Virus record (IMG/VR): IMGVR_UViG_3300025645_000061
Coordinates: 1-64,000 of that record
Direction: 5' to 3' (one strand)
DNA length: 64,000 bases
Source: a virus
Numbering within the stretch: position 1 is the stretch's first letter; each line of letters opens with the position of its first letter. The notes beneath the pieces were generated by a model. It ran no database searches. It worked only from the letters and a program-made list of their open reading frames with translations, and was not told where the DNA came from. Below are positions 1-64,000 of the stretch, piece after piece. A program made the position numbers and the translations under genes.

Positions 1-126
1 ATAAGTTGTATAAGTTGTATAAGTTGTATAAGTTGTATAAGTTGTATAAGTTGTATAAGTTGTATAAGTTGTATAAGTTGTATAAGTTGTATAAGTTGTA
101 TAAGTTGTATAAGTTGTATAAGTTGT
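1..126. repeat. 14 tandem copies of a 9-bp repeat
   Basis: The unit ataagttgt repeats 14 times without error and then breaks into unique sequence. The window begins inside the array, so its true length is unknown. It lies just past the 3' end of a small leftward gene. It could be an iteron or protein-binding array, or a slippage-prone terminal repeat; nothing in the sequence decides between these. Confidence 0.95.
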
Positions 127-129
127 TAG

Positions 130-306
130 CTATTGTACAACTTCCCACTTATACATATTAGGTATTAATTTATACACTTGTTTAGGTCTATGTCTAAAGA
201 TGAAATGTTTACAAATATAACACTCAGCTATTTCCATACTCTTTGTTTGGGTTACACTTACAGGGAAGTGATTTAAACAGTTACACAATAAATCTTTTAT
301 TTTCAT
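130..306 (-). CDS. small Cys-rich protein (58 aa)
   Basis: Unrecognised small protein starting MKIKDLLCNC. Two cysteine pairs (C8/C10 and C29/C32) suggest a small zinc-binding fold, but no family is recognised. The start is supported by an AGAGGAATT ribosome-binding site about 7 bases upstream. It is the most distal gene of the leftward block and ends next to the 9-bp repeat array. Its leader carries a conserved element shared with the gene at 61895 on the other strand, so it is probably expressed with that gene under the same post-transcriptional control (inference). Confidence 0.6.
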   Translation of the reverse strand: MKIKDLLCNCLNHFPVSVTQTKSMEIAECYICKHFIFRHRPKQVYKLIPNMYKWEVVQ

Positions 307-348
307 TATATAATTCCTCTATTGTTGAAGGAACTGAAACAATTCCCC
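307..348 (-). promoter_or_regulatory. conserved leader with alternative hairpins (copy A)
   Basis: Read on the minus strand, the leader has GGGGAATTGTTTC, then AGTTCC, then AACAATAGAGGAA just before the start codon. ATTGTT can pair with AACAAT (11-base loop), or GGGGAA can pair with TTCCTT using wobble pairs. The two hairpins exclude each other. The same arrangement occurs at 61853-61894. It is probably a translational control element; the ligand is unknown. Confidence 0.6.
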
Positions 349-434
349 TATACTACCATTTCATGTATCAGAATAGTGAATGGAACATTCAATTCTAGTT
401 AAACGAAGTTTCACTTCATTCCCATATATATTGT

Positions 435-731
435 TTATATGTTACGCCTTCTTCTAGACTCTATGTATTCTAACACATCAGAATCATATTTACCATTAAT
501 AAAGTTTACATGTTGGAAGTTACATCCACCTATTTTATAAGCATCATGAATATCATAACAGTGTAAAACCCTATAGTTTATCTTATATCCTGTATAAACA
601 CATGTAGCTGTTGTAGGGAAGTTATCTTTCCACACAATGTCTTTATGGAATTCTTCAAAGTTACCATCCTTAAAGTATTCTACAGCATGTGACCTATACT
701 GGTATACCACTAGAACACGCACCTCATTCAT
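435..731 (-). CDS. hypothetical protein (98 aa)
   Basis: Unrecognised protein. The longest frame starts at a TTG at 746, but an ATG at 731 (MNEVRVLVVYQYRS) has a GAGGG ribosome-binding site at proper spacing and is preferred. It overlaps the end of the upstream leftward gene by 8 bases, so the two are probably translationally coupled. The tail is arginine-rich (ESRRRRNI). It has no membrane segment or known motif. Confidence 0.6.
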   Translation of the reverse strand: MNEVRVLVVYQYRSHAVEYFKDGNFEEFHKDIVWKDNFPTTATCVYTGYKINYRVLHCYDIHDAYKIGGCNFQHVNFINGKYDSDVLEYIESRRRRNI

Positions 732-948
732 GGTCAAAACCCTCAAATTTAACTTCTATAAGTCTTTCTTCTTCTTGTGTTTCTACTTTAGTACCTTCAA
801 TGTCAAAGTCATAACCTACATACTCTACATCAATGGTCATGTCCCAACCCCTATATTTCTCTTTTATAGTAATCATCTTAGCTATAACTTCATCGGGTGT
901 ACAACCATTAATACTTATACTGCTTCCTAGTGTTTTATTTAATTTCAT
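724..948 (-). CDS. hypothetical protein (74 aa)
   Basis: Unrecognised small acidic protein. The start at 948 (MKLNKTLGSSISING) follows a textbook AGGAGG; the longer reading frame would place the ribosome-binding site inside the gene. It contains a stretch resembling DEVIAKMITIKEKYRG. It belongs to the leftward operon of small genes fed by the promoter at 1224-1252. Confidence 0.65.
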   Translation of the reverse strand: MKLNKTLGSSISINGCTPDEVIAKMITIKEKYRGWDMTIDVEYVGYDFDIEGTKVETQEEERLIEVKFEGFDHE

Positions 949-973
949 AAGTAAGCCTCCTATCTTAACCAAG

Positions 974-1183
974 TTATTGGGTAATCATGTTGATTAGTAT
1001 TATTTCTGTTTCTACAACAGACAGTTCAGCATAGAAGTGCATCATAGACTCACTTATAATAAAATCTAAGACACTTTCAGGAGTATAGTACATTCCACAG
1101 TCAAATTGTAACTCTTCTAAGGTTAAACTCTTAGACATATCCCAAATAACTTTATTATTATTGATGCTTTGTTCATTTGTCAT
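974..1183 (-). CDS. hypothetical protein (69 aa)
   Basis: Unrecognised small protein (MTNEQSINNNKVIWDMSK). An AAGGGG ribosome-binding site precedes the ATG. It is the first gene after a good leftward sigma70-type promoter, so it heads the short operon that includes the genes ending at 724, 435 and perhaps 130. Confidence 0.65.
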   Translation of the reverse strand: MTNEQSINNNKVIWDMSKSLTLEELQFDCGMYYTPESVLDFIISESMMHFYAELSVVETEIILINMITQ

Positions 1184-1223
1184 GTAAACCCCTTATATTT
1201 CTCTTTTTATTTGACTGAAACGT

Positions 1224-1252
1224 AGGATACACCTACACCTCACCTTTGTCAA
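1224..1252 (-). promoter_or_regulatory. leftward sigma70-type promoter
   Basis: On the minus strand a perfect TTGACA (1252-1247) is followed after 17 bases by TATCCT (1229-1224), about 40 bases upstream of the first leftward gene of this cluster. Confidence 0.65.
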
Positions 1253-1360
1253 CCCCTATACCCTAAAATATAATTAATATATACCTTGACTTTTCTCTTC
1301 TTTTAGGTTATCATTAATATAGACCTATATAGGGGTTATACAAGGTATATATATAACCTT

Positions 1361-1545
1361 ATAAAGATAAATAATAATAAATAATAACCTAGTAATATAT
1401 ATATAATATATAAAACCCTATATACCCTTATAAAACCCTTATAAAGATAAATAATAATAAATAATAACCTAGTAATATATATATAATATATAAAACCCTA
1501 TATACCCTTATAAAACCCTTATAAAGATAAATACTAATAAATAAA
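1361..1545. repeat. 80-bp tandem duplication plus partial third copy
   Basis: The 80-base unit at 1361-1440 (starting ataaagataaataataataa) is repeated exactly at 1441-1520. A degenerate third start follows at 1521-1545. It is AT-rich and non-coding. Exact identity implies a recent duplication. Confidence 0.9.
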
Positions 1546-1573
1546 AATATAAAACCATTATAACGGTTATTAT

Positions 1574-1690
1574 GGGTAATATACAAATTATAAAGGTTTA
1601 TAAGGGTTTTTAGGGTAATATACAAATTATAAAGGTTTATAAGGGTTTTTAGGGTAATATACAAATTATAAAGGTTTATAAGGGTTTTTA
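1574..1690. repeat. three tandem copies of a 39-bp repeat
   Basis: The unit gggtaatatacaaattataa...ggtttttа-type sequence recurs with a period of 39 bases at 1574, 1613 and 1652. It is non-coding and lies next to the 80-bp duplication. Confidence 0.9.
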
Positions 1691-1918
1691 GGGCTTCTAA
1701 ACCTAAAAATTTGGTTTGATTCTTTGCTTTTAGTATTCCAGAACAACAGATTCCCGTTTAAGGCTCCTAAATAGCCCTTAGAGACATTTTAATAACAAGG
1801 TATACAATCACCCTAGTTAAGGCTTAAAGTTCCTCTAAGAGCTGTTTTATGAAGACTCAGGGGTATATACTTAATGATTCCTAAGTAAACTTACGCTTTC
1901 TATAGAATACCTCCTATT

Positions 1919-2293
1919 TCAGTAAGTCCACATAGCAGCTTCTTCTCGAAGATCAAAATGTAAGAATCTTGCACTCCAATTACCATGCTGCTTTACCCCA
2001 ATTCCATTAATCAGAGGGTATTTAGCAATAATCCTCATAAGTCTAACAGCTTTACCTCCAGCTACCTGAATATCAATTGCTGCTCGTGTATGTTGTCCGG
2101 GTAATGCCTTAGCAAGTTCAACAGGGTGGTTTCTACATCGGTATCCAGAAGATACTGGCATAGTCTCTCCAAATTCTTCCCTAACAACACCCAGTATGTT
2201 CATTAACACGTTAAATTCATTATTTGGGTTGAGTTGTTCACAACCACATTTACACCTTAGTTCATCATCTGTAAAATACTTATATTTGTTCAT
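1919..2293 (-). CDS. M15-family peptidase, probable endolysin
   Basis: Zinc D-Ala-D-Ala-type peptidase of the M15_3 group that would cut peptidoglycan cross-bridge peptides. Visible zinc ligands are H68 and D74 (GQHTRAAIDIQ) and H112 (FLHFD). The N-terminal RCKCGCE stretch is usual in this family, and the 124-aa length matches a single catalytic domain. There is no signal peptide, so release through a holin would be needed. It sits in the leftward block, far from the transglycosylase at 60518, so the phage has two unlike cell-wall enzymes. A GAAGGGAG ribosome-binding site precedes the ATG. Confidence 0.88.
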   Translation of the reverse strand: MNKYKYFTDDELRCKCGCEQLNPNNEFNVLMNILGVVREEFGETMPVSSGYRCRNHPVELAKALPGQHTRAAIDIQVAGGKAVRLMRIIAKYPLINGIGVKQHGNWSARFLHFDLREEAAMWTY

Positions 2294-2321
2294 ACACTTT
2301 TACTCCCTTCTATTTGTAATT

Positions 2322-2597
2322 TTATTTTTCAGTTAAGTATTTATTATATATTTTGGGAAAAGTACACTCACCGCTTCTATGACGTATCTTCCATACCCTA
2401 GCAGAGACTTCACAGTGATCTTTCTCAATAGACTCTAATAAAAGGAATAAAATATTAACAAGCCAATTACCTTCACTGATATACCTCTTGTAGAGATATA
2501 ACCTCCCACACATGCTAGCTCCTTTGGAGCCACAAGTAATGATATTAACTGCCTTACTCGGTACATACCCAAGGGCTTTATCTAATTTGAATAACAT
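2322..2597 (-). CDS. hypothetical protein (91 aa)
   Basis: Unrecognised protein. The ATG at 2597 (MLFKLDKALGYVPS) is preferred over an upstream TTG at 2636 because AAGAGG lies 9 bases before it. It is basic, with a hydrophobic central helix (WLVNILFLLLESI), and ends 28 bases before the M15 peptidase start, so the two probably form one operon and this protein could act in lysis. That link rests on position only. Confidence 0.55.
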   Translation of the reverse strand: MLFKLDKALGYVPSKAVNIITCGSKGASMCGRLYLYKRYISEGNWLVNILFLLLESIEKDHCEVSARVWKIRHRSGECTFPKIYNKYLTEK

Positions 2598-2667
2598 TAA
2601 GCTAGACCTCTTATTGTATACTTTAATTTTAAACAAAAGGGGAAAAGTTTATACTACTCTAGTAGAG

Positions 2668-2679
2668 GAAACAATTCCC
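2668..2679 (-). promoter_or_regulatory. third copy of the GGGAATTGTTTC leader motif
   Basis: On the minus strand GGGAATTGTTTC lies about 70 bases before the gene starting at 2597. It is identical to the core of the conserved leaders at 307-348 and 61853-61894 but lacks the AACAAT partner. A different hairpin (CTCTACTAGAG) follows it. Confidence 0.4.
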
Positions 2680-2695
2680 TTTATGACTTTAGAGG

Positions 2696-3277
2696 TTAAA
2701 CATCTTCCCCACGCAAGCGTTTAATTAACTTACCTTTAGTTTCTTGTTTATTCCCTTTAAAGCCTTTAGATATAACGAAAGCTACTAGGGCTACTTTGGT
2801 CATAGCTGTTAGCTCGGTGTCACTTGGAAGTTCATCTACAACTTCGTCAGGGTCTTGCGTAAGTTCTTCAGAAACTTCTACATGCTCAACAGCTTCATCA
2901 ACACTAATTACTGAACCTTCTAAACCTTGTATTTGTTCTTCAACTACTTCTTCAAGATTTGGTTTGTCAAGCATAACCATAGTATATCCAGAATCTTCTA
3001 AACGAGCCTTATAGATACTTACTGGGGTTACTGATCTAATCTCACGACCATCAGCAGCAAGCTCTGCTACGATAGCTACCATCCCTGTCAGACCCCTTCC
3101 TTCAAATATCTTACCACAGTCTTTAACTCTAATGTCAAAGGAAGCCATTCGTGATACTGAACTTACTCCACCTGTATGTGCTCTAATATTACAAGAGGGT
3201 ATTAGTCCTGCTTGTGATTCTACTATTACTTCCTGTATAAACTCTTGTAAGTTATTTGATTTAATTAATTTACTCAT
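2696..3277 (-). CDS. hypothetical protein with C-terminal SAP/HeH-like domain
   Basis: 193-residue unrecognised protein. The first ~110 residues look like a folded beta-rich domain. Residues ~115-150 are strongly acidic (Glu/Asp/Val-rich linker). The last ~40 (TKVALVAFVISKGFKGNKQE then a basic KLIKRLR) resemble the SAP or HeH helix-extension-helix DNA-binding motif found at the ends of many phage proteins. The start overlaps the upstream zinc-ribbon gene by 8 bases, suggesting coupled translation. DNA binding is inferred from the tail only. Confidence 0.6.
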   Translation of the reverse strand: MSKLIKSNNLQEFIQEVIVESQAGLIPSCNIRAHTGGVSSVSRMASFDIRVKDCGKIFEGRGLTGMVAIVAELAADGREIRSVTPVSIYKARLEDSGYTMVMLDKPNLEEVVEEQIQGLEGSVISVDEAVEHVEVSEELTQDPDEVVDELPSDTELTAMTKVALVAFVISKGFKGNKQETKGKLIKRLRGEDV

Positions 3278-3593
3278 CTTCTAAATCCTCTTGTTGAAAC
3301 GAACCATTCCAAGATTCGCTATACTCTTCAAAAATATCAAAGAAAGCATCTCCACTTCCTAAGCCCATTGTAGAAATATCCTCTCTGTTAGCAATTCTTC
3401 TCATAAGGGAATCACTACCACCTACATACTCGTGTATAGGGCTGTAATCGAAACAGAGACCTCTACACATGGTACACAAACCATCATGTTCCCCTGTTTC
3501 TTTTTGTTTATATCTTAATTCCATAGAGCTTATCACTCTATCGCACGACATACATCGGCTCACACATTGTACTCCTGTTTTTGAACGACTCAC
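3270..3593 (-). CDS. zinc-ribbon protein (107 aa)
   Basis: Unrecognised protein with two CxxC pairs about 23 residues apart (CMSCDR near 14-17 and CTMCRG near 40-43), which is a zinc-ribbon arrangement. The C-terminal half is acidic. It is the first gene of the leftward operon driven from 3761-3789, so it is probably among the first leftward proteins made. It could be a DNA- or RNA-polymerase-binding regulator; no family is recognised. Confidence 0.6.
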   Translation of the reverse strand: MSRSKTGVQCVSRCMSCDRVISSMELRYKQKETGEHDGLCTMCRGLCFDYSPIHEYVGGSDSLMRRIANREDISTMGLGSGDAFFDIFEEYSESWNGSFQQEDLEDE

Positions 3594-3760
3594 ATTGGAA
3601 TCATTAGTTCCGAACCTTATAATAGCCCGTTATATAGGTTCTATATATTACTTGTTTATTCGTTATAAGGTATTATATATCTCTTATATATGTTTACTTA
3701 AAGTAAAATTTAAAAGAGAAATAAGATAAAGGTAACTTCATATACCCTTATATGGTTTTT

Positions 3761-3789
3761 ATTGTATCATGAGAAATCTGGTTTGTCAA
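3761..3789 (-). promoter_or_regulatory. leftward sigma70-type promoter
   Basis: On the minus strand TTGACA (3789-3784), a 17-base spacer, then TACAAT (3766-3761). It drives the zinc-ribbon, SAP-like and M15 peptidase genes. Confidence 0.75.
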
Positions 3790-3911
3790 GGGGTAATTTA
3801 CAATTAAATCAATATTATTTTGATTATTATTACTTTTTGTAAGGATAACCCCAAATTATAACACAAACCTACCTAAAAGATATATAAATCTTATATAAGT
3901 ATAAATAAAGC

Positions 3912-3940
3912 TTGACAAACGCCTCAACAGGTGTTAAACT
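3912..3940 (+). promoter_or_regulatory. rightward sigma70-type promoter
   Basis: AAGC-TTGACA at 3912, a 17-base spacer and TAAACT at 3935-3940, upstream of the gene at 3980. It shares the AAGCTTGAC context with several other promoters in the window. Confidence 0.7.
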
Positions 3941-3979
3941 AGCACTTAGAGATACAAGATTTATTTAAAGGATAAGCTT

Positions 3980-4471
3980 ATGGCGAATTATAACTACAAT
4001 CCTGATGTTGATAAGCCTATCTTTGATGTTGATGGTAACAAGCTTACAAGTATACCACATGCACCTAAAAAGCTTATATATAATGCTGATGGACTTAAGT
4101 TATCCAAGGTTACTCTGAACATACCACAAAAAAGTGGTTTTGGTACTAAAGAAAATGCCAAGAAGATTAACAGGATAGGAAGACCTAAAGGATCACGAAC
4201 AAAAACAAAGAATACCTTACTCGACGCAATTAGTCGCTTTGAGAATTACCAATTAGATGCTGCTGAACTTATCGTAGCTGTTATGATGGGTGATGAAGCT
4301 AAAGTTGGTGGAGAGATTAAAGTTTCTGATAGGGTTGGTGCAGCTAAGTACGTTATTGAAGCACCTAGAAAAATGGATAAACCGAGTACAGATGAAAAGA
4401 GTGATTCACTCGTTGAAGATGAGGTTGAAGTAATAAAACCTTTGATTTCCCTTACTGTCTCGGATCGTTGA
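3980..4471 (+). CDS. possible terminase small subunit
   Basis: 163-residue protein with an AT-hook-like GRPKGSRTKTKNT at about 67-79, followed by a helical region (LLDAISRFENYQLDAAELIV) and DRVGAAKYVIEAP. This layout of a basic GRPKGS tract and then helices is common in phage small terminase subunits, which recognise DNA for packaging. It is the first gene of the rightward virion module but lies 7.5 kb from the large subunit. It could instead be another small DNA-binding protein. Confidence 0.45.
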   Translation: MANYNYNPDVDKPIFDVDGNKLTSIPHAPKKLIYNADGLKLSKVTLNIPQKSGFGTKENAKKINRIGRPKGSRTKTKNTLLDAISRFENYQLDAAELIVAVMMGDEAKVGGEIKVSDRVGAAKYVIEAPRKMDKPSTDEKSDSLVEDEVEVIKPLISLTVSDR

Positions 4472-4555
4472 CGGTAAACTTATGTTAAATAATAATAATA
4501 AAAATAAGAATATACCGTGTAATAACACTGGGGGTTTCTTGGTGGGGGTATGCTC

Positions 4556-4909
4556 ATGATGGAACTTTTAGCTATGATGTGGAAACAACTAACTCATAAT
4601 ACTGCACTAGCGTTTATAGCTGTTGTCCTTATCTCAGGTTCTAATTCTTATGTAGCGTTAGAGTCCTCAAGAACAAACCATAACGTAGAAGCAACCAACA
4701 GAACAATGGTAGCCATTTCAGAAAGAAGTGAAAGTAATAGCCAGATTCTTGCAAAAACACAAAGAGATATGTTAAACTTGCAAGAGAAATTGTTTAACAG
4801 AGATTACGAACAGGATAAGGTTATTGCTCAAATTTATAGAGATATCCTTGACACAGAATCTCGTGTTAATAGACTAGAAGTACACAGTTTACAGAATAAC
4901 CGAAAATAA
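4556..4909 (+). CDS. membrane-anchored coiled-coil protein, possibly lysis-related
   Basis: About 117 residues: a short N-terminus, one hydrophobic segment (ALAFIAVVLISG) and then a long hydrophilic coiled-coil-like tail rich in Ser, Asn, Gln and Glu. The ATG at 4556 is preferred to the one at 4550 because GGTGGGGG would otherwise sit too close; 4559 is also possible. The topology suits a spanin- or holin-associated protein, but no family is recognised and there is no lytic enzyme beside it. Confidence 0.5.
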   Translation: MMELLAMMWKQLTHNTALAFIAVVLISGSNSYVALESSRTNHNVEATNRTMVAISERSESNSQILAKTQRDMLNLQEKLFNRDYEQDKVIAQIYRDILDTESRVNRLEVHSLQNNRK

Positions 4910-4990
4910 GTAAGACTAGTCAGAAGATGCTAACCTGAACCATTAGGTTTACATAAAGGAGAAATCTTCCATTTTTATTTAAATAAATAC

Positions 4991-5018
4991 TTGACATATA
5001 GAAAATCTGTGGTATATT
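4991..5018 (+). promoter_or_regulatory. sigma70-type promoter
   Basis: TTGACA at 4991-4996, a 16-base spacer ending TGG, and TATATT at 5013-5018, upstream of the small membrane protein gene at 5101. The TGG-TATATTA segment matches that of the promoter before the large terminase. Confidence 0.7.
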
Positions 5019-5100
5019 AGTACATGGATAAGGGACAGGAACGGTTTCCTGCTTATCGTCACTCGTAAAGGGTTTAGCCGATAAATTACCCGGAGGTTGT

Positions 5101-5325
5101 ATGAATATAGTATTCAACGTAGCAAAGTATTTACTCTGCATCGGGCTTATGGCACTAACGACAGTTGGTGTATTTGTGTGGTGTGTGGTACTAGGCAGTT
5201 ACGCTAGTATCTTGTTCGGTCTAACGCTGATGATGATGTCAGCACTGTACGCTTATGGTACTATGAGATTAGTTACATGGTTATGGGTTCTTAAGTATGA
5301 GGACTTCATACGACCCAAAGAATAG
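5101..5325 (+). CDS. two-TM membrane protein, holin candidate
   Basis: 74 residues with two hydrophobic segments (about 8-32 and 36-62) and a charged C-terminus (KYEDFIRPKE). A strong CCCGGAGG ribosome-binding site precedes the ATG and it has its own promoter. Size and topology fit a class II holin, which would let the leftward M15 peptidase reach the wall. This is inferred from topology alone. Confidence 0.5.
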   Translation: MNIVFNVAKYLLCIGLMALTTVGVFVWCVVLGSYASILFGLTLMMMSALYAYGTMRLVTWLWVLKYEDFIRPKE

Positions 5326-5550
5326 AAGTGCTAGTTATAAGAAGCACGAAAAATAGTAACAGTAGCTACCTGTATAAAAGAAGCACTAATTAAAGAGTTT
5401 CTACTTAGGTGATAGCCGGGTAGACATGGTAGTAGATTAGGATAAATGTTGCATCTTTCTTCCGCTGAGTAGCCTATGTCGCTCATCTACCGAATAAGTT
5501 AATCGACGTATGCAAACGGTCTAAGTGGTTAACAACATACACAATTATAA
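5326..5550 (+). other. structured non-coding stretch before tRNA-Thr
   Basis: No gene is visible. GGTAGA (5419-5424) can pair with TCTACC (5486-5491), enclosing about 60 bases. GTTAATCGA near 5499 is complementary to the 5' end of tRNA-Thr (TCGATTAG). The segment GCAAACGGTCTAAGTGG near 5513 resembles a tRNA D-arm, but no matching T-arm was found. It could be a degenerate tRNA or a tRNA-processing leader. Confidence 0.35.
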
Positions 5551-5625
5551 GCTCGATTAGTTAACTCGGTATAACAAGGAACTTGTAATTCTTAGTAGGC
5601 AGTTCGAATCTGTCATTGAGCACCA
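5551..5625 (+). tRNA. tRNA-Thr (anticodon UGU)
   Basis: A complete cloverleaf: acceptor GCTCGAT/ATTGAGC (one wobble), D stem GTTA/TAAC with GG in the loop, anticodon stem AGGAA/TTCTT with loop CTTGTAA, T arm GGCAG-TTCGAAT-CTGTC, and an encoded CCA. It reads ACA codons, which suits an AT-rich phage. Confidence 0.9.
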
Positions 5626-5692
5626 AAAATTATACCCATTCTCTCTATTTCAATATAATATAATAAAAACTTACCCAACTGGAAAACTAATA

Positions 5693-7474
5693 ATGGCAAT
5701 AGCAACAGACATTGCAATTGATGGCACAGGAGCTATCTACTATAAAGGGGCTGTGCATGGTGCGGCTGGAGCCGGCTACTACACAGTAATTGAACTTCAT
5801 AGATTTGTACAAGATTTAGCAGATGATGCTACTGCTGCTGGTGATGATCTTATTGATATCACAAGCACAACACCTTCCGACAGATCAACAGATAACATTA
5901 TCTCTATCCTTACGGGTTACTTACTAGATGATACTAACGGTGCTGCTACAGACCCTATTACAGAACACTTGTATGATGGTTCTATTATTGAAGCAGACGG
6001 TACTATCTATGATGGTGTCGTGGTTATTGCTGGCGAAGGTATGGATTTGCAGATTATGCAAAACGGTGCTCAACTAGCCAATGACTACTGGAATACTATT
6101 CCGGATGGTCAGACTACCCCCGGTCTCAATAGAGATACAGCAAACGGTATCTCTCATAGATTTATGATTGAAGTGAACACTGCTGGCACACCTATTGACG
6201 GTAGACGTTTGATTGGTATGACTCGTGTTGACTTCTCTACAGACACAGTAGATGGTAAGACATTCTCAGAGTTTAAGATTAACGGTACTGCTCGTGGCAA
6301 TAACGTGATGGCTCTGACTTTTGCGAATGACTTGAATGATACGTCATCTGCTGCTGCATTCTCCACTATCGCTAACATCAAAGAAGGTTATAATCTTTTA
6401 GATGTAAACAATGATACAGTAAACGAAGCATACTACTCACAGTGGAACAGAGATTCTTACACTATTAACCAATTCTACCAGAGAATGAAGTATTTGTCTC
6501 GTGGTGCTGCGGATAACGTAGGTACTCTTTACGGTATTGATGCTAAAATCTTCCGTGGTATTACACACGAAGTAGCTCTTACTGATCTAACAACTGGTAT
6601 TTGGGTTGAACCTGAAGCATTGTCTTGGGGTACAGGCGCAACTGCTGGTACTGGACAATTACTTGCTATTGATAATACTGCTAGTGGTTCTGCTACTAAG
6701 TTATGGATGCAAATCCTAACAGGTGTTGCTCCAAATGCTAACACTATTACAAGTGCTACAAACGGTGCTACAGCAACAGCCGGTACAGTTGTAGAGCGTA
6801 CAATCTCTACTCCTTTTGTTGGTGTATCAACTGGTACTTCACTTATTGGTTCATATGGTTTAGGTCTAGAAACAGCAGACCTAAGTTCTACAGATAAAGT
6901 GTTCGACTTAACAAATACACAGATTACACCACCTAACAATGTAACATTTACAGTGTCTGGTATTGTGTCTGGTGAAGATAGAGTCCTAGTTGGCCCTGAT
7001 ACAGGTGCTACTGCTCTTGCTGATGGTCAGTTCTTAGTAAGTACAGCTATTACAGGTGCTTCTACTTCACTTATTGTTAAAGTTGGTACAGAAACCCCCG
7101 GTACTGGTACTAACTCAGCTACTGATACACCTAATACTGGTACTATCCGTATCCAAGAAGATACTACAGGTATTTTCCAGCGTGTTGCTTATACTGGCTT
7201 TACAGTTGGTGCTGGTATTATGACCTTCACTGGTATTTCTGGCCCACCTATTGCCTCTATCAACAACAAAGTGTTCATCAGTTATATTGATACACTTGCA
7301 GGGGGTACTTCTGTAGCTTACTCTTCTGTTTATGTTGCAGATAGAGATGTATTTGTAAGGGTTCGTGATTCTGGTACTGCTGGTGATGGGTTTAGTATTA
7401 AGACTTTTGAAACCAAAGGTACAGTAGGCTCAAACGGCGGATCAACATCTGCTATTAGAACCTCTGACGAATAA
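5693..7474 (+). CDS. large virion structural protein, probably fibre-like
   Basis: 593 residues, Thr/Gly/Ala/Ser-rich with almost no cysteine and repeated GTxTxATxGT-type runs in the second half, typical of beta-structured virion surface proteins. No enzyme motif is visible. It heads a 6-kb run of similar proteins before the terminase. The ribosome-binding site is weak (CTGGAAAAC). Frequent GGTACT/ACAGGT words suggest low-complexity expansion. The exact virion location is unknown. Confidence 0.6.
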   Translation: MAIATDIAIDGTGAIYYKGAVHGAAGAGYYTVIELHRFVQDLADDATAAGDDLIDITSTTPSDRSTDNIISILTGYLLDDTNGAATDPITEHLYDGSIIEADGTIYDGVVVIAGEGMDLQIMQNGAQLANDYWNTIPDGQTTPGLNRDTANGISHRFMIEVNTAGTPIDGRRLIGMTRVDFSTDTVDGKTFSEFKINGTARGNNVMALTFANDLNDTSSAAAFSTIANIKEGYNLLDVNNDTVNEAYYSQWNRDSYTINQFYQRMKYLSRGAADNVGTLYGIDAKIFRGITHEVALTDLTTGIWVEPEALSWGTGATAGTGQLLAIDNTASGSATKLWMQILTGVAPNANTITSATNGATATAGTVVERTISTPFVGVSTGTSLIGSYGLGLETADLSSTDKVFDLTNTQITPPNNVTFTVSGIVSGEDRVLVGPDTGATALADGQFLVSTAITGASTSLIVKVGTETPGTGTNSATDTPNTGTIRIQEDTTGIFQRVAYTGFTVGAGIMTFTGISGPPIASINNKVFISYIDTLAGGTSVAYSSVYVADRDVFVRVRDSGTAGDGFSIKTFETKGTVGSNGGSTSAIRTSDE

Positions 7475-7513
7475 TAGAGTCCTCATAGGGGTAAATTTAA
7501 GAGAGGTTAATAG

Positions 7514-9283
7514 ATGACAGTTACAGTTACTTGGGATGGCACTAATGGTGCTGGTGGTGATGGTGTTATTGATACCGCAGATAACGTAGGTAACTGGACT
7601 GCTATTAAAATTACTTCTGGTGGTCAAGCACCAACTGCTGTAGCTGCTGATGCTGCTTATGAAGGCACTAACAATGTTACCTGTCGATCTGATAACAAAC
7701 GTGTATATATGTATACAGATATTGGAGTGGGTAACGAGTTAAACTTTACAGGTGGTGGTAACGCTGAAGGGGAGTTGATCTATATTTGGGTCAACTTCCT
7801 AGCAAGCTCTCTCTTGGGAACACAAGCTGCGGGTTCATTAGGTGTTTTTCTTGAATCATCTACACCTTCCTCTACTCAATACCACTTGTGGTACTTCTAT
7901 GGGGCTGATAACTACACTGGTGGTTGGAAAAGGCTTGTACTAGATCCCACTAAGACAGTATCCGCTTCAAGCGGAACAGCTATTGACCTAACATCTGTTC
8001 GTTATATTGGGGCATTTGCACAAACAGTGGCTACTGCTAAGTTCGATAACTTTGTTGTTGACCAGTGTGCGGTTGGTAAGGGTATTAAAGTTACAGGTTC
8101 CTCAACATTAGGTTTGATGGAAGAGCTTCTGGCAAATGAAGAAGCTAATAGGTATGGGGTTTTAACCGCCCTAAATGACTCAGGAACAGCGTATCAATTA
8201 TCGGGTAGATTAACTCTCGGAGATAATGTTGGTGTTCTTGCTTCAAATATCACAGATGAAGATTCAAAAATCTTCCTTGCTGAACCCCTTTACTATCAAG
8301 GTGCTGTTTTGGCGGCTGCTCCGTTAACTTATACGGGGTTGGATATTGTAGGTAATGCTACTGGAGCTACAGATGTATCTCTTGGACAGCAAGTAGGGAC
8401 TACTCAAGGGCGAAACGGAATATCTATAATAGGAAATGACACCTATACTATGGATTTGGACACTGATGATACCGCTGTGGAATCTTCCGATTTCTTCGGG
8501 TGTACCTTAGAAAATATCACTGGTACTCTAAACATAGATGGTAATCATAATTTTGATTCTGTTACGATGGTTTCATGTTCTATATTGAATGTTGCAACAG
8601 GGATGACCATCAACAACCTATCTTCTGTAAATAGTGGTCAAATTATACTTACAGGTTTGGCAGCTCTTGTTGATAGTTTGGTGGTTAACAATGTAGCAAC
8701 AGTGGCTATTACCGTAGCTGATCTAGGACAATTGACTAATTGTAGGTTTACCTCTGATGGAACAGGACATGCAGTAGATTTAGGTACAATCTCTGTAACA
8801 GACACTATGTCTTGGAATAACACCGACACAGGTTATGCTGGTACAAATGGAGCTACAGGCAACGAGACAATTCTTGTAAATGTAGCTACAAGCCAAACGC
8901 TAACAATCAATGTAGGTAGTGGGTACTCCACACCAACGATATATAACACCGGAGCTGGTACTGTTTCTGTTGTATCTGGACAGGTGACGTTAACTATCAC
9001 TGTTAGAGACATTAATGATGCTACCTTATTAGAAAATGCAAGAGTTTATGTTACAGCAGCGGCTGGCGGCTCATTAACTGTTGGTACGGTTATTATAGAT
9101 AAAGCTTTAACCAACGTTAGTGGTGTTGTAACTGACACTAGGAGTTATTCAACAGATCAACCTATTGAAGGTGTTGTACGATTTAGCACATCTCCTAATT
9201 TCTACAAGACTTCCCCGATATCTGGTACTGTAAATAATGCCAGTGGATTATCACTAAATATACAAATGATTAAGGATGTGTAA
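7514..9283 (+). CDS. large virion structural protein, lectin- and beta-helix-like regions
   Basis: 589 residues. The first ~190 contain segments such as NELNFTGGG and YHLWYFYGADNYTGGWKRL that look like a jelly-roll lectin or carbohydrate-binding fold. The middle has short hydrophobic repeats resembling a parallel beta helix (LENITGTLNIDGNHNFDSV). The C-terminus looks like an Ig-like domain (VSGQVTLTITVRDINDATL). Overall it suits a receptor- or glycan-binding virion protein. Its stop overlaps the next start by one base. Confidence 0.55.
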   Translation: MTVTVTWDGTNGAGGDGVIDTADNVGNWTAIKITSGGQAPTAVAADAAYEGTNNVTCRSDNKRVYMYTDIGVGNELNFTGGGNAEGELIYIWVNFLASSLLGTQAAGSLGVFLESSTPSSTQYHLWYFYGADNYTGGWKRLVLDPTKTVSASSGTAIDLTSVRYIGAFAQTVATAKFDNFVVDQCAVGKGIKVTGSSTLGLMEELLANEEANRYGVLTALNDSGTAYQLSGRLTLGDNVGVLASNITDEDSKIFLAEPLYYQGAVLAAAPLTYTGLDIVGNATGATDVSLGQQVGTTQGRNGISIIGNDTYTMDLDTDDTAVESSDFFGCTLENITGTLNIDGNHNFDSVTMVSCSILNVATGMTINNLSSVNSGQIILTGLAALVDSLVVNNVATVAITVADLGQLTNCRFTSDGTGHAVDLGTISVTDTMSWNNTDTGYAGTNGATGNETILVNVATSQTLTINVGSGYSTPTIYNTGAGTVSVVSGQVTLTITVRDINDATLLENARVYVTAAAGGSLTVGTVIIDKALTNVSGVVTDTRSYSTDQPIEGVVRFSTSPNFYKTSPISGTVNNASGLSLNIQMIKDV

Positions 9284-9483
9284 TGTCGGACAGTATGGAA
9301 CAAAGAAACATACTAACTCTCCACGAGGTTATTAAAGAACAAAGAACCAAAATTAATGATCTTATAATAGGGTTACAAACTACTAATAATAATATAGCTA
9401 TCCTTCAGGCAGACTTACAAAATACCAAACAGATGATTGCTGTACTTAAGGGTATAGGGATGGGGAGTACGGTGCATAATTAA
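9283..9483 (+). CDS. small coiled-coil protein (66 aa)
   Basis: Short helical protein with heptad-like spacing (RTKINDLIIGLQTTNNNI then LQADLQNTKQMIAVLKGIG). It overlaps both neighbours by one base (TAATG), so it is translated in step with the two large structural genes. It is probably a trimerising linker or chaperone of these proteins (inference). Confidence 0.6.
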   Translation: MSDSMEQRNILTLHEVIKEQRTKINDLIIGLQTTNNNIAILQADLQNTKQMIAVLKGIGMGSTVHN

Positions 9484-11231
9484 TGGCTATCTCGATTGAT
9501 TGGGGGCAGCGAATTATTAATATTCCTAGAGCTGATATGTCTCTGGTTCAATCAGTCCCCACAGAGATCAGACAGCTTAATTTAGACACATTCAGAAGAA
9601 CTCTTAAAGATTTAGAAGATGATCCAGAGGGAATGCCCTTTCCAAATACACACAACCACAATACTACAGTGGAAGTAGGAGGGGTTCTTCTTTCTCGTGT
9701 TATAGAAATTATTAATGGATACAGTATTACTTTTGAAGACGGTCAATATGCTGTTAACTTAGTTGGTGCTAATTCTAATGTAGGGGATGTTGTTAACGTA
9801 AACCAAGTATCTGTGAGGTCTGCTAATTCAGCCGGTCTACAGGATTTGTCTACATTACTTTCCTCTGCATATCAAGGTAAAGTTGTACTAGATATAATAA
9901 GAGGACAGGCGGGTACAGATGTACCTATTGGAACCTTATTTAGTCCGAGTAATAACGCTATACAGGCTATTCAGATAGCAGATAATCAAGGTATTGATAT
10001 CATAAGTGTTACTGGAGACTACACCTTTGACACTGGACACGACATAAGCAATAAGCGGGTAGAAGGTCAAAACATGACCTTGAGCACAATTATAATAGAA
10101 CCGGGAGCCAATGCTTTACAGTGTGAGTTCTCTGAATGTCACTTACAAGGTACTCTTGATGGTGGGTCTACTGTAGAAAGGAGTCTAATCACTACATTAA
10201 ATTATGTAGATGGCTTCCTACATGAGTGTGTTCTATCAGCAGGGTTAATTACATTAGGAAATAATGCAGTTGCTTACTTTCTACATTGTTACTCAGGTAT
10301 TCCGGGGGTTGGTACTCCAACAATAGATATGGGGGGTACTGGACAGTCCTTGGCTATGAGAGGGTACAGTGGCGGTATACAGCTTAGAAATAAAACTGGG
10401 CCAGAGTCTGTATCTATTGATTTACAATCTGGTAAGGTTATCTTAGAAAACACAGTTGTAGCAGGAACTATTGTTGTTAGAGGTGATGGTAAGCTAACAG
10501 ATATCAATGGTAATCACTTATTCTCTGGAACATGGAATGGTGGAGTTACTATAATCAATGAAACAACCAGTATGCTTCACGACCACACCTTAGAGTCTAT
10601 TGCGGGTGCAGTATGGGATGAACGCTTAACAGGTGCTACCCACAACATCCCAACATCAGCAGGAAGAAGATTACGAGAATCCTCATCACAAGTAATCACA
10701 ACAGGGACAGCGATTGGTTCAGGGACAGGCAGTAACCAGATACAATTAAACGGTGACGCAAGTACAATTGATAATGCATACGATCCCGCCTCTGTATCTA
10801 TTGTTGGTGGCACTGGCTTTGGTCAATCTAGGGGAATCATACAATATGAAGGTTCTATTAAGTTAGCTACAGTAGATAGAAACTGGAAGGTAAACCCTGA
10901 TAATACATCTGAATATGTTATTTTTGGATGGGTTGGCAGAGAGCATGTAAATGAAGGTTTGGCACAAGCTGGCACTGCTAATACAATTACACTAAACTCT
11001 TTAGCTAGTTCGTCAAATGACGTTTACATTGGTCAGCTTGTATTTATTAGATCAGGAACAGGTGACGATCAAGTGGGCAATGTTATTGCCTATGATGGGA
11101 CAACTAAGATAGCAACTGTAGCTCATAATTGGGCTGTAACACCTGATTCAACTAGCGGGTACGCTATGCTTCCTTTACAGAGTAGTAATGACTTAGTAGC
11201 AGAGGCTGTCTGGACATATACGAGGCCATAA
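9483..11231 (+). CDS. virion protein with beta-helix and duplicated C-terminal domain
   Basis: 582 residues. The N-terminus (MAISIDWGQRIINIPRAD) is followed by a likely right-handed beta helix around 160-340 with regular short strands. VWDERLTGATHNIPTSAGRRLRE begins a C-terminal region with two copies of a ~60-residue unit (compare KLATVDRNWKVNPDNTSEYV with KIATVAHNWAVTPDSTSGYA). It is probably a surface or fibre protein. Confidence 0.6.
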   Translation: MAISIDWGQRIINIPRADMSLVQSVPTEIRQLNLDTFRRTLKDLEDDPEGMPFPNTHNHNTTVEVGGVLLSRVIEIINGYSITFEDGQYAVNLVGANSNVGDVVNVNQVSVRSANSAGLQDLSTLLSSAYQGKVVLDIIRGQAGTDVPIGTLFSPSNNAIQAIQIADNQGIDIISVTGDYTFDTGHDISNKRVEGQNMTLSTIIIEPGANALQCEFSECHLQGTLDGGSTVERSLITTLNYVDGFLHECVLSAGLITLGNNAVAYFLHCYSGIPGVGTPTIDMGGTGQSLAMRGYSGGIQLRNKTGPESVSIDLQSGKVILENTVVAGTIVVRGDGKLTDINGNHLFSGTWNGGVTIINETTSMLHDHTLESIAGAVWDERLTGATHNIPTSAGRRLRESSSQVITTGTAIGSGTGSNQIQLNGDASTIDNAYDPASVSIVGGTGFGQSRGIIQYEGSIKLATVDRNWKVNPDNTSEYVIFGWVGREHVNEGLAQAGTANTITLNSLASSSNDVYIGQLVFIRSGTGDDQVGNVIAYDGTTKIATVAHNWAVTPDSTSGYAMLPLQSSNDLVAEAVWTYTRP

Positions 11232-11233
11232 CT

Positions 11234-11515
11234 ATGGACGCTTGGAACACCATGTTATCCACAAGTACAGCATCTTCTGGTGCTGATGCTTGGGTACATC
11301 TAAACAGTCAAGGGATTGGAGGGGGGTTTATAACTATCCCCGTATTATCTGAAATAAACATAGAAGTCTCAGGAATGGAAACTATTGCAGTTAATATTGC
11401 TGAAGAAAAGAAGATTCCTATTCTTATTAACGATAATACTATCTCAGTAAAAGACTCAGAATCAGAGATATCCGTATTTAAAAACAACACAACAATACCA
11501 ATAATCAAATGCTAA
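11234..11515 (+). CDS. hypothetical virion-module protein (93 aa)
   Basis: Unrecognised. The N-terminus is Ser/Ala-rich (MDAWNTMLSTSTASSGADAW) and the rest looks all-beta. It follows the previous gene after 2 bases, within the fibre-like cluster. No cysteine motif or membrane segment is visible. Confidence 0.5.
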   Translation: MDAWNTMLSTSTASSGADAWVHLNSQGIGGGFITIPVLSEINIEVSGMETIAVNIAEEKKIPILINDNTISVKDSESEISVFKNNTTIPIIKC

Positions 11516-11530
11516 AGGAGTATTAATTAA

Positions 11531-11908
11531 GTGGATTGGAGATATGATAATTCTACCGACTCCTTCAGTTTAGACATTGGGGAGTTTATATCAGCTAGAG
11601 GAATATTAATTGCTGACATTACTGAAGCAATCTATATGGTTAAAGCTTCTAGATCAGATACAGACTTAGCGGCTCTAGCCACACTTACCATAGGCGATGG
11701 TATTACTAAAGTTGCTGCCTCTGGAACAGAACCTGACAAACTTACTATCAAGTTTAGAGAAGCAGATTTTGGAGTAGGGTTCTTAGAAACAGATGCCCCA
11801 CAATATTACACTGGAGCTGGGATTAAAATTGCAGGGTACACAAAGTACGTTGAAATGGACTTAGCTGATAACAGGCTAGTGATAATCCCTGATTTTATAC
11901 ACGATTAA
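11531..11908 (+). CDS. small beta-domain virion protein, BppU-like fold possible
   Basis: 125 residues starting at GTG with AAGGAG 10 bases upstream. The pattern of an ITEAIYMVKASRSDTD core, then YYTGAGIKIAGYTKYVEMD and NRLVIIPDF, resembles small Ig-like phage baseplate or neck-passage domains such as the BppU N-terminal domain. That match is by pattern only. It is the last gene before the promoter of the packaging genes. Confidence 0.45.
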   Translation: MDWRYDNSTDSFSLDIGEFISARGILIADITEAIYMVKASRSDTDLAALATLTIGDGITKVAASGTEPDKLTIKFREADFGVGFLETDAPQYYTGAGIKIAGYTKYVEMDLADNRLVIIPDFIHD

Positions 11909-11928
11909 AATTAAATTAAAAATAATGC

Positions 11929-11956
11929 TTGACTTTTTTAAAAAGCATGGTATATT
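11929..11956 (+). promoter_or_regulatory. sigma70-type promoter for the head module
   Basis: GC-TTGACT at 11929, a 16-base spacer ending TGG, and TATATT at 11951-11956. It lies 27 bases before the large terminase start. Confidence 0.7.
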
Positions 11957-11982
11957 AAATACATAGTTGATGTGGAGGCACA

Positions 11983-13413
11983 ATGGCTAAGAAGCAATAT
12001 GGCCCTGCATCACTAAAGCAGGAAATGTATGTAAACTCTAATGCAACTATCACCGTTTTTGGTGGTGCTGCTGGTAGTGGCAAATCTTATATGGGTCTTA
12101 TGGACTTACTTAAGTGGGTACACATGCCATCATTTCGTGGTGTTGTTTTCAGACGTACTACTCCCCAACTTAAAGGTGTTGGTGGTATGTGGGATACAGC
12201 CCAAGAGATGTATACAGAGTTATTTCCTAAATTACAGGTAGCATCCAAAGATAGTAAAATAACGTTTCCATCTAAAGCTCAGATTATGATGAAACACATG
12301 GAACACGTTAAAGATAAATTTAACATCCAAGGATGGCAGATATCAGAAGCACTTGTAGATGAAGCTTGTCAGTTTGAAGAAGAACAGATTATGTATATCA
12401 TATCTCGCCTTCGTAACACTACTGAAAAAGACTTTAAATCTCACCTTAAAATGACTTGCAACCCCGATTACGATTCTTTCTTAAGAGTATGGCTAGAGAA
12501 AGCACAATACTTAGACAAAGAGGGTTTTCCTATTGAAGAACGTTGTGGGAAGTTAGTTTATTGTGGGCAGGTATCAGGTGGTATGGAGTTTGAACAATCC
12601 CTAGAAGATTGGGAAGAAAAATACCCAAAATCTACACCTTTAACCTTTTGCTTTATTAATGCTACTTGCAAAGATAACCCTATCCTTCTTGAAATGGAAC
12701 CAGATTATCTTTCTAAACTAGAAAACTTACCTAGAGTAGAATGTGATAGGTTGTTACACGGAAACTGGTATGCTCGTGAAGAAGCATCTGGTTACTGGAA
12801 AAGAGAGTGGTGTGGAGACCCCATATCGCTATACCAAATCCCACAAGGGCTTAGAACAGTTCGTAGTTGGGATATGGCAGCTACACTACCTTCAGAGATA
12901 TACCCTGACCCCGATTTTACAGTTGGTATTAAAGGTTGTGTTGATGGGGAAGGTACAGTGTACATAATGGACGTTAAGAGGTTCAGAGAAAGACCAGCCG
13001 GAGTTATTGATAAAGTATTAGGCTCTGGTTTAACCGATGGACAGGATTGCACTATAACAATCCCGAAAGACCCCGGTGCTGCTGGCAAGGCTGCTGCTGA
13101 TAATGTAACTTCTAAATGCTTTGAAGCTGGATTTACATGCAGACAGAAACAAACAAAAACAGGTAAAGATAAAAGATTTGAACCTGTAGCTGCATTAGCA
13201 GAAAACGGAATGATTAAAATAGTTAAAGGGGATTGGAATAAAATATTTCATGATGAACTTGAGGCTTTTGGATCAGGAAGAGGACACGATGATATCGTTG
13301 ATGCTATAGCCGATTTAGTGCATGAACTATGTCAAAGAACAGCAATACCAAGCTTCTCTTGTCCAGATGGACTTTTACAGACAAACCCATTTAATAACCC
13401 CTTGAGGATTTAA
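11983..13413 (+). CDS. terL: terminase large subunit
   Basis: Packaging ATPase-nuclease, 476 residues. Walker A is GGAAGSGKS at 27-35 and Walker B is ALVDEA near 123-128, followed by an SRLRNTTEKDF segment and the TCNP coupling motif. The C-terminal RNase H-like nuclease shows SWDMAAT (first acidic residue) and GRGHDDIVDAIADL (last). Full length for the family. It begins the head operon from a promoter just upstream. Domain spacing resembles headful-packaging terminases, but the packaging mode cannot be read from this. Confidence 0.96.
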   Translation: MAKKQYGPASLKQEMYVNSNATITVFGGAAGSGKSYMGLMDLLKWVHMPSFRGVVFRRTTPQLKGVGGMWDTAQEMYTELFPKLQVASKDSKITFPSKAQIMMKHMEHVKDKFNIQGWQISEALVDEACQFEEEQIMYIISRLRNTTEKDFKSHLKMTCNPDYDSFLRVWLEKAQYLDKEGFPIEERCGKLVYCGQVSGGMEFEQSLEDWEEKYPKSTPLTFCFINATCKDNPILLEMEPDYLSKLENLPRVECDRLLHGNWYAREEASGYWKREWCGDPISLYQIPQGLRTVRSWDMAATLPSEIYPDPDFTVGIKGCVDGEGTVYIMDVKRFRERPAGVIDKVLGSGLTDGQDCTITIPKDPGAAGKAAADNVTSKCFEAGFTCRQKQTKTGKDKRFEPVAALAENGMIKIVKGDWNKIFHDELEAFGSGRGHDDIVDAIADLVHELCQRTAIPSFSCPDGLLQTNPFNNPLRI

Positions 13414-13416
13414 ACT

Positions 13417-14871
13417 TTGAGTAACAACCCAACAGATGTAAAGCTCCTCAGTGAGGCTGCTAGGGTGGTTATGCCTGAACTAGGAAATTCCGGTTTAGCT
13501 AATCCTCTAGGACTTATTAGGGATGACTTTTATAGAGAGCTTGAATACCCTTTAGCTGCAAAAACCTTTAAGAATATGACATACCACCCTACTGTATCTT
13601 CAGCTATTACAGTTATTGAAGACACTATTCGTAGAGTTAATTGGTCAGTTGAAGCTCCTAAAGATGCCACTCCTGAAATGAAAGTACGAACAAAGTATAT
13701 TGAGTCTTGTATGCACGACATGGATAGGACTTGGGCAGAATATATTCAAGAGTTCTTATCTATACTTATTTACGGTTTCTCCGTTAATGAGAAAGTCTGG
13801 AAAAGGCGTACAAAAAAGAATAACAAGTCTAGACATGATGATGGTTTAATCGGTTGGAAAAGATTACCTTCTAGAAGCCAAGCATCTATCAAACGTTGGG
13901 TTTGGGATGACGAAGGTAGAGACCTCATTGGTGTTATCCAAGACCTTTCACAAGTTAAAGGTGGTAACCTTAGATATAACGTTGATGGAACCTTGATAGG
14001 TATTCCTAGATCAAAATTCTTACACTTTAGACACAATGCACAACTAGATAATCCAGAAGGAAATTCTCCACTTAAACAAGTGTTTATACCTTGGAGTTAT
14101 CTAACTACTATTGAGGAATATGAAGCAGTTGGAATTAGCCGTGACATGAACGGTATGCCAATGATTAAGCTTCCCCCTGAATACATGGCAGCGAATGCCT
14201 CTGATGATAAGAAAGCTGTTTTTGAGTATATGAAACAAGTTATCAGAAACATTAATGCTAACGAACAATCTGGATTAGTATTTCCTAAGTTTGTAGACCC
14301 TGATACTAAAGCTGATGCTTTCGAGTTTTCACTAGTTGGTACTCAAGGTAATAAGAACTACGACACTGACGCAATCATTCGTAGGTACGAACAGAAGATT
14401 CTTATGACCTTCTTAGCTGATGTACTTCTTTTAGGTCATAGTGCTGTAGGCTCTAATGCGTTAGCTTCTGAAAAGTCAAGTCTTTTAGCTGTTAAAGTTG
14501 AAGCTATCTTAGCTCAAATTGTAGACATTATTAACACAGACTTGATACCACATACCTTCCGTATGAACGGTTGGGATGACACTATCACACCTAAACTTAC
14601 TTTTGACAGTTTTGAAGATACTTCTTTAGATGAAGTCGGTAAATTGGTTCAACGTGCAGTATCTGTTGGAGCTATGTCTATTGACGAACCACTGTCTAAC
14701 TACCTGAGAGACCTTATAGGGGCTTCTGACGCTGATCCTTCAGCACCAGTGCTAATGCCCTCTGACTCTATTAGTAGTGCAGGAGAGGGTTTTAAAACGG
14801 CTGGAGAGGGTACTGCAACTTCTCCCGGTGGAAGTGATAGTTCAAGTAACAATAATGATAACGCGAGTTAA
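13417..14871 (+). CDS. portal protein (DUF935/Mu gp29-like)
   Basis: 484 residues starting at TTG with GAGGA upstream. The core YHPTVSSAITVIEDTIRR, VNEKVWKRR and the region around KFLHFRHNAQLDNPEGNSPL are typical of portals, which form the dodecameric ring for DNA passage and dock the terminase. The C-terminal 50 residues are a disordered Ser/Asn/Gly tail. Three bases separate it from terL. Confidence 0.9.
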   Translation: MSNNPTDVKLLSEAARVVMPELGNSGLANPLGLIRDDFYRELEYPLAAKTFKNMTYHPTVSSAITVIEDTIRRVNWSVEAPKDATPEMKVRTKYIESCMHDMDRTWAEYIQEFLSILIYGFSVNEKVWKRRTKKNNKSRHDDGLIGWKRLPSRSQASIKRWVWDDEGRDLIGVIQDLSQVKGGNLRYNVDGTLIGIPRSKFLHFRHNAQLDNPEGNSPLKQVFIPWSYLTTIEEYEAVGISRDMNGMPMIKLPPEYMAANASDDKKAVFEYMKQVIRNINANEQSGLVFPKFVDPDTKADAFEFSLVGTQGNKNYDTDAIIRRYEQKILMTFLADVLLLGHSAVGSNALASEKSSLLAVKVEAILAQIVDIINTDLIPHTFRMNGWDDTITPKLTFDSFEDTSLDEVGKLVQRAVSVGAMSIDEPLSNYLRDLIGASDADPSAPVLMPSDSISSAGEGFKTAGEGTATSPGGSDSSSNNNDNAS

Positions 14872-14874
14872 CTT

Positions 14875-15357
14875 ATGACAGATATAAAAAGTGATCTACT
14901 AAAAGCTTTCACAGAATTGCTTGATAAAGCTATTGGTGATCCAAATAAAGAAGTTGAAGCTTTAGCGGTTGTTCCTGAAATTACTAAGGCTGTTGAAGTA
15001 GAACAACGGAAGGCTCTATTTATTGTTCTAGAGCCATGTGGATTAGATAACCCTGATTTACACGGGGATATTTATACCGCAGAAGAAGTTGAGAAAGCAG
15101 CAGATAACTTTAATCGTTTCTGTGGAAAAGCAAGCATTCAACATTTAGTTCAAACAGAGAAAGCTGAAATACTTGAATCTTATATTACACCTGTGAGTTT
15201 TGTACTAGATACAGGTAAAGTAATCCAGAAAGGTACATGGCTCCAAAACTGGTATTTCCCTGAGACAGAAGATGGGGAAATGTTATGGAAAGATGTTAAG
15301 GAAGGTAAATTCACCGGACTAAGTATTGGTGCTAAAGCAACTACGGAGGAACTCTAA
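14875..15357 (+). CDS. XkdF-type prohead protease domain (S78_2-like)
   Basis: 160 residues. The segment HLVQTEKAEILESYITPVSF, followed by KGTWLQNWYFPETEDGEMLW and FTGLSIGAKA, is the hallmark of the XkdF group, considered the head-maturation protease related to peptidase S78. H-containing FCGKASIQH supplies a plausible catalytic His. In relatives this is often fused to a scaffold; here a separate gene follows immediately, so protease and scaffold are split. Confidence 0.75.
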   Translation: MTDIKSDLLKAFTELLDKAIGDPNKEVEALAVVPEITKAVEVEQRKALFIVLEPCGLDNPDLHGDIYTAEEVEKAADNFNRFCGKASIQHLVQTEKAEILESYITPVSFVLDTGKVIQKGTWLQNWYFPETEDGEMLWKDVKEGKFTGLSIGAKATTEEL

Positions 15358-15358
15358 A

Positions 15359-16180
15359 TTGAGTATCACGCCTAAACGTAAACTAACAAATATAGACTTC
15401 TCTAGTGAGGGTTGCCATGTAGCTCTTGTTGATAAAGCTGCTAATGGTCATGAAGTTCTTATCATGAAAGCAGTAGAAGAAGAAATTAATAAAGCTGAAG
15501 TACAAGTTAAAATGGATGTAGTTAACTTCCTAACAACTTTCTTCAATATGTGGTCTTACGAGGCTGCTACATTGGCAGAAATATTCGGGGTAGAAACTGA
15601 CTATTTTGATGAAGACTTTAAGTTTGAAGAATTTAACTCTATTGGTGCTTCTGAGGTAACACTTATGAAAGCTGCTAGTAAGGTTGAAAAGACTGAGGAA
15701 TCCCTCGTCGATTATATAGGTACTCTAGAAATGGAAGACCTAAACACTCTCAAAGCTTTTGCTGAGGGATTTAATGAAAAACTACAGGAACATAGCAATA
15801 TGACTGACGTTAATAAAGCTGCTGAAATAGAAGTAATTCTTGCTAAAGCAGTAGAAGAAAAAGCAGCAGTTCAGAAGTCTCTCGATGAGGCCAATGAAAA
15901 GCTAGAAGCTATCCAAAAAGCAGAACAAGAAAAAGTATCTGTATCCTTTATTGAAAAAGCTAAAGGCTTTGGTGCAGAAACTGATGATTTAGGTCTTGCT
16001 ATGGCAAGTATCTCTGCTTCAGAAGAAGGGTTGTTAGTAATTAAAGCTTTGGAAGATGCTTACACCAAGCTTAATGACACTATCGAAAAAGAAGCTGGTT
16101 TTTCAGGTGAGGCTAAAGAAGATACAGAAAGCCCTATCTTGAAAGCTATGCAAATTAAATATAAAACTAAAACAGCGTAA
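15359..16180 (+). CDS. scaffold-like protein, XkdF C-terminal part
   Basis: 273 residues from a TTG at 15359 that has GGAGGA at good spacing; the longer frame from 15326 would overlap the protease gene. The N-terminus (LTNIDFSSEGCHVALVDKAANG) matches the S78-family segment that usually follows the protease core. The rest is Glu/Lys/Ala-rich helix and coiled coil, as in internal scaffolds. Together with the preceding gene it looks like one XkdF protein divided in two. Confidence 0.65.
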   Translation: MSITPKRKLTNIDFSSEGCHVALVDKAANGHEVLIMKAVEEEINKAEVQVKMDVVNFLTTFFNMWSYEAATLAEIFGVETDYFDEDFKFEEFNSIGASEVTLMKAASKVEKTEESLVDYIGTLEMEDLNTLKAFAEGFNEKLQEHSNMTDVNKAAEIEVILAKAVEEKAAVQKSLDEANEKLEAIQKAEQEKVSVSFIEKAKGFGAETDDLGLAMASISASEEGLLVIKALEDAYTKLNDTIEKEAGFSGEAKEDTESPILKAMQIKYKTKTA

Positions 16181-16195
16181 TCTAGGAGATATTAA

Positions 16196-16600
16196 ATGTC
16201 TGTACTCGCTACTGAAAAAGCTCGTCTGAGCAATCTTGTAAAATACGAAGAAGGTGGTCAAAACTACTTTTCTCGTGACGAAGTAACCGCTATTCTTGGT
16301 CAAACAATCAACATCGGTTCTGTACTTGGTAAAATCACTGCATCTGGCAAATATATCCTATCTGACGCTGACGCTGCAGATGGTTCTGAAGTTGCTGCTG
16401 CTGTCTGCTTGCAGAACCTTGGTACTCTTGCTGCTGATGCACAGTGTATTGTTCTGGTTCGTGATGCTGTCGTTAACCAAGAAGCTCTCGTTTGGGATGC
16501 TCTGAATGACGCTCCTGAAATCGCAATTGCTGAAGCTGAATTGGAAGCCCTCGGCATTCTGGTTCGTACTGGTCAATCCGATTATACTTTCGTAGTATAA
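16196..16600 (+). CDS. head decoration protein (lambda gpD-like)
   Basis: 134 residues, about the usual size for trimeric capsid-stabilising decoration proteins. Visible gpD-like pattern: an N-terminal arm, GSVLGKITASGKY, then AVCLQNLGTLAADAQCIVLVRDAVV and a C-terminal ALGILVR. It lies between scaffold and capsid gene, as in lambda. Codon use is clearly more biased (CTG, GGT, CGT) than in neighbouring genes, as in the capsid gene, which fits very high expression. Confidence 0.82.
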   Translation: MSVLATEKARLSNLVKYEEGGQNYFSRDEVTAILGQTINIGSVLGKITASGKYILSDADAADGSEVAAAVCLQNLGTLAADAQCIVLVRDAVVNQEALVWDALNDAPEIAIAEAELEALGILVRTGQSDYTFVV

Positions 16601-16629
16601 TTAAAATAACTAATTAAGGAAAATATTAA

Positions 16630-17661
16630 ATGTCTAATATCGTTACTCTAGGTGACTACAATAAGTTCACCGACCTTACAGATGCAATTCAGTTTGTCCC
16701 TAATAAGTGGACTCGTATTGGTGATCTTGGTCTGTTTACTCCCCGTGGTACATCTCAACTGTCCGTGACCTTTGACCGTGTAGATGGAAAATTGTCTGCT
16801 CTGGAAGCTCGTCAACGTGGTGTTAACCCTCAATATGGTTCTAACGAAATCGTTAAAACTTTCAGCTATGCAACTGCATACTTCCCAGCTAACGATAAAG
16901 TAGCTCCTGAAGATATCCAAGGTCGTCGTCGCCCCGGTGCTGCCGATCAAACAGATATGGTTACTGAAGCTGTTGCTCGTAAACTAGAAAACCTTCGTAT
17001 GGCTCACGCACAAACTCGTGAATATATGGAAATGCAAGCACTGAAAGGTCTTGTTAGCTCTCCAGATGGTACTGTTTTTGCTGATCTGTACACTGACTTC
17101 GGTTTCACTCAAAAGTCTGTTGACTTCTTGCTTGGTACTGCTACTACAGACGTTGATGCTAAAATCCGTGAAATGATTCGTCATATCGAAGATAACGCAT
17201 TCTCTGGTGGCTCTATCGGTGGTATCCGTGTATTGGTTTCTCAAGAATTCTTTGATAAACTGATTGGTCACGCTAACGTTCGTGAAGCCTACACTCACTA
17301 CCAAGCTAACAACCAAGTTGGTGGTGGTCAAGTTCTTCGTGATGACCTTCGTCGTAGCTTTGCTCACCAAGGTGTAATCTTTGAAGAATACCGTGGTTCT
17401 ATCACTAAGATGGATGGCACAGTTGAGCGTATGATTACTGCTCAAGAAGGACACGCTTTCCCTACTGGTGCTGAAGGTATGTTTGAAACATGGTTTAGCC
17501 CTGCTCACCACATGGATTATGTTAACACTGTTGGTGAAGAAGTTTACGCATGGTCTATCCCTGCTGTAGATGGTAGCGGTATTGAGATTTACTCTCAGTC
17601 TGCTCCACTTCCTTTGTGCAAACGCCCACAAGCTCTGGTTAAAGTTCTTACTTCTAACTAA
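16630..17661 (+). CDS. major capsid protein (lambda gpE-like)
   Basis: 343 residues, about the length of the lambda E family. Recognisable stretches: VPNKWTRIGDLGLFTPRGTS near the N-terminus, the EDIQGRRRPGA loop and a C-terminal SQSAPLPLCKRPQALVKVL. It forms the icosahedral shell decorated by the gpD-like protein upstream. Strong expression is suggested by its codon bias and the terminator directly after it. A strong AAGGAAAAT-type ribosome-binding site precedes the ATG. Confidence 0.92.
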   Translation: MSNIVTLGDYNKFTDLTDAIQFVPNKWTRIGDLGLFTPRGTSQLSVTFDRVDGKLSALEARQRGVNPQYGSNEIVKTFSYATAYFPANDKVAPEDIQGRRRPGAADQTDMVTEAVARKLENLRMAHAQTREYMEMQALKGLVSSPDGTVFADLYTDFGFTQKSVDFLLGTATTDVDAKIREMIRHIEDNAFSGGSIGGIRVLVSQEFFDKLIGHANVREAYTHYQANNQVGGGQVLRDDLRRSFAHQGVIFEEYRGSITKMDGTVERMITAQEGHAFPTGAEGMFETWFSPAHHMDYVNTVGEEVYAWSIPAVDGSGIEIYSQSAPLPLCKRPQALVKVLTSN

Positions 17662-17677
17662 GAGTTATAAGATACGG

Positions 17678-17706
17678 GGGGCATTAAGTTGCCCCTTTTA
17701 TTTTTA
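17678..17706 (+). terminator. rho-independent terminator after the capsid gene
   Basis: GGGGC (17678-17682), an 8-base loop, GCCCC (17691-17695), then a T-rich tract. It would separate abundant head transcripts from the tail genes. Confidence 0.85.
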
Positions 17707-17727
17707 TGTTTTTACTAAGAGGATAAT

Positions 17728-18201
17728 ATGGCTTTTCCACAAGATAGTTTAGACCCAGCAACAAATGCTGTGGACAGAGTAAGACTCTTAGTAGGGGATG
17801 TTGATCCCGGTGATGTTGAGTTTGTAGAACAGCTTTACATTTACTTCTTAGATAGTAATGCACAAGATGAAAACCTTTCGGCTATACAAGCTCTTAAAGC
17901 TCTTGTAGCTAAATACGCAAAGGCAATGGATGAAGTTGTAGGTGATGTACAAATCACCCTTAAACAGCGTTATGAAGGCTACAAAGACCTTCTAGATACT
18001 TACCTTAAAGACCCTGCTTTCGGATTCTTAGGGACTATTCAACCTTATGCTGGTGGATTAAGTTACTCTGAAGGAAGAACAGATCAATTAAATACAGATT
18101 TAAGAGGTGTATCATTCTCAGTTGGGTCTTCTAAAAATAGAGGACAGCTTGGTTATGATGCAGCTTACTACAAAAGTAATAATGGTTTGTTTGAAATCTG
18201 A
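17728..18201 (+). CDS. head-tail connector/adaptor protein
   Basis: 157 residues beginning MAFPQDSLDPATNAVDRVRLLVGDVDPG, a pattern seen in phage head completion adaptors, followed by helices (IQALKALVAKYAKAMDEVVG) and a loose C-terminal tail. Its position directly after the capsid gene supports assignment as the adaptor ring below the portal. Confidence 0.65.
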   Translation: MAFPQDSLDPATNAVDRVRLLVGDVDPGDVEFVEQLYIYFLDSNAQDENLSAIQALKALVAKYAKAMDEVVGDVQITLKQRYEGYKDLLDTYLKDPAFGFLGTIQPYAGGLSYSEGRTDQLNTDLRGVSFSVGSSKNRGQLGYDAAYYKSNNGLFEI

Positions 18202-18209
18202 GGTTAAAT

Positions 18210-18722
18210 ATGCCATCAATTAGAACAACTGTTAAAGTAAAGATGGATACTAAAAAATTTAAAAAATTTAGTAGTGCTTTTAAAAAACAAAAAGATGTAA
18301 CTGTTAAAGTTGGTCATTTTGGAAGTAAGACACATGGAGAAGGCCCAGAAACAATAGCTGGTGTCTCCCTAATAAACCAACAAGGTAATAGTGAGATTCC
18401 TGCAAGACCTTATATGGAGTACGCATTAAGTAATCCTGAGTTTTTAAAGGCATATAAAAAAGCCTTAGCAAGGATAGCGGTTGGTAAGTCTACAATTACT
18501 AAAGAACTCCCAAAATTAGGTGAGATGCTAAAAGAGATTATGGTTAGAGTTATTCAATTAGCTGGCCCCGGTTTCCAACGTAACTCAGCAGCAACTGTTG
18601 CTAGAAAGGGAGCAGATACCCCTCTTATAGAGACCTCAGAACTAATGGCTGATATTGAAAGCAAGTTAGTTAGAGATACAGGTAATAAACGTAGAACAGG
18701 GTTAAATACGGTGGCTCAATAA
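18210..18722 (+). CDS. neck/tail-completion protein (HK97 gp10-like)
   Basis: 170 residues. It starts with a basic helix (KKFKKFSSAFKKQKDVTVKVG) and has the IPARPYMEYAL segment characteristic of HK97 gp10-type tail-completion proteins. The C-terminus ends in a likely flexible basic tail. It overlaps the next gene by one base (TAATG). Confidence 0.65.
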   Translation: MPSIRTTVKVKMDTKKFKKFSSAFKKQKDVTVKVGHFGSKTHGEGPETIAGVSLINQQGNSEIPARPYMEYALSNPEFLKAYKKALARIAVGKSTITKELPKLGEMLKEIMVRVIQLAGPGFQRNSAATVARKGADTPLIETSELMADIESKLVRDTGNKRRTGLNTVAQ

Positions 18723-19096
18723 TGTCAAGTACCTTACCACAGTTATGTACTCTCTCAGGGCAAACTGTTGATAGAAAACGTAGAGGTGTTTCCACTTATG
18801 TAGGTGGAAGATTAGTAGATGGTACAGACACACTTACCACAGGCTACTTTGCCTCAGTACAACCCCCTAACAGAGACCACATAAATTACATAAATCAATC
18901 CTTAGAAGGGACTAGGACTAAAGCTTGGATATCTGTGTATTGTGAACTTAATACTTTCAGAGAAGCAGACGATAGAAACAACATAAGAGCAGATATCGTT
19001 ATATTCGAAGGAAATGAATACGAAGTTCAAAGAGCAACACATAGAACTGGTAGACACTTAAACCACGATATGATATTAGCTGTGAGGTTAGATTAA
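18722..19096 (+). CDS. head-tail joining (stopper-like) protein
   Basis: 124 residues, mostly beta. GYFASVQPPNRDHINYINQ and ADIVIFEGNEYEVQRATHRT resemble the small barrel-like joining proteins that follow adaptors in tailed phages. It overlaps both neighbours by one base. The assignment is by position and pattern; no catalytic residues are expected. Confidence 0.55.
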   Translation: MSSTLPQLCTLSGQTVDRKRRGVSTYVGGRLVDGTDTLTTGYFASVQPPNRDHINYINQSLEGTRTKAWISVYCELNTFREADDRNNIRADIVIFEGNEYEVQRATHRTGRHLNHDMILAVRLD

Positions 19097-19644
19097 TGGC
19101 TATAGATATTAAAGCTCTAGAAGACAGCGTACAAGCTATCCTAGAGCCTGTAGTACAGGCAATTGATGCAGCAGCTATATTAATTATAGAGCCAAATAAC
19201 GGAATTGTACCTAGTACATCTTACGCCTCAATGAAGACTTTCCCACTAAGTAAAACTGGGTTCTCCATTGTAGGTGACGTAGATGATAATGGGGACATTC
19301 CAGTAAGAGCGGAATATGATATTACTTTCCAATTCTCTTCCTTTGGCCCTAACTCAAAAAACATTATATCAAATTTAAGTTTTGCTATTACGGATAATAT
19401 TATTATTCACGAAAGCTTAACTTCTATAAACCTCTTCCAATTCGATTCACCGATTATTACAGATATACCTGTGTTCGAAAATACAAATTGGGAAGAGAGG
19501 AACCAATCTACAATATCATTTCACTACGCCCATGAAGAACTTGTACACGTTAGTTTAATTGAACAAGTTACTATTGATGGTCTGTACAGAGATATTGCGG
19601 ATAATATTGTATTACAAACTTCCCAAACTATAAACGCCCCTTAA
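19096..19644 (+). CDS. neck/tail terminator protein (LIC_12616-like)
   Basis: 182 residues. It has the layout of the neck terminator family placed before sheath genes: N-terminal helix, YDITFQFSSFGPNSKNIISN core strand and helix, and C-terminal WEERNQSTISFHYAHEELV. It would cap the tail tube and join it to the head. It is coupled to the upstream gene by a one-base overlap. Confidence 0.7.
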   Translation: MAIDIKALEDSVQAILEPVVQAIDAAAILIIEPNNGIVPSTSYASMKTFPLSKTGFSIVGDVDDNGDIPVRAEYDITFQFSSFGPNSKNIISNLSFAITDNIIIHESLTSINLFQFDSPIITDIPVFENTNWEERNQSTISFHYAHEELVHVSLIEQVTIDGLYRDIADNIVLQTSQTINAP

Positions 19645-19656
19645 AGGACAAAATAA

Positions 19657-20988
19657 ATGAGTGATATTGAACAAATCATTGATGTACAGGTATCTCGTGA
19701 ATCTACTGCGGTAACGCAAGCTGGATTTGGAGTTATGATGTTTCTTGATCTACACAAAAGGTTTAATGAAAGAGCCGCAGAATATTCTAACTTAGCAGCT
19801 ATGGTTAGTGCTGGTTTTGAAGTAACAGATAAAGCTTATCTTGCTGCTTCTGTATACTTCGGTCAACCTATTTCCCCTACTAAAATAGTCATTGGTAGAC
19901 AAGCTGCTGCTGACGTACAGGTAATTACTTATCTTGCTGCTGCTGGTGCTGGTGAAGTATACACAGTAACTATAGATGGTGGTAATGGCCCTGAGATCTT
20001 CACATACACATCTACTGGTGTTGAAACAGCAATCGTTGTTGCTGCTGGTATGGAAGCTCTAGTTAATGCCTCTGGTACTTTAGCGGTTACTCACGACGAT
20101 GCTGCTGCTGATGGTACTGCTACACTTACTCCTGATATTGCTCTAGCTCCATATACTCTTAAGCTTTCTAGTAATATTACAGACGCACTAACTACTACTG
20201 AGACTCTTACAGACGCTCTTGGGTTGGTTGATGCGGCTTCTGACTTCTACGGAATATCTACATATACTCACCTTGAAGCTGATATTCTTGAAGTCTCTGC
20301 TTATGCAAACGCTGGTAAATTTATCTACGGATACTCAACAGCTAATGCTACGGACAAGACTACAGCCCTTACAGCTATTGGTGGTCAACTAGAAACTTTA
20401 GCCTATGACCGTTCTTTCGGTACTTGGGATGAAGAAGCTGGTGTTGGTAATAGTGATGCTACTGAGTATCCTGAAGCTGCTTGGATGGGTGATAGGTTCC
20501 CTACTGCACCCGGATCATCTACTTGGATGTTTAAAACTTTAAGTGGTATCTCCGTTGACAACCTTACTACTATAGAGTCCACTAACCTACGCAACAAAAG
20601 TATTAATACTTACGAAACTATTGGCGGTGTCAATATTACTCGTGAAGGTAAAGTTGCTTCTGGTGAATATATTGACGTTATTCGTGGCGTTGATTGGCTT
20701 GAATCTAGAATGGAAGAAAGAATTTATAGTAGGTTTGTAAATCTTCCTAAGATACCTTATACAAATGCTGGTATTGCAATTATCGAAGCTGAAGTTAGAG
20801 CACAATTGCAAGAAGCTATTACAGCAGGGGTTATTGATGGAGAACAAGCTATTATAGTAACTGTTCCTAAGATTTCTCAAATTAGTGTCAACGACAGAGC
20901 TAACAGAATCTTACCAGCTATTACTTTTGAAGCTAAACTTGCTGGTGCAATTCATAAAGCTACTGTACGCGGTACTGTTACAGTATAA
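19657..20988 (+). CDS. contractile tail sheath protein (DUF3383-like)
   Basis: 443 residues. The N-terminal MSDIEQIIDVQVSRESTAVT, the FGVMMFLDLHKRF segment and PTKIVIGRQ are typical of the DUF3383 sheath group. Around 95-185 an inserted Ala/Thr-rich domain (YTVTIDGGNGPEIFTYTSTG) looks like the surface domain found in these sheaths. The C-terminal ~200 residues form the conserved core. It identifies the phage as a myovirus type. It is followed by an elaborate RNA structure before the tube gene. Confidence 0.88.
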   Translation: MSDIEQIIDVQVSRESTAVTQAGFGVMMFLDLHKRFNERAAEYSNLAAMVSAGFEVTDKAYLAASVYFGQPISPTKIVIGRQAAADVQVITYLAAAGAGEVYTVTIDGGNGPEIFTYTSTGVETAIVVAAGMEALVNASGTLAVTHDDAAADGTATLTPDIALAPYTLKLSSNITDALTTTETLTDALGLVDAASDFYGISTYTHLEADILEVSAYANAGKFIYGYSTANATDKTTALTAIGGQLETLAYDRSFGTWDEEAGVGNSDATEYPEAAWMGDRFPTAPGSSTWMFKTLSGISVDNLTTIESTNLRNKSINTYETIGGVNITREGKVASGEYIDVIRGVDWLESRMEERIYSRFVNLPKIPYTNAGIAIIEAEVRAQLQEAITAGVIDGEQAIIVTVPKISQISVNDRANRILPAITFEAKLAGAIHKATVRGTVTV

Positions 20989-20997
20989 CCGATTATT

Positions 20998-21066
20998 GGA
21001 GGTATGCTTTTGTCCTCTCTCGCACCCTCACGGGTATAGGTATGCCTCCTGCCTAAGAGAGAGAGA
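20998..21066 (+). other. predicted RNA pseudoknot between sheath and tube genes
   Basis: Stem 1: GGAGGTATGC (20998-21007) with GTATGCCTCC (21040-21049), two wobble pairs. Inside the loop, ACCC/GGGT forms a small hairpin (21024-21035). Stem 2: CTCTCTC (21015-21021) with GAGAGAG (21057-21063). The order of arms makes an H-type pseudoknot with loops of workable length. There is no T-run, so it is not an ordinary terminator. It may stabilise, process or regulate the sheath-tube mRNA. Confidence 0.5.
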
Positions 21067-21100
21067 CATTTATACTTAATTCATAGAAGGAATAATTATT

Positions 21101-21523
21101 GTGGCAGTAAAAACATATAGCCCTAAAGATATTACAGTTATTGTAGCTGGTACTATCATCACTGGATTTGCAGAGGATACTTTTGTTACACTTGAAAGAG
21201 ATTCAGACGCATTTGTAAAAATTGTAGGTGCTGACGGTGAAGTAGCACGTTCTGCTTCTGCTGATCTATCCGGTACAATCGTCCTAACACTCTTAGGCAC
21301 AAGTAATAGTAACGATATACTCTCTGCACTTTCATCAGCAGATCAACTTTCTTTGTCTGGTGAATTCCCGGTTCTTATTAAAGATGAACTAGGTAATTCT
21401 CTACACACAGCACCTTCCGCTTGGATTCAAAAGACCGCATCCAAAGAATACGCTGCTGAAGTTGGTGATAATGAGTGGACACTACAGTGCTCTGAATTAC
21501 TAGAGTTCGTAGGAAGTAACTAA
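21101..21523 (+). CDS. tail tube protein (DUF3277-like)
   Basis: 140 residues starting at GTG with AGAAGGAAT upstream. The pattern MAVKTYSPKDITVIVAGTII, then VTLERDSDAFVKIVGADGEVARS and EWTLQCSELLEFVGSN, is typical of the small tube proteins that follow DUF3383 sheaths. It forms stacked hexamers inside the sheath and sets tail length with the tape measure. Confidence 0.82.
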   Translation: MAVKTYSPKDITVIVAGTIITGFAEDTFVTLERDSDAFVKIVGADGEVARSASADLSGTIVLTLLGTSNSNDILSALSSADQLSLSGEFPVLIKDELGNSLHTAPSAWIQKTASKEYAAEVGDNEWTLQCSELLEFVGSN

Positions 21524-21654
21524 ATAACACTAAGATAATAATCTGTATAAGGGTAACAGTAAGACACCTCATACAATAAACGTTCTATTTCAGTGATATG
21601 ATCCTTGGTATGATTTAAAAAGGCCAACTTAACCTTATTTGGAGGCAAATACAT

Positions 21655-22047
21655 ATGACAACTATTATAGAAGATAAAGAAGTAACTATAGGCGAATCAG
21701 ATTACAGAATACAACCTTTTCCAGCCTTTAAAGGTCTTACTATACTTAAAAAATTAACAAAAATTTTAGGCCCAAGTATGACAGCCCTAATGGGTAGTTC
21801 TGATGGAGGAGAAGTTGAAGTAGGTAGTCTTGAGAAAGCTATTGAATTGCTTGTAGAGAATTTTGATGGTGACGGAGTGGAAGCTCTTATAAAAGATTTG
21901 ATAGGTTCTGTAACTAAAAACGGAAAACCTATTCAATTTGATATTGAATTTATGGCTGACTACGGAAAACTGTTAAAGCTTGTAGCGGAAGTTGTTAAAC
22001 TTAACTATGCTTCTGTTTTTCAACTAGGCGGTTTTCTCCAAGATTAG
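21655..22047 (+). CDS. tail assembly chaperone, short (zero-frame) form
   Basis: 130 residues (MTTIIEDKEVTIGESDYRIQ) with an all-helical remainder, placed just before the tape measure, as expected for the G-type tail assembly chaperone. It ends LGGFLQD-stop. The reading frame one base back stays open past the stop for 76 more codons (see next entry), so this is the shorter of two products if programmed slippage occurs. Preceded by GGAGG. Confidence 0.8.
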   Translation: MTTIIEDKEVTIGESDYRIQPFPAFKGLTILKKLTKILGPSMTALMGSSDGGEVEVGSLEKAIELLVENFDGDGVEALIKDLIGSVTKNGKPIQFDIEFMADYGKLLKLVAEVVKLNYASVFQLGGFLQD

Positions 22048-22265
22048 AGTCTGAGGGTAAAGAGAAATCGTCGTTACTTCTTAGAATTGAAAAGAAATCA
22101 GAATTAAACTGGTTTATTTGGAGGCCCATTCTAGCTAAAGTTGTTACTCTAGAAGAATTAAAAACCTCGTATACAACCCAAGACTTGTATGACTTACATG
22201 AGGCTTTAGACATTAAACAGGCAATAGAAGAAGCTGCTAGTGAAAAAGCCAAAAAAGCGAAGTAA
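22032..22265 (+). CDS. -1 frame extension of the tail assembly chaperone (G-T fusion)
   Basis: From 22032 the -1 frame reads FSPRLESEGKEKSSLLLRIE and stays open to TAA at 22263-22265. It has no ATG, GTG or upstream ribosome-binding site and only a late TTG, so it is probably translated only by -1 slippage from the chaperone. Overlap of open frames runs from about 22000 to 22047. Candidate slip runs are TTTTT (22016-22020) and TTTT (22032-22035, GGT-TTT-C), where tRNA-Phe can re-pair perfectly. The extension is charged and helical, ending EEAASEKAKKAK, as in other T extensions. Confidence 0.75.
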   Translation, partial: FSPRLESEGKEKSSLLLRIEKKSELNWFIWRPILAKVVTLEELKTSYTTQDLYDLHEALDIKQAIEEAASEKAKKAK

Positions 22266-22289
22266 ATATTATTAATTTAAGAGGTTTTA

Positions 22290-23945
22290 ATGTCTAAGAG
22301 TGTACAAATAGCCAGCGTCTTTACCGCTATTGGCTTCAAAGTTAATAAGAAAGATTTAGACAAGCTTCAAAAACAATTAGTCGACCTCAAAAAACAACTA
22401 ACTAAGTTACAAAGTGTTGCGAAGCTTAATATAAACCCCAACACACAAGGACTGCAATCAGCTCGTAGAGAGCTTATGGGCATTAACAGAGAACTAGCTA
22501 AGATAAAAACTAAAGCGATCAGGGTTAATGTTAACCGTGGTACTACAGGTAGCGGCGTTACAGGTAGTAGAGGATCAACTGCTAGAGGTGTAGCTGGTGG
22601 TGCTTTTGCGGGTAGTGCTTTATCAGATGCAGGGCAGTTTAGTAGGGGGGCTGGGGCGGTAGGTATAGCCGCTTTTGCAGGAGCTGGTATATTCCAAACT
22701 ACAGCTAAGATTGATGCTATTAAAAACGCCTTGGGTGCTGCCGCTGGTGGTGCTGAAGAAGGTGCAAAGCAATTTAAATTTCTAGAAGATACATCTGAAA
22801 GAATTGGTATTAACTTAATTGATAATGCTAGATCCTATCAAAACTTCTTAGCTGCTTCTAACGCTGTAGGTTTTAGTACAGACAATGCTCAGAAATCTTT
22901 TACCGCTACTGCAAGTGCAGCTAGAGTATTAGGTTTGAGTGCTGCGGATACTAATGGTGCTATGAGAGCGATGACTCAGATTCTGTCTAAAGGTACAGTA
23001 CAGGCTGAAGAATTGAGAGGCCAGTTAGGTGAGAGAGTTCCCGGTGCTGTAGGTATGATGGCGAAAGCTGTTGCTGAGATGCAAGGGAAAACTGAAGTTA
23101 CCGTACAAGAACTAGGTAAGATGTTAGAACAAGGGGAAATCATCTCTAAAGATGTTATGCCTTTCTTCTCTAAACAATTACTTAAAATGGCAACTGCCCA
23201 CGGAGCATTAGAACATGCTCAAAAGACTCCACTAGCTAACTTAGAAAGAATGAGGAATTCTTTTGTTAAGTTTCAGGATGCTATTGGTAGATCAAACTTT
23301 GTTTTTGAATTATCTTTATTGTTTCAACAACTATCAACTGGCATGAAAGAATCTACTAAAGAGGGTACTATTCTTGGGGCTGCGCTGGGTATTCTGATGA
23401 ATGTGTTCCAAGCAATAGCTGGGATACTAACAGCATTTCCGGGTTGGCTTAAAGCCCTCTTTGTGATTTGGGGGGCGTTGATGATACCCCTGTTAATTCC
23501 TTTATTGGCTATAGCCGCAGTATTACTTTTAATTGATGACTTTATTAGTCACATGCAAGGTAAAGGTGGTTTCTTTACTGATCTATTAGGTGAGGATGGG
23601 TTCTTTAAATTCATTGATAGATTTAAGTCTGAAATGGAAGGTATTGCTGATGCTTTTTGGGATAGGTGGATAGAAAATCTTACTTGGATTCCAAGAAAAG
23701 GAGCTAAGATAGGTCTAGCCGCAATTAGTGCAATAGCCAACCCTAAACAAGCTTATGATAAAGTCCAAGAATTCAGAGCTAATAGGGAGGCAACTGAAAG
23801 GGGTCTTACTTTATTAGTACCTGAGCAAGGCCCACCAGAGGACACTAGAACAATTTTCCCTGTTGGTGGAAGCCCTGTTGAAGTAATCATCTCCACAACA
23901 GAAGAATTGTCTGCTACCGTTAAAAAATATGATAGAGGAGGTTAG
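22290..23945 (+). CDS. tape measure protein
   Basis: 551 residues. N-terminal coiled coil (KKDLDKLQKQLVDLKKQLTK), a Gly/Ala-rich stretch and the conserved tape-measure core (ARVLGLSAADTNGAMRAMTQ, AEELRGQLGERVPGAVGMMA). Two strong hydrophobic segments lie around 365-415 (FPGWLKALFVIWGALMIPLL). It sets tail length and may help DNA cross the inner membrane. By length this is a fairly short tape measure, implying a short tail. Confidence 0.92.
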   Translation: MSKSVQIASVFTAIGFKVNKKDLDKLQKQLVDLKKQLTKLQSVAKLNINPNTQGLQSARRELMGINRELAKIKTKAIRVNVNRGTTGSGVTGSRGSTARGVAGGAFAGSALSDAGQFSRGAGAVGIAAFAGAGIFQTTAKIDAIKNALGAAAGGAEEGAKQFKFLEDTSERIGINLIDNARSYQNFLAASNAVGFSTDNAQKSFTATASAARVLGLSAADTNGAMRAMTQILSKGTVQAEELRGQLGERVPGAVGMMAKAVAEMQGKTEVTVQELGKMLEQGEIISKDVMPFFSKQLLKMATAHGALEHAQKTPLANLERMRNSFVKFQDAIGRSNFVFELSLLFQQLSTGMKESTKEGTILGAALGILMNVFQAIAGILTAFPGWLKALFVIWGALMIPLLIPLLAIAAVLLLIDDFISHMQGKGGFFTDLLGEDGFFKFIDRFKSEMEGIADAFWDRWIENLTWIPRKGAKIGLAAISAIANPKQAYDKVQEFRANREATERGLTLLVPEQGPPEDTRTIFPVGGSPVEVIISTTEELSATVKKYDRGG

Positions 23946-23947
23946 TC

Positions 23948-24571
23948 TTGGCTGACTTAAGACAGACACTAAACAGACACTCTTTCTTAGAAAGATCAGA
24001 TGGTGTAAAGCTATACTTCGATGCAGTTACTCGTAGAACCGATGCTAAAACTGCAAGAGTATCAAATCATCCAGTAGAGAATGGGTTTATTATTTCCGAC
24101 CATGTACTTGTTGAGAACACTAAGTTGAGTGTAGAGGGGATTATTAGTAATGCTAATAACTCCCTTCTTAACAGAGCGGTGGGTATTATAAGTGACCAAG
24201 AATCAGCTAGACAATTCTTGAACGAAGTTTTTAATGCTAGAAAAGTAGTCACTTTAGTAACTCCAGAAGAAATTTATGATAATTTGATTATAACTTCCCT
24301 ACAATTTACTAAAGATAAACCTACCAGACAAGAAATTAACTTCTCTTTGAGGTTAGAAGAGATTAGAACAGTGGTTTCTAAAACTGCACTTGTCTCTGCT
24401 AAGACAGTGGACGAGAGTATACTAGAAGCTATCCAAAATGAAAATAAATCTGGTAAAGTTACTACTAGTACAGTAACAGGAGATGTAACTGCGCTGAAAA
24501 GAGCTGCAACAACTTTACGAGAAGGTCTTCAAGTTGAAAGATTTTTAGACAATTTACTTGGGAGACCTTAA
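23948..24571 (+). CDS. Dit-like baseplate/distal tail protein
   Basis: 207 residues starting at TTG after GAGGAGG. N-terminal FLERSDGVKLYFDAVTRRTD then VENGFIISDHVLVENTKLSV and KDKPTRQEINFSLRLEEIRT match the small baseplate proteins with a Dit-like N-terminal domain that follow the tape measure. It would form the ring joining tube and hub. Confidence 0.7.
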   Translation: MADLRQTLNRHSFLERSDGVKLYFDAVTRRTDAKTARVSNHPVENGFIISDHVLVENTKLSVEGIISNANNSLLNRAVGIISDQESARQFLNEVFNARKVVTLVTPEEIYDNLIITSLQFTKDKPTRQEINFSLRLEEIRTVVSKTALVSAKTVDESILEAIQNENKSGKVTTSTVTGDVTALKRAATTLREGLQVERFLDNLLGRP

Positions 24572-24580
24572 GGGATACTT

Positions 24581-24919
24581 ATGGCACTAGAAATAGAATT
24601 AAACCCAATAGCTTTTAACACTTTCTCTGTCACTCTAGACGATGAAAACTATGTATTCCAAACTATATGGAGCAGTAGAGGAGATTTTGGAGGTACTTGG
24701 AGACTTAATATTCTAAACGGACAAGAAGAACCTATAGTACGCGGTTTAGCCCTGTACCCAAACAGGGTTCTTAATGGCGAATATTTTTATAATAGATCAC
24801 CAAAAGGTTTCTTGGTGGTTACAAACGACAGTCCCGATAGACCAACCTTCGAGTCACTAGGCTCTACTTTGAGGCTTTTCTATATAACTGAGGAGGAACT
24901 TCATGGGGGTTTTGTATAA
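24581..24919 (+). CDS. baseplate plug-like protein
   Basis: 112 residues, beta-rich. IELNPIAFNTFSVTLDDENY then WRLNILNGQEEPIVRGLALY and LGSTLRLFYITEEEL follow the pattern of a small baseplate protein commonly found between the Dit-like and hub genes (DUF6983-like). Its last 17 bases overlap the hub gene start, so the two are translationally coupled. Confidence 0.6.
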   Translation: MALEIELNPIAFNTFSVTLDDENYVFQTIWSSRGDFGGTWRLNILNGQEEPIVRGLALYPNRVLNGEYFYNRSPKGFLVVTNDSPDRPTFESLGSTLRLFYITEEELHGGFV

Positions 24920-25823
24920 CAGAAGGTACAGTCTGCTTATTGGTGAGACTAAAGCACAAGGGGTCTTAGTTACTACTGAACCCTTAGAAAGTGATACAGC
25001 CTCTGTCAACAATAATGTACTTAATATTGAATTTTCTATCACTAAATCTTATAAAGCTGATGCTAAAAACACAGCTAGGATTACAATTTATAACCTATCA
25101 AATGAAAGTATAGATAAGATTGTAAAAGATAATAAAGTTATACTAAAAGCTGGGTATGAGTTCGACGGGATTAGACCTATATTTTTAGGTCAAGTTGAAA
25201 ACGTTTCCTCAGAAGTTCATGGAGAAGTTGTAAAGACAATAATCAATTGTATAGACGGCTATACTACGATTAGAGAAGGCTTTACAGCAGAAACGTTCAG
25301 CCCCACGACTACAGTAGAAACTATACTAAGAACCATAATTACTCAAGACCTTGGGTTTGCTAATCCAAGAATGAATAACGGTAAGTTAGGCCCAAACACA
25401 GGATTAGCTAAGATTTATCAAGGTGGTTCTGCTAAGGTAGGGGATAGTGCTGAGATAGTATCAAGAATTTGTTCAGATAACTTCCTTACATGGAATATAC
25501 GAGATGGGGAAGTGTTTGTATACCCTGTAGATGGTTCAACAGGGATAGAGGTTCCATTAATTAGTGCAGATTCTGGTATGTTAGGAACCCCCCGTAGAGC
25601 ACAGGACAATTCTAACAAAGCTAAAGACTCAAAAGAATTAAAAGATATTGTTAAGGTAAAAGTTTTACTCCAAGGAGTTTATAATGTCGGGGATTTAGTT
25701 AAAGTTGAATCTCTGTTTACTAATGGATTATACAGGATCAGCAAACTAACACACAAAGGGTCTTATGATGGTACTGATTGGGTAACTGATTTGGAACTAT
25801 CAGAGGGAGTTAAAGTATTATGA
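24903..25823 (+). CDS. baseplate hub protein (gp27/XkdQ-like)
   Basis: 306 residues. NVLNIEFSITKSYKADAKNT and ARITIYNLSNESIDKI, then YEFDGIRPIFLGQVENVSSE, are typical of hub proteins that form the trimer holding the spike. The C-terminal part contains the ISADSGMLGTPRRAQDN segment seen in this group. It overlaps the spike gene by 4 bases (ATGA). Confidence 0.78.
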   Translation: MGVLYNRRYSLLIGETKAQGVLVTTEPLESDTASVNNNVLNIEFSITKSYKADAKNTARITIYNLSNESIDKIVKDNKVILKAGYEFDGIRPIFLGQVENVSSEVHGEVVKTIINCIDGYTTIREGFTAETFSPTTTVETILRTIITQDLGFANPRMNNGKLGPNTGLAKIYQGGSAKVGDSAEIVSRICSDNFLTWNIRDGEVFVYPVDGSTGIEVPLISADSGMLGTPRRAQDNSNKAKDSKELKDIVKVKVLLQGVYNVGDLVKVESLFTNGLYRISKLTHKGSYDGTDWVTDLELSEGVKVL

Positions 25824-26557
25824 CAGCAACCTTTACAGAAGCAGTAGATAGTCACATAAATTCAGCACTATCTCTCTTAAGTACGGCTATTCCTGCCAAG
25901 ATTTTAGCATACAACCCTTCTACACAAAAAGCAGTAGTAAAACCTCTAGTCGAAGTTCTACTAAAAGATAACAGACAGATACCTTATCCAGAACTAGAAG
26001 ATGTTCCAGTAGTATTTCCTAGTACAAGTAACTCTATGTTATCTTTTCCTATTAATATTAATGATACCGTGTTACTTATTTTCAGCCAAAGGTCTATTGA
26101 TACTTGGTTAGTTTCTAATAGTACGGAAACAGTAAACCCACAAGACTTTAGAAAGCATGATTACTCAGATGCAATCGCCATTCCGGGGTTGTATAGTTTT
26201 CCAAGAGCACCTAACGATCCCCTGAAAAGAACCTTAGTCCACGATACAGATGACCTTGCTATTACACATAACATAGGAGGCTCTACTGAGAACGAGATAA
26301 GACTTAAAGCAGACGGTTCAATTAGAATGAGTGCAGGAGCTAACACTAAACTTACTTTAAACTTAGATGGGTCTGTTGTATTAGACGCTCCAACATCACT
26401 AACTGTTACAGCACCCGTAACAACTTGGATAGGAGATATCAATCAACAGGGAACATTCACAAGCGATACTGATGTAGTTGCAAACGGTACTAGCTTAGAT
26501 ACGCACACTCATGGTGGAGTAACAACTGGTGGTGGTAGCACAGGAGCACCAAATTAA
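25820..26557 (+). CDS. central spike protein (gp138/gpV-like)
   Basis: 245 residues. The N-terminal OB-like domain carries AVVKPLVEVLLKDNRQIPYP and DTVLLIFSQRSIDTWL. A beta-helical stalk (RMSAGANTKLTLNLDGSVVL) follows. The C-terminal DTHTHGGVTTGG has the H-x-H motif that binds an iron ion at the tip of such trimeric spikes. It punctures the outer membrane on sheath contraction. Confidence 0.82.
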   Translation: MTATFTEAVDSHINSALSLLSTAIPAKILAYNPSTQKAVVKPLVEVLLKDNRQIPYPELEDVPVVFPSTSNSMLSFPININDTVLLIFSQRSIDTWLVSNSTETVNPQDFRKHDYSDAIAIPGLYSFPRAPNDPLKRTLVHDTDDLAITHNIGGSTENEIRLKADGSIRMSAGANTKLTLNLDGSVVLDAPTSLTVTAPVTTWIGDINQQGTFTSDTDVVANGTSLDTHTHGGVTTGGGSTGAPN

Positions 26558-26923
26558 ATGTCAGATTACGGTGATATAAAATTACATTCTGTATCTCATG
26601 ATATCTTTGTGGAAGGCAATGAACTAGCTATTATCTTAGACACCACAAACGCTATTGTACAAAGGCTGACAATAAAACTTCAGTTTTTTAAAGGTGAGTG
26701 GTTTTTAAATAAATTATTCGGTATTCCATATAATCAATCAGTGTTTGTTAAGGGTGCTACTAAAGCTCAAGTAGATTCTATCTTTAGATCACAAATAATA
26801 AACACTGAAGGGGTTGAAGAGATAATTAGTTTTAACTCAACATTTGATGCAGCTACTAGAAATTATTCAGTTGGTTTTTCTTGTAGAGCTGTCACAGGTG
26901 ATACATTAGTTTTGGAGATATAA
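26558..26923 (+). CDS. baseplate wedge protein (gp25-like)
   Basis: 121 residues. DTTNAIVQRLTIKLQFFKGE, WFLNKLFGIPYNQSVFVKG and GVEEIISFNSTFDAATRNYS are characteristic of the gp25/DUF2634 wedge family, which starts sheath assembly at the baseplate. It abuts the spike stop codon directly and is followed without gap by baseplate J. Confidence 0.78.
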   Translation: MSDYGDIKLHSVSHDIFVEGNELAIILDTTNAIVQRLTIKLQFFKGEWFLNKLFGIPYNQSVFVKGATKAQVDSIFRSQIINTEGVEEIISFNSTFDAATRNYSVGFSCRAVTGDTLVLEI

Positions 26924-28339
26924 GTGGCAGGATTAACAGGTACAGGTCTTAGCATTAAAAGGCTTCAAGACATTAGAGATGAAATAACCACCAGACTTAC
27001 AGGTTTCTTTGGGGAAGGAATTAATACCACAGAAGATTCTGTATTTGGACAAGTTAGAGATTCTGTAGCACCCGGAGAGTCCTCAGTTTGGGAGCAGCTT
27101 CAAATAGTATATGATTCTCAGTTTCCTTCAAGAGCAGAAGGACAACAACTAGATGATAACTGTGCAATTGTAGGTGTATTCAGAGGTTCAAATACTCCCA
27201 CACTAGTAACTGCGTCAATAACAGGTGCTAATAATTCAACGATCCCTATAGGGTACACCGTTGCTATAAATACTACTCAAGAAGAATTTGTAGTTTTAGG
27301 TCAGAACGAAATGAATAATGGTGCAGTTACTGCTGCATTAATAAGCGTAGACACTATTACAAACTCAACAACTTACACAGTAACTATTGACAGTATTGCA
27401 GCTACTTATAATTCTGATGCAAGTGCAACTGAAGCTGAGATTGTTGCTGGATTAATTGCAGCAATACCAATTGCAATTCCTTCTGTTACTGCGGTTTCTA
27501 CTATCAACTCAAACGAAATTCAAATAGCCTCAATAGATGAAACATCATCTAAAGAAATACTAATTGATACCAATATTTCTTTTGTACATGTAACTTCCAG
27601 AGTCCCTATGAAGTCTAAAAACTTTGGGCCTATACTTGCTCCTGCAAACCAGTTGATTGATATAAAAACTTTTATATCAGGAGTAACGAGTGCTACTAAT
27701 GTTGAAGCTGGAGTGTTAGGTACTATTGAAGAGACTGACACTATATTAAGAGAGAGAAGGGATTCTGAACTTTCTAAAACAGCGTCTACAGGGGTTAACG
27801 CTATAGCAGCTAGAATCAATTTAGTGGATGATGTAAGGTCAACTGTTGTATTAGAGAACTATACAGATTCAGTTGATGGTAACGGATTAACCCCACATAG
27901 TATACAGGCTATCGTAGATGGTGGACTTGATGCAGATATTGCAGCGGCTATCTTTGATTCTAAACCTGTCGGAACAGACATGAATGGTGCTGAATCTGTA
28001 GCTGTAGTTGACTCAATGGGTATCTCGAGAAATGTACTCTTTGATAGACCAACTTTAGTTCCTATCTACATTGAGGTAACATTAACTAAGTTTGGTACTT
28101 ATCCTAGTAATGGTGATACTCAAATTAAAGAGAGCCTTGTTCAATTTGGATTAGATAATTTATTTGCGGGGGATGATGTAATTACTTCTAGACTGTATAC
28201 ACCAGTCAACTCAATACAAGGGCATCAGGTAGATAGCTTGTTTATTAGCACTAGTGTTAGTCCAACAGTTTCTACTCCGATTACTATAACATTGACTCAG
28301 TTGGCTCAAATTAGTCTAGTTAATATTACGATTGTATAA
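26924..28339 (+). CDS. baseplate J-like wedge protein
   Basis: 471 residues, GTG start directly after the stop of the gp25-like gene. IRDEITTRLTGFFGEGINTT and EDSVFGQVRDSVAPGESSVW, then ETDTILRERRDSELSKTAST with GVNAIAARINLVDDV, are the usual Baseplate_J signature. An extra domain lies around 130-200 (TYTVTIDSIAATYNSDASAT), similar in style to the sheath insertion. Overlaps the next gene by one base. Confidence 0.88.
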   Translation: MAGLTGTGLSIKRLQDIRDEITTRLTGFFGEGINTTEDSVFGQVRDSVAPGESSVWEQLQIVYDSQFPSRAEGQQLDDNCAIVGVFRGSNTPTLVTASITGANNSTIPIGYTVAINTTQEEFVVLGQNEMNNGAVTAALISVDTITNSTTYTVTIDSIAATYNSDASATEAEIVAGLIAAIPIAIPSVTAVSTINSNEIQIASIDETSSKEILIDTNISFVHVTSRVPMKSKNFGPILAPANQLIDIKTFISGVTSATNVEAGVLGTIEETDTILRERRDSELSKTASTGVNAIAARINLVDDVRSTVVLENYTDSVDGNGLTPHSIQAIVDGGLDADIAAAIFDSKPVGTDMNGAESVAVVDSMGISRNVLFDRPTLVPIYIEVTLTKFGTYPSNGDTQIKESLVQFGLDNLFAGDDVITSRLYTPVNSIQGHQVDSLFISTSVSPTVSTPITITLTQLAQISLVNITIV

Positions 28340-29049
28340 TGACTATTTTAGATCATAAAGTAATTTATAGAGGAAGGTTATTAGAGCAGTACAAAAGCTC
28401 TATTAACCTTATAGGTTTAATTGATGCTTTAATAGAAGGACAAGGAGATTTAGAGTTTGTTCTTGACCAACTCTTAAACGAGAGAAGTATCAACACAGCT
28501 ATTGGAGCACAACTTGATATAATTGGGGAAATTGTAGGACAGTCTAGAACTATTCTAGATGTAACTGGTTTAGAATTCTTTGGTTATGATGGAGCTGCTG
28601 GTGACATTGATGGTTATGGGACTTTAGAAGACCCAACTATTGGTGCTAGATACCGCAGTGGTACAGAAGAAACTGGAACTTTTAGAGAGCTTGGTGATGC
28701 TGAATACAGGCTCTTTATAAAAAGTAAAGTATATAAAAACGTAGGCTCCCTTACTACGGAGAATTTAATTGAAGCTTTAACCTTTGTATTTGGTGAAAGC
28801 TCATTTGTAGGTATTACCGAGAATGGGAACCACAATGTAAGCCTTACCTTGGTTGCAGATGTTCCGGTTTCTACAGCACAACTCTTAGTCACTAATGATG
28901 CACTGCCTAGACCAGCAGGGGTGTCTTACTTAGTTTCATTCTTATCTGGTGATGGATTAGTGTTTGCATTCGAAACCTTCCCATTAGGTTCAACTTACGG
29001 CACTGTAACTAACCCCACAATTGGTGGCACATTTACTGAGTTAGTTTAA
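28339..29049 (+). CDS. baseplate/tail protein (DUF2612-like)
   Basis: 236 residues. NERSINTAIGAQLDIIGEIV (the conserved LDxxGxxVGxxR-like core) and AEYRLFIKSKVYKNVGSLTT are typical of the DUF2612 tail group that follows baseplate J and links wedges to fibres. The C-terminal 40 residues resemble a fibre-binding adaptor. Confidence 0.7.
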   Translation: MTILDHKVIYRGRLLEQYKSSINLIGLIDALIEGQGDLEFVLDQLLNERSINTAIGAQLDIIGEIVGQSRTILDVTGLEFFGYDGAAGDIDGYGTLEDPTIGARYRSGTEETGTFRELGDAEYRLFIKSKVYKNVGSLTTENLIEALTFVFGESSFVGITENGNHNVSLTLVADVPVSTAQLLVTNDALPRPAGVSYLVSFLSGDGLVFAFETFPLGSTYGTVTNPTIGGTFTELV

Positions 29050-29063
29050 AATTAGGAATAAAT

Positions 29064-30326
29064 ATGACTAGAACAACAACTGTTGACAATATATGGGCCT
29101 CTGGTGGCTCAGTAGTTGACCCCGGTACTGCTAAAGTTAATTCAGGGTGGGCAGCAGAAATACCCGCTCTTGAAACACAGAACTTTTGGCAAAACAGAGT
29201 GGATAAGCTTCTACAAGATATAGAAATACATGGTATTATGCAGTATAGTTCTGTTACAGTGTACGGAATTGGTTCTTGGGTAACTGCTTCTGACAATGAA
29301 ATTTATAAATCTATTACCTCAAGTAATTCTGGTAATGATCCAGTATCTTCTCCTGTCAATTGGACACCATTTTCTACTATTGTTGCTGTACAAAACGCTA
29401 CGGAGTCCGTTAAAGGGATTGTAGAGTTATCAAGTTTAGCAGAAACCCAAGTAGGCACAGACGCTACTAGAGCTGTTTCTCCTAAGAACCTTAAAGATGC
29501 TCTCCCACAACTTATACCGGATGCTAGTACAGCTACAAAAGGTAAAGTTGAATTAGCAAGTAATGCAGAAACCCAAACAGGTGCAGATGCAGTAAGAGCT
29601 GTAACTCCTGCTGGTTTGTTTAGTGTAACTGCTACAGAAACCAGAGCGGGTCTTGTAGAAAGAGCTACAGATGCTGAAGCACTAGCTGGATCAGATACAA
29701 TCAGGTATATAAGTCCTAAGCAGTTTGTAGATAATGTAGATACTCTTGTACCTTCTGCATCTACAACCCTTAAAGGAAAAGTTGAATTAGCTACAGCTAC
29801 AGAAGTCAGAGTAGGTACAGACGCTACTAGAGCAGTTACCCCTGCTACAATGGGTTCATTCATGACAGGTTGGATTTTCCCCTTCCCAGCTACAGTAGCC
29901 CCTACTGGGTTCGTTGAGGCTAAAGGTCAATTGCTGTCAAGAACAACTTATGCAGAATTGTGGACATGGGTACAAGTTAATATGAGAGTTGTTACAGAGG
30001 CTCAATGGGCTGGAGTTGATTCTGGTACATACTCTAGCGGAGACTTATCAACTACATTTAGACTGCCTGAGTTAAGAGGTGAATTTATCCGTGGTTGGGA
30101 TAATAGCCGTGGTGTGGATTCTGGTCGTGTTGTTGGTACTACACAGACCGATGAATTCCAATCTCACAATCACAGTGTAACAGCTAGTAAGTGGATTGGG
30201 GGATATACCGATGATGGTGGAGCACCAGATCAACGTACTACACAACAAACTTTCAACACTGCATCAACAGGTAGTACCGAAACAAGACCTCGTAACGTTG
30301 CAATGATGTTCTGCATTAAAGTATAA
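29064..30326 (+). CDS. tail fibre with collar-like C-terminal domain
   Basis: 420 residues. The N-terminal ~100 (TVDNIWASGGSVVDPGTAKV) are paralogous to the next fibre and probably attach to the baseplate. Next come four repeats of the KGKVELA-AETQTGADAVRAVTP type common in fibre shafts. The C-terminus (GWIFPFPATVAPTGFVEAKG, FRLPELRGEFIRGWDNSRG, then QSHNH) is the tail-collar/tip fold. Likely receptor-binding. Confidence 0.85.
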   Translation: MTRTTTVDNIWASGGSVVDPGTAKVNSGWAAEIPALETQNFWQNRVDKLLQDIEIHGIMQYSSVTVYGIGSWVTASDNEIYKSITSSNSGNDPVSSPVNWTPFSTIVAVQNATESVKGIVELSSLAETQVGTDATRAVSPKNLKDALPQLIPDASTATKGKVELASNAETQTGADAVRAVTPAGLFSVTATETRAGLVERATDAEALAGSDTIRYISPKQFVDNVDTLVPSASTTLKGKVELATATEVRVGTDATRAVTPATMGSFMTGWIFPFPATVAPTGFVEAKGQLLSRTTYAELWTWVQVNMRVVTEAQWAGVDSGTYSSGDLSTTFRLPELRGEFIRGWDNSRGVDSGRVVGTTQTDEFQSHNHSVTASKWIGGYTDDGGAPDQRTTQQTFNTASTGSTETRPRNVAMMFCIKV

Positions 30327-30339
30327 GGAAGAGAAGTGA

Positions 30340-31983
30340 ATGACTAGACAAGTTTATAACGATACATGGGCTTCTGGCGGGGCTATAGTCGATCCCGGTG
30401 CTATTAAATATACTGTTGGTTGGATTGTAGAGGCTCCACCCCTTGAACATGCTAACTACTGGCAGGGTAGAACAGATGAAATGCTGCAACACCTTGAACG
30501 TAATGGTATAGCAACTTTTGATGCAACATCAGTTTATGAGTTAGGGGGTTATGCAAGAGAAGGTACAGTCACTTACAGGTCTTTGGTTGTAACTAACACA
30601 GGTAATTTACCTTCTACAAGTCCTGCACAGTGGGTTCAAGCTTTCCTTATTCCCGGTAATAACTTAAGTGATTTAGCTGATGCACCTACAGCAAGAACAA
30701 ACTTAGGTGTTGATGTAGCAGGGACAATTAACTATGTCCACCCCAACCATTCTGGAGATGTAACCTCTGTAGCTGATGGTGCTACCACTATTTCCTCTAA
30801 TGTAGTAACTAATACTAAGCTTGCTGATATGGCAACAAACACCATTAAAGGTCGTATTGGGGCTGGTACAAATGATCCACAAGACCTTACTGGTGCTAAT
30901 GTAAGAACTATTATCAATGTTGAGGATGGTTCTACTGCTGACCAAACAGGGGCAGAGATTAAGGTTGCATATGAAGGTGAAGCAAACACTAATGCGTTTA
31001 CCGATGCAGAACAAACAAAGTTAACTGGAATAGAAACAGGTGCTACCGCTGACCAGACTAAGGTAGATATTGATGCCTTGGAAATTGATGCAGGGACTTT
31101 GGATGACTTAGACAGCATTCAGTTCTTACGGTCTGATGTTGATGATACGATGACTGGTGAGTTAATATTTGAGAGAGGTAGTGATTCTTTTCTTCTCTCA
31201 AAAGATTGCACTACCACTACCCACCAAATTAAAGAGTTATATACAGAAACAGGAACAAAGTACAATGTGCGACCTTATCCTCTTGGTGTTGCAGCTTCCA
31301 CAAAAGACTTCGGCTACGATTTCACTAACACTCGATGGTTCTTTGATGAATCCCCGTATGTAGGTGCTAACGCTGTACTAGATGCTGGTGATCTTGGTGT
31401 AACTGTACAAGGTTATGATGCTCAAACATCTAAGACGGATGTAGCTGAAGCACGAACTGCTGACATAGTTCTCAATGACACTTTTGCTATAGAGTTCGGC
31501 ACATTAGGCGCAGAGAGTAGGCTTTACTCAAACGGTACTAACACTTATTGGAACATGATAGGTGCTGCTAACGATCTGTACATTCAAAGTGTAACAGTAA
31601 ATAAGTTCTTATTCGATGGTTCTCTAGGTGACTTCCATGCTGACGGTGATGTAATCGCTTCATCTACTTCAGTTGGTTCTGATAGAAAGATTAAGAAAGA
31701 TATACGTCCTATTGAAGATGCCTCTAGTAAGTTAGATAGTTTAGTAGGTGTTCAGTACAACCTTAAAAAGTCTGGTAAAGCAGACGCAGGACTTATTGCT
31801 CAAGATGTACAGAGTGTTCTACCTGAAGCAGTTAAAGAAGTTGCTTTCTTAGATGGTGAAGAAGGTGAAACTTACCTTTCACTTAACTACAACGCTGTCA
31901 TAGGTTTGTTAGTAGCTGGTTTCCAAGAAGAAAAAGCTAAACGGATAAATCTTGAAGAACGTTTGAGTAAACTGGAGGAATAA
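30340..31983 (+). CDS. tail fibre with S74 self-cleaving chaperone domain
   Basis: 547 residues. The N-terminus (NDTWASGGAIVDPGAIKYTV) matches the preceding fibre. A shaft follows, then from about residue 445 the peptidase S74 intramolecular chaperone: VGSDRKIKKDIRPIEDA with the Ser and Lys of the self-cleavage dyad, GLIAQDVQSVLPEAV, LSLNYNAVIGLLVAGFQEE and a final coiled coil. The chaperone trimerises the fibre and is released by cleavage before the Ser. The receptor-binding tip therefore ends near residue 446. Confidence 0.88.
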   Translation: MTRQVYNDTWASGGAIVDPGAIKYTVGWIVEAPPLEHANYWQGRTDEMLQHLERNGIATFDATSVYELGGYAREGTVTYRSLVVTNTGNLPSTSPAQWVQAFLIPGNNLSDLADAPTARTNLGVDVAGTINYVHPNHSGDVTSVADGATTISSNVVTNTKLADMATNTIKGRIGAGTNDPQDLTGANVRTIINVEDGSTADQTGAEIKVAYEGEANTNAFTDAEQTKLTGIETGATADQTKVDIDALEIDAGTLDDLDSIQFLRSDVDDTMTGELIFERGSDSFLLSKDCTTTTHQIKELYTETGTKYNVRPYPLGVAASTKDFGYDFTNTRWFFDESPYVGANAVLDAGDLGVTVQGYDAQTSKTDVAEARTADIVLNDTFAIEFGTLGAESRLYSNGTNTYWNMIGAANDLYIQSVTVNKFLFDGSLGDFHADGDVIASSTSVGSDRKIKKDIRPIEDASSKLDSLVGVQYNLKKSGKADAGLIAQDVQSVLPEAVKEVAFLDGEEGETYLSLNYNAVIGLLVAGFQEEKAKRINLEERLSKLEE

Positions 31984-31984
31984 T

Positions 31985-32575
31985 ATGTCAATTGTTGCAT
32001 CAGGACAAGTGTCAATACAAGATTTAGTAACTGAGTTTGGGGGTACTGCCCCTCATAATTTAAGTGAGTATTACCGTGGGGGAGCTTATGTAGATGATAT
32101 CACTAATAATAATAGTGTGCCTCTGTCTGGAGAAATACAACTAAAGGACTTCTATGGGGCTGGTAATGTAATTACCTACACTGTAACAGAGGCATATGAA
32201 CTCCAAGCGGGTATTATGTCTGCTACGGGGTATTGGACTGCTAATAAGGTGGTAAACGTTTATAATAGAGCAGAGTTTTCTACATCATTTACTACTACCA
32301 AAGGTTCAAGAACACCAACTACATTATTCGGAGTAACAGTGCAAGGGCTTTACTATACTTATAATGTAAAAGCCCCCAACGATTTCTTTCAAGTGATTCT
32401 TCAAGGGACTAGAGCTAAAACTTTCTTTGAGTCTGCTACTCCTCAAGGGGCTGCAACTCTCCTCACTTCAGCTTGCGATCACGCCTACTTTGAGAGTTCC
32501 ACTATTTACAGTTGGCTTCAAACCAAACCGGGAGCTTGGGATGGTTCTGGGACAAGAACAGTCACAATACTCTAA
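31985..32575 (+). CDS. virion structural protein, fibre cluster
   Basis: 196 residues. The N-terminal SGQVSIQDLVTEFGGTAPHN, followed by LSEYYRGGAYV and VPLSGEIQLKDFYGA, is a recurring module in phage tail proteins near fibre genes. The remainder is beta-rich with no motif. It starts 2 bases after the S74 fibre. Confidence 0.65.
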   Translation: MSIVASGQVSIQDLVTEFGGTAPHNLSEYYRGGAYVDDITNNNSVPLSGEIQLKDFYGAGNVITYTVTEAYELQAGIMSATGYWTANKVVNVYNRAEFSTSFTTTKGSRTPTTLFGVTVQGLYYTYNVKAPNDFFQVILQGTRAKTFFESATPQGAATLLTSACDHAYFESSTIYSWLQTKPGAWDGSGTRTVTIL

Positions 32576-32591
32576 CTAATAAGGTAAAATT

Positions 32592-32948
32592 ATGCACATA
32601 AATTACACGTTTAAGGTTAACGCATTCTCTGTAGAGAAGGGAGTTATTAGTGTTACATACCTTCCAGTTGATCTTTCGCTGGAATTGAAACCGAAACACC
32701 ACACGCAATTAGGTATAGATAAGCAGATTATGATAGACTACTCTACAGGAGTTATTACTTCAGATGAGTTTAAGAGTCTTGTCCGTAAAGCTATTGTAGA
32801 TGCTGATGGGCAACCTCAACACGAGTGGAACGAAACTCTCGCTGCTAGAACATTAACTGTTCCCCCTGAAGTAGAGGGAATGTTGGGTTTTGAGTGGCCT
32901 ACGGTTACTGAAGCTGAGTCAAGTAATATATCCCCGGAGGTGATGTAA
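32592..32948 (+). CDS. hypothetical protein in fibre cluster (118 aa)
   Basis: Unrecognised. The C-terminal part contains the VPPEVEGMLGFEWP stretch, acidic and Pro-rich. Position between fibre and later accessory genes suggests a fibre-assembly chaperone or small virion protein, but no motif shows which. Confidence 0.5.
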   Translation: MHINYTFKVNAFSVEKGVISVTYLPVDLSLELKPKHHTQLGIDKQIMIDYSTGVITSDEFKSLVRKAIVDADGQPQHEWNETLAARTLTVPPEVEGMLGFEWPTVTEAESSNISPEVM

Positions 32949-32949
32949 C

Positions 32950-33486
32950 ATGGCTGATTGGAGATTCTTATCGAACTATAGCCTTCATAGTAATAATCAA
33001 GATTTGATGATTTCACATTGTAAACCTAAGTTTGGAGATGCCTTTAGCCCAGTAGTAAGCCCTTTAACAATACCAACTCAGGTGGTTTCTGTTAACTGGT
33101 GTGTAAGTGGTACAGTTAAGTGGTACTCAGCCGATATGACTTTTATAGCAGAGTATGGGGCTGGAGTGAAGATGACAGTACCAGACCCTTCTCATGTAGC
33201 TATGGGTCAGGTGGTTCTAGTAGCTTCATCTGATGATGTAGAATACTACTGCTTGCGAGGGTTAAAACAATTCTACACTGGAGACATAATAAATCTAAAA
33301 CCAAACCAAGAAGTAGAGATACCTCTCATTCCTTCTAGCGGTCTTTTTGTAAGTGAAGGAAGCATCATAACTTCTAGTAAGGAACACAATAAAGGAGCTT
33401 TGTTAAATAATCTCGCTCAAAAAACAAGCCTAACCTTTAAAGGTGGGGAAGCGGGTGCAATGGTAGCTTCATTTAATAACCTATGA
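32950..33486 (+). CDS. hypothetical virion-associated protein (178 aa)
   Basis: Unrecognised, mainly beta-strand with several aromatic pairs (VNWCVSGTVKWYSADMTF). It overlaps the next gene by 4 bases and the previous stop is one base away, so it is part of the same tightly packed fibre operon. Ribosome-binding site CCGGAGG before the start. Confidence 0.5.
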   Translation: MADWRFLSNYSLHSNNQDLMISHCKPKFGDAFSPVVSPLTIPTQVVSVNWCVSGTVKWYSADMTFIAEYGAGVKMTVPDPSHVAMGQVVLVASSDDVEYYCLRGLKQFYTGDIINLKPNQEVEIPLIPSSGLFVSEGSIITSSKEHNKGALLNNLAQKTSLTFKGGEAGAMVASFNNL

Positions 33487-33773
33487 AACCTTTAGTCTGG
33501 AAGGAGGAATGGATAACTCGCAACTTCGAAGATGGAAGACCCCCACCTAAAACCCTTAAAAGAGTTATAGATGGTGTCCCTTTTACTTTTGAATGTAGCC
33601 GGTGTCATTATATAACTTCTGAAGGTAAGAAAGCTTATATAGTGACTTGGTGGTGGGGGCCAGATTTGCATACCTTCAAACACGTTGCTATTGGAAGTAA
33701 GAAATCTATATATCCTAACATAGAGCGAGAAGTCAGAGTAGGTAAATACTTAGCTAGAAAGAACAATAGATAG
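33483..33773 (+). CDS. hypothetical protein (96 aa)
   Basis: Unrecognised basic protein with a single CSRCH motif near 38-42 and a tryptophan-rich TWWWGPDLHTF. Two cysteines are too few for a full zinc ribbon in a monomer. ATGA overlap with the upstream gene. Confidence 0.5.
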   Translation: MKPLVWKEEWITRNFEDGRPPPKTLKRVIDGVPFTFECSRCHYITSEGKKAYIVTWWWGPDLHTFKHVAIGSKKSIYPNIEREVRVGKYLARKNNR

Positions 33774-33793
33774 CTTTATATTGAGAGGTAACT

Positions 33794-34378
33794 GTGAAAG
33801 AACTTGTAATATTAGTACATGGGTTTAATGTGTGGGATGGAGGAATATCAACAGTGGGGAAACTAAGACCTTTCTTTGCTGAAGAAAGATACCCGTATAT
33901 TATGATTGACTATGGAACTTTTGATATAGTAAAAACCTATCTCAAAAATAAGAAGGTGGCAAAGGAATTAGCTACTGCTTGTGAAAATGCAAAGCTTAGT
34001 GGATATGAAGTTATAGTTGTTGGACATTCTAATGGGTGTACAATTATAGATATAGCTTCTAAGGAGTTTAACGCACCAATTAAGAAAGCGGTATACATCA
34101 ACCCTGCACTGAATAAAGATAAAGAGAGAAGCCCTACTGTCGGTTCTATAGATGTTTGGCACTCTCCTTCAGATAAGCCTGTTAAATGGGCAAAGCTCTT
34201 ACCTTTCCATCCTTGGGGAGAAATGGGAGCTACTGGTTATATCGGTGAAGACCCTAAGATTGTTAACTACAACAAAGAAGATATGAAGTTGTCAAGTTCA
34301 GAACATAGTGATATGTTTAGCACAGAGCTTTTACCCTTCTATGGAAGACTAGTTGTTAAAACTGCACAACAACAATAA
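33794..34378 (+). CDS. alpha/beta-hydrolase (esterase-like)
   Basis: 194 residues, GTG start after GAGAGGTAACT. Serine hydrolase core: the VHGFN oxyanion strand at the N-terminus, GHSNG nucleophile elbow with S79, an acidic residue in DVWHSPSDKP and H171 in SSEHSDMF. No signal peptide. It is the last gene of the tail-fibre operon before a strong terminator, so it may be a virion or late enzyme that de-esterifies host surface glycan or lipid. The substrate is unknown; intracellular roles are also possible. Confidence 0.8.
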   Translation: MKELVILVHGFNVWDGGISTVGKLRPFFAEERYPYIMIDYGTFDIVKTYLKNKKVAKELATACENAKLSGYEVIVVGHSNGCTIIDIASKEFNAPIKKAVYINPALNKDKERSPTVGSIDVWHSPSDKPVKWAKLLPFHPWGEMGATGYIGEDPKIVNYNKEDMKLSSSEHSDMFSTELLPFYGRLVVKTAQQQ

Positions 34379-34399
34379 AAAGAAACCAGTACCCCCTTT

Positions 34400-34434
34400 A
34401 ACCACCTATGGAGAAATCTGTAGGTGGTTTTTTG
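34400..34434 (+). terminator. strong rho-independent terminator
   Basis: A perfect 9-bp stem AACCACCTA/TAGGTGGTT (34400-34408 with 34421-34429) with a 12-base loop and a following T-run. It closes the virion module. Confidence 0.93.
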
Positions 34435-34488
34435 TCCTTGGTTATATACTCAAACGGTTTTTAGTTTAAAAGGTTATAAAAATAAAGC

Positions 34489-34516
34489 TTGCAATTTTGT
34501 AAATGTGTGCTATATT
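34489..34516 (+). promoter_or_regulatory. promoter of the replication block
   Basis: AAAGC-TTGCAA at 34489, a 16-base spacer and TATATT at 34511-34516, then an A-rich leader (AACAAAAGCGAGA). It shares context with the promoters at 60457, 61803 and 63741. Confidence 0.7.
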
Positions 34517-34543
34517 AAATGAACTTAACAAAAGCGAGATTTT

Positions 34544-34720
34544 ATGTATACCTTATTAATGATTTTTGTATTAGGGAATACTACTACAGGAGCCTTGTAT
34601 GTAGTTGATAAGTGTGCTACATTAGAAGAAATAAGAATATTTGAGAGTGAAGTTGCAACCTCCTCTGGAGCTGTATACTTAACATGCTATAAATCTCAAA
34701 CAAAAGGGGATATAACTTAA
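34544..34720 (+). CDS. small exported/membrane protein (58 aa)
   Basis: MYTLLMIFVLGNTTTGALYV forms a hydrophobic N-terminus like a signal peptide or anchor; two cysteines follow (VVDKCATLEE and YLTCYKSQ), suggesting a disulfide-bonded periplasmic peptide. First gene after the promoter. Stop overlaps the next ATG by one base. No family recognised. Confidence 0.6.
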   Translation: MYTLLMIFVLGNTTTGALYVVDKCATLEEIRIFESEVATSSGAVYLTCYKSQTKGDIT

Positions 34721-34986
34721 TGGATAAAATAAAGATTGACTTATCAAGAGAAGAGGCAGTATTAGTATCAGCCTTACTAGGACATATAAATGTTGGCAAA
34801 GGTACATACAACACTTATACTCTTGTTAATAAACTTGTAGAAGTTTTTGAAATATGTGATGATGAACTTTCAGAAGAATATGATTGTTTTCATTTTGTTC
34901 CAAGAGAAATTACAACTAGCCTTGACATTAATAACAGACATACTATAGACTTGATGAATATGGAAATCATCTACAGAAAAGGGTAA
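34720..34986 (+). CDS. hypothetical protein (88 aa)
   Basis: Unrecognised acidic protein (MDKIKIDLSREEAVLVSALL). It overlaps the previous gene by one base and precedes the endonuclease by 3 bases, in an operon probably expressed early. No catalytic motif is visible. Confidence 0.6.
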   Translation: MDKIKIDLSREEAVLVSALLGHINVGKGTYNTYTLVNKLVEVFEICDDELSEEYDCFHFVPREITTSLDINNRHTIDLMNMEIIYRKG

Positions 34987-34989
34987 ATT

Positions 34990-35427
34990 ATGGCAGGACA
35001 ACAAGGGAGATTCTTTAGACCAAAGCCAAAAGCTTTGAAGGGTACGCCATATGATTCCATGACAGAAAAAAGATTACATGAAGGAGCATTAAAGACTTGC
35101 ACTTTCCACTCTGTTAAGATACCATACCACATAGAACATCAATATGAGCCTGACTTCATTGTTAAGGTTGGTGATAAGATCATTTATATTGAAGTTAAGG
35201 GTTATTTCCAAGATAGAAGTGAGACTCAGAAGTACAATTGGGTAAAGAAAGCTTTAAAGCCTATGGAAGAACTTGTATTTGTGTTTGAGAAACCAGATAA
35301 ACCCATGCACTTTCAAGCTAAAAGGAAGGATGGGACTAAGATGACACACAGAGAATGGTGTGTTAAACAAGGTTTCAGAGTATTTAGTGAAGAAAATGCT
35401 GGACAAATTATGGAGGAACCTGTATAA
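34990..35427 (+). CDS. T7 endonuclease I-like Holliday junction resolvase
   Basis: 145 residues, close to T7 gp3. PD-(D/E)xK nuclease core: Glu residues in YDSMTEKRLHEG (E26/E31), D55 in YEPDFIV, and E68/K70 in YIEVKGY. In T7 this enzyme resolves branched DNA before packaging and degrades host DNA. It opens a T7-like recombination and replication set (SSB, exonuclease, primase-helicase, polymerase). Overlaps the next start by one base. Confidence 0.88.
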   Translation: MAGQQGRFFRPKPKALKGTPYDSMTEKRLHEGALKTCTFHSVKIPYHIEHQYEPDFIVKVGDKIIYIEVKGYFQDRSETQKYNWVKKALKPMEELVFVFEKPDKPMHFQAKRKDGTKMTHREWCVKQGFRVFSEENAGQIMEEPV

Positions 35428-35630
35428 TGGCAAAAATAGATATACGAGAAATTGATGAAGATGAAGAAATTACAGAGATTTACTTTACAGATGATGAATA
35501 TTTGAGTATACTAGAGTCTAACGTATTCTATGTACATTCAGATGGTAAGAAGATTCCAATATTCCTAGAGTCCATACCTAATATGATTGTAGCTCTTGAA
35601 CATGCTAAAGCCATATGGGAGGAGCATTAG
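35427..35630 (+). CDS. hypothetical acidic protein (67 aa)
   Basis: Unrecognised, very acidic N-terminus (REIDEDEEITEIYFTDDEYL). Coupled to both neighbours by one-base overlaps. Such small acidic early proteins can mimic DNA, but nothing specific supports that here. Confidence 0.55.
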   Translation: MAKIDIREIDEDEEITEIYFTDDEYLSILESNVFYVHSDGKKIPIFLESIPNMIVALEHAKAIWEEH

Positions 35631-35821
35631 TGAGTGATTACAGGGTATTCATGAAGACCTTAAAGGGTCGTACAAGGGTTATAGCTCTTACAGGGTGTGG
35701 TACTATAGAGGACACTATGCAGTACGTTAAAGAACACAGGAAAGACCTAGAAGACGCTATAGGAGCACCATTAAAAGCTAAATCACCAGTGCTAATTGAG
35801 ATTGTTGGTGGTAAGAGTTAA
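35630..35821 (+). CDS. hypothetical protein (63 aa)
   Basis: Unrecognised. GTG at 35630 is chosen because GGGAGGAG lies just upstream; the longer frame from ATG 35615 would contain that ribosome-binding site. Sequence starts SDYRVFMKTLKGRTRVIALT and ends basic (GGKS). Followed by a 195-base non-coding stretch. Confidence 0.55.
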   Translation: MSDYRVFMKTLKGRTRVIALTGCGTIEDTMQYVKEHRKDLEDAIGAPLKAKSPVLIEIVGGKS

Positions 35822-36016
35822 AAAGACTTTTAATAACTTGAGGATATCAGGTTGTTTAAAGAAGACCTTAATAATCATGAGGTTATTGGGGAAAAAGAGA
35901 GTAGAAGAAGAGTAGACCCATAAACTACTGAAGCTTATTGCTTACTAGGGTAGATAAGAGGGTGTTAATCAGGAATCTATTAAGAAATCTAACAGGAAAA
36001 TGAGAGGTATTTTTAT
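35822..36016 (+). other. structured leader before the SSB gene
   Basis: No gene. AATAACTTGA (35832-35841) pairs fully, with three wobbles, to TCAGGTTGTT (35847-35856) around a 5-base loop, with no T-run after it. Purine-rich GAGAG repeats follow. No clear promoter. It could be a regulatory 5' leader of the SSB mRNA. Confidence 0.4.
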
Positions 36017-36667
36017 ATGACTAATACAGCAAAGATTGAACTAGCAAAAGAACAACCAGTAATGGGTACACACGGGCAAGGTGTTAAGTTTAAAATTACA
36101 AACGCTACTGTGATGTATGTAAAGAATGTAGGTTATGGCGCACTTAAGTTTGGTGAAAAGGAGGTTGAAGATAAACCTTGGGTTAATCATCAATACGAAA
36201 TGGACATTCTAATTTCTCCAGAGATTAAGAAAGTTCTTCGTGAAGCTCACAAACCAACTAGTATCAAAGAGTTTACAGCAGAGGAGTTCAAAAAAACCTT
36301 TAAGATTGATCCCCCTTTTGAATCTGATGAATATATTGTTACTAAGTTCTATAAAGAAGCTTATTGGAAAAGTGGCTCTAGTAAGGGTGACGTAGCTCCT
36401 AGAATTGACTTTAAAAAGATGGGAACAGGAGAAGACCTTAAGGAAGTCGGTATTGGTAATGGTTCGGTTGCAAGCTTCCTTGTTGAAGTTAAGCCTTACA
36501 AAAATGACTTTGGTACAGGAACTTCTGCACGACTAGGTTCAGTGTATGTAACTGATCTGGTTCCTTATGCAGTTGGTGGTAGTAACGATGACGCAGAGTT
36601 CGGCATGACTGCTCCTCCAGAAGAAAAATCCTCTGGTGGTGATGATGACGAGTGGGATGATGCGTAA
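36017..36667 (+). CDS. single-stranded DNA-binding protein (T7 gp2.5-like)
   Basis: 216 residues. The N-terminal ~170 look like an OB-fold core with many aromatic and basic residues (VKFKITNATVMYVKNVGYGA, YKEAYWKSGSSKG). The last residues are strongly acidic and end in an aromatic-acid tail (GGDDDEWDDA), as in T7 gp2.5 and other SSBs that contact polymerase and helicase through that tail. Located between endonuclease I and exonuclease genes, as in T7-like modules. A terminator follows. Confidence 0.82.
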   Translation: MTNTAKIELAKEQPVMGTHGQGVKFKITNATVMYVKNVGYGALKFGEKEVEDKPWVNHQYEMDILISPEIKKVLREAHKPTSIKEFTAEEFKKTFKIDPPFESDEYIVTKFYKEAYWKSGSSKGDVAPRIDFKKMGTGEDLKEVGIGNGSVASFLVEVKPYKNDFGTGTSARLGSVYVTDLVPYAVGGSNDDAEFGMTAPPEEKSSGGDDDEWDDA

Positions 36668-36685
36668 GACATAGAGTAAAAACGG

Positions 36686-36728
36686 AAACCCTACATAAGG
36701 TATATACTTTGTGTGGGGTTTTCTTTCC
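36686..36728 (+). terminator. rho-independent terminator after SSB
   Basis: A 10-bp stem AAACCCTACA/TGTGGGGTTT (36686-36695 with 36712-36721, one wobble) followed by TTCTTT. It would make SSB mRNA the most abundant segment of this operon. Confidence 0.75.
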
Positions 36729-36747
36729 TATAAAATAAGGTAATTAC

Positions 36748-37725
36748 ATGAATAAAATATATGATCCCGAATATGGGTTCTTTGATGCTGATCCAATTGT
36801 TTACAGAGCTGGCTTTTCTTCACAAAAGACTAAGTATTTCTATAGAGACCAAAAGGGAGAGATAGTAAGCCCCTTGATTTCTTCTGCAAAAGAAGCTAAA
36901 GTCTGGTTACAAGATCAGGAAGAGTTCGATCTGGATGTATCTCAATATACTAGAGAGAAAACTATAGAACATCTTTCTGAGGCAAAAGCACTAAAGAAAC
37001 TAGATGATATTATTAAAGAATACCGTAAAATGGCTGGGCCTAGTGTTAAACACTTTAAAGGTTTCTTAACTCCATCAGGGGATAAGCACAAAGCTATTAA
37101 AGGTATTGAAGATGAATACCAAATGTCAAGGATTAACACTCCTAAACCAAAACACCATGAAGCCTTGAAAGCATATGCAGCTTCTAAAGATTTTATTATC
37201 ACAAGTCCACTTGGATTTGAAGCTGATGAATTACTTATTCACAATGCTGAACAAAAAGGTGCTAATGGTGTAGTAATAAGTATTGACAAAGATATGTGTA
37301 TAGCGGAAGATACATGGGTTATTCATGTCCAGAAAGATGGTTCAGGAAAACCAGTGTGGAATACCTCTCTAGGACATTTAGAGTTATATCAAAAAGGGAC
37401 TGACGTTAAAGGAGTAGGTGGAGGTTTTAAGTTTTTAGCTTACCAAGCTGTAGCTGGAGATAGAAGCGATCATTACTTTGGAATCAAAGGAGTTGGTGCG
37501 GTCACAGTAGTAAACCTTATTAAGGACTGTGAGACCCACTCAGAGGTCGTAGAAGCCTGTTTAGAGCTGTATACGGATACCTTTGGTGAATCGTATAGCT
37601 TTACCTCTTGGGACGGTCAGGAGATGATTAAGACCCCTCTGGAGATGCTTCAGATGCACTTCTTATTACCTTATATGGACAGAGGCCCAAAAGACCCCGG
37701 TTTTGATATTATGAAGTATTTATAA
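36748..37725 (+). CDS. 5'-3' exonuclease (FEN/PIN family)
   Basis: 325 residues. PIN-like core: N-terminal GFFDADPIVYRAGF (first Asp), SPLGFEADELLIHNA, GVVISIDKDMC and the helix-3-turn-helix YQAVAGDRSDHYFGIKGVGA. The enzyme degrades 5' ends and flaps during replication and recombination, matching T7 gp6. Full length. It follows the SSB terminator by 20 bases, with an AAGG ribosome-binding site. Confidence 0.88.
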   Translation: MNKIYDPEYGFFDADPIVYRAGFSSQKTKYFYRDQKGEIVSPLISSAKEAKVWLQDQEEFDLDVSQYTREKTIEHLSEAKALKKLDDIIKEYRKMAGPSVKHFKGFLTPSGDKHKAIKGIEDEYQMSRINTPKPKHHEALKAYAASKDFIITSPLGFEADELLIHNAEQKGANGVVISIDKDMCIAEDTWVIHVQKDGSGKPVWNTSLGHLELYQKGTDVKGVGGGFKFLAYQAVAGDRSDHYFGIKGVGAVTVVNLIKDCETHSEVVEACLELYTDTFGESYSFTSWDGQEMIKTPLEMLQMHFLLPYMDRGPKDPGFDIMKYL

Positions 37726-37749
37726 TGGAGATAACACAGGAGTATCTAT

Positions 37750-39630
37750 TTGAGAGTTAATACTAATAAACAAGAGCTAGAAGATGGAGTTGTAATTGAT
37801 AAAGACTTTGCCTGTATCTTAAAGGGGTGTGAAAGCTCCGATGCAGGAAGCCTCTGGAAACATTCAGATGGTAGAGTTAATTATCATTGCTTCTCCTGTG
37901 GAGGTAAGATATACTCAGTTGATCCAGATACAATGGAGCGTAAACAAACAGATAAATATGTGGAGGAAGAAATAAATATGGAGGACGTAGATGTAATCAC
38001 GAAGGAATTCGACAGTGACAGTTTGAAAACTCGTAGGATCAAGAAAGAAATTGTAGAAATGTATGAAGTGAAAGTAGGCTATGATGACAATGGTAATCAG
38101 GATGCTCACTTCTACCCTACAAAGGTTGAAGGGAAGACAGTTGGGTACTCTAAAAGAGAAACATATCAAGAGTGGGATAAGAAGGTACAAAAGAAGCCTG
38201 AACTACTTGGTGTTATGAAAAAATTCTCTACAGTAGGTTATGCTAAGACAGATGTAGACTTGTTTGGGCAACACTTATACCCAGCAGTTAGAGGTTCTAA
38301 TGGTTTCAAGACCAGAATATTAGTTACAGAAGGTCAAGAAGATGCTCTAGCTGGTTGTGCTATGATAGCTCATAAGGGTAAGAATATAGAACACTACCCT
38401 TTTGTGTCTGTTGTAGGAGGTACTGAAGGCGGTATTAGGAACCTTAAATCTAACCTTAAATATGTATCAACCTTCGATGAAATATACTTATGTGTCGATA
38501 ATGATGATGCAGGAAAGAAATTCGAAGAGGAAGCTTGTAAAGTTCTTCCTGTAGGCAAGGTAAAGATTGTAAGAGTTAATCCTAAATATGGTAAGGATTT
38601 CAGTGACCTATGGAATAAAGACTCTGCTTCTGAACGTGAAAGAGGCTGTGATATGTTCTGGAATAGCCTCTGGAATGCTGAATCTTATAGTCCAGCAGGG
38701 ATTAAATCTTTATCTGAAGGTTGGGAAGACTATATCCACCGTGGTGAAGACCCACTAATTCCTTTTCCAGATAGCTTTGGAGACCTTAATGCGGCTACTT
38801 GTGGAGGTTATGGAGCTGATGGAGAGATTATTAATATCGCTGCACCATCTTCAGTAGGGAAGTCTTTATTCACTAAGGAAATGATTTATACAGCACTAAA
38901 AACTACAGAGCGTGTTATCGGTGTTATCTCTCTTGAAGAAACCTTACCAGAGTTTCTAGAGGGCATGTTGAGTATTCATATGAGTACACAGCTTAATGAG
39001 ATTCCTTTTGATGAACGTGATAGAGTTACTGAACGTGCTAAGTTTGATGAACTTCTAGCTATCAATAATGAAGGTGGAGCTGACCGTATACACTTCTTAG
39101 ATGATCCCGGTGCTTGTAAGGGTGAAGACGATTTATGGGATAAAGTTGATTTCTTGATTAAAGGGTTAGATTGTTCCATCATAGTGCTTGATCCAGTTAC
39201 ACTAGCCTTATCATTGGGACTAGATGAAGACGAGTATAACGCTACACTGGTTAAGAAGGTTAAGCGTCATAAACTTGCTTGGATTAATGTACACCACGTT
39301 CGTAAGAATGGTGGAGGCGGTACAGCTAACTCTGAGGGTGCTGATTTAGCAGAAGAAGATATTAAAGGGTCTGGTTCACACTTCCAGACAGGAATGATTA
39401 ATATCATATTAACTCGTAATAAGGTTCATGATAATCAAATTGTTAAGAATACCACTAAGATTAAAATGCCTAAATGTAGAAGGCATGGAAAGAACACTGG
39501 TGTTGTAGGTTACGCATTCTATAATGGAGATACTGGTAGGTTAGAAAAAGGTATAGACCCTTCTGATATACTTGAAATGGAAGCAAGTAATGTTAACAAT
39601 GAAGATGAAGCTGAATGGGAGGTAAAGTGA
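37750..39630 (+). CDS. primase-helicase (T7 gp4-like)
   Basis: 626 residues starting at TTG after AGGAG. N-terminal zinc module with four Cys (near 23-27 CILKGC and 46-49 CFSCGG); TOPRIM primase region with TEGQED near 192 and CVDNDDAG near 249; DnaB/RecA-type helicase with Walker A PSSVGKS near 366 and GVISLEETLPE after it. It unwinds the fork and makes primers for the family A polymerase at 41836. Overlaps the nuclease gene downstream by one base. Confidence 0.93.
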   Translation: MRVNTNKQELEDGVVIDKDFACILKGCESSDAGSLWKHSDGRVNYHCFSCGGKIYSVDPDTMERKQTDKYVEEEINMEDVDVITKEFDSDSLKTRRIKKEIVEMYEVKVGYDDNGNQDAHFYPTKVEGKTVGYSKRETYQEWDKKVQKKPELLGVMKKFSTVGYAKTDVDLFGQHLYPAVRGSNGFKTRILVTEGQEDALAGCAMIAHKGKNIEHYPFVSVVGGTEGGIRNLKSNLKYVSTFDEIYLCVDNDDAGKKFEEEACKVLPVGKVKIVRVNPKYGKDFSDLWNKDSASERERGCDMFWNSLWNAESYSPAGIKSLSEGWEDYIHRGEDPLIPFPDSFGDLNAATCGGYGADGEIINIAAPSSVGKSLFTKEMIYTALKTTERVIGVISLEETLPEFLEGMLSIHMSTQLNEIPFDERDRVTERAKFDELLAINNEGGADRIHFLDDPGACKGEDDLWDKVDFLIKGLDCSIIVLDPVTLALSLGLDEDEYNATLVKKVKRHKLAWINVHHVRKNGGGGTANSEGADLAEEDIKGSGSHFQTGMINIILTRNKVHDNQIVKNTTKIKMPKCRRHGKNTGVVGYAFYNGDTGRLEKGIDPSDILEMEASNVNNEDEAEWEVK

Positions 39631-40133
39631 TGTCTTTCGTGGAGGTAGAATTAACTGAGGAGATGAAGACTAAAGCTAGAGGTTTAGCTACTGAACTTGG
39701 AAAGTTAAATAATAGTATTACCAGTGGGGATGGAAATCTTGCAGGTTTTTACGGAGAGGTTGCAGTTGCGTATTACTTCTCTAAAAAGGGCTGTGAAGTT
39801 TCCCACTCTAATACTTATGACTATGATTTAATAGTTGATGGAAAAACTATTGATGTTAAAACCAAGCGTTGCAAATCACCACCAAAACCTACTTATGATT
39901 GTTCGGTAGCTAACTTTAACACAACCCAAAAATGTGACTACTATCTGTTTACTAGGGTTATGAATGATACCGTGTACCTTCTTGGGAACATCCACAAGGA
40001 AAGATTTAGGACTGAGAGTGTTTTTCATAAGAAAGGGGAAACAGATTCTAATATTGTAGGAGGTAAACCTTTTAGGTTTCATGCAGATTGTTGGAATATC
40101 CGTATAGACCAATTAAAAACCTTTAATAAGTAG
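39630..40133 (+). CDS. PD-(D/E)xK nuclease-like protein
   Basis: 167 residues from ATG 39630, which follows GGGAGG; the longer frame from 39615 overlaps that site. GFYGEVAVAYYFSKKG supplies an N-terminal Glu, YDYDLIVDGKTIDVKTKR supplies the Asp and D-x-K of a restriction-endonuclease-like fold. Substrate unknown; DNA processing is likely given its coupling to the primase-helicase. Ends at a combined promoter-terminator element. Confidence 0.72.
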   Translation: MSFVEVELTEEMKTKARGLATELGKLNNSITSGDGNLAGFYGEVAVAYYFSKKGCEVSHSNTYDYDLIVDGKTIDVKTKRCKSPPKPTYDCSVANFNTTQKCDYYLFTRVMNDTVYLLGNIHKERFRTESVFHKKGETDSNIVGGKPFRFHADCWNIRIDQLKTFNK

Positions 40134-40162
40134 TTGACTTTGAACTGGAGGTGTCTTATGAT
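40134..40162 (+). promoter_or_regulatory. promoter overlapping a terminator
   Basis: TTGACT at 40134-40139, a 17-base spacer and TATGAT at 40157-40162. The -10 box lies in the loop of the terminator at 40143-40179. Confidence 0.55.
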
Positions 40163-40179
40163 GCTTCCAGTTTATTTTT
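40143..40179 (+). terminator. rho-independent terminator
   Basis: Stem AACTGGAGG/CTTCCAGTT (40143-40151 with 40164-40172, one wobble), 12-base loop, then TTTATTTTT. Confidence 0.8.
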
Positions 40180-40195
40180 ATAGGAGGATATTAAA

Positions 40196-40837
40196 TTGAA
40201 CATTAAAGAACAAAAACTAGCAGCGGATATCATTCTGGAAAAGCTAGAGTTAGCAGACCCACATGCAATATTAGCTGGTGGTGCCCCAAGAGATTGGTAT
40301 ATGGGTAAAGAGTGTAACGATTTAGATTTCTATGTTTACTTGAACCCTAAGAACACTACAGAAACTAATTTCCACCAGCTACAAGGTGTTCTTGCACAAA
40401 TAGGAATATTGGATTTAGAGAATATCTCTTATGAAAGTATGACCGATGAAAAGGGTGCATACTCTTGTATGGAACATCTTAGGACTGTACTTGAGGGAAC
40501 ATATTACATAGATGAAGATACCCCCGTTAAGGTTCAAGTGATGATTATGTATTCTCCTACTTTCGATTGTGTAGTGGATAAGATGGGATGTTCATTATCT
40601 CGTATCTGGTATAAAAACGGTAAGATCACTCCTACTTTTGATTTTCTCTTTACTTTAGAGCATAAGATAATGTATTATGTAGATGATATGACTTTTAAAG
40701 AGACTTATGCAATTAAGATGAAAGATAGATTTAAAGATTATAGGTTTAAACCTTACAAGTCTTTCGAGAAGGATTATGAGAGAGTGTCGATTCAGTATTA
40801 CATGGCATTCCTAACTAACGGTATTACAGGAGGTTAA
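40196..40837 (+). CDS. nucleotidyltransferase-like protein
   Basis: 213 residues, TTG start after AGGAGG. ILAGGAPRDWYMGKECNDLD has the GG-x-x-RD and D-x-D pattern of the pol-beta-type nucleotidyltransferase head seen in CCA-adding enzymes, with TPVKVQVMIM later as the likely third acidic strand region without a clear acid. It lacks the large tRNA-binding domains of true CCA enzymes. Substrate unknown (a nucleotide, small metabolite or tRNA end are possible). Confidence 0.65.
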   Translation: MNIKEQKLAADIILEKLELADPHAILAGGAPRDWYMGKECNDLDFYVYLNPKNTTETNFHQLQGVLAQIGILDLENISYESMTDEKGAYSCMEHLRTVLEGTYYIDEDTPVKVQVMIMYSPTFDCVVDKMGCSLSRIWYKNGKITPTFDFLFTLEHKIMYYVDDMTFKETYAIKMKDRFKDYRFKPYKSFEKDYERVSIQYYMAFLTNGITGG

Positions 40838-40838
40838 T

Positions 40839-41013
40839 ATGATTAGAGTTCAAATTAATGGTGTCTGGTTTACATCAGATTACTTTGTTTGTTACTCACG
40901 GTATATTCTCGAAGGGTATAGAAGTATTTGATAATTTAATCGATGAAGTGTGGACAACTGATTCTTTTAGTAGTAAAGTAACACACTCTAAACTTAAGAT
41001 TGTTAAACTGTAG
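40839..41013 (+). pseudogene. probable PRPP synthetase remnant, internally deleted
   Basis: A good AGGAGG leads to MIRVQINGVWFTSDYFV, which stops after 30 codons at 40931. In the next frame, from ATG 40858 to TAG 41011-41013, lies a 51-residue frame reading LFVTHGIFSKGIEVFDNLI then DEVWTTDSF and KLKIVKL. VTHGIFSKG...DxxxTTDSF is the C-terminal core of phage PRPP synthetases. The arrangement looks like a Prs gene that kept its start and tail but lost about 200 codons and its frame. The 51-residue frame might still be made. Confidence 0.6.
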
Positions 41014-41025
41014 GAGAGATTAAAT

Positions 41026-41547
41026 ATGACAATAGCAAGGGAAAAAGGTATAAAGTACAAAGTAGGTTGTTTAATTGAAGCTGCCCAAAAGGGAGAGGTT
41101 TACTTCATAGCACACCAATGCAATTGTTTCAATGCAATGGGAGCTGGTATTGCACCTTTAATTGCTAAAGCTTTCCCTGCTGCTCAAGAAGTAGACAATG
41201 AAACAATTAAGGGTGATATCAGAAAACTTGGACACTTTACTCACGCTTTAACTTGTGAGGAAGAAAACGAAGACCGGAACGGGTATACTCCAGAGGTTTA
41301 TAACCTATACGGACAGTACGCTCCCTCTTCAAAAACAACTGCCACTGACTACCTTTGCCTTAGACAGGCTCTTAGGGGAATGGCCTTTAGCATCACAGGG
41401 TATCAAATGAAAGTTGGTTTACCTAAAATTGGTGCTGGACTTGGTGGTGGTGATTGGAGTATAATCTCTAAAATCATCGAGGAAGAACTTGGTGAGTTTG
41501 ATGTAACAATCTATGTACTTGATGAAAAGGAGATTCCTAGTGCGTAA
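41026..41547 (+). CDS. macro-domain (ADP-ribose-1''-phosphatase-like) protein
   Basis: 173 residues forming one macro domain. FIAHQCNCFNAMGAGIAPLI is the conserved ADP-ribose-binding strand and loop, and GLPKIGAGLGGGDWSIISKI the second (diphosphate-binding) loop. Such proteins hydrolyse ADP-ribose derivatives or remove ADP-ribose from targets. It follows the PRPP synthetase remnant, a typical neighbour in phage NAD-salvage clusters. Its stop overlaps a small frame with its own ribosome-binding site. Confidence 0.88.
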   Translation: MTIAREKGIKYKVGCLIEAAQKGEVYFIAHQCNCFNAMGAGIAPLIAKAFPAAQEVDNETIKGDIRKLGHFTHALTCEEENEDRNGYTPEVYNLYGQYAPSSKTTATDYLCLRQALRGMAFSITGYQMKVGLPKIGAGLGGGDWSIISKIIEEELGEFDVTIYVLDEKEIPSA

Positions 41548-41626
41548 ATTAGATCGTAAATATATTCCAGCGGCTATTGCTAAAGCTGCAAGTAGGTGGT
41601 ATACTACTTACATCAATAAAGTATAA
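41540..41626 (+). CDS. very small basic protein (28 aa)
   Basis: GTG start 8 bases after AAGGAG, overlapping the macro gene end. Sequence MRKLDRKYIPAAIAKAASRW and then YTTYINKV: basic and helical. Real expression is plausible from the ribosome-binding site only. Confidence 0.4.
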   Translation: MRKLDRKYIPAAIAKAASRWYTTYINKV

Positions 41627-41644
41627 CAATAGGGGACTGATAAT

Positions 41645-41839
41645 ATGGAAGAAGCAACTTGGGAAGTAACAGAAAACGATAGAATTATAGCTAGGGATGG
41701 GGTAGAGTTGCAATTTAGGTCTTTGAACATTGAAGAATTTATCAACAATGAAGTAGAAGTTATTGCATCACTACACGCTCAAACTAGGTTTCTACAGAAT
41801 ACACTTAATAGTATGATAGAGGAGAAAGTTACTTTATGA
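41645..41839 (+). CDS. hypothetical protein (64 aa)
   Basis: Unrecognised, helical and acidic (MEEATWEVTENDRIIARDGV). Overlaps the DNA polymerase start by 4 bases (ATGA), so translation of the two is coupled; it could be a polymerase accessory protein, without direct support. Confidence 0.55.
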   Translation: MEEATWEVTENDRIIARDGVELQFRSLNIEEFINNEVEVIASLHAQTRFLQNTLNSMIEEKVTL

Positions 41840-44103
41840 TTGTCGATTTCAAAAACAGTATTGTAGTATTTGATACAGAAGCAGATAATTTACTTCTAAA
41901 GGTAAAGAATATGTGGTGTATCTATATTATTGATGTTGAGACAAGGAAGGGTTATCTCTTCCATGACTACCCTGAATTCGATAATGAGGTTGTCACTGAT
42001 GAAGGAAAAGAGTACACTATCCCTGTTCGTACTGGAACTCTGAAGGAAGGAGCTATATCCTTATACAAAGCTAAAAAGATTATTGCTCATAATATACTTG
42101 GGTATGATTTGTTTTTATTGAATATGTTCTTTCCTCAGTTTAAGGTTGACAAAGCTTTACCTAAATGTTGGGACACACTTATTCAATCTAAGGTTCAGCA
42201 GTATGACAGGAGACCTGTTAAAGGTTACAAGGGTATTCACGGTTTAGAAGTTTGGGGTGGTAGGCTCGGACATAAGAAACCTAAAGTTACTGATTGGTCA
42301 TTTATTGATGCTTTCAAACTTCACAGGTGTATTGTGGATGTGGGTATTAACCTTGAAGTTTACCTTAAACTTGAGAAGGACAAAGAGTTAGCTTGGATAC
42401 ACAAGAAGGTTGACTTTACAGAGGGTCTTATTCATGACCATACATACAGGTTTAACGCTACTTATCAAGAGCTTAGAGGTTCTGCCTTTGATTCTGAATC
42501 TGCAAGAGATTGTGTGGTTGAACTTGATAAATTTATTGAAGACCTCAATTATGAACTTGAGCCTTTACTTCCTCCAACTATTAAGATAGTATCGCAGAAA
42601 TGTACTTGGGAGGTTGTAGGTAAAGCTTTAGGTTGGACAAAATGGCCTCAAACTAAGAAAGAGTTTAGAGAACGTCTTGGGGTTGTCAAGGAGTACGATC
42701 TAAAACCGGCTGCTAAACCTACTACTAAGTTAACAGTAGCTACAGGGAATTACTCAGCTAAGTTAGCAGAATACTTCGATATAGACCCTAAGAGTGCTAA
42801 AACTACTAGGGTGGTTGATGGAGCTTTTAGTAAGGTAGCTTTCATACCCTCTAAGATGACTCAGGTTGAGGTTGTGAAGGATTACCTTCTTAAGTTTTGT
42901 GAGTGGGTTCCTACAGAGTATAACTACAAGAAGGATAAAGATGGTAAATTTGAAAGGGACGACAACTACAATCTTATAAAGACTTCTCCAAAGCTTACTG
43001 AGGACAGTTATGCTAGTATAAAAGGGGGTATTGGTAAAAGTATTGCAGAGTATAACTCTTACAACCACCGTAGACGCTTCCTTGAGAACAGTAAGGATGA
43101 TGAAAAAGGTTTATTGAATTTGGTCAGGGAAGATGGTAGAATACCTTGTGGGATAAATGTCTTTGGTACAGCTACAGGGCGTAGTTCTCAATATGGTTGG
43201 GTAAATGCTCCCGGCCCCGGTGCTCTATATGGTAAACAGATTCGTAAGTTGATTGTTGCACCAGAAGGGCGTATACTTGTTGGGGCTGATATGAAGTCTG
43301 CACAGTTGAGTATTGCAGGGTATTATGCTAGGAACAAAGAGTACCTAGATGCTGTCCTAGATGGTCAAGAGTTTAAACTAGATGACAGTGGTAATGAGGT
43401 CATGCACCCAACTACAGGGAAACCTTGGTATGTTGGTGAGTCTGGACACTGTGTTAATGCTAGGGCTTTTGGATTAGTTACTGATGAACAATGGAAAAGA
43501 GCTGTAGAAACTCAAGATCAAGAGTTAATTGAGTGGATCGGTACTCAAAGGAAATTATCTAAAGGTGGAAGTTTTGCTACTATCTTTGGGGCATCAGGTA
43601 AGAAGGTTGCAACTACGTTAGGTATTCCTGAGAAGAAGGGTAATGCCGCTAGAGAGAAGTTCCTTGGGGATATTGGTCTTGATGAACCTATTGAGATACT
43701 TGCCCAAATGACTAAAGAGAAAGTTCATGGTGCAGGAGCTTTCATAGAATTACCTTTTGGGTATTGGGCATGGTGTAAATCACCACACAAATACTTTAAC
43801 TACTTAGATCAGGGTACAGAAGCTGCTTGTCAGAAGGTAGCAGTTAACTACTTTGAACAGGAGTATAGAGCTAGAGGATTAGATTGTTATAAAATACTTG
43901 ACGTTCATGATGAATTCATGGTAGAATCTGATCTAGGATGTAAGCATGAGGTAGGAGCATTAATGTGTGAAAGCTACAAGTTTGCTTCTGATGAATGTTT
44001 TGAGTGGCACAAAAAGCACAGTAGGTATTTCAAGAATTTAGAATTCCCGTTCAATTTGGATGGTGGCTATAAGTTAGGGAAGAACTATTACGAGGTACAT
44101 TGA
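41836..44103 (+). CDS. DNA polymerase, family A (T7-like)
   Basis: 755 residues. 3'-5' exonuclease domain starts with VVFDTEADNLL (near residue 11). Polymerase motifs: A near 483 (GADMKSAQLS), B near 571 (RKLSKGGSFATIFG) and C near 690 (DVHDEFMVES). An acidic-basic stretch lies between exonuclease and fingers. This is the replicative polymerase that works with the primase-helicase and SSB above. Slightly longer than T7 polymerase; no separate processivity factor is seen, so a host thioredoxin-like partner or none is possible. Confidence 0.95.
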   Translation: MIVDFKNSIVVFDTEADNLLLKVKNMWCIYIIDVETRKGYLFHDYPEFDNEVVTDEGKEYTIPVRTGTLKEGAISLYKAKKIIAHNILGYDLFLLNMFFPQFKVDKALPKCWDTLIQSKVQQYDRRPVKGYKGIHGLEVWGGRLGHKKPKVTDWSFIDAFKLHRCIVDVGINLEVYLKLEKDKELAWIHKKVDFTEGLIHDHTYRFNATYQELRGSAFDSESARDCVVELDKFIEDLNYELEPLLPPTIKIVSQKCTWEVVGKALGWTKWPQTKKEFRERLGVVKEYDLKPAAKPTTKLTVATGNYSAKLAEYFDIDPKSAKTTRVVDGAFSKVAFIPSKMTQVEVVKDYLLKFCEWVPTEYNYKKDKDGKFERDDNYNLIKTSPKLTEDSYASIKGGIGKSIAEYNSYNHRRRFLENSKDDEKGLLNLVREDGRIPCGINVFGTATGRSSQYGWVNAPGPGALYGKQIRKLIVAPEGRILVGADMKSAQLSIAGYYARNKEYLDAVLDGQEFKLDDSGNEVMHPTTGKPWYVGESGHCVNARAFGLVTDEQWKRAVETQDQELIEWIGTQRKLSKGGSFATIFGASGKKVATTLGIPEKKGNAAREKFLGDIGLDEPIEILAQMTKEKVHGAGAFIELPFGYWAWCKSPHKYFNYLDQGTEAACQKVAVNYFEQEYRARGLDCYKILDVHDEFMVESDLGCKHEVGALMCESYKFASDECFEWHKKHSRYFKNLEFPFNLDGGYKLGKNYYEVH

Positions 44104-44128
44104 TAATAACAACAATTAGGGAGGTTTT

Positions 44129-44752
44129 ATGCAAAGAAAAATGAGTGATAGTTATATGGAGCATATTAAAGATAATCCTGTACAGATATATTGTGTAGAG
44201 AAATCAACTAGAGAAATACACATTAATTTAAACACAGAGATTACTGAGCCATATCAGTATGGAGACTTAAACCAAAACTTACGAAGTCTTTCTGGAGAAG
44301 ACGTAGTTTACTTGCACATTAATTCTCCCGGTGGTAGACTTGACTCTACCTTAGAATTGATACATAACATACAACAATGTAAAGCTGAAGTAGTTGGTTG
44401 TCTAGGAGCAGAAGCTAACTCAGCAGGAGGTATGATCTTTTTAGTATGTGATTCTTGGGAGATTCACGATCTTAGTACAATGATGGTTCATATAGCCTCT
44501 GGAGGAGCCACTGGAACCCTTCCGAACATGGTTAATAGTACCGACCACCTAAGAGAGTTATCAGCAAGAGTCTTTGAGAAATTCTATAAAGGGTTTTTAT
44601 CTGATGAAGAAATTGAAGACTTTATGAAGGGAAAACCAGATATGTACCTATTTGCAGAAGAAATTGCAGAAAGATTACAGTATTTACAAGAACACCGTAT
44701 TGAATTAATAGAAAGAGCACAGGAGGAATTTGAAAATGCAGACGATGAATAA
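44129..44752 (+). CDS. ClpP-like serine protease
   Basis: 207 residues with the ClpP/crotonase-type fold: VVYLHINSPGGRLDSTLELI, nucleophile S98 in ANSAGG and H121 in TMMVHIASGG. Length equals host ClpP. In phages this family usually sits in the head module as a prohead protease; here it lies in the replication block after the polymerase, and the head module already has an XkdF protease, so it probably cuts host or early phage proteins or joins host ClpP complexes (inference). Confidence 0.85.
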   Translation: MQRKMSDSYMEHIKDNPVQIYCVEKSTREIHINLNTEITEPYQYGDLNQNLRSLSGEDVVYLHINSPGGRLDSTLELIHNIQQCKAEVVGCLGAEANSAGGMIFLVCDSWEIHDLSTMMVHIASGGATGTLPNMVNSTDHLRELSARVFEKFYKGFLSDEEIEDFMKGKPDMYLFAEEIAERLQYLQEHRIELIERAQEEFENADDE

Positions 44753-44969
44753 AACTTTAGCACTACAATTACAACAAATCACAGGGATTGACCAGCAGGA
44801 TGTTTTATCTAGAAAAATCCAATGGGCTAGTCTGTCAACTAGACGTTCTGAATTTCTATCTAATTTAGAGAAGGCTTTACTCCGTGATGGTTTTGTAGTA
44901 GGCACTAAAAAACGTAGTAAGGCTTATAGTGATTCTGTAGTAGCTTACGACAAAAAAGTTAATAGTTGA
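44736..44969 (+). CDS. hypothetical basic protein (77 aa)
   Basis: Unrecognised. ATG 44736 has AGGAGG at 9 bases, better than the TTG at 44730. LALQLQQITGIDQQDVLSRK looks like a helical DNA- or protein-binding module; the C-terminus is basic. It overlaps the protease gene end by 17 bases. Confidence 0.55.
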   Translation: MQTMNKTLALQLQQITGIDQQDVLSRKIQWASLSTRRSEFLSNLEKALLRDGFVVGTKKRSKAYSDSVVAYDKKVNS

Positions 44970-44982
44970 ATAGGAGGTATTA

Positions 44983-45981
44983 ATGAATTTAGCTTATAGA
45001 GATCATAAAATTATGAAACTACACAATTTAGGGTATAGTAGCCGTAGGATTGCTCTAGAATTGTTTAATAAAGAATCTATGAAGAGTACAGTAAATGATG
45101 TTCTTGCACGATATAGGAACAAAGGGTTACTTACCACAAAAGGAGAAGACCTAGCTAAAGTGGATTTAGGAGGCTTTAAGATTGTAACTTCTAAAACTTC
45201 TAAAGAGGGTTGCTCTCATATGGTTCTTCCTGACAAACAAGTAAGGGCGGATACCCCTAAAGAGTTCCTTAATTGGATTGGGAAGTACATCGTTGATCGT
45301 AAACCTGATGTAATTATTGACCTTGGGGATTTTGCTGACATGGCTTCTTTGAGTTCTTACGATAAAGGTAAGAAATCCGCAGAGGGTAAACGAGTAAATG
45401 AAGATATTAAAGGTGCTATAGCTGGTATGAGAGTTATGCTTAAGCCTTTATATGACTTACAACAACAGGAGGTAAAAGATTATGGACGAATCAAGTACAA
45501 ACCTCGGATGGTTCTTACCCTCGGTAATCATGAGGATCGTATTACCCGACACGTTAATGCAAATCCAGAGCTTGACGGATACCTATCTACCGATAGTTTG
45601 CGTTATAGTGACTTTGGTTGGGAAGTAATTCCGTTCCTACAGCCTGAGATTATTAACGGAGTAGGGTATGTCCACTTTGCAGCTAACCCTTTCTCTGGAA
45701 AACCTTATGGCGGTAGTGCCTTGAATATACTCCAGAAAGTAGGTACAAGCATGACAGTGGGTCATAAACAAACCTTGGATATTGCAACACGAAATCTTCC
45801 TACTACAGGACAACAACAGTGGTTTCTTTGTGCAGGAGCGTGTTATACTCACGATGAACACTATAAAGGCCCACAAGGTAATCATCACTGGCGTGGAGTT
45901 ATTGTAAAACATAATGTTTGTAATGGTGGCTACTCTCCAATGTTTGTAGACCTAGACTACCTTAAAAAGAAATTCGGTTAA
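44983..45981 (+). CDS. metallophosphoesterase with N-terminal helix-turn-helix
   Basis: 332 residues. Residues ~5-45 (KIMKLHNLGYSSRRIALELF) form a helix-turn-helix. The calcineurin-like core shows DLGDFAD, LGNHEDR and GHKQT; the first motif reads VLPDKQVR where most enzymes have D-x-H, a variant seen in some phage relatives. It likely hydrolyses phosphodiesters or phosphomonoesters in nucleic acid or nucleotides; the HTH suggests a nucleic-acid target. Confidence 0.82.
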   Translation: MNLAYRDHKIMKLHNLGYSSRRIALELFNKESMKSTVNDVLARYRNKGLLTTKGEDLAKVDLGGFKIVTSKTSKEGCSHMVLPDKQVRADTPKEFLNWIGKYIVDRKPDVIIDLGDFADMASLSSYDKGKKSAEGKRVNEDIKGAIAGMRVMLKPLYDLQQQEVKDYGRIKYKPRMVLTLGNHEDRITRHVNANPELDGYLSTDSLRYSDFGWEVIPFLQPEIINGVGYVHFAANPFSGKPYGGSALNILQKVGTSMTVGHKQTLDIATRNLPTTGQQQWFLCAGACYTHDEHYKGPQGNHHWRGVIVKHNVCNGGYSPMFVDLDYLKKKFG

Positions 45982-45999
45982 TAAAAGGATAAATAATTT

Positions 46000-46332
46000 A
46001 TGTCAGAATTTAAGTTACCAAGTAGGTTGTCCCTGTCTGATGTAGCAATGCTGGATGTTTGTGTTGGAGGGTCTTGTGCAGACCTTCCTTTCGAACAGCT
46101 TCTAGATATTGCTTATGAGCATGGACTAAACGTTAAACAATCTTATAAGATTGAAAAGGGTCTTCATCGTAACCTACAGAATAAAGTTATTAATGGAGAA
46201 TATATTATTGCTGAAGAACGTCTTGATGACGCTTGGATCAAATCAGGTAATGCAACTATTGAAGCTATAACAATATGTAGTGGTGATTATGGTATGCGGG
46301 ATGAATTAAATAGAATGAGAGGGAGGATATAA
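46000..46332 (+). CDS. hypothetical protein (110 aa)
   Basis: Unrecognised. LPSRLSLSDVAMLDVCVGGS at the N-terminus, then a helical region (SYKIEKGLHRNLQNKVINGE) suggesting DNA binding. Lies between the metallophosphoesterase and the reductase operon. Confidence 0.55.
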   Translation: MSEFKLPSRLSLSDVAMLDVCVGGSCADLPFEQLLDIAYEHGLNVKQSYKIEKGLHRNLQNKVINGEYIIAEERLDDAWIKSGNATIEAITICSGDYGMRDELNRMRGRI

Positions 46333-46334
46333 GA

Positions 46335-46511
46335 ATGAAAAAGAGTCCAGTAAAAACAACAAACATAGCGGTTATAAGTTTCTTATCAGTAGCACTTTTA
46401 TTTTCAGCAGACCAGACAGGTCGAGAGTGGGATTTAATTGATTCCTTGATTGGTTACATGGATGCAAAAACCCAGCAAATTGAACAAGGAGCTAATAACA
46501 TTGAGCAGTAA
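46335..46511 (+). CDS. small membrane protein (58 aa)
   Basis: MKKSPVKTTNIAVISFLSVA begins a basic N-terminus and single hydrophobic segment, followed by an acidic amphipathic tail. GGGAGG precedes the ATG. Its end overlaps the chosen start of the ribonucleotide reductase by 11 bases. Function unknown. Confidence 0.6.
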   Translation: MKKSPVKTTNIAVISFLSVALLFSADQTGREWDLIDSLIGYMDAKTQQIEQGANNIEQ

Positions 46512-48711
46512 AATAGCATCAGACTTAAAATATTACTCAGATTACTCACAGTACATTGACACAGAGAATAGAGCAGAAAATTGGGATGACTCCGTTGATA
46601 GAATCATGGACATGCACCTAGTTAAATATGAAGATAAGATGACACCAGAACTAGAGAAGCTAATGAGCTTCGTATCAAAGTCTTATAAGATTAGAGAGCT
46701 TCTAGGTTCACAAAGAGCCTTACAATTTGGTGGAGACCCTATCCTTCAACACCACTCTAAGATTTACAATTGTCTTAGTTCTTTTGCAGACCGTAATAAC
46801 TTCTTCCAAGAGGCTATGTACTGGTTACTAAGTGGTTGTGGAATTGGTTTTAGTGTACAGTATTGTCACAATGACCTAATACCTAATATTCAACTCAGAA
46901 CTAAAGGTGTTAAAACTTTTACTCCTGAAGACTCTATTGAGGGTTGGGCAGATTGCTTTGGAGTGCTAAGTAGCTCTTATACTACAGATGATCCTACATT
47001 TAAAGAGTATCAGGGTTATCGTATTGACTTTGATCTAAGTAAGATTCGACCAAAAGGAGCTAAGATTTCAGGGGGATTTAAGGCTCCCGGCCCTAATGGT
47101 TTACGAGATAGCTTACAGAAGTGTCAGGAGCTTCTAGATAACGCTGTAAAGGACGGTGAAGCTAAGTTTAGACCAATACTAGTCTATGACTTTGTAATGC
47201 ACATGAGCGATGCTGTGCTGTCTGGTGGGGTGCGTAGAAGTGCAACCATTTGTATCTTCTCACCAACTGACACAGAAATGCTTAATGCTAAAACAGGTAA
47301 CTGGTTTGTAGATAATCCTCAACGAGGTAGGTCAAATAACTCAGTAGCTCTTGTTAGATCGAAGACTACTAAAGAAGATTTTGAGAGAATCTATAAGTCT
47401 GTTAAGGAATTTGGAGAACCCGGTTTCTTGTTTACAGACCACGAAGATTACCTTTATAATCCTTGTGTAGAGATTGGAATGTACCCTCGTACTGAAGATG
47501 GTCGTTCAGGTTGGCAAGGTTGTAACTTGACAGAAGGTAACGGGGTAATGTGTACTACTCCTGAAGCTTTCTATCGTATCTGTAAAGCTTCTGCTATTAT
47601 GGGAACCTTACAAGCTGGTTACACAGACTTTAAGTATGTTGCTAAAGAGTCTAAAGAAATCTTTGAACGTGAAGCTTTGATTGGGTGTTCATTTACAGGT
47701 TGGACTAATAATCCTGATGTTATGTTTACTCCTGAAGTACAGCGTAAAGGTGCTGAAATTGTTAAGAAGTGGAATAAAATTGTTGCTGACCTTATAGGTA
47801 TTAATCAAGCAGCCAGAACCACTTGTACAAAGCCCAGCGGTAATGCTTCAGTTATCTTAGGTAGAGATTTTTCTTGTGCTTCTGGTATTCACGGAGAACA
47901 TGCTCCACGGTACTTTAGACATATGCAAATGAATAAGGACGATGATGTAGCACAATTGTTTGCTGAGTTCAACCCTGAAGCTGTAGAAGATTCTGTATGG
48001 TCTGCTAGTGGGACTGATTGGGTTTTCGCTATACCAGTTGTAGCTAAACCAGATAGCTTGTTTAAGAAAGATTTGCTTGGTGTTAAACAGTTAGAACTTG
48101 TTAAACTTACTCAACAGAACTGGGTTGAATTTGGGACTAACGTTGATTTATGTGTGAAGCCCACAGTAAGGCATAACGTATCTAATACTATTCAAGTTGA
48201 GGATTGGGAAGAGGTTAGAGAATACTTGTGGGAGAATCGTCATAGCTTTGCTGGTGTAAGTTTGCTATCAGTAAGTGGTGACAAAGACTACAAGCAAGCC
48301 CCTTTTGTGGAGGTATTTACTTCACAACAATTACTTGACAAGTATGGTGATGCTTCTTTACTTGCTAGTGGCCTTATCATAGATGGACTACACGCTTTCA
48401 ATAACGACCTTTGGGATGCTGTAGACGCTGTTATGGGTCTTGGTGACTTCTCTGAAGAGAGCCATGTTAACCTTCTCAAGAAGGATTGGATCAGGAGAGC
48501 TAAACAATTCTCTTCTAGATATATGAATGATGATCTAAAATTAACTGGTTATTGTTTGAAAGATGTGTATAATCTTCATAAATGGTTAAAGGTTACTAGA
48601 GACCTAGTAGATATTGATTGGACTAAAGCTGATCTTAAACCTAAATACACAGATGTAGATACATTAGGTTCAGTAGCCTGTGCAGGAGGACAATGCGAGT
48701 TACCTTGGTAA
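46501..48711 (+). CDS. nrdJ: class II (B12-dependent) ribonucleotide reductase
   Basis: 736 residues from TTG 46501, which follows AAGGAG and better fits the preceding gene than the ATG at 46450. RTPR-type features: SGCGIGFSVQ and GCNLTE (redox Cys pair), NPCVEI (thiyl Cys), GGVRRSA, TKPSGNASVI and a C-terminal CAGGQC for re-reduction. It makes deoxynucleotides using adenosylcobalamin and so needs host B12. No small subunit gene is present, as expected. Starts the nucleotide pathway completed by dCMP deaminase, dUTPase, ThyX and dNMP kinase. Confidence 0.9.
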   Translation: MSSKIASDLKYYSDYSQYIDTENRAENWDDSVDRIMDMHLVKYEDKMTPELEKLMSFVSKSYKIRELLGSQRALQFGGDPILQHHSKIYNCLSSFADRNNFFQEAMYWLLSGCGIGFSVQYCHNDLIPNIQLRTKGVKTFTPEDSIEGWADCFGVLSSSYTTDDPTFKEYQGYRIDFDLSKIRPKGAKISGGFKAPGPNGLRDSLQKCQELLDNAVKDGEAKFRPILVYDFVMHMSDAVLSGGVRRSATICIFSPTDTEMLNAKTGNWFVDNPQRGRSNNSVALVRSKTTKEDFERIYKSVKEFGEPGFLFTDHEDYLYNPCVEIGMYPRTEDGRSGWQGCNLTEGNGVMCTTPEAFYRICKASAIMGTLQAGYTDFKYVAKESKEIFEREALIGCSFTGWTNNPDVMFTPEVQRKGAEIVKKWNKIVADLIGINQAARTTCTKPSGNASVILGRDFSCASGIHGEHAPRYFRHMQMNKDDDVAQLFAEFNPEAVEDSVWSASGTDWVFAIPVVAKPDSLFKKDLLGVKQLELVKLTQQNWVEFGTNVDLCVKPTVRHNVSNTIQVEDWEEVREYLWENRHSFAGVSLLSVSGDKDYKQAPFVEVFTSQQLLDKYGDASLLASGLIIDGLHAFNNDLWDAVDAVMGLGDFSEESHVNLLKKDWIRRAKQFSSRYMNDDLKLTGYCLKDVYNLHKWLKVTRDLVDIDWTKADLKPKYTDVDTLGSVACAGGQCELPW

Positions 48712-48730
48712 ATATATATATATATAAGTG

Positions 48731-48759
48731 TTGACAAAGAACCCTATATGAGCGATAGT
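48731..48759 (+). promoter_or_regulatory. promoter overlapping a terminator
   Basis: Perfect TTGACA at 48731-48736, 17-base spacer, GATAGT at 48754-48759. The -10 lies inside the loop of the terminator at 48740-48778. The weak -10 makes the promoter less certain than the -35. Confidence 0.45.
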
Positions 48760-48778
48760 GGCTTGTATGGGGTTTTTT
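48740..48778 (+). terminator. rho-independent terminator after nrdJ
   Basis: AACCCTATA (48740-48748) pairs with TATGGGGTT (48766-48774), one wobble, then six T. Confidence 0.8.
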
Positions 48779-48801
48779 ACTTTTAACAGGAGAAGCTAAA
48801 T

Positions 48802-49449
48802 ATGAATAGTAAAATAGTATTACTAAATGGCCCAGCAGAGTGTGGTAAGAATAGGGTCACAGCAGCTACCACAAAACTCTTACACACAGTTGATCGACGC
48901 TGTAAGGATAAACTCTTTAAGCTTGTTCAGGAATTGTTCTGTGTATCTGAAGAAAGGTTTTGGGAGATTTATAATGATCGTGAGATTAAGGAAACCCCTT
49001 TACCCGACTTTATGTTGTCAGGGATTGAGTTGGCACAATTGCAAAGTATTACTGGAATTCCTGTAAATAAAATGTATACTTTGTACAACAACAAAATCTC
49101 TATATCTATTAGGGAAGCAATGATTTATGTATCTGAAATTATCTGTAAGCCAGCTTTTGGGGAGGATTATTTCGGGGTTGCTAGAGCTAACACTATACAG
49201 GATAATGAATGGGCTATAGATGATTCGTGTGGTTTTGATGATGAAATCAAGCCTACCATTGACAAGCTTGGTCAGGAGAATATATTATTGATCCGTATCA
49301 AAGGTAGAGGGGACTTCAATAATGATAGTCGTAGTTTTATTTCTGATGGTATTGTGGATTACACTGTAGACATTTATAACAGTTCTACCGAAGAAGCCTA
49401 CATGAATTCTATGTTGGAACTAATTACTAATTTTTACACAGGAGTTTAG
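48802..49449 (+). CDS. deoxynucleoside monophosphate kinase
   Basis: 215 residues. P-loop LNGPAECGKNRV at the N-terminus, CVSEERFWEIYNDREIKE in the NMP-binding part and CGFDDEIKPTIDKLGQENIL with IRIKGRGDFNNDSR near the C-terminus, as in phage dNMP kinases of the T4 gp1 type. It phosphorylates dNMPs, feeding the dNTP pool with the reductase and ThyX. Confidence 0.82.
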   Translation: MNSKIVLLNGPAECGKNRVTAATTKLLHTVDRRCKDKLFKLVQELFCVSEERFWEIYNDREIKETPLPDFMLSGIELAQLQSITGIPVNKMYTLYNNKISISIREAMIYVSEIICKPAFGEDYFGVARANTIQDNEWAIDDSCGFDDEIKPTIDKLGQENILLIRIKGRGDFNNDSRSFISDGIVDYTVDIYNSSTEEAYMNSMLELITNFYTGV

Positions 49450-49450
49450 A

Positions 49451-49966
49451 ATGTTTACTCAAGATGAACTTAAAAAGTTACTAACTTACGATAGAGACTC
49501 TGGGGAGTTACGTTGGAATGGGACTAGGCGAGGAGTCATTGGTAGAAATTCAATAGCAGGGGGTGAGTTTGTTGGGAAGGTGAATAAGAAAACATATTAC
49601 AGGCTTCAAATAAAAGGTTACAACTTTTTTTCTCATAGAGTTATATGGTTTATGGAAACCGGAAATTGGCCCGAAGAAATAGATCACATAAACGGGGATG
49701 GTACGGATAATAGTTGGGGAAATTTAAGGGAAGTTTCTAGGAAAGAAAACCTCAGAAATAAGAAGCTTTATACGGTCAATTCTAGTGGAGTTTCTGGAGT
49801 ATGCTTTAACAATCTTATCTGTAAATGGAGAGCGTATATACAAGTTTTAGGTAAGCAAAAACATCTTGGACTCTTTGTTAATAAAGAGGACGCTGTTACT
49901 GCTAGGAGGATTGCAGAAATTAAATACGGCTACCATGTAAATCATGGACAGGATAGACCTTTATGA
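49451..49966 (+). CDS. HNH homing endonuclease with AP2-like domain
   Basis: 171 residues. HNH region: HRVIWFMETGNWPEEIDHIN and GDGTDNSWGNLREVSRKEN. C-terminal SSGVSGVCFNNLICKWRAYI and HLGLFVNKEDAVTARR is an AP2-like DNA-binding domain. This is a typical free-standing homing endonuclease inserted between the kinase gene and a membrane-protein gene, one base after the former. No intron border was found around it. Confidence 0.88.
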   Translation: MFTQDELKKLLTYDRDSGELRWNGTRRGVIGRNSIAGGEFVGKVNKKTYYRLQIKGYNFFSHRVIWFMETGNWPEEIDHINGDGTDNSWGNLREVSRKENLRNKKLYTVNSSGVSGVCFNNLICKWRAYIQVLGKQKHLGLFVNKEDAVTARRIAEIKYGYHVNHGQDRPL

Positions 49967-50256
49967 TGTACCTTACGGCTTTTTGTTTATCGTTTATCTC
50001 TATATTTATGAAAGGGTTCTGTCAACAGAATATGATCCACCGCAGAAGAGGACTTATGCTCCCATCTAGTTGGGTATTGTCTATAGCAGAATTATTCATA
50101 GCCGGAATATTTGTAACTAACTTCTTGACAGCAACTTTATTGGGGAGTATTATCCTTGCATTGGTTATCGGAACCGGAGGAGGTTTAGGTTGTATATGTA
50201 GCCTTGACGCTCACGATTGGGTAACTAAGAAGATTTATAAATGGCATCTTAAATAG
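49963..50256 (+). CDS. membrane protein (97 aa, about three TM)
   Basis: Hydrophobic segments at about 2-20, 35-55 and 58-80 (VLSIAELFIAGIFVTNFLTA). It overlaps the HNH gene by 4 bases. Family recognised only as a generic small phage membrane protein; a role at the infected-cell membrane is inferred. Confidence 0.65.
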   Translation: MMYLTAFCLSFISIFMKGFCQQNMIHRRRGLMLPSSWVLSIAELFIAGIFVTNFLTATLLGSIILALVIGTGGGLGCICSLDAHDWVTKKIYKWHLK

Positions 50257-50268
50257 GGGGAAATTATT

Positions 50269-50331
50269 ATGTGGGGTATTACTATAGCAATAGTGTTCAT
50301 AATTTTAGTTGTTTGGGGTTGTATTAAATAA
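50269..50331 (+). CDS. 20-residue transmembrane peptide
   Basis: MWGITIAIVFIILVVWGCIK: one transmembrane helix, with GGGGGAAA-type ribosome-binding site before the ATG and a gap of 21 bases to PhoH. Probably a real phage micropeptide; function unknown. Confidence 0.5.
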   Translation: MWGITIAIVFIILVVWGCIK

Positions 50332-50352
50332 TAAATAAGGAGATATTATTTT

Positions 50353-51102
50353 ATGTCAAGAAAAAACCGAGGTCAGAGAAATACTCGTAAAGAAAAGAAA
50401 GAAAGCGAAACGGTATATTCCCCTACAGAGAAATTTGTAGTTAAATACAAAAGGGATGTACCGCCAATTAAACCTATGAATAAAAAGCAGGAAGATTATA
50501 TGTATTCAATTAATTGCAATCCCTTGACAATTGCAACTGGATATGCTGGTACTTCCAAAACGTACTTACCAACAGCTATAGCTTGTGATATGTTGAAGTT
50601 AGGAAGTATTGAGAAAATTATCTTGACAAGACCTAATGTGTCTGAGAGTAAAAGTTTGGGGTTTTTCTCTGGAGATTTAAACTCTAAGATGAAAAATTGG
50701 TTACTTCCTGTCCTAGATGTTATGGTTGAACGATTAGGAACTGGTATGGTAGACTACTGCATTGGAAAAGGACAGATTGAGTTTGTACCAATGGAAGTTA
50801 TTAAAGGACGATCATTCAATAATTCCTTTGTAATTGCTGATGAAGCAGAAGACCTTACATATCAAGAGGTTAAGAAGGTTATCACTCGTTTGGGGCTAGA
50901 TTCTAAATTGGTTCTTGCAGGAGATATCACTCAGAAAGACCTTAGAGGTAAAAGTGGGTTAGCTATTGCACTTAATATGGCTAAAAGTAATGAAAACTTA
51001 GGCTGTGGATGGGTTGACTTTAATGAGCCATATGATATAGTGCGTTCTGAAACGGTCAAGAAGTGGATTCTTGGATTTAATAAATATGAGAGGGGTGATT
51101 GA
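50353..51102 (+). CDS. phoH: PhoH-like ATPase
   Basis: 249 residues. Walker A GYAGTSKT near 62-69 departs from G-x-x-x-x-G-K-T by a Ser in place of the last Gly; Walker B-like FVIADEAEDLT; and LAGDITQKDLRG near the C-terminus. PhoH-like proteins are RNA-helicase-related ATPases common in phages, often in nucleotide or stress contexts. The N-terminal 25 residues are basic (SRKNRGQRNTRKEKK). It ends one base before the dUTPase start. Confidence 0.88.
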   Translation: MSRKNRGQRNTRKEKKESETVYSPTEKFVVKYKRDVPPIKPMNKKQEDYMYSINCNPLTIATGYAGTSKTYLPTAIACDMLKLGSIEKIILTRPNVSESKSLGFFSGDLNSKMKNWLLPVLDVMVERLGTGMVDYCIGKGQIEFVPMEVIKGRSFNNSFVIADEAEDLTYQEVKKVITRLGLDSKLVLAGDITQKDLRGKSGLAIALNMAKSNENLGCGWVDFNEPYDIVRSETVKKWILGFNKYERGD

Positions 51103-51103
51103 T

Positions 51104-51715
51104 ATGAAATTAGGTGTACATAAGTGTCATCCAGATGCAAAGATGCCCTTCTATGCAACAGAGGGTTCAGCTTGTTTCGATATTGCTGTAGTCCTTGATA
51201 CAGATGTTGCTGTAATGGAACCCGGACAAACCGTGGTGTTTGGTACAGGGCTTAAGCTGGACATTCCAAAGGGTTATCAACTAAAGCTCCACGTTCGATC
51301 CAGTACAGGGATTAAGAAGAGTCTTATGCTGGCTAATGTCACTGGTATTATTGATAGTGACTATGTAGAAGAACTTAAAGTGGCTCTGTATAATCGTAGT
51401 GGAGGTGATGTACACGTTATCTCTGGTGCTGTATTAGCTCAAGCAGAGCTACAACCTGTGATTCAGTGTGATTTTGAGGAGCTTGAGTATGCTCCTTTAC
51501 AGAAGACTTCTCGTAATGGGGGGATTGGTTCTACAGATACTGAAGAAAACCCTTGGAATATCAATACAGGAGTTCAACCTGTTAAAGATAACCAGATTGT
51601 TGAAGTTGTTTTTGCTAATGGAGATATTGCTAAGAATCTTACAGCTTTAAATTGGTATTGGGGTGCTGATGTTGTTCTTGATGATAAGATTGTTAAGTGG
51701 AGGTGTCCAAAGTGA
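51104..51715 (+). CDS. dut: dUTPase with C-terminal extension
   Basis: 203 residues from ATG 51104 (GAGGGG upstream). Trimeric dUTPase motifs: RSSTGIKK (II), GIIDSDYVEEL (III), AQAEL (IV) and NGGIGSTD (V). Hydrolyses dUTP to dUMP, the ThyX substrate. Residues ~155-203 form an extra domain (QIVEVVFANGDIAKNLTALN then WRCPK) not found in ordinary ~150-residue dUTPases. Overlaps the deaminase start by 4 bases. Confidence 0.9.
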   Translation: MKLGVHKCHPDAKMPFYATEGSACFDIAVVLDTDVAVMEPGQTVVFGTGLKLDIPKGYQLKLHVRSSTGIKKSLMLANVTGIIDSDYVEELKVALYNRSGGDVHVISGAVLAQAELQPVIQCDFEELEYAPLQKTSRNGGIGSTDTEENPWNINTGVQPVKDNQIVEVVFANGDIAKNLTALNWYWGADVVLDDKIVKWRCPK

Positions 51716-52125
51716 ATAACCACAGTACTAATATACTCTACATGGATTTAGCTAAAAGAGTTGCACAAGAATCTTACTGTGTACGTCAGAAGGTTGGTGC
51801 AGTTATCGTTACTGAATCTGGTGGATTATATTTAGGCTTTAATGGTACACCTTCTGGATATGCTAATGTTTGTGAGTTGCCAGATGGAACCACAGACCCT
51901 ATGGTTATTCATGCAGAAGAGAATGCTTTAGCTAAGATGTTAAGAGAGGGGGTATCAGCTAATGGGTCTGTAGTTTATATAACATTAAGCCCTTGCAATG
52001 AGTGTACGAAGATGCTACACTCCATAGGAGTAAGGGATATATACTATGGTTCTGCATATAAATATACAAGTCACTTTGACAACTATATAAACCTTGGTAT
52101 GAAATTTCACTGGATGGGAGAATAA
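51712..52125 (+). CDS. dcd-like: deoxycytidylate deaminase
   Basis: 137 residues, GTG start with GGAGG upstream; the longer frame from 51697 contains that site. Zinc motif H67-A-E69 (VIHAEENAL) and C95/C98 (SPCNECTK). Converts dCMP to dUMP for ThyX; forms a dTTP supply line with dut, thyX and nrdJ. Overlaps dut by 4 bases. Confidence 0.9.
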   Translation: MNNHSTNILYMDLAKRVAQESYCVRQKVGAVIVTESGGLYLGFNGTPSGYANVCELPDGTTDPMVIHAEENALAKMLREGVSANGSVVYITLSPCNECTKMLHSIGVRDIYYGSAYKYTSHFDNYINLGMKFHWMGE

Positions 52126-52127
52126 AT

Positions 52128-52331
52128 ATGGCAGATTATGATATTAGACAAGATGATGGAAGTGTAATTGATAAGATTATCTTTGCAGACGGTAACGAGT
52201 CTGGTGCTACTTACATTAGATTAGACTCTGACGGAGATATAGAGCTTAATGATAGCTATATTAAATCTTCAGATTTAACACTCTATATCAAAGCCTTACA
52301 AAAGGCTCAATCTCTTGGGTGGGGGACATAA
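52128..52331 (+). CDS. hypothetical acidic protein (67 aa)
   Basis: Unrecognised (MADYDIRQDDGSVIDKIIFA). Acidic N-terminus and helical end. Two bases after the deaminase stop, in the same operon. Confidence 0.55.
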   Translation: MADYDIRQDDGSVIDKIIFADGNESGATYIRLDSDGDIELNDSYIKSSDLTLYIKALQKAQSLGWGT

Positions 52332-52333
52332 AT

Positions 52334-52600
52334 ATGATTATAGAATTATCAGATGAATTTAGAATTGATAGAGATAAGTATAACCACACTCTAGAAGTCT
52401 ATAAAGAAGTTACAAACAATAAAACCAAAGAAGTTAATATAAAATGGGTTATTGTTGGTCATTATGCAACTTTAGAGCAGTGTATTAATTCTGCTTCTAG
52501 TTATAAGGTACTCAATGAGAACACTCAATTGAAATTTGAAGAGTATTTGAAACTACTTAATGTACATAATGAAGTCTTCTATAAGAAGGTTAGTGTATGA
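52334..52600 (+). CDS. hypothetical protein (88 aa)
   Basis: Unrecognised (MIIELSDEFRIDRDKYNHTL). ATG 52334 is two bases after the previous stop and is preceded by GGGGG; the longer frame would start inside it. It overlaps the ThyX start by 4 bases. Confidence 0.55.
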   Translation: MIIELSDEFRIDRDKYNHTLEVYKEVTNNKTKEVNIKWVIVGHYATLEQCINSASSYKVLNENTQLKFEEYLKLLNVHNEVFYKKVSV

Positions 52601-53529
52601 TTTCAGCTAAGATTATAGCGGATTCTATTAGTGAATATGGAGACCGAATAACTACATTTGAGTTAGAATACCCACGTTTTATTCATGGTGAGTTGATGAC
52701 ACATAGGTTGTTCAGTCGTAATGCTGCATCAAGTAGAGCTATCCCAATTAATAAGATGATGGATCAGGTCTTGACAGCACCAGCTATGCCTGTAGAATGG
52801 GGTCTTAATAAGTCTGGTATGCAAGCAGAGGAGAAGCATAAGTCTACTTCAACCTGTGAATGGGCTTGGAAACAGGCTGCTGAAAGGGCAGTTGTGAGTG
52901 CTAGAGAACTACAAGGCTTAGGTCTACACAAGCAGATTGTCAATCGTGTACTGGAACCCTTCCAGCTAATGAAGACGATTGTTACAGCTACTGAGTTTGA
53001 TAACTTCTGGTGGTTACGTTGTCACCCTGCTGCACAACCTGAGATTCATGTACTTGCAGATAAGATGTATGAGTTATATACTCAAAACGAACCTAATATT
53101 CTTAAGCCGGGAGAATGGCATGTACCTTATGTTTCTGTCGAGTGGTGTGCTGGGGGTTCAGGGATTATATACGGCAGGGAGGGACTAACAAGCTTAACAC
53201 TAGAGGAAGCCCAAAAGATTTCAGCTTCATGTTGCGCTCAAGTATCGTATCGTTTACTGGATTGGTCATTAACTAAAGCTGTTAAGATTTTTGATATGCT
53301 AGTTACCATGACACCAGTACATGCGAGTCCTTTTGAACATATTGCTACACCAATGCACTTTATAAGTGTGTACCGTATGCTTGATCGTGATATGGGGCAA
53401 GATGGAGAGGTTTGGGAAAGAGGGATTACTCACTTAGGTAAGTCTGGATATTTTTGGAGCGGGAATTTAAAAGGCTTCATTCAATACAGACAATTGCTTG
53501 ACAACAATACCTGTTGGAAGTACAGTTAA
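52597..53529 (+). CDS. thyX: flavin-dependent thymidylate synthase
   Basis: 310 residues. ThyX motif THRLFSRNAASSRA (about 35-48) replaces R-H-R-x7-S; C-terminal LKGFIQYRQLLDNN is the second conserved segment. Converts dUMP to dTMP with methylene-tetrahydrofolate and FAD. Larger than most bacterial ThyX (~220-250) because of insertions around 85-110 and 160-190. Its stop TAA is the first triplet of the 23-bp repeat array. Confidence 0.9.
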   Translation: MISAKIIADSISEYGDRITTFELEYPRFIHGELMTHRLFSRNAASSRAIPINKMMDQVLTAPAMPVEWGLNKSGMQAEEKHKSTSTCEWAWKQAAERAVVSARELQGLGLHKQIVNRVLEPFQLMKTIVTATEFDNFWWLRCHPAAQPEIHVLADKMYELYTQNEPNILKPGEWHVPYVSVEWCAGGSGIIYGREGLTSLTLEEAQKISASCCAQVSYRLLDWSLTKAVKIFDMLVTMTPVHASPFEHIATPMHFISVYRMLDRDMGQDGEVWERGITHLGKSGYFWSGNLKGFIQYRQLLDNNTCWKYS

Positions 53530-53699
53530 GGACTAAATCGAATTTTAGTTAAGGACTAAATCGAATTTTAGTTAAGGACTAAAAGGGATTTTAGTTAAGG
53601 ACTAAAAGGGATTTTAGTTAAGGACTAAAAGGGATTTTAGTTAAGGACTAAAAGGGATTTTAGTTAAGGACTAAAAGGGATTTTAGTTAAGGACTAAAT
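53526..53699. repeat. 23-bp palindromic repeat array A (7 full copies)
   Basis: Unit TTAAGGACTAAA(T/A)(C/G)GRATTTTAG recurs every 23 bases from 53526 to 53686 with a partial eighth copy. Each has the near-palindrome CTAAAA-N4-TTTTAG and a 7-base spacer TTAAGGA. Same family and orientation as the array at 63006-63212. Confidence 0.95.
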
Positions 53700-53865
53700 A
53701 GAAATAAGTCTACAAGGATACTATGTAGGTTTATAAAATTAAGTCTACCAAAATTGGGAGAGAAATATGAACCACCCACAAGTCTCCCCAACGTAAGCTA
53801 AGTTGATATTGGAGATAATCTATCACACATATGTAGTGAATGCAAACTGATTATAGGAGGTTAAA
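53700..53865 (+). other. short non-coding stretch after repeat array A
   Basis: Contains a possible hairpin AAGTCTAC/GTAGGTTT near 53706-53731 with two wobble pairs, and a second AAGTCTAC. No gene longer than 9 codons was found. Confidence 0.4.
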
Positions 53866-54228
53866 ATGAAGGTTGAAAGTAAAGAGGTAAGAGTACCCGT
53901 GGAGGTATTAACAGAGTTTTTCCTGAATCACGGAGAACCTCATAAAACAAATATAGAGTATCAAATTTTTGTTAACCCTTTAGAAGATGATCGTCAAGTG
54001 ACAGTTAAAGAAATATTCATTAATAGTGATGGTGAGTCTGAAGAAGATATCATACTTTGTATTCCTGTTGCTTGTGTTGAGGTGTTTACAAATGTTCTCC
54101 TAAAGTATGCAAGAAATGAAACACCTAAAGATTTTGCACTAGAAAGGGAAACAAAAGAAATGTTAATCAGTAATAAGGTATACTGTTTCGGTTGTATAGA
54201 ATCTTTTATACCAGAGGAGGAATACTGA
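53866..54228 (+). CDS. hypothetical protein (120 aa)
   Basis: Unrecognised, AGGAGG ribosome-binding site. Acidic central region (NSDGESEEDIILCIPVACVE) and a C-terminal CFGCIE pair. First gene after repeat array A; its stop overlaps the next start by one base. Confidence 0.6.
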   Translation: MKVESKEVRVPVEVLTEFFLNHGEPHKTNIEYQIFVNPLEDDRQVTVKEIFINSDGESEEDIILCIPVACVEVFTNVLLKYARNETPKDFALERETKEMLISNKVYCFGCIESFIPEEEY

Positions 54229-54443
54229 TGGAAGAACTAGATATAAATAAACGCCATGAGGAATTTATACTTGATGTAATTAATTCTTCAAAAGTAAAAA
54301 AAGTAACTTGCAAAATAATAGGGGAGCATACCCCTAAAATTGAAGGTTTTAGAAAGACTAAAATTGTTATTGCAGGGGTAGTGTTCTTTGTGGTATCATT
54401 TGAAGATATAACAGATTTTTATACTGAGGATGCTTTACAATAA
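54228..54443 (+). CDS. hypothetical protein (71 aa)
   Basis: Unrecognised (MEELDINKRHEEFILDVINS). ATG 54228 follows GAGGAGG; the longer frame from 54192 would be inside the previous gene. C-terminus has a hydrophobic strand (IVIAGVVFFVVSF). Confidence 0.55.
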   Translation: MEELDINKRHEEFILDVINSSKVKKVTCKIIGEHTPKIEGFRKTKIVIAGVVFFVVSFEDITDFYTEDALQ

Positions 54444-54465
54444 ACATATAAAGGAGTTATAAAGT

Positions 54466-54690
54466 ATGTCACCAAATGAATTCCTAGAAAAACACGAAGA
54501 AGTTATAGCTGCTGTAGAGGCACGTTGTAAAGCTGACGGTGTAGACTGTAGGGTGATTGATAAGGTTAGAGCAAGTAATTACAGAGAAACGTGGTTTATC
54601 ATTGACATGGAAATTTATAAAGTGTTTAATAATGGTCAAACAACTAACCATGAATACCTTGGAGTATACTCAAATGGACAACACTACTAA
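54466..54690 (+). CDS. hypothetical protein (74 aa)
   Basis: Unrecognised (MSPNEFLEKHEEVIAAVEAR). Two cysteines near 31-40. AAAGGAG ribosome-binding site. Its end overlaps the next gene by 17 bases. Confidence 0.55.
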   Translation: MSPNEFLEKHEEVIAAVEARCKADGVDCRVIDKVRASNYRETWFIIDMEIYKVFNNGQTTNHEYLGVYSNGQHY

Positions 54691-54811
54691 AAAGAAAGAT
54701 AGGAACTTTGTACATAAGCACATGGAACGTTTTAACAAACCAAAAACCCATAAGGACAATAAGAACGATTACAAACGTAAACCTAAACATAAGGAAATAG
54801 AGGAGGAGTGA
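54674..54811 (+). CDS. small very basic protein (45 aa)
   Basis: MDNTTKKKDRNFVHKHMERF then a lysine-rich tail with an acidic end (KEIEEE). ATG 54674 follows GGAG; the longer frame is out of order with the previous gene. Could bind nucleic acid. Overlaps the next start by one base. Confidence 0.5.
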   Translation: MDNTTKKKDRNFVHKHMERFNKPKTHKDNKNDYKRKPKHKEIEEE

Positions 54812-54924
54812 TGTTACAAGCACTAACAACATGGATAAACACAGACAATTTTAAATTAGTATTTTACTCTATTGAGTTTATAACAATGTCTGCAATTATA
54901 ACTAACGCAATACACCAGTGGTAA
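54811..54924 (+). CDS. small membrane-like peptide (37 aa)
   Basis: MLQALTTWINTDNFKLVFYS then IEFITMSAIITNAIHQW: hydrophobic second half, one likely membrane helix. GAGGAGG overlaps the previous gene's end. Short and absent from a minimum-length ORF list. Confidence 0.5.
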   Translation: MLQALTTWINTDNFKLVFYSIEFITMSAIITNAIHQW

Positions 54925-54959
54925 CTTTTAAGATATAATAATAATAATGAAAATAAAGG

Positions 54960-54987
54960 TTGATTAGCTCTACAGGTTGTATATAAT
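54960..54987 (+). promoter_or_regulatory. promoter of the rIIA-like gene
   Basis: TTGATT at 54960, 16-base spacer and a perfect TATAAT at 54982-54987, then the leader AAACAAACGAGAGGC before the start at 55022. Confidence 0.75.
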
Positions 54988-55021
54988 AGCTACAACTTAA
55001 ACAAACGAGAGGCTTTAAAAC

Positions 55022-57043
55022 ATGATCCCGAATCAAACAGGTGTTCAAGCAGTAGTATCCGGTAACATGGAAACTGCACAGGCTAAAATTAAAATGAGCA
55101 GTCATATGGTTGACCTTCTTTCTAGTCGTGTTTACACAGATAAGATTTCTGCTGTTATTCGTGAGTTATCCTGTAATGCTTGTGATGCACAGGTTGCAGC
55201 TAACGTAACTACACCCATTGAAGTTCACTTACCCACTCGTTTTGAGCCTTACTTTGAGGTTAAAGATAACGGTACTGGTTTGTGCCATGAAGATGTTATG
55301 GATTTGTATGTAACATATGGTGCTTCTACTAAGCAAGAATCTAATGATGCTGTAGGTTTCATGGGTATTGGTTCTAAGTCTCCATTCAGTTATGTAGATG
55401 CCTTCACAACAACATCTAACTTCAAGGGTGTTAAACGTGTGTACAGTGTGTATAAGAACAAGGGTATTCCAGAGGTAGTATTGCTTTCTACAGAAGACAC
55501 TACTGAATCTAACGGTTTAGCAGTTAAAGTTTCTGTCAAAGAAGGAGATATCTATAACTTTGAAGTTAGTGCTAGGAAAATTTACTTCTTCTTTAACGTA
55601 GCACCTACTTGTAACTTTACTCTTGATTCTCTCAAAGATAAGATTGATGTAGACACTAGTGAGTTTTCTACATACCCTAATGATTACAGTTCAGAAATTA
55701 AAGCTGTTATGGGTCAAGTTGCATATGCAGTACCTGACAGTGACTCCCTTCGGAAACTGCAAACATTAGTTAAGAAGCGTAACCTTGTTATCAAGTTTAA
55801 CATCGGTGAGGTACAACCCGCAGCCAGTAGAGAACATCTGTCTAATGATGAAAATACAAGCAAGAACCTTGAAGCTAAACTGGACAGAATATATACAGTT
55901 TATAAACAAGAGATTCTAGATAAATCTCAAGAGTTTGATACAGTACGAGAAGCTTATGCGTATCTTACAAACGCTCTTGGTTCAAACAAAGCTAACCTTG
56001 AGCTAAATTATGGTGGTAAAAGTTATGAAGATTGGAACAAAAGTATTGAAACTGCTATTGATTCTATCAATAATACTTTTACAGGTACAATGTACGAGAG
56101 GGATTCTGGTTGGGGAAGTAAATCTTGCAATATGAATACAGTTATTTATGCACCTAGCTTAATACTAGGAAGTCATACCAATAATATTTCCTTCTTAATT
56201 AAAGACCTTAAATCCGGTGGGGTTGGAGCTTACAAAAGTGCAATGCCGAAAGGTACTAGTGGGTTTGTTGTTGACAATCGGAAAGAAGCAGAAGATATTT
56301 GTAAGCAGTTGATTTTTAATGTTAATAGTGTTACCTTCTATAAAGCTTCTGAGATTCATAAACCAATTAAGTCAGTTAAAAGTAACCCTGTTATTAAAGT
56401 TATTAAGAAGCAGGAAGGTGGTAGAGCTTATACTTCTACGCTAGAGATTGACCTTAAGAGTATAAACAAAATAGCTGTGTATGTTTCTGCTAATAGAAAC
56501 GGTTACAATGACCATAACGGGAATTACCACAGTAACTTACATGATGTATTTTCCCTTGTTACTGCTGGTATATACTCTTCTATATTTGTTGTACCTAAAT
56601 CAGTGTTGAAGAAAATCCACAATGTTAACCTACGAGAGCTTTCACCAAAGCTTACTGAAAGCAAGGTAACTAAAGCAATGATCCGTAATAAAGCTTTAGG
56701 AAGGTTTAACACTTATAAGCTTGACAAAGAGTTGTATCGAGTGTTTAGCTCCTCAGAAGAAATTACACCACAATACAAAAGGGTTAATAGGGAAGCTAGT
56801 ATTAGGTATGATAGAACTTTAGATGTACAATGTGATAGAATTATGGAATTTGTTACTTTTCACTCTAAAACTCAGAAGTTGATTAACAGGGTTTGTGGGT
56901 ATACTGGTAACTTAGCTTCTGTTAAGGATAAACTTACTAACAAGTATAAGTTTTTGGAAAACTTTTCAACTACTGATACAGAATCTATAAAGTATGTTAA
57001 GTGTTTAGTTAAAGCACAAGATTCAGGTGAATTTAATACTTGA
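55022..57043 (+). CDS. rIIA-like: rIIA-like GHKL ATPase
   Basis: 673 residues. N-terminal GHKL/histidine-kinase-type ATPase fold: RELSCNACDAQ (N-box), VKDNGTGL and GFMGIGSKSPFSYV (G-boxes). The rest is an extended region like T4 rIIA. In T4, rIIA and rIIB affect lysis timing and exclusion by prophages; the molecular role is not settled. It has its own promoter and its stop codon is used as the -35 box of the rIIB-like promoter. Confidence 0.85.
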   Translation: MIPNQTGVQAVVSGNMETAQAKIKMSSHMVDLLSSRVYTDKISAVIRELSCNACDAQVAANVTTPIEVHLPTRFEPYFEVKDNGTGLCHEDVMDLYVTYGASTKQESNDAVGFMGIGSKSPFSYVDAFTTTSNFKGVKRVYSVYKNKGIPEVVLLSTEDTTESNGLAVKVSVKEGDIYNFEVSARKIYFFFNVAPTCNFTLDSLKDKIDVDTSEFSTYPNDYSSEIKAVMGQVAYAVPDSDSLRKLQTLVKKRNLVIKFNIGEVQPAASREHLSNDENTSKNLEAKLDRIYTVYKQEILDKSQEFDTVREAYAYLTNALGSNKANLELNYGGKSYEDWNKSIETAIDSINNTFTGTMYERDSGWGSKSCNMNTVIYAPSLILGSHTNNISFLIKDLKSGGVGAYKSAMPKGTSGFVVDNRKEAEDICKQLIFNVNSVTFYKASEIHKPIKSVKSNPVIKVIKKQEGGRAYTSTLEIDLKSINKIAVYVSANRNGYNDHNGNYHSNLHDVFSLVTAGIYSSIFVVPKSVLKKIHNVNLRELSPKLTESKVTKAMIRNKALGRFNTYKLDKELYRVFSSSEEITPQYKRVNREASIRYDRTLDVQCDRIMEFVTFHSKTQKLINRVCGYTGNLASVKDKLTNKYKFLENFSTTDTESIKYVKCLVKAQDSGEFNT

Positions 57044-57068
57044 CACAAGGTTTAACAACAAGTAATAT
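57040..57068 (+). promoter_or_regulatory. promoter overlapping the rIIA stop
   Basis: TTGACA at 57040-57045 contains the rIIA TGA stop, 17-base spacer, TAATAT at 57063-57068. It drives the rIIB-like gene. Confidence 0.75.
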
Positions 57069-57097
57069 AACTTTAAATTAATTGAGAGGATATAAAT

Positions 57098-58501
57098 ATG
57101 AGTACAAATAATGTTGGTTGTTTAAGTGAAGCCCAAAAAGAAGATATCTATGCTCTGTGGGAAGAGGGCGGTGTAACTAAAACACATCTAGCAGCTCAGT
57201 TTGATGTTTCTACACGAACCATTGGTAGGGTTATTGATTCTTTTGAAGAGGAAGAAGAATATTCGAACTCTGAAGAAGTCGAATCAGAGCTTTACGATCC
57301 ACTTAAACTCAATTGTAAAGCACTTGGGTATAAGGTGGGTGACTTGTTTAAATACAAAGAGGGTATAGATGAATATGATATGACTTTTGAACCTGATTCT
57401 ATTCTTTCATTATCTAGTGATGATGGTTCTATCCTCCCTTTGTTTGTAGAGGAGGGTTATCCTACGGAGATGGAACACTATGAGTACCTGAGCTTTGTAA
57501 CCCCTTGTGAAGAAGTTCTTGAAGACACAAATGAAACCTTTTGTGAAGATGCTGAATACCAGTTTGAGGAATATGTTGAAGTAACTAATTTAGGTCATGT
57601 GTACACTAATTACAATGCTCTCGCTGATAAGCTTAATTTGAAAGGCTTTAAATCTGGTGAAAAACCAACAAAAGGGGGAGTTTATGTTGTACTCGCGGCA
57701 ACTCCACACCCTGATACAGGGTTAATTGTATACGTTATTGAGTCCTTGTCAGGAGAACAGTATATGATTTCGGGGAATGGTTTATCTTCTCATAAAGGAA
57801 CAGAAGGGAAATATACTTTAATCCCCGGCAGTATTATCGTAATTCAGTATAAAGGTGAGGTATACACTGTAGATGCTTCTCATGGTTCCTTTGATGCAAT
57901 CGTAAACTATTGTAGTCAAGGTTGGTATGATTCTGCTGTAAACTTAGCTCAACCTATCAAGGCTATCACAGAGTTCACCAAAGGCGATGTAACAGTCTCT
58001 AACGGTCATGTGATGTATATGGGTGATGAAGTTAATGATGGACTAGCTCTGGCTATCTTACGTCTTATGGAAGAAGGTGACGAAGGATTTAAGAAGCTTG
58101 TAGCTTTCTTGGGTAAAGTTAAAAAGAACCCTTCTTATAAGTCTCGTATGGAATTGTTTGGGTTTATTAAGGCTGCTGACATTGAGATTACCGACTCTGG
58201 TGACTTGATTTGTTGGAAAGGTATTAAGGATGATTGGACAGACTGTTATTCAGGTTCTATTGATAACTCAATTGGTGCTATCGTTACAATGGAACGTACA
58301 GACGTTAACGATGACTCTAACCAAACCTGTAGTGCTGGGCTACACTGTTGTGCTAAGAGCTACTTAGATTCCTTCTATGGATCACGAGTGGTCAAGGTGT
58401 TGGTTAACCCTGAAGACGTTGTATCAATTCCCACAGACTACAATGATGCTAAGATGCGAACCTGTAAGTATGTAGTTATTGAGGAAGTTACAGAGCTTTA
58501 A
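57098..58501 (+). CDS. rIIB-like: rIIB-like protein with N-terminal HTH
   Basis: 467 residues. Residues ~8-50 (LAAQFDVSTRTIGRVIDSFE) form a helix-turn-helix like sigma region 4. A highly acidic segment follows. From about 260 to the end lies the rIIB core: MEEGDEGFKKLVAFLGKVKK, ITDSGDLICWKGIKDDWTDC, SAGLHCCAKSYLDSFYGSRV and VNPEDVVSIPTDYNDAKMRT. T4 rIIB lacks so long a middle part; residues ~160-250 look like an added domain. It probably acts with the rIIA-like protein. Confidence 0.85.
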   Translation: MSTNNVGCLSEAQKEDIYALWEEGGVTKTHLAAQFDVSTRTIGRVIDSFEEEEEYSNSEEVESELYDPLKLNCKALGYKVGDLFKYKEGIDEYDMTFEPDSILSLSSDDGSILPLFVEEGYPTEMEHYEYLSFVTPCEEVLEDTNETFCEDAEYQFEEYVEVTNLGHVYTNYNALADKLNLKGFKSGEKPTKGGVYVVLAATPHPDTGLIVYVIESLSGEQYMISGNGLSSHKGTEGKYTLIPGSIIVIQYKGEVYTVDASHGSFDAIVNYCSQGWYDSAVNLAQPIKAITEFTKGDVTVSNGHVMYMGDEVNDGLALAILRLMEEGDEGFKKLVAFLGKVKKNPSYKSRMELFGFIKAADIEITDSGDLICWKGIKDDWTDCYSGSIDNSIGAIVTMERTDVNDDSNQTCSAGLHCCAKSYLDSFYGSRVVKVLVNPEDVVSIPTDYNDAKMRTCKYVVIEEVTEL

Positions 58502-58519
58502 ATAATATGAGAAAACGGG

Positions 58520-58548
58520 TTGACATAGGGCAGGGAAGCCCCTATCAT
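58520..58548 (+). promoter_or_regulatory. promoter with a palindromic spacer
   Basis: TTGACA at 58520-58525, 17-base spacer, TATCAT at 58543-58548. The spacer holds an inverted repeat, ATAGGG (58525-58530) and CCCTAT (58540-58545), overlapping both boxes; a candidate operator. Confidence 0.7.
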
Positions 58549-58580
58549 TGCCTTATTGAAATCAAACGAGAGGAATTAAT

Positions 58581-58874
58581 ATGTTAGATAAAGCTGTTGT
58601 ACTAGAGAGAGCAATCCGTTGGAGAGCAATAGCAATGGTAGCCGTCCTCAACAAAGAGAGTGGAGCTGGAGATACAGCCTTCGCAAATGGAAGTGCTTAT
58701 ATTGATGTTCTTAACGTACCTTGGAATAAACAAGAGGGAGTCTTGACAAGAGAAAGTATTCAACTGTATGCTGATGGGCTAGCAACTAAGTTTATACTTG
58801 AAAGTGGAAATAACTTGATGCAATTTCTAGATGATAATGTTAAACTTGAAGTCCTAGAGATTGTTACACAATAA
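58581..58874 (+). CDS. hypothetical protein (97 aa)
   Basis: Unrecognised, helical (MLDKAVVLERAIRWRAIAMV). A leader with AAATCAAACGAGAGGAA precedes it. Sole gene between the palindromic promoter and the tRNA region. Confidence 0.55.
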   Translation: MLDKAVVLERAIRWRAIAMVAVLNKESGAGDTAFANGSAYIDVLNVPWNKQEGVLTRESIQLYADGLATKFILESGNNLMQFLDDNVKLEVLEIVTQ

Positions 58875-58885
58875 ATAACAAGGAT

Positions 58886-58942
58886 ACGCTGTGTTGAAAT
58901 CTGGATAAGCTGTAGTCCAGAGCGTGAGAGCACATACAGTGC
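58886..58942 (+). ncRNA. hairpin pair upstream of tRNA(CAU)
   Basis: ACGCT (58886-58890) pairs with AGCGT (58921-58925), enclosing CTGGA/TCCAG (58901-58905 with 58916-58920). A second hairpin GCAC-ATACA-GTGC follows at 58930-58942. Not a cloverleaf. Could be a processing leader, a decayed tRNA or a small RNA. Confidence 0.35.
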
Positions 58943-58950
58943 CTAATTAA

Positions 58951-59028
58951 GGGCTGGAAGCTTAACAGGTTATAAGCAGTCCCCTCATAAGGGAAAGATA
59001 GGGAGTTCAAGTCTCTCACGGCCCACCA
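58951..59028 (+). tRNA. tRNA with anticodon CAU (Met or Ile2)
   Basis: Acceptor GGGCTGG/ACGGCCC (one wobble, one mismatch), D stem GCTT/AAGC with GG in the loop, anticodon arm TCCC-CTCATAA-GGGA, T arm GGGAG-TTCAAGT-CTCTC, encoded CCA. CAU may read AUG or, if lysidine-modified, AUA, which is more useful in an AT-rich genome. Confidence 0.8.
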
Positions 59029-59047
59029 AATTTAAGGAGAAAGATTG

Positions 59048-59467
59048 ATGACTAGAATTAATTTAATTGATCCAGAAGAACTTCACGACCAGCATCTTGT
59101 AGCGGAATATCGTGAGTTATTCATGGTGGGTTCTTCTTTACAAAGATCGCTTAAATCACCAAATTGGAACTTGGCAAAAATTCCAAAATCCTTCACGCTC
59201 AATAAAGGTCACGTTTCTTTCTTTTACGACAAAGGTCGATATCTGTCTAAGAGGTATAAACTCTTGATTAAGGAGATGAAAAATAGAGGCATGAATCCCG
59301 ATCCAGATAGAGTATTTAAACGTGAACAATGGCCCGATGAATTTTATCTAGATTGGGTTGCGTCCGACCACGATAAAGATATCATTCGTGAGAGGATACA
59401 AGAGAAAATTGATATGAAACCTAACTGGTATAAAAAAACGGTGGTTACGAGTATGGCTACAATTTAA
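59048..59467 (+). CDS. denV-like: pyrimidine-dimer DNA glycosylase (T4 DenV-like)
   Basis: 139 residues from ATG 59048 (AAGGAG upstream), same size as T4 endonuclease V. After Met removal T2 is the nucleophile, R3 and E23 (AEYREL) match T4 catalytic positions. GHVSFFYDKGRYLSKRYKLL and MKPNWYKK are conserved. It excises UV cyclobutane dimers, an advantage in sunlit water. The neighbour tRNA and fabD are unrelated in pathway. Confidence 0.92.
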   Translation: MTRINLIDPEELHDQHLVAEYRELFMVGSSLQRSLKSPNWNLAKIPKSFTLNKGHVSFFYDKGRYLSKRYKLLIKEMKNRGMNPDPDRVFKREQWPDEFYLDWVASDHDKDIIRERIQEKIDMKPNWYKKTVVTSMATI

Positions 59468-59481
59468 TGGAGTACCTTGTA

Positions 59482-60378
59482 ATGGACAGTAAGATAGCTT
59501 TTGTATTTCCCGGTCAAGGTTCACAGAAGATAGGGATGCTATCAGCGTTAGCAGAGAAGTTTGATATAGTAACTTCTACCTTTGCAGATGCGTCAGATGT
59601 TTTAGGGTATGACCTTTGGGATTTAGCTCAAAACGGTACTCAAGAAGACATTACTAAGACTGAGTATACTCAACCCTTACTACTTACAGTTAGCGTAGTA
59701 ATGTGGAGAGTTTGGATTCAAGAGGGAGGTACAAAACCCGCTTTCATGTTAGGTCATAGTATGGGAGAATGGTCTGCTCTAGTTTGTGCCGGTGTGGTTG
59801 AATTTAAGGATGCTGTTCGTCTAGTGCGTAATCGTGGTGCTTATATGCAGGAAATTGGGGAAGGTGCTATGGCTGCTGTTATTGGTTTAGACAGTGATAC
59901 AGTTAAGTCTATTTGTGCTGATGCTTGCCAAGGTGAAGAAGTTACTGCTGTAAATTTTAATTCTCCCGGTCAGGTAGTTATTGCAGGAAAATATTTAGCT
60001 GTAGAAAGGGCTATTAAGGGTTGTAAAGAAGCTGGAGCTAAACGTATTTTTCATTTACCCGTAAGTGCTCCATTTCATACAAACCTTATGCAACCAGTAG
60101 CAGATAGATTAACAGTGGACATTATGAGTACAAAGTTTTATAATCCAGAAATACCAGTTGTACACAATGTCAACGCCCAAACTGAGGATGACCCTGAACG
60201 CATCAAACAGTTGATGATAGAACAAATATGTAGTCCTGTTCTTTGGGTTGACTGTGTGAAGACATTAACTTATAATGGTGTTACCTCCATAGTTGAATGT
60301 GGTGCTGGAAGGGTACTTAGTAGGCTTTGTAAACGTATTGATAGTACGTTAGAGATATACCAAATTAAGGGAGTATAG
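59482..60378 (+). CDS. fabD: malonyl-CoA:ACP transacylase (FabD)
   Basis: 298 residues from ATG 59482 (GGAG 9 bases upstream; ATG 59467 overlaps denV). Close to E. coli FabD in order of motifs: FVFPGQGSQ near 6-14, GHSMGEWSALVCAGV with nucleophile S93, AVNFNSPGQVVIAG and VSAPFHTNLM with H199. Complete length, no frameshift. It loads malonate on ACP for fatty-acid synthesis. Its final codons and stop are inside the tRNA-Arg gene. Likely acquired from a gammaproteobacterial host and kept as an auxiliary metabolic gene (inference). Confidence 0.93.
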   Translation: MDSKIAFVFPGQGSQKIGMLSALAEKFDIVTSTFADASDVLGYDLWDLAQNGTQEDITKTEYTQPLLLTVSVVMWRVWIQEGGTKPAFMLGHSMGEWSALVCAGVVEFKDAVRLVRNRGAYMQEIGEGAMAAVIGLDSDTVKSICADACQGEEVTAVNFNSPGQVVIAGKYLAVERAIKGCKEAGAKRIFHLPVSAPFHTNLMQPVADRLTVDIMSTKFYNPEIPVVHNVNAQTEDDPERIKQLMIEQICSPVLWVDCVKTLTYNGVTSIVECGAGRVLSRLCKRIDSTLEIYQIKGV

Positions 60379-60444
60379 TGTAAGGGATTAACACAGGGGT
60401 CTTCTAAACCCTTAATCTAGGTTCGAATCCTAGTATTCCCGCCA
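60369..60444 (+). tRNA. tRNA-Arg (anticodon UCU)
   Basis: Acceptor GGGAGTA/TATTCCC (one wobble), D stem GTGT/ACAC, anticodon stem GGGGT/ACCCT with loop CTTCTAA, T arm CTAGG-TTCGAAT-CCTAG, encoded CCA. Its first ten bases include the fabD stop TAG. Reads AGA, a common codon in this phage. Confidence 0.9.
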
Positions 60445-60456
60445 AACAAATAAAGC

Positions 60457-60485
60457 TTGACATAAACATTTAACTTAGTTAATAT
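60457..60485 (+). promoter_or_regulatory. promoter of the transglycosylase operon
   Basis: AAAGC-TTGACA at 60457, a 17-base spacer and TAATAT at 60480-60485, followed by AAACAAATAGAGG before the start at 60518. Confidence 0.78.
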
Positions 60486-60517
60486 ACTCAAACGTTAAAC
60501 AAATAGAGGTATTAAGA

Positions 60518-61060
60518 ATGTACGGAAATGATTACAACAGTAACTTCGGAACATTTTTCATCATATCCATTATTATCTTGATGATATTAAGTGGGTTAAG
60601 TTATAGGGCAGAAGCGTATTGTAAGCCTGTAGAGGCTCTTAGTGATAAACAGGTACAAACACTCTACCAATCCTATAACTACGGTGTAAGGTATGATATG
60701 GGGCTTACACTGGCAGCTATAGCTTGGAAGGAGTCTAACGCTGGTCTTTACCCTATTAATATTAGTGATCCCTCTTTTGGAGTACACCATATCCTTTTGA
60801 CAACAGCCATGAAACGTTCTAATACAAAAGACACCAGTTATCACAAGAATATGTTAGCTTCAAGTTTATTAGCTCATGATGTTAGTGCTTCTTATGCCAT
60901 TAAAGAAATTAAATATTGGTTTAAATATCATAAAGGTGATTGGTTTAAGGTTTGGTCTTCATATAATGCTGGATTTAATATAAAAGCTGGTGTAAAGTAT
61001 GCTGAGAGTATACAAAAGAAAGTTAATCTTATTAAAAGATGTCTAATAGCAGGAGGTTAA
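60518..61060 (+). CDS. membrane-anchored lytic transglycosylase-like protein
   Basis: 180 residues. Residues ~12-28 (FFIISIIILMILSGLSY) form a signal-anchor or signal peptide. SLT-type domain: catalytic E72 in AIAWKESNAG, SDPSFGVHHI, and WFKVWSSYNAGF. It could be a signal-arrest-release endolysin, which needs no holin to reach the wall, or a wall enzyme used in infection. It lies in an early-type operon, unlike usual lysis genes. Confidence 0.8.
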   Translation: MYGNDYNSNFGTFFIISIIILMILSGLSYRAEAYCKPVEALSDKQVQTLYQSYNYGVRYDMGLTLAAIAWKESNAGLYPINISDPSFGVHHILLTTAMKRSNTKDTSYHKNMLASSLLAHDVSASYAIKEIKYWFKYHKGDWFKVWSSYNAGFNIKAGVKYAESIQKKVNLIKRCLIAGG

Positions 61061-61062
61061 TC

Positions 61063-61191
61063 ATGAAGTTCATTATAAGGTTTATTGATTATATAAGAAT
61101 TAAGTGGACAATCAGAAAAATTAGAGCTAAGTTGGTAACTATATCTAAAGCTAATAGGGAGACCTCTGAAGATGATGCAGTTCAACGATGA
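61063..61191 (+). CDS. small basic protein (42 aa)
   Basis: MKFIIRFIDYIRIKWTIRKI then RAKLVTISKANRET: amphipathic basic helix. AGGAGG lies between the transglycosylase stop and this start. Overlaps the next gene by 20 bases. Confidence 0.5.
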   Translation: MKFIIRFIDYIRIKWTIRKIRAKLVTISKANRETSEDDAVQR

Positions 61192-61342
61192 CATAGAAGC
61201 AGAAGAACACCTTATATCTTGTGGGTTTACTAAGAAACAAGATAAGAAAGAAAATAAAAAGAAAAGATTGTTATTCAAAGATAACATGGGTAATATTATG
61301 GAAATCAGAAAGGGACAAGTGTTTTTTGATATTAAACTTTAA
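61172..61342 (+). CDS. small charged protein (56 aa)
   Basis: MMQFNDDIEAEEHLISCGFT then a lysine-rich centre and EIRKGQVFFDIKL. GGGAG is 10 bases upstream. Short, unrecognised. Confidence 0.5.
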   Translation: MMQFNDDIEAEEHLISCGFTKKQDKKENKKKRLLFKDNMGNIMEIRKGQVFFDIKL

Positions 61343-61358
61343 AACTAGGAGCACCATT

Positions 61359-61508
61359 ATGAAAGTTGTAGACTTTAAGACACAGAAACAAACAACATTT
61401 GCAACTAGGCACAAAGAACATATTAGTCGGAAGACTAAGAAAGCTGCTAAAGAGCTTCGTACTTACCGTAAGAATAGGCACGAGTGGTGGAATCTCTATA
61501 TAGACTAG
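61359..61508 (+). CDS. small basic protein (49 aa)
   Basis: MKVVDFKTQKQTTFATRHKE then HISRKTKKAAKELRTYRK. ATG 61359 follows AGGAGC; the longer frame from 61221 is only an accident of the neighbouring frame. Highly basic, could bind nucleic acid. Confidence 0.5.
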   Translation: MKVVDFKTQKQTTFATRHKEHISRKTKKAAKELRTYRKNRHEWWNLYID

Positions 61509-61521
61509 CGGGGGGTATTAT

Positions 61522-61815
61522 ATGTACTACAAAGAAGCAACAATAGTAATTGATGAATTTGATGGAGTAGACCTAAAGGTTTTCCAAGAGTATCCTATGG
61601 GGTCTGGTAATGTGTCCTTATACATTGATGGGGGAAAGTATACAAGTGGTTATGAGAACGTTCTACGAGGTCTAGAGCACTGTTACCTAATATACTTGAT
61701 GATGAATGGAACACAGATGCCTATACCAGCTAAAGCTTTCCTTGATAAACACATTAAGGATGCACTAGATTCATCAGATATTAATTATCTTAAAAATAAA
61801 GCTTGCATTAAATAA
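61522..61815 (+). CDS. hypothetical protein (97 aa)
   Basis: Unrecognised (MYYKEATIVIDEFDGVDLKV). Mixed alpha/beta with no motif. Its 3' end carries the promoter of the next transcription unit. Confidence 0.6.
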   Translation: MYYKEATIVIDEFDGVDLKVFQEYPMGSGNVSLYIDGGKYTSGYENVLRGLEHCYLIYLMMNGTQMPIPAKAFLDKHIKDALDSSDINYLKNKACIK

Positions 61816-61830
61816 CCAAAGGTCTATACT
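61803..61830 (+). promoter_or_regulatory. sigma70-type promoter
   Basis: AAAGC-TTGCAT at 61803, 16-base spacer, TATACT at 61825-61830. The -35 lies in the end of the previous gene; transcription would start near 61837, just before the conserved leader. Confidence 0.7.
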
Positions 61831-61852
61831 GTGTATACAAACTTAAAGAGAG

Positions 61853-61894
61853 AAGGGAATTGTTTCGGTTCCCTTAACAATAGAGGAAGATATT
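61853..61894 (+). promoter_or_regulatory. conserved leader with alternative hairpins (copy B)
   Basis: AAGGGAA (61853-61859) can pair perfectly with TTCCCTT (61869-61875), or ATTGTT (61859-61864) with AACAAT (61876-61881) next to the GAGGAA ribosome-binding site. The two share bases and exclude each other. Same layout as the leader at 307-348. Confidence 0.65.
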
Positions 61895-62239
61895 ATGAGT
61901 AACCAAGATAAAGTATCAGTAAAACGTAACTTAATCAAAGACTTAGTAGAAAGCACTAAGGGTCGTACTTTCCAAGTAACACACTTTCGTAAGACTCCAA
62001 AGCTTAATAAGGCTACTGGTGAGATGGAAACTATGTCTACTATGGACTGTCGTACAGGCGTTACAAAGCACCTTAAAGGTGGCGAGAGCACCATCAAGCA
62101 TGTAGAAGACCTTATCGGTGTTTGTAAGATGGAGCGTAATGCTCTTGGTCGATTTGAAGAAGGCCAGTACCGCTCATTTAGTGCTGATCTTGTTACAGAG
62201 GTTAAGTTCCAAGGTGTTACTTACAATTTTTCAGAGTAA
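61895..62239 (+). CDS. phage protein, SH3-like barrel (tentative)
   Basis: 114 residues. GRTFQVTHFRKTPKLNKATG, STMDCRTGVTKHLKGGES and EGQYRSFSADLVTEVKFQGV resemble the small SH3-barrel-like proteins found in many phages (pattern judgement only). Expression is probably controlled through the leader element. Confidence 0.55.
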   Translation: MSNQDKVSVKRNLIKDLVESTKGRTFQVTHFRKTPKLNKATGEMETMSTMDCRTGVTKHLKGGESTIKHVEDLIGVCKMERNALGRFEEGQYRSFSADLVTEVKFQGVTYNFSE

Positions 62240-62244
62240 ACATA

Positions 62245-62418
62245 ATGGAATCTACTATATTGTCTAAAGAGCAAATGTATGCTCTGAGAATTGGAGGGTT
62301 AGTGTTTGTGAATTCCCTTGAAGAATCTAAAGAGGTTGAAAGGTTAACCTCTATCGGGGGAACTCGCAGAACTGCACAAATGACTAATGATGAATTTAAT
62401 CGCTTGGAGAGGAAATAA
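62245..62418 (+). CDS. hypothetical protein (57 aa)
   Basis: MESTILSKEQMYALRIGGLV then VFVNSLEESKEVERLTSIGG. Unrecognised, 5 bases after the preceding stop. Basic C-terminus. Confidence 0.55.
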   Translation: MESTILSKEQMYALRIGGLVFVNSLEESKEVERLTSIGGTRRTAQMTNDEFNRLERK

Positions 62419-62420
62419 AC

Positions 62421-62636
62421 ATGGCTACAGTATGCCCTATAAAGAAAGAAGATGGCTCTGCAAACCTAGATTACACTGTAACAGATGATTACTTGTTATC
62501 AGAGCACAGTTATGGAGCTAATTATAAAAACACTTGTATTGTAAAGTGTGCTAGGCTTGAGGACGCTGTTAATTTTCTAAAAGTGTTGTATACTCAACAC
62601 GAGAATGTTATTACTTTAAACATTAAAGAGGGGTAA
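62421..62636 (+). CDS. hypothetical protein (71 aa)
   Basis: MATVCPIKKEDGSANLDYTV then SYGANYKNTCIVKCARLEDA: three cysteines. Two bases after the previous stop with GAGAGG just before. Unrecognised. Confidence 0.55.
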   Translation: MATVCPIKKEDGSANLDYTVTDDYLLSEHSYGANYKNTCIVKCARLEDAVNFLKVLYTQHENVITLNIKEG

Positions 62637-62640
62637 TATT

Positions 62641-62847
62641 ATGGAGACAACTATATATTGGGCACAACAGCTTATAAGCCTTCAGGAGGACTTTAAACAT
62701 AAGAATTATGATACCTCTTTGGGGTTTGCTGAGGTCTGTTGTAGGGCAGCTCTAGGGGCTGCTAAAGGTGGTCATGAAAGTATATCTGAAGAAATATTAG
62801 ACCTTAGGGATTTAGCTTTGAAAGAACACCAAGTAAGGAGTATATAG
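62641..62847 (+). CDS. hypothetical helical protein (68 aa)
   Basis: METTIYWAQQLISLQEDFKH, helical throughout, unrecognised. Last full-length gene of this small-gene operon. Confidence 0.55.
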   Translation: METTIYWAQQLISLQEDFKHKNYDTSLGFAEVCCRAALGAAKGGHESISEEILDLRDLALKEHQVRSI

Positions 62848-62849
62848 TT

Positions 62850-62906
62850 ATGATTATAGAATGTCATTGGTGCGAAAGACCTATTCTTCCTACGGTGGAG
62901 GCTTGA
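62850..62906 (+). pseudogene. truncated small Cys protein (18 codons)
   Basis: After AAGGAG the frame MIIECHWCERPILPTVEA stops. C-x-x-C followed by nothing suggests the start of a zinc ribbon cut by a stop; no continuation is seen in other frames, so it is either a remnant or a micropeptide. Confidence 0.35.
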
Positions 62907-63005
62907 TTAGTAAAGGGACAATTACAGCGTTAAAACGTTTGCAACCCTAAAGGAATGGAAAAGCTTGTTATAGGTATGTGTGGCATCTTGAGGAAATTTG
63001 ATATG

Positions 63006-63212
63006 GGACTAAAACGAATTTTAGTTTAGGACTAAAACGAATTTTAGTTTAGGACTAAAACGAATTTTAGTTTAGGACTAAAACGAATTTTAGTTTAGGA
63101 CCAAATCGAATTTTAGTTTAGGACCAAATCGAATTTTAGTTTAGGACCAAATCGAATTTTAGTTTAGGACCAAATCGAATTTTAGTTTAGGACCAAATCG
63201 AATTTTAGTTTA
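63006..63212. repeat. 23-bp palindromic repeat array B (9 copies)
   Basis: Unit GGACTAAAACGAATTTTAGTTTA, then a variant with GGACCAAATCG, recurs every 23 bases from 63006 to 63212. Each contains CTAAAA-CGAA-TTTTAG or a decayed version. Same family and strand as array A. Confidence 0.95.
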
Positions 63213-63269
63213 GGAGGGCTTACCCTGACAAACTTAAAAACTGTATGCACCAAAACAGTGCGTAGCTAA

Positions 63270-63284
63270 TGATAATGATTATCA
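63270..63284. promoter_or_regulatory. perfect Fur-type palindrome
   Basis: TGATAATGATTATCA matches the 7-1-7 Fur consensus TGATAATNATTATCA at all specified positions. A second half-like TGATAATCA lies near 63369. No obvious iron gene is next to it, so binding is not established. Confidence 0.5.
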
Positions 63285-63289
63285 CTCGC

Positions 63290-63298
63290 TGTGGATAA
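63290..63298 (-). promoter_or_regulatory. DnaA box 1
   Basis: TGTGGATAA, the exact complement of TTATCCACA. Confidence 0.7.
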
Positions 63299-63316
63299 CT
63301 TGTGGCAAGGATAACC

Positions 63317-63325
63317 TGTGGATAA
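63317..63325 (-). promoter_or_regulatory. DnaA box 2
   Basis: A second perfect TGTGGATAA, 27 bases from the first and in the same direction. Confidence 0.7.
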
Positions 63326-63740
63326 CTCATTTGTCAAGTGTATAGAAAAATAAAGTTATACCCTTGAATGATAATCAATCGCATTACCCAAAAGTCGCCC
63401 GCTCTCCCTCCGGGGTCGTTCGATAACTTATTATAACTTATTAAAAAACAAAAAACAACCCTTTATTTCATTTATTTTTATTTTATTTCAATAATACACT
63501 AAAAAACCCTGTAAGGCCCAGAATCCCTTTCTAAGCTATTTAAGCCTTAAGTGATACAATCGCATTACCCATACCCGTGGAATGGCTTAGATCGCATTCT
63601 ATGAGGTCAAATATACCGAATATTTGTTAAAGCTTGGCATGATAAGTGCATATGGTCAAGAGTGGGTCGTTAATCCATTATATCAAAAAATTAAACAAAA
63701 AACAACCCATAAATAAAAATAAATTAAATTATATAAAAGC

Positions 63741-63768
63741 TTGACGTTTTCTATAGAGTTGATATAAT
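63741..63768 (+). promoter_or_regulatory. strong sigma70-type promoter
   Basis: AAAGC-TTGACG at 63741, a 16-base spacer and a perfect TATAAT at 63763-63768, then ACAAACAAAAGAGAGCG before the start at 63802. Confidence 0.8.
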
Positions 63769-63801
63769 GACTACACACACAAACAAAAGAGAGCGTTTAA
63801 A

Positions 63802-63984
63802 ATGGCAAACTGGCATACCGAAACAATGGCAAAAATGAAAAACCTTTCTATTGAATCATTATATTACATTTATGATGATGCAAACAAAGCTGCCGAAATA
63901 GGCGAGAAAATAGGGAATCCAAAATCAGGACAATACCGGGATGAAGCCCATTATGCCGCAATGGAAATAAAGGCCCGGAAATAA
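63802..63984 (+). CDS. small conserved-looking protein (60 aa)
   Basis: MANWHTETMAKMKNLSIESL then YYIYDDANKAAEIGEKIGNP: helical protein resembling short proteins seen in phages and plasmids of gammaproteobacteria (recalled, not searched). Codon use (GCC, CGG, ATG) is richer in G+C than neighbours. It lies just right of the origin-like region. Confidence 0.65.
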   Translation: MANWHTETMAKMKNLSIESLYYIYDDANKAAEIGEKIGNPKSGQYRDEAHYAAMEIKARK

Positions 63985-64000
63985 ACCTAAAATAAACCTT

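Follow-up and report, generated by a model that had tools for sequence, protein, structure and literature searches.

A small stem-loop with an A-rich ribosome-binding site immediately after it recurs in front of unrelated genes at both ends of a phage record (IMG/VR virus record IMGVR_UViG_3300025645_000061; 68,428 bases, of which bases 1-64000 form the window, i.e. the whole stretch of DNA analysed here), and we propose, with a probability of about 0.45, that it is a duplicated leader module which keeps the ribosome-binding site open or stabilises the mRNA. By its gene content, including a family A DNA polymerase, primase/helicase, ribonucleotide reductase, Thy1, PhoH, rIIA, rIIB and a Mu-type portal, the virus looks like a lytic myovirus-type phage; the nearest DNA polymerases are those of Aeromonas Plateaulakevirus phages (~49%). 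A search of the window against Rfam 15 returned three tRNAs as its only matches, with no family above the gathering score for the shared leaders.

The two best-matched copies are leader A (61853-61894, plus strand) and leader B (307-349, minus strand), both of which run into an ATG. Consistent with the preliminary description, which had reported a common leader at these two places, they share 31 of 34 bases over the stretch from GGGAA through GAGGAA, with equal spacing, and their local alignment scores above all 300 dinucleotide shuffles. The ribosome-binding site of each is AACAATAGAGGAA, a sequence that occurs exactly only twice in the window, at 61876-61888 (plus) in leader A and at 314-326 (minus) in leader B, and the upstream part contains GGGAATTGTTTC, which is found exactly three times in the whole 68,428-base record (336-347 and 2668-2679, both minus; 61855-61866, plus) and nowhere else in it. 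The upstream flanks of A and B align no better than shuffled sequences (381 of 500 as good); thus the similarity is limited to the hairpin and the ribosome-binding site, and the block is a short module rather than a piece of a long duplication.

The genes behind the leaders are dissimilar, and the analysis supports the earlier proposal that unrelated phage genes have a structured leader in common. Leader A precedes a 114-aa gene (61895-62239, plus; phrog_16218/phrog_2267, unknown function) with relatives in Autographiviridae and Vibrio phages; a single-sequence structure model of its product contains helices and strands (pLDDT 62), and is too poor to judge an SH3-like fold. Leader B precedes a 58-aa Cys-containing open reading frame (130-306, minus), for the product of which no family or database match was found.

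Folding predicts one stable hairpin, hairpin 1, in each leader: AAGGGAAUUG-UUU-CGGUUCCCUU in A (61853-61875, plus; 10 bp, -11.4 kcal/mol, mean pair probability 0.98) and GGGGAAUUG-UUU-CAGUUCCUU in B (328-348, minus; 9 bp, -8.1 kcal/mol). The GGGAA-type hairpin described previously does therefore form, but its extent had been misjudged: TTGTTTCGG, read as loop, is mostly stem, giving 9-10 bp closed by a UUU loop, and the G/A difference within the supposed loop becomes a U-G pair in one leader and a U-A pair in the other. The claim that substitutions keep pairing through wobbles holds for three of the four stem differences between A and B (A-U/G-U, U-G/U-A and G-C/G-U), but the fourth breaks a terminal pair, and by count the retention of pairing is no more than expected by chance. 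The hairpin is not followed by a U-run and no terminator-like site was seen in 1-4000 or 60300-64000; because of the missing U-run, a reading as a transcription terminator was dropped, and the same observations favour a structural leader.

The third GGGAATTGTTTC, copy C (2668-2679, minus), had been described as a partial copy of the leader. The exact match stands, with a chance probability of ~0.008 for a given 12-mer in 137 kb (both strands), but the search for it was made post hoc; its flanking sequence matches A weakly (6 of 300 shuffles do as well), and the short hairpin is not formed in the predicted fold, in which GGGAA instead pairs with UUCCC ~30 nt downstream. Copy C is followed, 48 nt further on, by the ribosome-binding-site region TATACAATAAGAGG (2607-2620, minus) and the ATG (2597-2595) of a 91-codon open reading frame, the protein of which has no database match.

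Related hairpins were found elsewhere in the record. At the right end (63.7-68.4 kb) there is a succession of early promoter-leader cassettes of the form TTGCAA-16/17-TATAAT, then GACTACACACAC...AAAGAGAG and ATG, the first of which (63741-63801, plus; TTGACG-16-TATAAT, GACTACACACAC...AAAGAGAG) leads to an ATG at 63802. At least six further cassettes follow up to 68.4 kb, and two of them (64750 and 65589), E4 and E6 at 64.8 and 65.6 kb, beyond the window, have identical leaders with an inserted hairpin, AAGCGAAUCG-AAA-CGGUUCGUUU. The insert is an extra AAGCGAATCGAAACGGTTCGTTT that is predicted to form a 10-bp hairpin with an AAA loop (-9.8 kcal/mol), and apart from it the two leaders match the neighbouring cassettes, which favours the proposed leader module. 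Another related hairpin, F (AGCGAAUC-UUGGAAU-GGUUCGUU; 3296-3320, minus; -7.8 kcal/mol), identified by folding and alignment, overlaps the end of the open reading frame 3270-3593 and lies just 5' of the start of the gene at 2696-3277; its match to E (AGCGAATC, GGTTCGTTTCAA) is above all shuffles (F/E6, 0 of 300 as good). A sixth candidate, at 67.54 kb, sits within a terminator loop (15 bits), is probably due to chance and was rejected.

When A, B, E and F are aligned as one hairpin, all 38 of 38 pair cells are kept across five leaders (four distinct sequences), with one two-sided change (G-C/C-G) and another position that is U-G, U-A or C-G; GAAU/GUUC in the stem, together with an invariant U-G pair, is common to all, and the loops differ (UUU in A and in B, AAA in E, UUGGAAU in F). 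In the calculated folds the hairpin dominates in A, E and F and takes up about half the ensemble in B, and for the most part it does not include the ribosome-binding site. Although these features favour a structural leader and fit selection on pairing, 69 of 500 shuffles conserve pairing equally well, so that four distinct sequences give no proof beyond chance, and, taken singly, the hairpins have weak folding z-scores (-0.6 to -2.0). It also counts against a structural leader that F overlaps coding sequence and that, with a model built from A and B, the E hairpins rank top among the other places in the record yet reach only E=0.075, with F at 5.8. A model built from E and F ranks A top among the other places in the record (E=0.67), and together these results are suggestive of a common origin of the A/B and E/F hairpin types.

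A promoter-like sequence of the early-cassette family, TTGCAT-16-TATACT, was read directly upstream of leader A (61803-61830, plus); it was not picked up by a generic consensus scan. This promoter and the first part of the leader align with cassettes E3 and E6 (2 of 300 and 0 of 300 shuffles as good, respectively), so leader A itself is probably an early cassette, an arrangement that again favours a leader module. No strong promoter was seen before B and F.

Beyond 63.2 kb this record is the sole coverage, and a second contig of the virus ends there in a 23-bp repeat array. The promoter sequences in common, the match between hairpins E and F and the presence of TAGTGAATGGAACATTC at both 374 and 67580 argue that the right end is probably part of the same genome rather than a misjoin. 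The leaders are identical in the other contigs of this virus that IMG/VR contains, and a search with the 114-aa protein also returns the same virus; one such contig (G003) has 21 differences in 8.2 kb, none of them in B, C or F, which is too few to judge conservation.

No copy of the leader was found outside this virus, the close relatives of which are hardly sampled. Exact two-part patterns searched in IMG/VR returned the same virus and 11 chance-like matches, with no matching leader; the E hairpin gave no matches there, and the early promoter TATAATGACTACACACA only unrelated single matches. A 20-base hairpin pattern matched two unrelated bacteria among the GTDB genomes, about the chance expectation. 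With covariance models run on up to 18 phage records, the best match (8e-5, in L092) is antisense within an open reading frame and the rest are weak; a hairpin preceding a start codon in an 86-kb record (L078; 32% polymerase identity) was discounted since a T-run follows its stem, so that it looks like a terminator. Homologues of the 114-aa protein in podoviruses are 30-45% identical, and the leaders of the three podovirus homologues that were read contain no such hairpin. The closest relative (L015; 69% polymerase identity) is an 11-kb fragment without these leaders or genes.

From the calculated fold and the position of the hairpin, we infer how the leader may function. The module would consist of one stable hairpin (9-10 bp with a small loop) and, directly after it, the A-rich ribosome-binding site, serving several genes at both ends of the record and lying, in A and E, within the 5' leader of a putative early sigma70-type promoter cassette. 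The hairpin would sequester the upstream pyrimidine-rich arm from the Shine-Dalgarno sequence, such that AACAAUAGAGGAA remains open, and may protect the message from decay at its 5' side, thereby enabling steady translation; in leader B, its loss would free the arm to cover the Shine-Dalgarno sequence. The copies may have arisen through short duplications or insertions within the genome.

Two proposals involve a switch between alternative folds. The preliminary description envisaged exchange between hairpin 1 and a second hairpin, ATTGTT/AACAAT, and it is true that both leaders contain this 6-bp Watson-Crick complement, a stem of that length and geometry being found in only 0.7-2% of shuffles without G-U pairs. 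However, with G-U pairs ~22% of shuffles have one as long, and hairpin 2, at -2.0 (A) and -1.2 (B) kcal/mol, lies 9.4 and 6.9 kcal/mol, respectively, above hairpin 1 and has an ensemble probability of 0.0 in both leaders. Moreover, AACAATAG is also present before the gene at 41645 (AACAATAGGGGA, 41625-41636), where ATTGTT is absent from the vicinity, and leader F has AACAA but likewise no ATTGTT; conservation of AACAATAG therefore needs no such pairing, and we regard this switch as barely credible. The 5' arm of hairpin 2 lies within the stem and loop of hairpin 1, the 3' arm of which is 0-1 nt from AACAAT; with hairpin 1 formed, this leaves only 0-1 nt for crossing, such that a pseudoknot reading was dropped and a T4 gene 32-like structure, as suggested earlier, is unlikely by geometry. 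Leader B, by contrast with A, can form a different alternative, in which AGUUCCUU (335-328) pairs with the Shine-Dalgarno sequence GAGGAAUU (319-312; the whole hairpin at 312-335, minus). Hairpin 1 would then free the Shine-Dalgarno sequence and the alternative would cover it, with 5' processing or a bound factor shifting the balance; the calculated energies (-8.1 and -8.0 kcal/mol, respectively; ~50:50 populations) and the 98% pairing of the Shine-Dalgarno sequence when the 5' arm is removed in the calculation are in accord with this. Leader A cannot adopt this type of fold because of one C for U, it was not seen in the folds of A, E or F, and purine/pyrimidine complementarity to a Shine-Dalgarno sequence arises easily; a switch confined to B is thus very unlikely in our assessment.

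The main rival to a structural leader is an RNA operator, in which a phage-encoded repressor would bind the hairpin and the adjacent AACAAUAG, so covering the ribosome-binding site of several genes. The juxtaposition of hairpin and ribosome-binding site in A, B and F, the shared GAAU/GUUC stem bases with their constant U-G pair, its occurrence before unrelated genes and the precedent of T4 gp43, which acts at a hairpin and ribosome-binding-site operator on its own mRNA (PMC3014915), are all compatible with an operator; the variable loop, the lack of a candidate binding protein and the lack of a common function among the genes are not what it would predict, and we consider it somewhat unlikely. 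In its broadest form, a phage RNA-binding protein would read the GAAU/GUUC hairpins and coordinate how five or six unrelated early genes, located at both genome ends, are translated, i.e. a regulon with an insertable operator, which we think quite improbable. Given the unrelated genes, a shared operator or a duplicated cassette fits better than the autogenous control of any one of them that had been suggested. The inverted repeat might alternatively act in DNA, as a repressor site near the transcription start of early promoters: the E insert contains the palindrome GAAACG-GTT-CGTTTC just 3' of a strong promoter, and in A the repeat is ~15 nt after the predicted start. Such a site is conceivable for the E palindrome but less likely for the whole hairpin family, since complementarity between the arms is preserved through a change of sequence (G-C to C-G) and one copy, F, lies inside coding sequence; the T/G asymmetry fitting a U-G pair, constant in all copies, likewise favours pairing in RNA, and a strong promoter was seen before neither B nor F. 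Overall, a DNA operator appears quite unlikely.

Among known systems, the module resembles the promoter early stem-loops (PeSLs) of T4-type phages, which are presented as composite promoter-terminator motifs in a title cited in PMC4503421. Both are short repeated cassettes that combine an early promoter with a stem-loop between variable early genes, an association clear here in E4/E6 and made by alignment in A; in this phage, however, the stem lies between promoter and gene without a U-run, and several copies have no clear promoter, none having been found before B or F. The operator on T4 gene 43 (DNA polymerase) mRNA, a hairpin with conserved loop bases under autogenous control (PMC3014915), likewise lies a short way 5' of the ribosome-binding site, but here the loop varies, several unrelated genes carry the hairpin and the phage's own DNA polymerase gene (41836) does not. 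The T4 gene 32 pseudoknot, which is located 67 nt 5' of the start and is followed by an A+U-rich run (PMC3014915), is similar in being a phage leader RNA structure 5' of a start codon; it differs in that no pseudoknot is feasible here.

Should the hairpin prove to be an operator, several orphan early genes would be joined in a single post-transcriptional regulon, and an assay for finding the regulator would be at hand. As they stand, the results suggest that a small leader hairpin has been spread among otherwise unrelated genes within this phage, much like the early regulatory cassettes found in T4-type phages.

From 63741-64000 on to position 68428 of the virus record (L008) runs a series of no fewer than seven early promoter-leader cassettes, almost identical to one another, with the layout TTGCAA-16/17-TATAAT-GACTACACACAC...AAAGAGAG; each stands before a small ORF, one of these ORFs being DUF7227. 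The stretch 4991-5050, upstream of tRNA-Thr (5551), holds TTGACA-16-TATATT, which resembles a strong promoter, and after it a GATAAGGGACAGGAACGGTTTCCTGCTTATC hairpin.

Both ends of the record carry a 17-base exact repeat, TAGTGAATGGAACATTC (374-390 and 67580-67596), which contains the palindrome GAATG-GAA-CATTC. The left end has tandem repeats with units of 9, 80 and 39 bp (1-126 and 1355-1693); the 9-bp array, or a point close to it, is where three contigs begin. The distance between the leader before the 58-aa ORF (307-349, minus strand) and the third 12-mer copy (2668-2679, minus strand) is 80 bases shorter in a different contig of this virus, as if it lacked one 80-bp unit. Related 23-bp repeats, of the types AGTTAAGGACTAAAAGGGATTTT and TTTAGGACCAAATCGAATTTTAG, form two iteron-like arrays (53524-53698 and 63006-63215), with one same-virus contig ending inside the second; a DnaA-box-like TGTGGATAA is present near 63290-63325.

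The ORF at 59045-59467, which we take to resemble T4 endonuclease V, precedes a phage gene for ACP S-malonyltransferase (FabD; 59467-60378), which scores above the NCBIfam TIGR00128 cut-off and is unusual as a metabolic gene.

Follow-up and report, generated by a model that had tools for sequence, protein, structure and literature searches.

Two separated arrays of a 23-bp direct repeat in the genome of a tailed phage: putative iteron-like binding sites, one of them beside DnaA boxes

The window analysed here is a stretch of 64,000 bases, corresponding to bases 1–64000 of a linear virus record of 68,428 bases, of which the remaining 4.4 kb were also read. The record represents an aquatic tailed phage that carries a contractile-tail module and looks like a virulent myovirus. 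Its terminase showed ~47% identity to that of Pakpunavirus-type phages, its capsid protein 40–42% identity to proteins of Limnohabitans and Rheinheimera phages, and its polymerase ~49% identity to Aeromonas phage polymerases. The DNA of the 53–64 kb region was shared with no annotated phage. The genome encodes a T7-type replisome, including a primase-helicase (phrog_239), a PolA-type DNA polymerase (phrog_17), a gp2.5-like SSB and an exonuclease. Two arrays of tandem repeats, designated A and B, were found in long intergenic gaps at a distance of 9.3 kb from each other. The arrays, each defined by TRF, pattern search and a unit table, and the genes around and between them are as follows:

52597..53529, + strand: thyX (phrog_85, 3.2e-101), whose stop codon opens array A
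53526..53698, + strand: array A, 7 full 23-bp units (53526–53686) and a partial eighth; two units of TTAAGGACTAAATCGAATTTTAG followed by five of TTAAGGACTAAAAGGGATTTTAG
55022–57043, + strand: rIIA (phrog_612, 1.5e-121), between the arrays
57098–58501, + strand: rIIB (phrog_609, 1.5e-83), between the arrays
58951–59025: second tRNA, with a CAU loop (Rfam only, 44.5 bits), between the arrays
59045–59467, + strand: denV-like N-glycosylase gene (phrog_1183, 8.9e-44), between the arrays
59467–60378, + strand: fabD-like acyl transferase gene (PF00698, 2.6e-31), between the arrays
60369–60444: tRNA-Arg(TCT), between the arrays
63002..63215, + strand: array B, 9 units (palindromes 63008–63208) and a 7-base remnant; four units of TTTAGGACTAAAACGAATTTTAG (the first with TATGGGA) followed by five of TTTAGGACCAAATCGAATTTTAG

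TRF reported a period of 23 for both arrays, with 7.6 copies at 53524–53698 (98% matches) for array A and 9.1 copies at 63006–63215 for array B. The unit pattern matched 16 times, always on the + strand and always within array A or B, compared with a mean of 0.11 matches (maximum 1) in dinucleotide shuffles. When 4 mismatches to the 19-base core were allowed, one extra weak site was detected, within thyX. An initial annotation, made from the sequence alone, had described two same-family 23-base arrays in the same orientation, with 7 full copies in A and 9 in B and with array A starting on the thyX stop (TAA at 53527–53529), and all of this was confirmed. Its placing of rIIA, rIIB, a denV-like gene, fabD and two tRNAs between the arrays was borne out by profile matches and tRNA predictions. 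Its description of this block as accessory is doubtful, since rIIA and rIIB are common in such phages. The N-terminus of rIIB gave weak, sub-cutoff matches to helix-turn-helix motifs.

Both arrays consist of non-coding tandem direct repeats in a single orientation and of iteron length (~17–24 bp), and 18 of the 23 positions were constant across the four unit types. The CTAAAA-N4-TTTTAG palindromes that had been described for both arrays were present, but the description was overstated, as they were perfect in only 9 of the 16 units (5/7 in A, 4/9 in B); two A units contained CTAAAT and five B units CCAAAT. The left arm was thus altered with no compensating change in 7/16 units; the right arm and the part previously called the spacer were constant, and the most constant portion of the unit, ATTTTAGTTWAGGACYAAA, takes in this spacer. 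Since the left arm drifts uncompensated, the direct repeat and not the dyad is the better-conserved feature. Two inverted repeats interlock along the arrays, ACTAAAA-N4-TTTTAGT (7+4+7) and TTTTAGT-N5-ACTAAAA (7+5+7), and because they overlap, the ACTAAAA half-site flips direction each 11–12 bp.

Palindromic units of this kind might act as RNA, the transcribed hairpin rods blocking, processing or stabilising transcripts where the thyX and 62.8-kb operons end. In favour of this, the RNA of array A folds strongly (−50.9 kcal/mol, z −9.1), but array B folds weakly for its size (z −2.45) because five of its units lose pairing. The uncompensated left-arm changes also argue against a conserved RNA structure, as do the lack of a U-run, a terminator scan that was empty at the arrays and Rfam matches that were limited to the tRNAs. 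With neither compensating changes nor a terminator signature detected, RNA elements are a very improbable explanation.

Contigs from the same phage were also found in other assemblies, with the arrays covered by one of them only (G007, IMGVR_UViG_3300022178_003671). This contig aligns to window positions 42597–63215, its start falling inside array B; it showed 3 substitutions over ~20.6 kb and retained both arrays and the intervening block. In G007, the second unit type of array B was present at least six times, compared with five times in the window. Other tandem arrays were also present in the phage (a 9-bp repeat in 14 copies, an 80-bp repeat in 2.4 copies, a 39-bp repeat in 3.5 copies, and 52/63-bp repeats), and one copy of the 80-bp repeat was apparently missing in assembly G002.

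Units of one type lie together in blocks that were amplified locally (A: 2+5; B: 4+5), and the 16 units thus amount to approximately four independent variants. Unit position 3 was A in 7/7 array A units and T in 9/9 array B units. As this letter is private to each array, units have spread within and not between the arrays, and copies have been homogenised locally within each of them. The main sceptical rival to initiator-binding arrays is that these are minisatellites with weak or no function, which arose from an ancestral unit at two places and were expanded through slippage or unequal recombination. The blocks of identical units and the different number of second-type units in G007 agree with this, as do the many other tandem arrays of the phage, the apparent loss of an 80-bp copy, and the lack of conservation of the arrays outside this phage. 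However, the two distant loci keep 18/23 positions despite private changes, suggesting that the shared core is under selection, and two perfect DnaA boxes adjoin array B (see below). We regard minisatellites as a rather unlikely explanation.

It had also been proposed that the arrays are recombination sites that move the block, with deletion, circularisation or exchange of the 9-kb segment between them, and that comparison with relatives would reveal such events. Direct orientation and similarity would in principle permit homologous deletion. However, the private letter at position 3 is at odds with frequent A–B recombination, because frequent exchange would erase private letters, and neither inter-array exchange nor a relative lacking the block was found. 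The block was intact in G007, no deletion junction or other carrier was present in 2.9 million viral contigs, and the arrays had no recognisable recombinase gene as a neighbour. The proposal is thus not supported, and we consider it extremely unlikely.

Searches of the viral contigs and of thyX relatives yielded no independent relatives with the arrays. A diverged relative with 84% identity in the MCP, IMGVR_UViG_3300007276_001267, is represented by a fragment of 10 kb. Non-coding tandem arrays of period 15–60 were absent from the thyX relatives L002–L022, and a carrier search based on rIIA and fabD recovered the same phage and nothing else. No 23-bp palindromic array was present in Limnohabitans phage DC31 or Rheinheimera phage Barba9A, and no synteny of use was seen with Alteromonas phage PT11-V22, as judged from its annotation. 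A match in contig L025 was rejected as a further carrier, as this contig was unrelated and contained a single isolated site resembling the unit. In Genome_contigs, eight stretches with CTAAAANNNATTTTA arms were seen in AT-rich MAGs, mostly with one match apiece.

No cognate initiator gene of the Rep_3, RepA_N or lambda O type was found in the record, which may be incomplete (no match to Rep_3, RepA_N or Phage_rep_O even at E 10), and a Pfam scan detected no other initiator among the scanned ORFs of no assigned function. BLAST matched array B to an iteron array upstream of repB in a Vibrio fluvialis plasmid (E 1e-4) and array A to an iteron array beside repB in a Streptococcus (S. parasanguinis) plasmid (E 3e-5). 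As a control, the arrays written backwards, a non-biological sequence, were submitted to the same BLAST, and they gave E values of 2e-10 and 6e-5 against plasmid sequences. Because tandem queries inflate BLAST scores, the matches to RepB iterons are no evidence of kinship; similarity beyond chance was not found, and the apparent homology with plasmid RepB iterons was rejected, the control having outscored the real matches. Single GACTAAAAGGGATTTTAGT matches in H. pylori plasmids were at chance level (E 0.7 to 9) and were likewise discarded.

The DNA following array B contains these features:

63290..63298, − strand: perfect DnaA box TTATCCACA
63317..63325, − strand: perfect DnaA box TTATCCACA, 27 bp from the box at 63290
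63423..63502, no strand assigned: AT-rich tract (86%), ranking fourth among the least stable 80-bp windows in the 68-kb genome

The two DnaA boxes follow at a distance of 75 bp from array B, which is the only one of the two arrays with DnaA boxes beside it. Two perfect boxes within 60 bp occurred in 0/300 simulated genomes (first-order Markov, composition as in the phage), and a perfect 7-1-7 Fur-type palindrome, present at 63270, was likewise found in 0/300. The AT-rich tract is a possible unwinding element. It partly copies the AACAAAAAACAACCC cassette, and AACAAAAAACAACCC is also present at two further sites in the early-promoter region; this sharing of an early-promoter cassette weakens the proposed role. 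Known iteron origins consist of iterons, DnaA boxes and a DUE (PMC10797057), and the order seen at array B (iterons, DnaA boxes, AT-rich DNA) is, by analogy, the layout of iteron origins. The suggestion in the initial annotation that the arrays could be iterons for a phage initiator thus received support from the layout at array B (direct repeats, DnaA boxes and AT-rich DNA), but not from the initiator search, which was empty.

Third-codon GC skew was −0.09 at 4–33 kb, +0.15 at 33.7–53.5 kb, +0.09 at 53.8–62.9 kb and −0.05 at 63.8–68.4 kb. According to the bacterial skew rule, this would place the origin near 33.6 kb and the terminus near array B. It is weak evidence against an origin at array B, as the early value is derived from few sites and expression class is a confounding factor. 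No GATC cluster was detected at the array B site.

Eight strong early-promoter cassettes are clustered just after array B, and the early cassettes span 63.7–67.8 kb. The arrays might accordingly bind a protein without a role in replication, as operators of a regulator encoded by phage or host, or as packaging or partition sites; within the same reading, the bound protein would organise the transcription-unit junctions at 53.5 and 63.2 kb. The position of the arrays in long intergenic gaps, with B right before the early cassettes, is in line with this, and so are the half-sites alternating per 11–12 bp, like those of many dimeric operators, and the Fur-type palindrome. However, 7 and 9 copies exceed the number in usual operators, and promoter-like matches across 52.5–64 kb were at chance level (39 versus 38.7 expected), with no convincing promoter arranged around either array. 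In addition, the scanned ORFs included no recognisable partition gene of the ParA/ParM/TubZ type. Non-replicative binding is in our view possible but somewhat unlikely. Protein-bound boundary elements, another early proposal, fit the location of the arrays, but nothing shows a boundary.

We tentatively favour the explanation that the arrays are iteron-like sites for a sequence-specific protein, which would most likely be a putative phage replication initiator. That they are initiator-binding arrays, with B at an origin and A as a second control site, is quite possible, though short of probable. The iteron reading is favoured because the repeats are of iteron length, direct, in one orientation, intergenic and constant at most positions, and an origin at array B because the two DnaA boxes and the unstable tract adjoin it. 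An origin is also favoured because the complete replisome would need directing to a start site. The initiator would load on the nine tandem sites of array B and act together with host DnaA on the two downstream boxes. The AT-rich DNA near 63.42–63.50 kb would open, and the T7-type primase-helicase of the phage would be recruited to the opened DNA. Array A may represent a second binding locus, either titrating the initiator or pairing with array B, in the manner of the second arrays of P1, F and satellite phage P4. The origin reading is weakened by the failure to find an initiator of the Rep_3, RepA_N or lambda O type in the genome, by a GC skew that points elsewhere, by the presence of the arrays in no independent relative and by the missing GATC cluster. 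It is unlikely that a virulent phage encoding a T7-type replisome replicates from an iteron origin by means of a novel initiator family and host DnaA and with a distant control array.

To our knowledge, the choice of replication start is poorly known for the majority of virulent phages in this size class. The candidate origin is compact and its 23-bp unit is defined, so a short DNA probe could be used to capture an initiator missed by sequence searches. If array A controls initiation, plasmid-style copy control would be extended to a virulent phage.

The iterons of P1 and F also form a second array, which is distant from the first. Like the locus described here, P1 oriR/incA, F incB/incC and RK2 oriV contain ~20-bp tandem direct repeats with DnaA boxes and AT-rich DNA by one array (PMC10797057 for the general layout). 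In contrast to these iteron plasmids and phage-plasmids, no Rep_3 or RepA_N was found here, the 23-bp units contain an inverted repeat, and 9.3 kb separate the arrays. The genome also differs in its resemblance to a virulent myovirus and in that no plasmid functions were recognised in it. In lambda ori, the iteron is internally symmetric and AT-rich DNA is adjacent, and tandem ~19-bp sites for a phage initiator are present, as proposed here. The dimeric lambda O initiator binds four 19-bp iterons (PMC3985674). These lie inside the O gene, whereas the nine and seven units found here are intergenic and no O homologue was detected. In satellite phage P4, ori and crr are two separated loci with the same initiator-binding repeats, and the alpha protein is primase, helicase and initiator. 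The two separated loci are alike, but the repeats differ and no alpha-like protein was recognised in the present phage. In satellite PLE, a phage-related element, the direct repeats of the origin are semi-palindromic and lie in non-coding DNA (PMC7145576); there are three of ~30 bp, with a RepA_N initiator (PMC8263062). The repeats here are also semi-palindromic and non-coding, but RepA_N was not found. PeSL cassettes of T4-type phages are repeated intergenic elements for which a role in gene shuffling has been proposed (cited in PMC4503421). Each PeSL combines an early promoter with a stem-loop, and PeSLs are non-tandem, whereas the arrays have neither promoter nor terminator. A closer resemblance to PeSLs is seen in the early cassettes of this phage.

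The following features were found beyond array B, the second of the two arrays of the 23-bp repeat family (positions in L027, the stretch with the end of the record, in brackets):

63270–63284, palindrome TGATAATGATTATCA of the Fur type (7-1-7, perfect), flanked by array B and the DnaA boxes
63720–67790 (L027:3720–7790), eight near-identical early-promoter cassettes, TTGCAAAGG...TGNTATAATGACTACACACA, with extended -10
66760–67070 (L027:6760–7070), non-coding region with 52- and 63-bp repeats and the palindrome TTGCATATGCAA inside

Each of the eight cassettes was followed by a small ORF, and two of them additionally contained a hairpin leader, GCGAATCGAAACGGTTCGTTTC; the cassettes resemble PeSLs, which are mobile cassettes in T4-type phages. 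A perfect Fur-type palindrome was found in none of 300 simulated first-order Markov genomes of the same composition; iron-responsive control of a phage origin or early region is possible. The non-coding repeat region is another candidate origin or packaging region.

Two features were located between the arrays:

58951–59025, tRNA with a CAU anticodon loop (Rfam match, 44.5 bits)
59467–60378, phage-encoded FabD-like malonyl/acyl transferase (PF00698, 2.6e-31; GHSMG motif)

Unlike Rfam, ARAGORN did not call the tRNA. The transferase gave no PHROG match, and among the viral contigs searched a close relative was found in this phage only.

Further tandem repeats were detected at the other end of the record:

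1–126, 9-bp array (ATAAGTTGT)14, at the start of the record
1355–1544, 80-bp tandem repeat, 2.4 copies

The record is broken at the 9-bp array and the phage genome in it is probably incomplete, since two further assemblies also start within this array (14–15 copies). G002, an assembly of the same phage, seems to lack one copy of the 80-bp repeat, as judged from the alignment: its start corresponds to window position 0, but its capsid gene is shifted by 79 bases.
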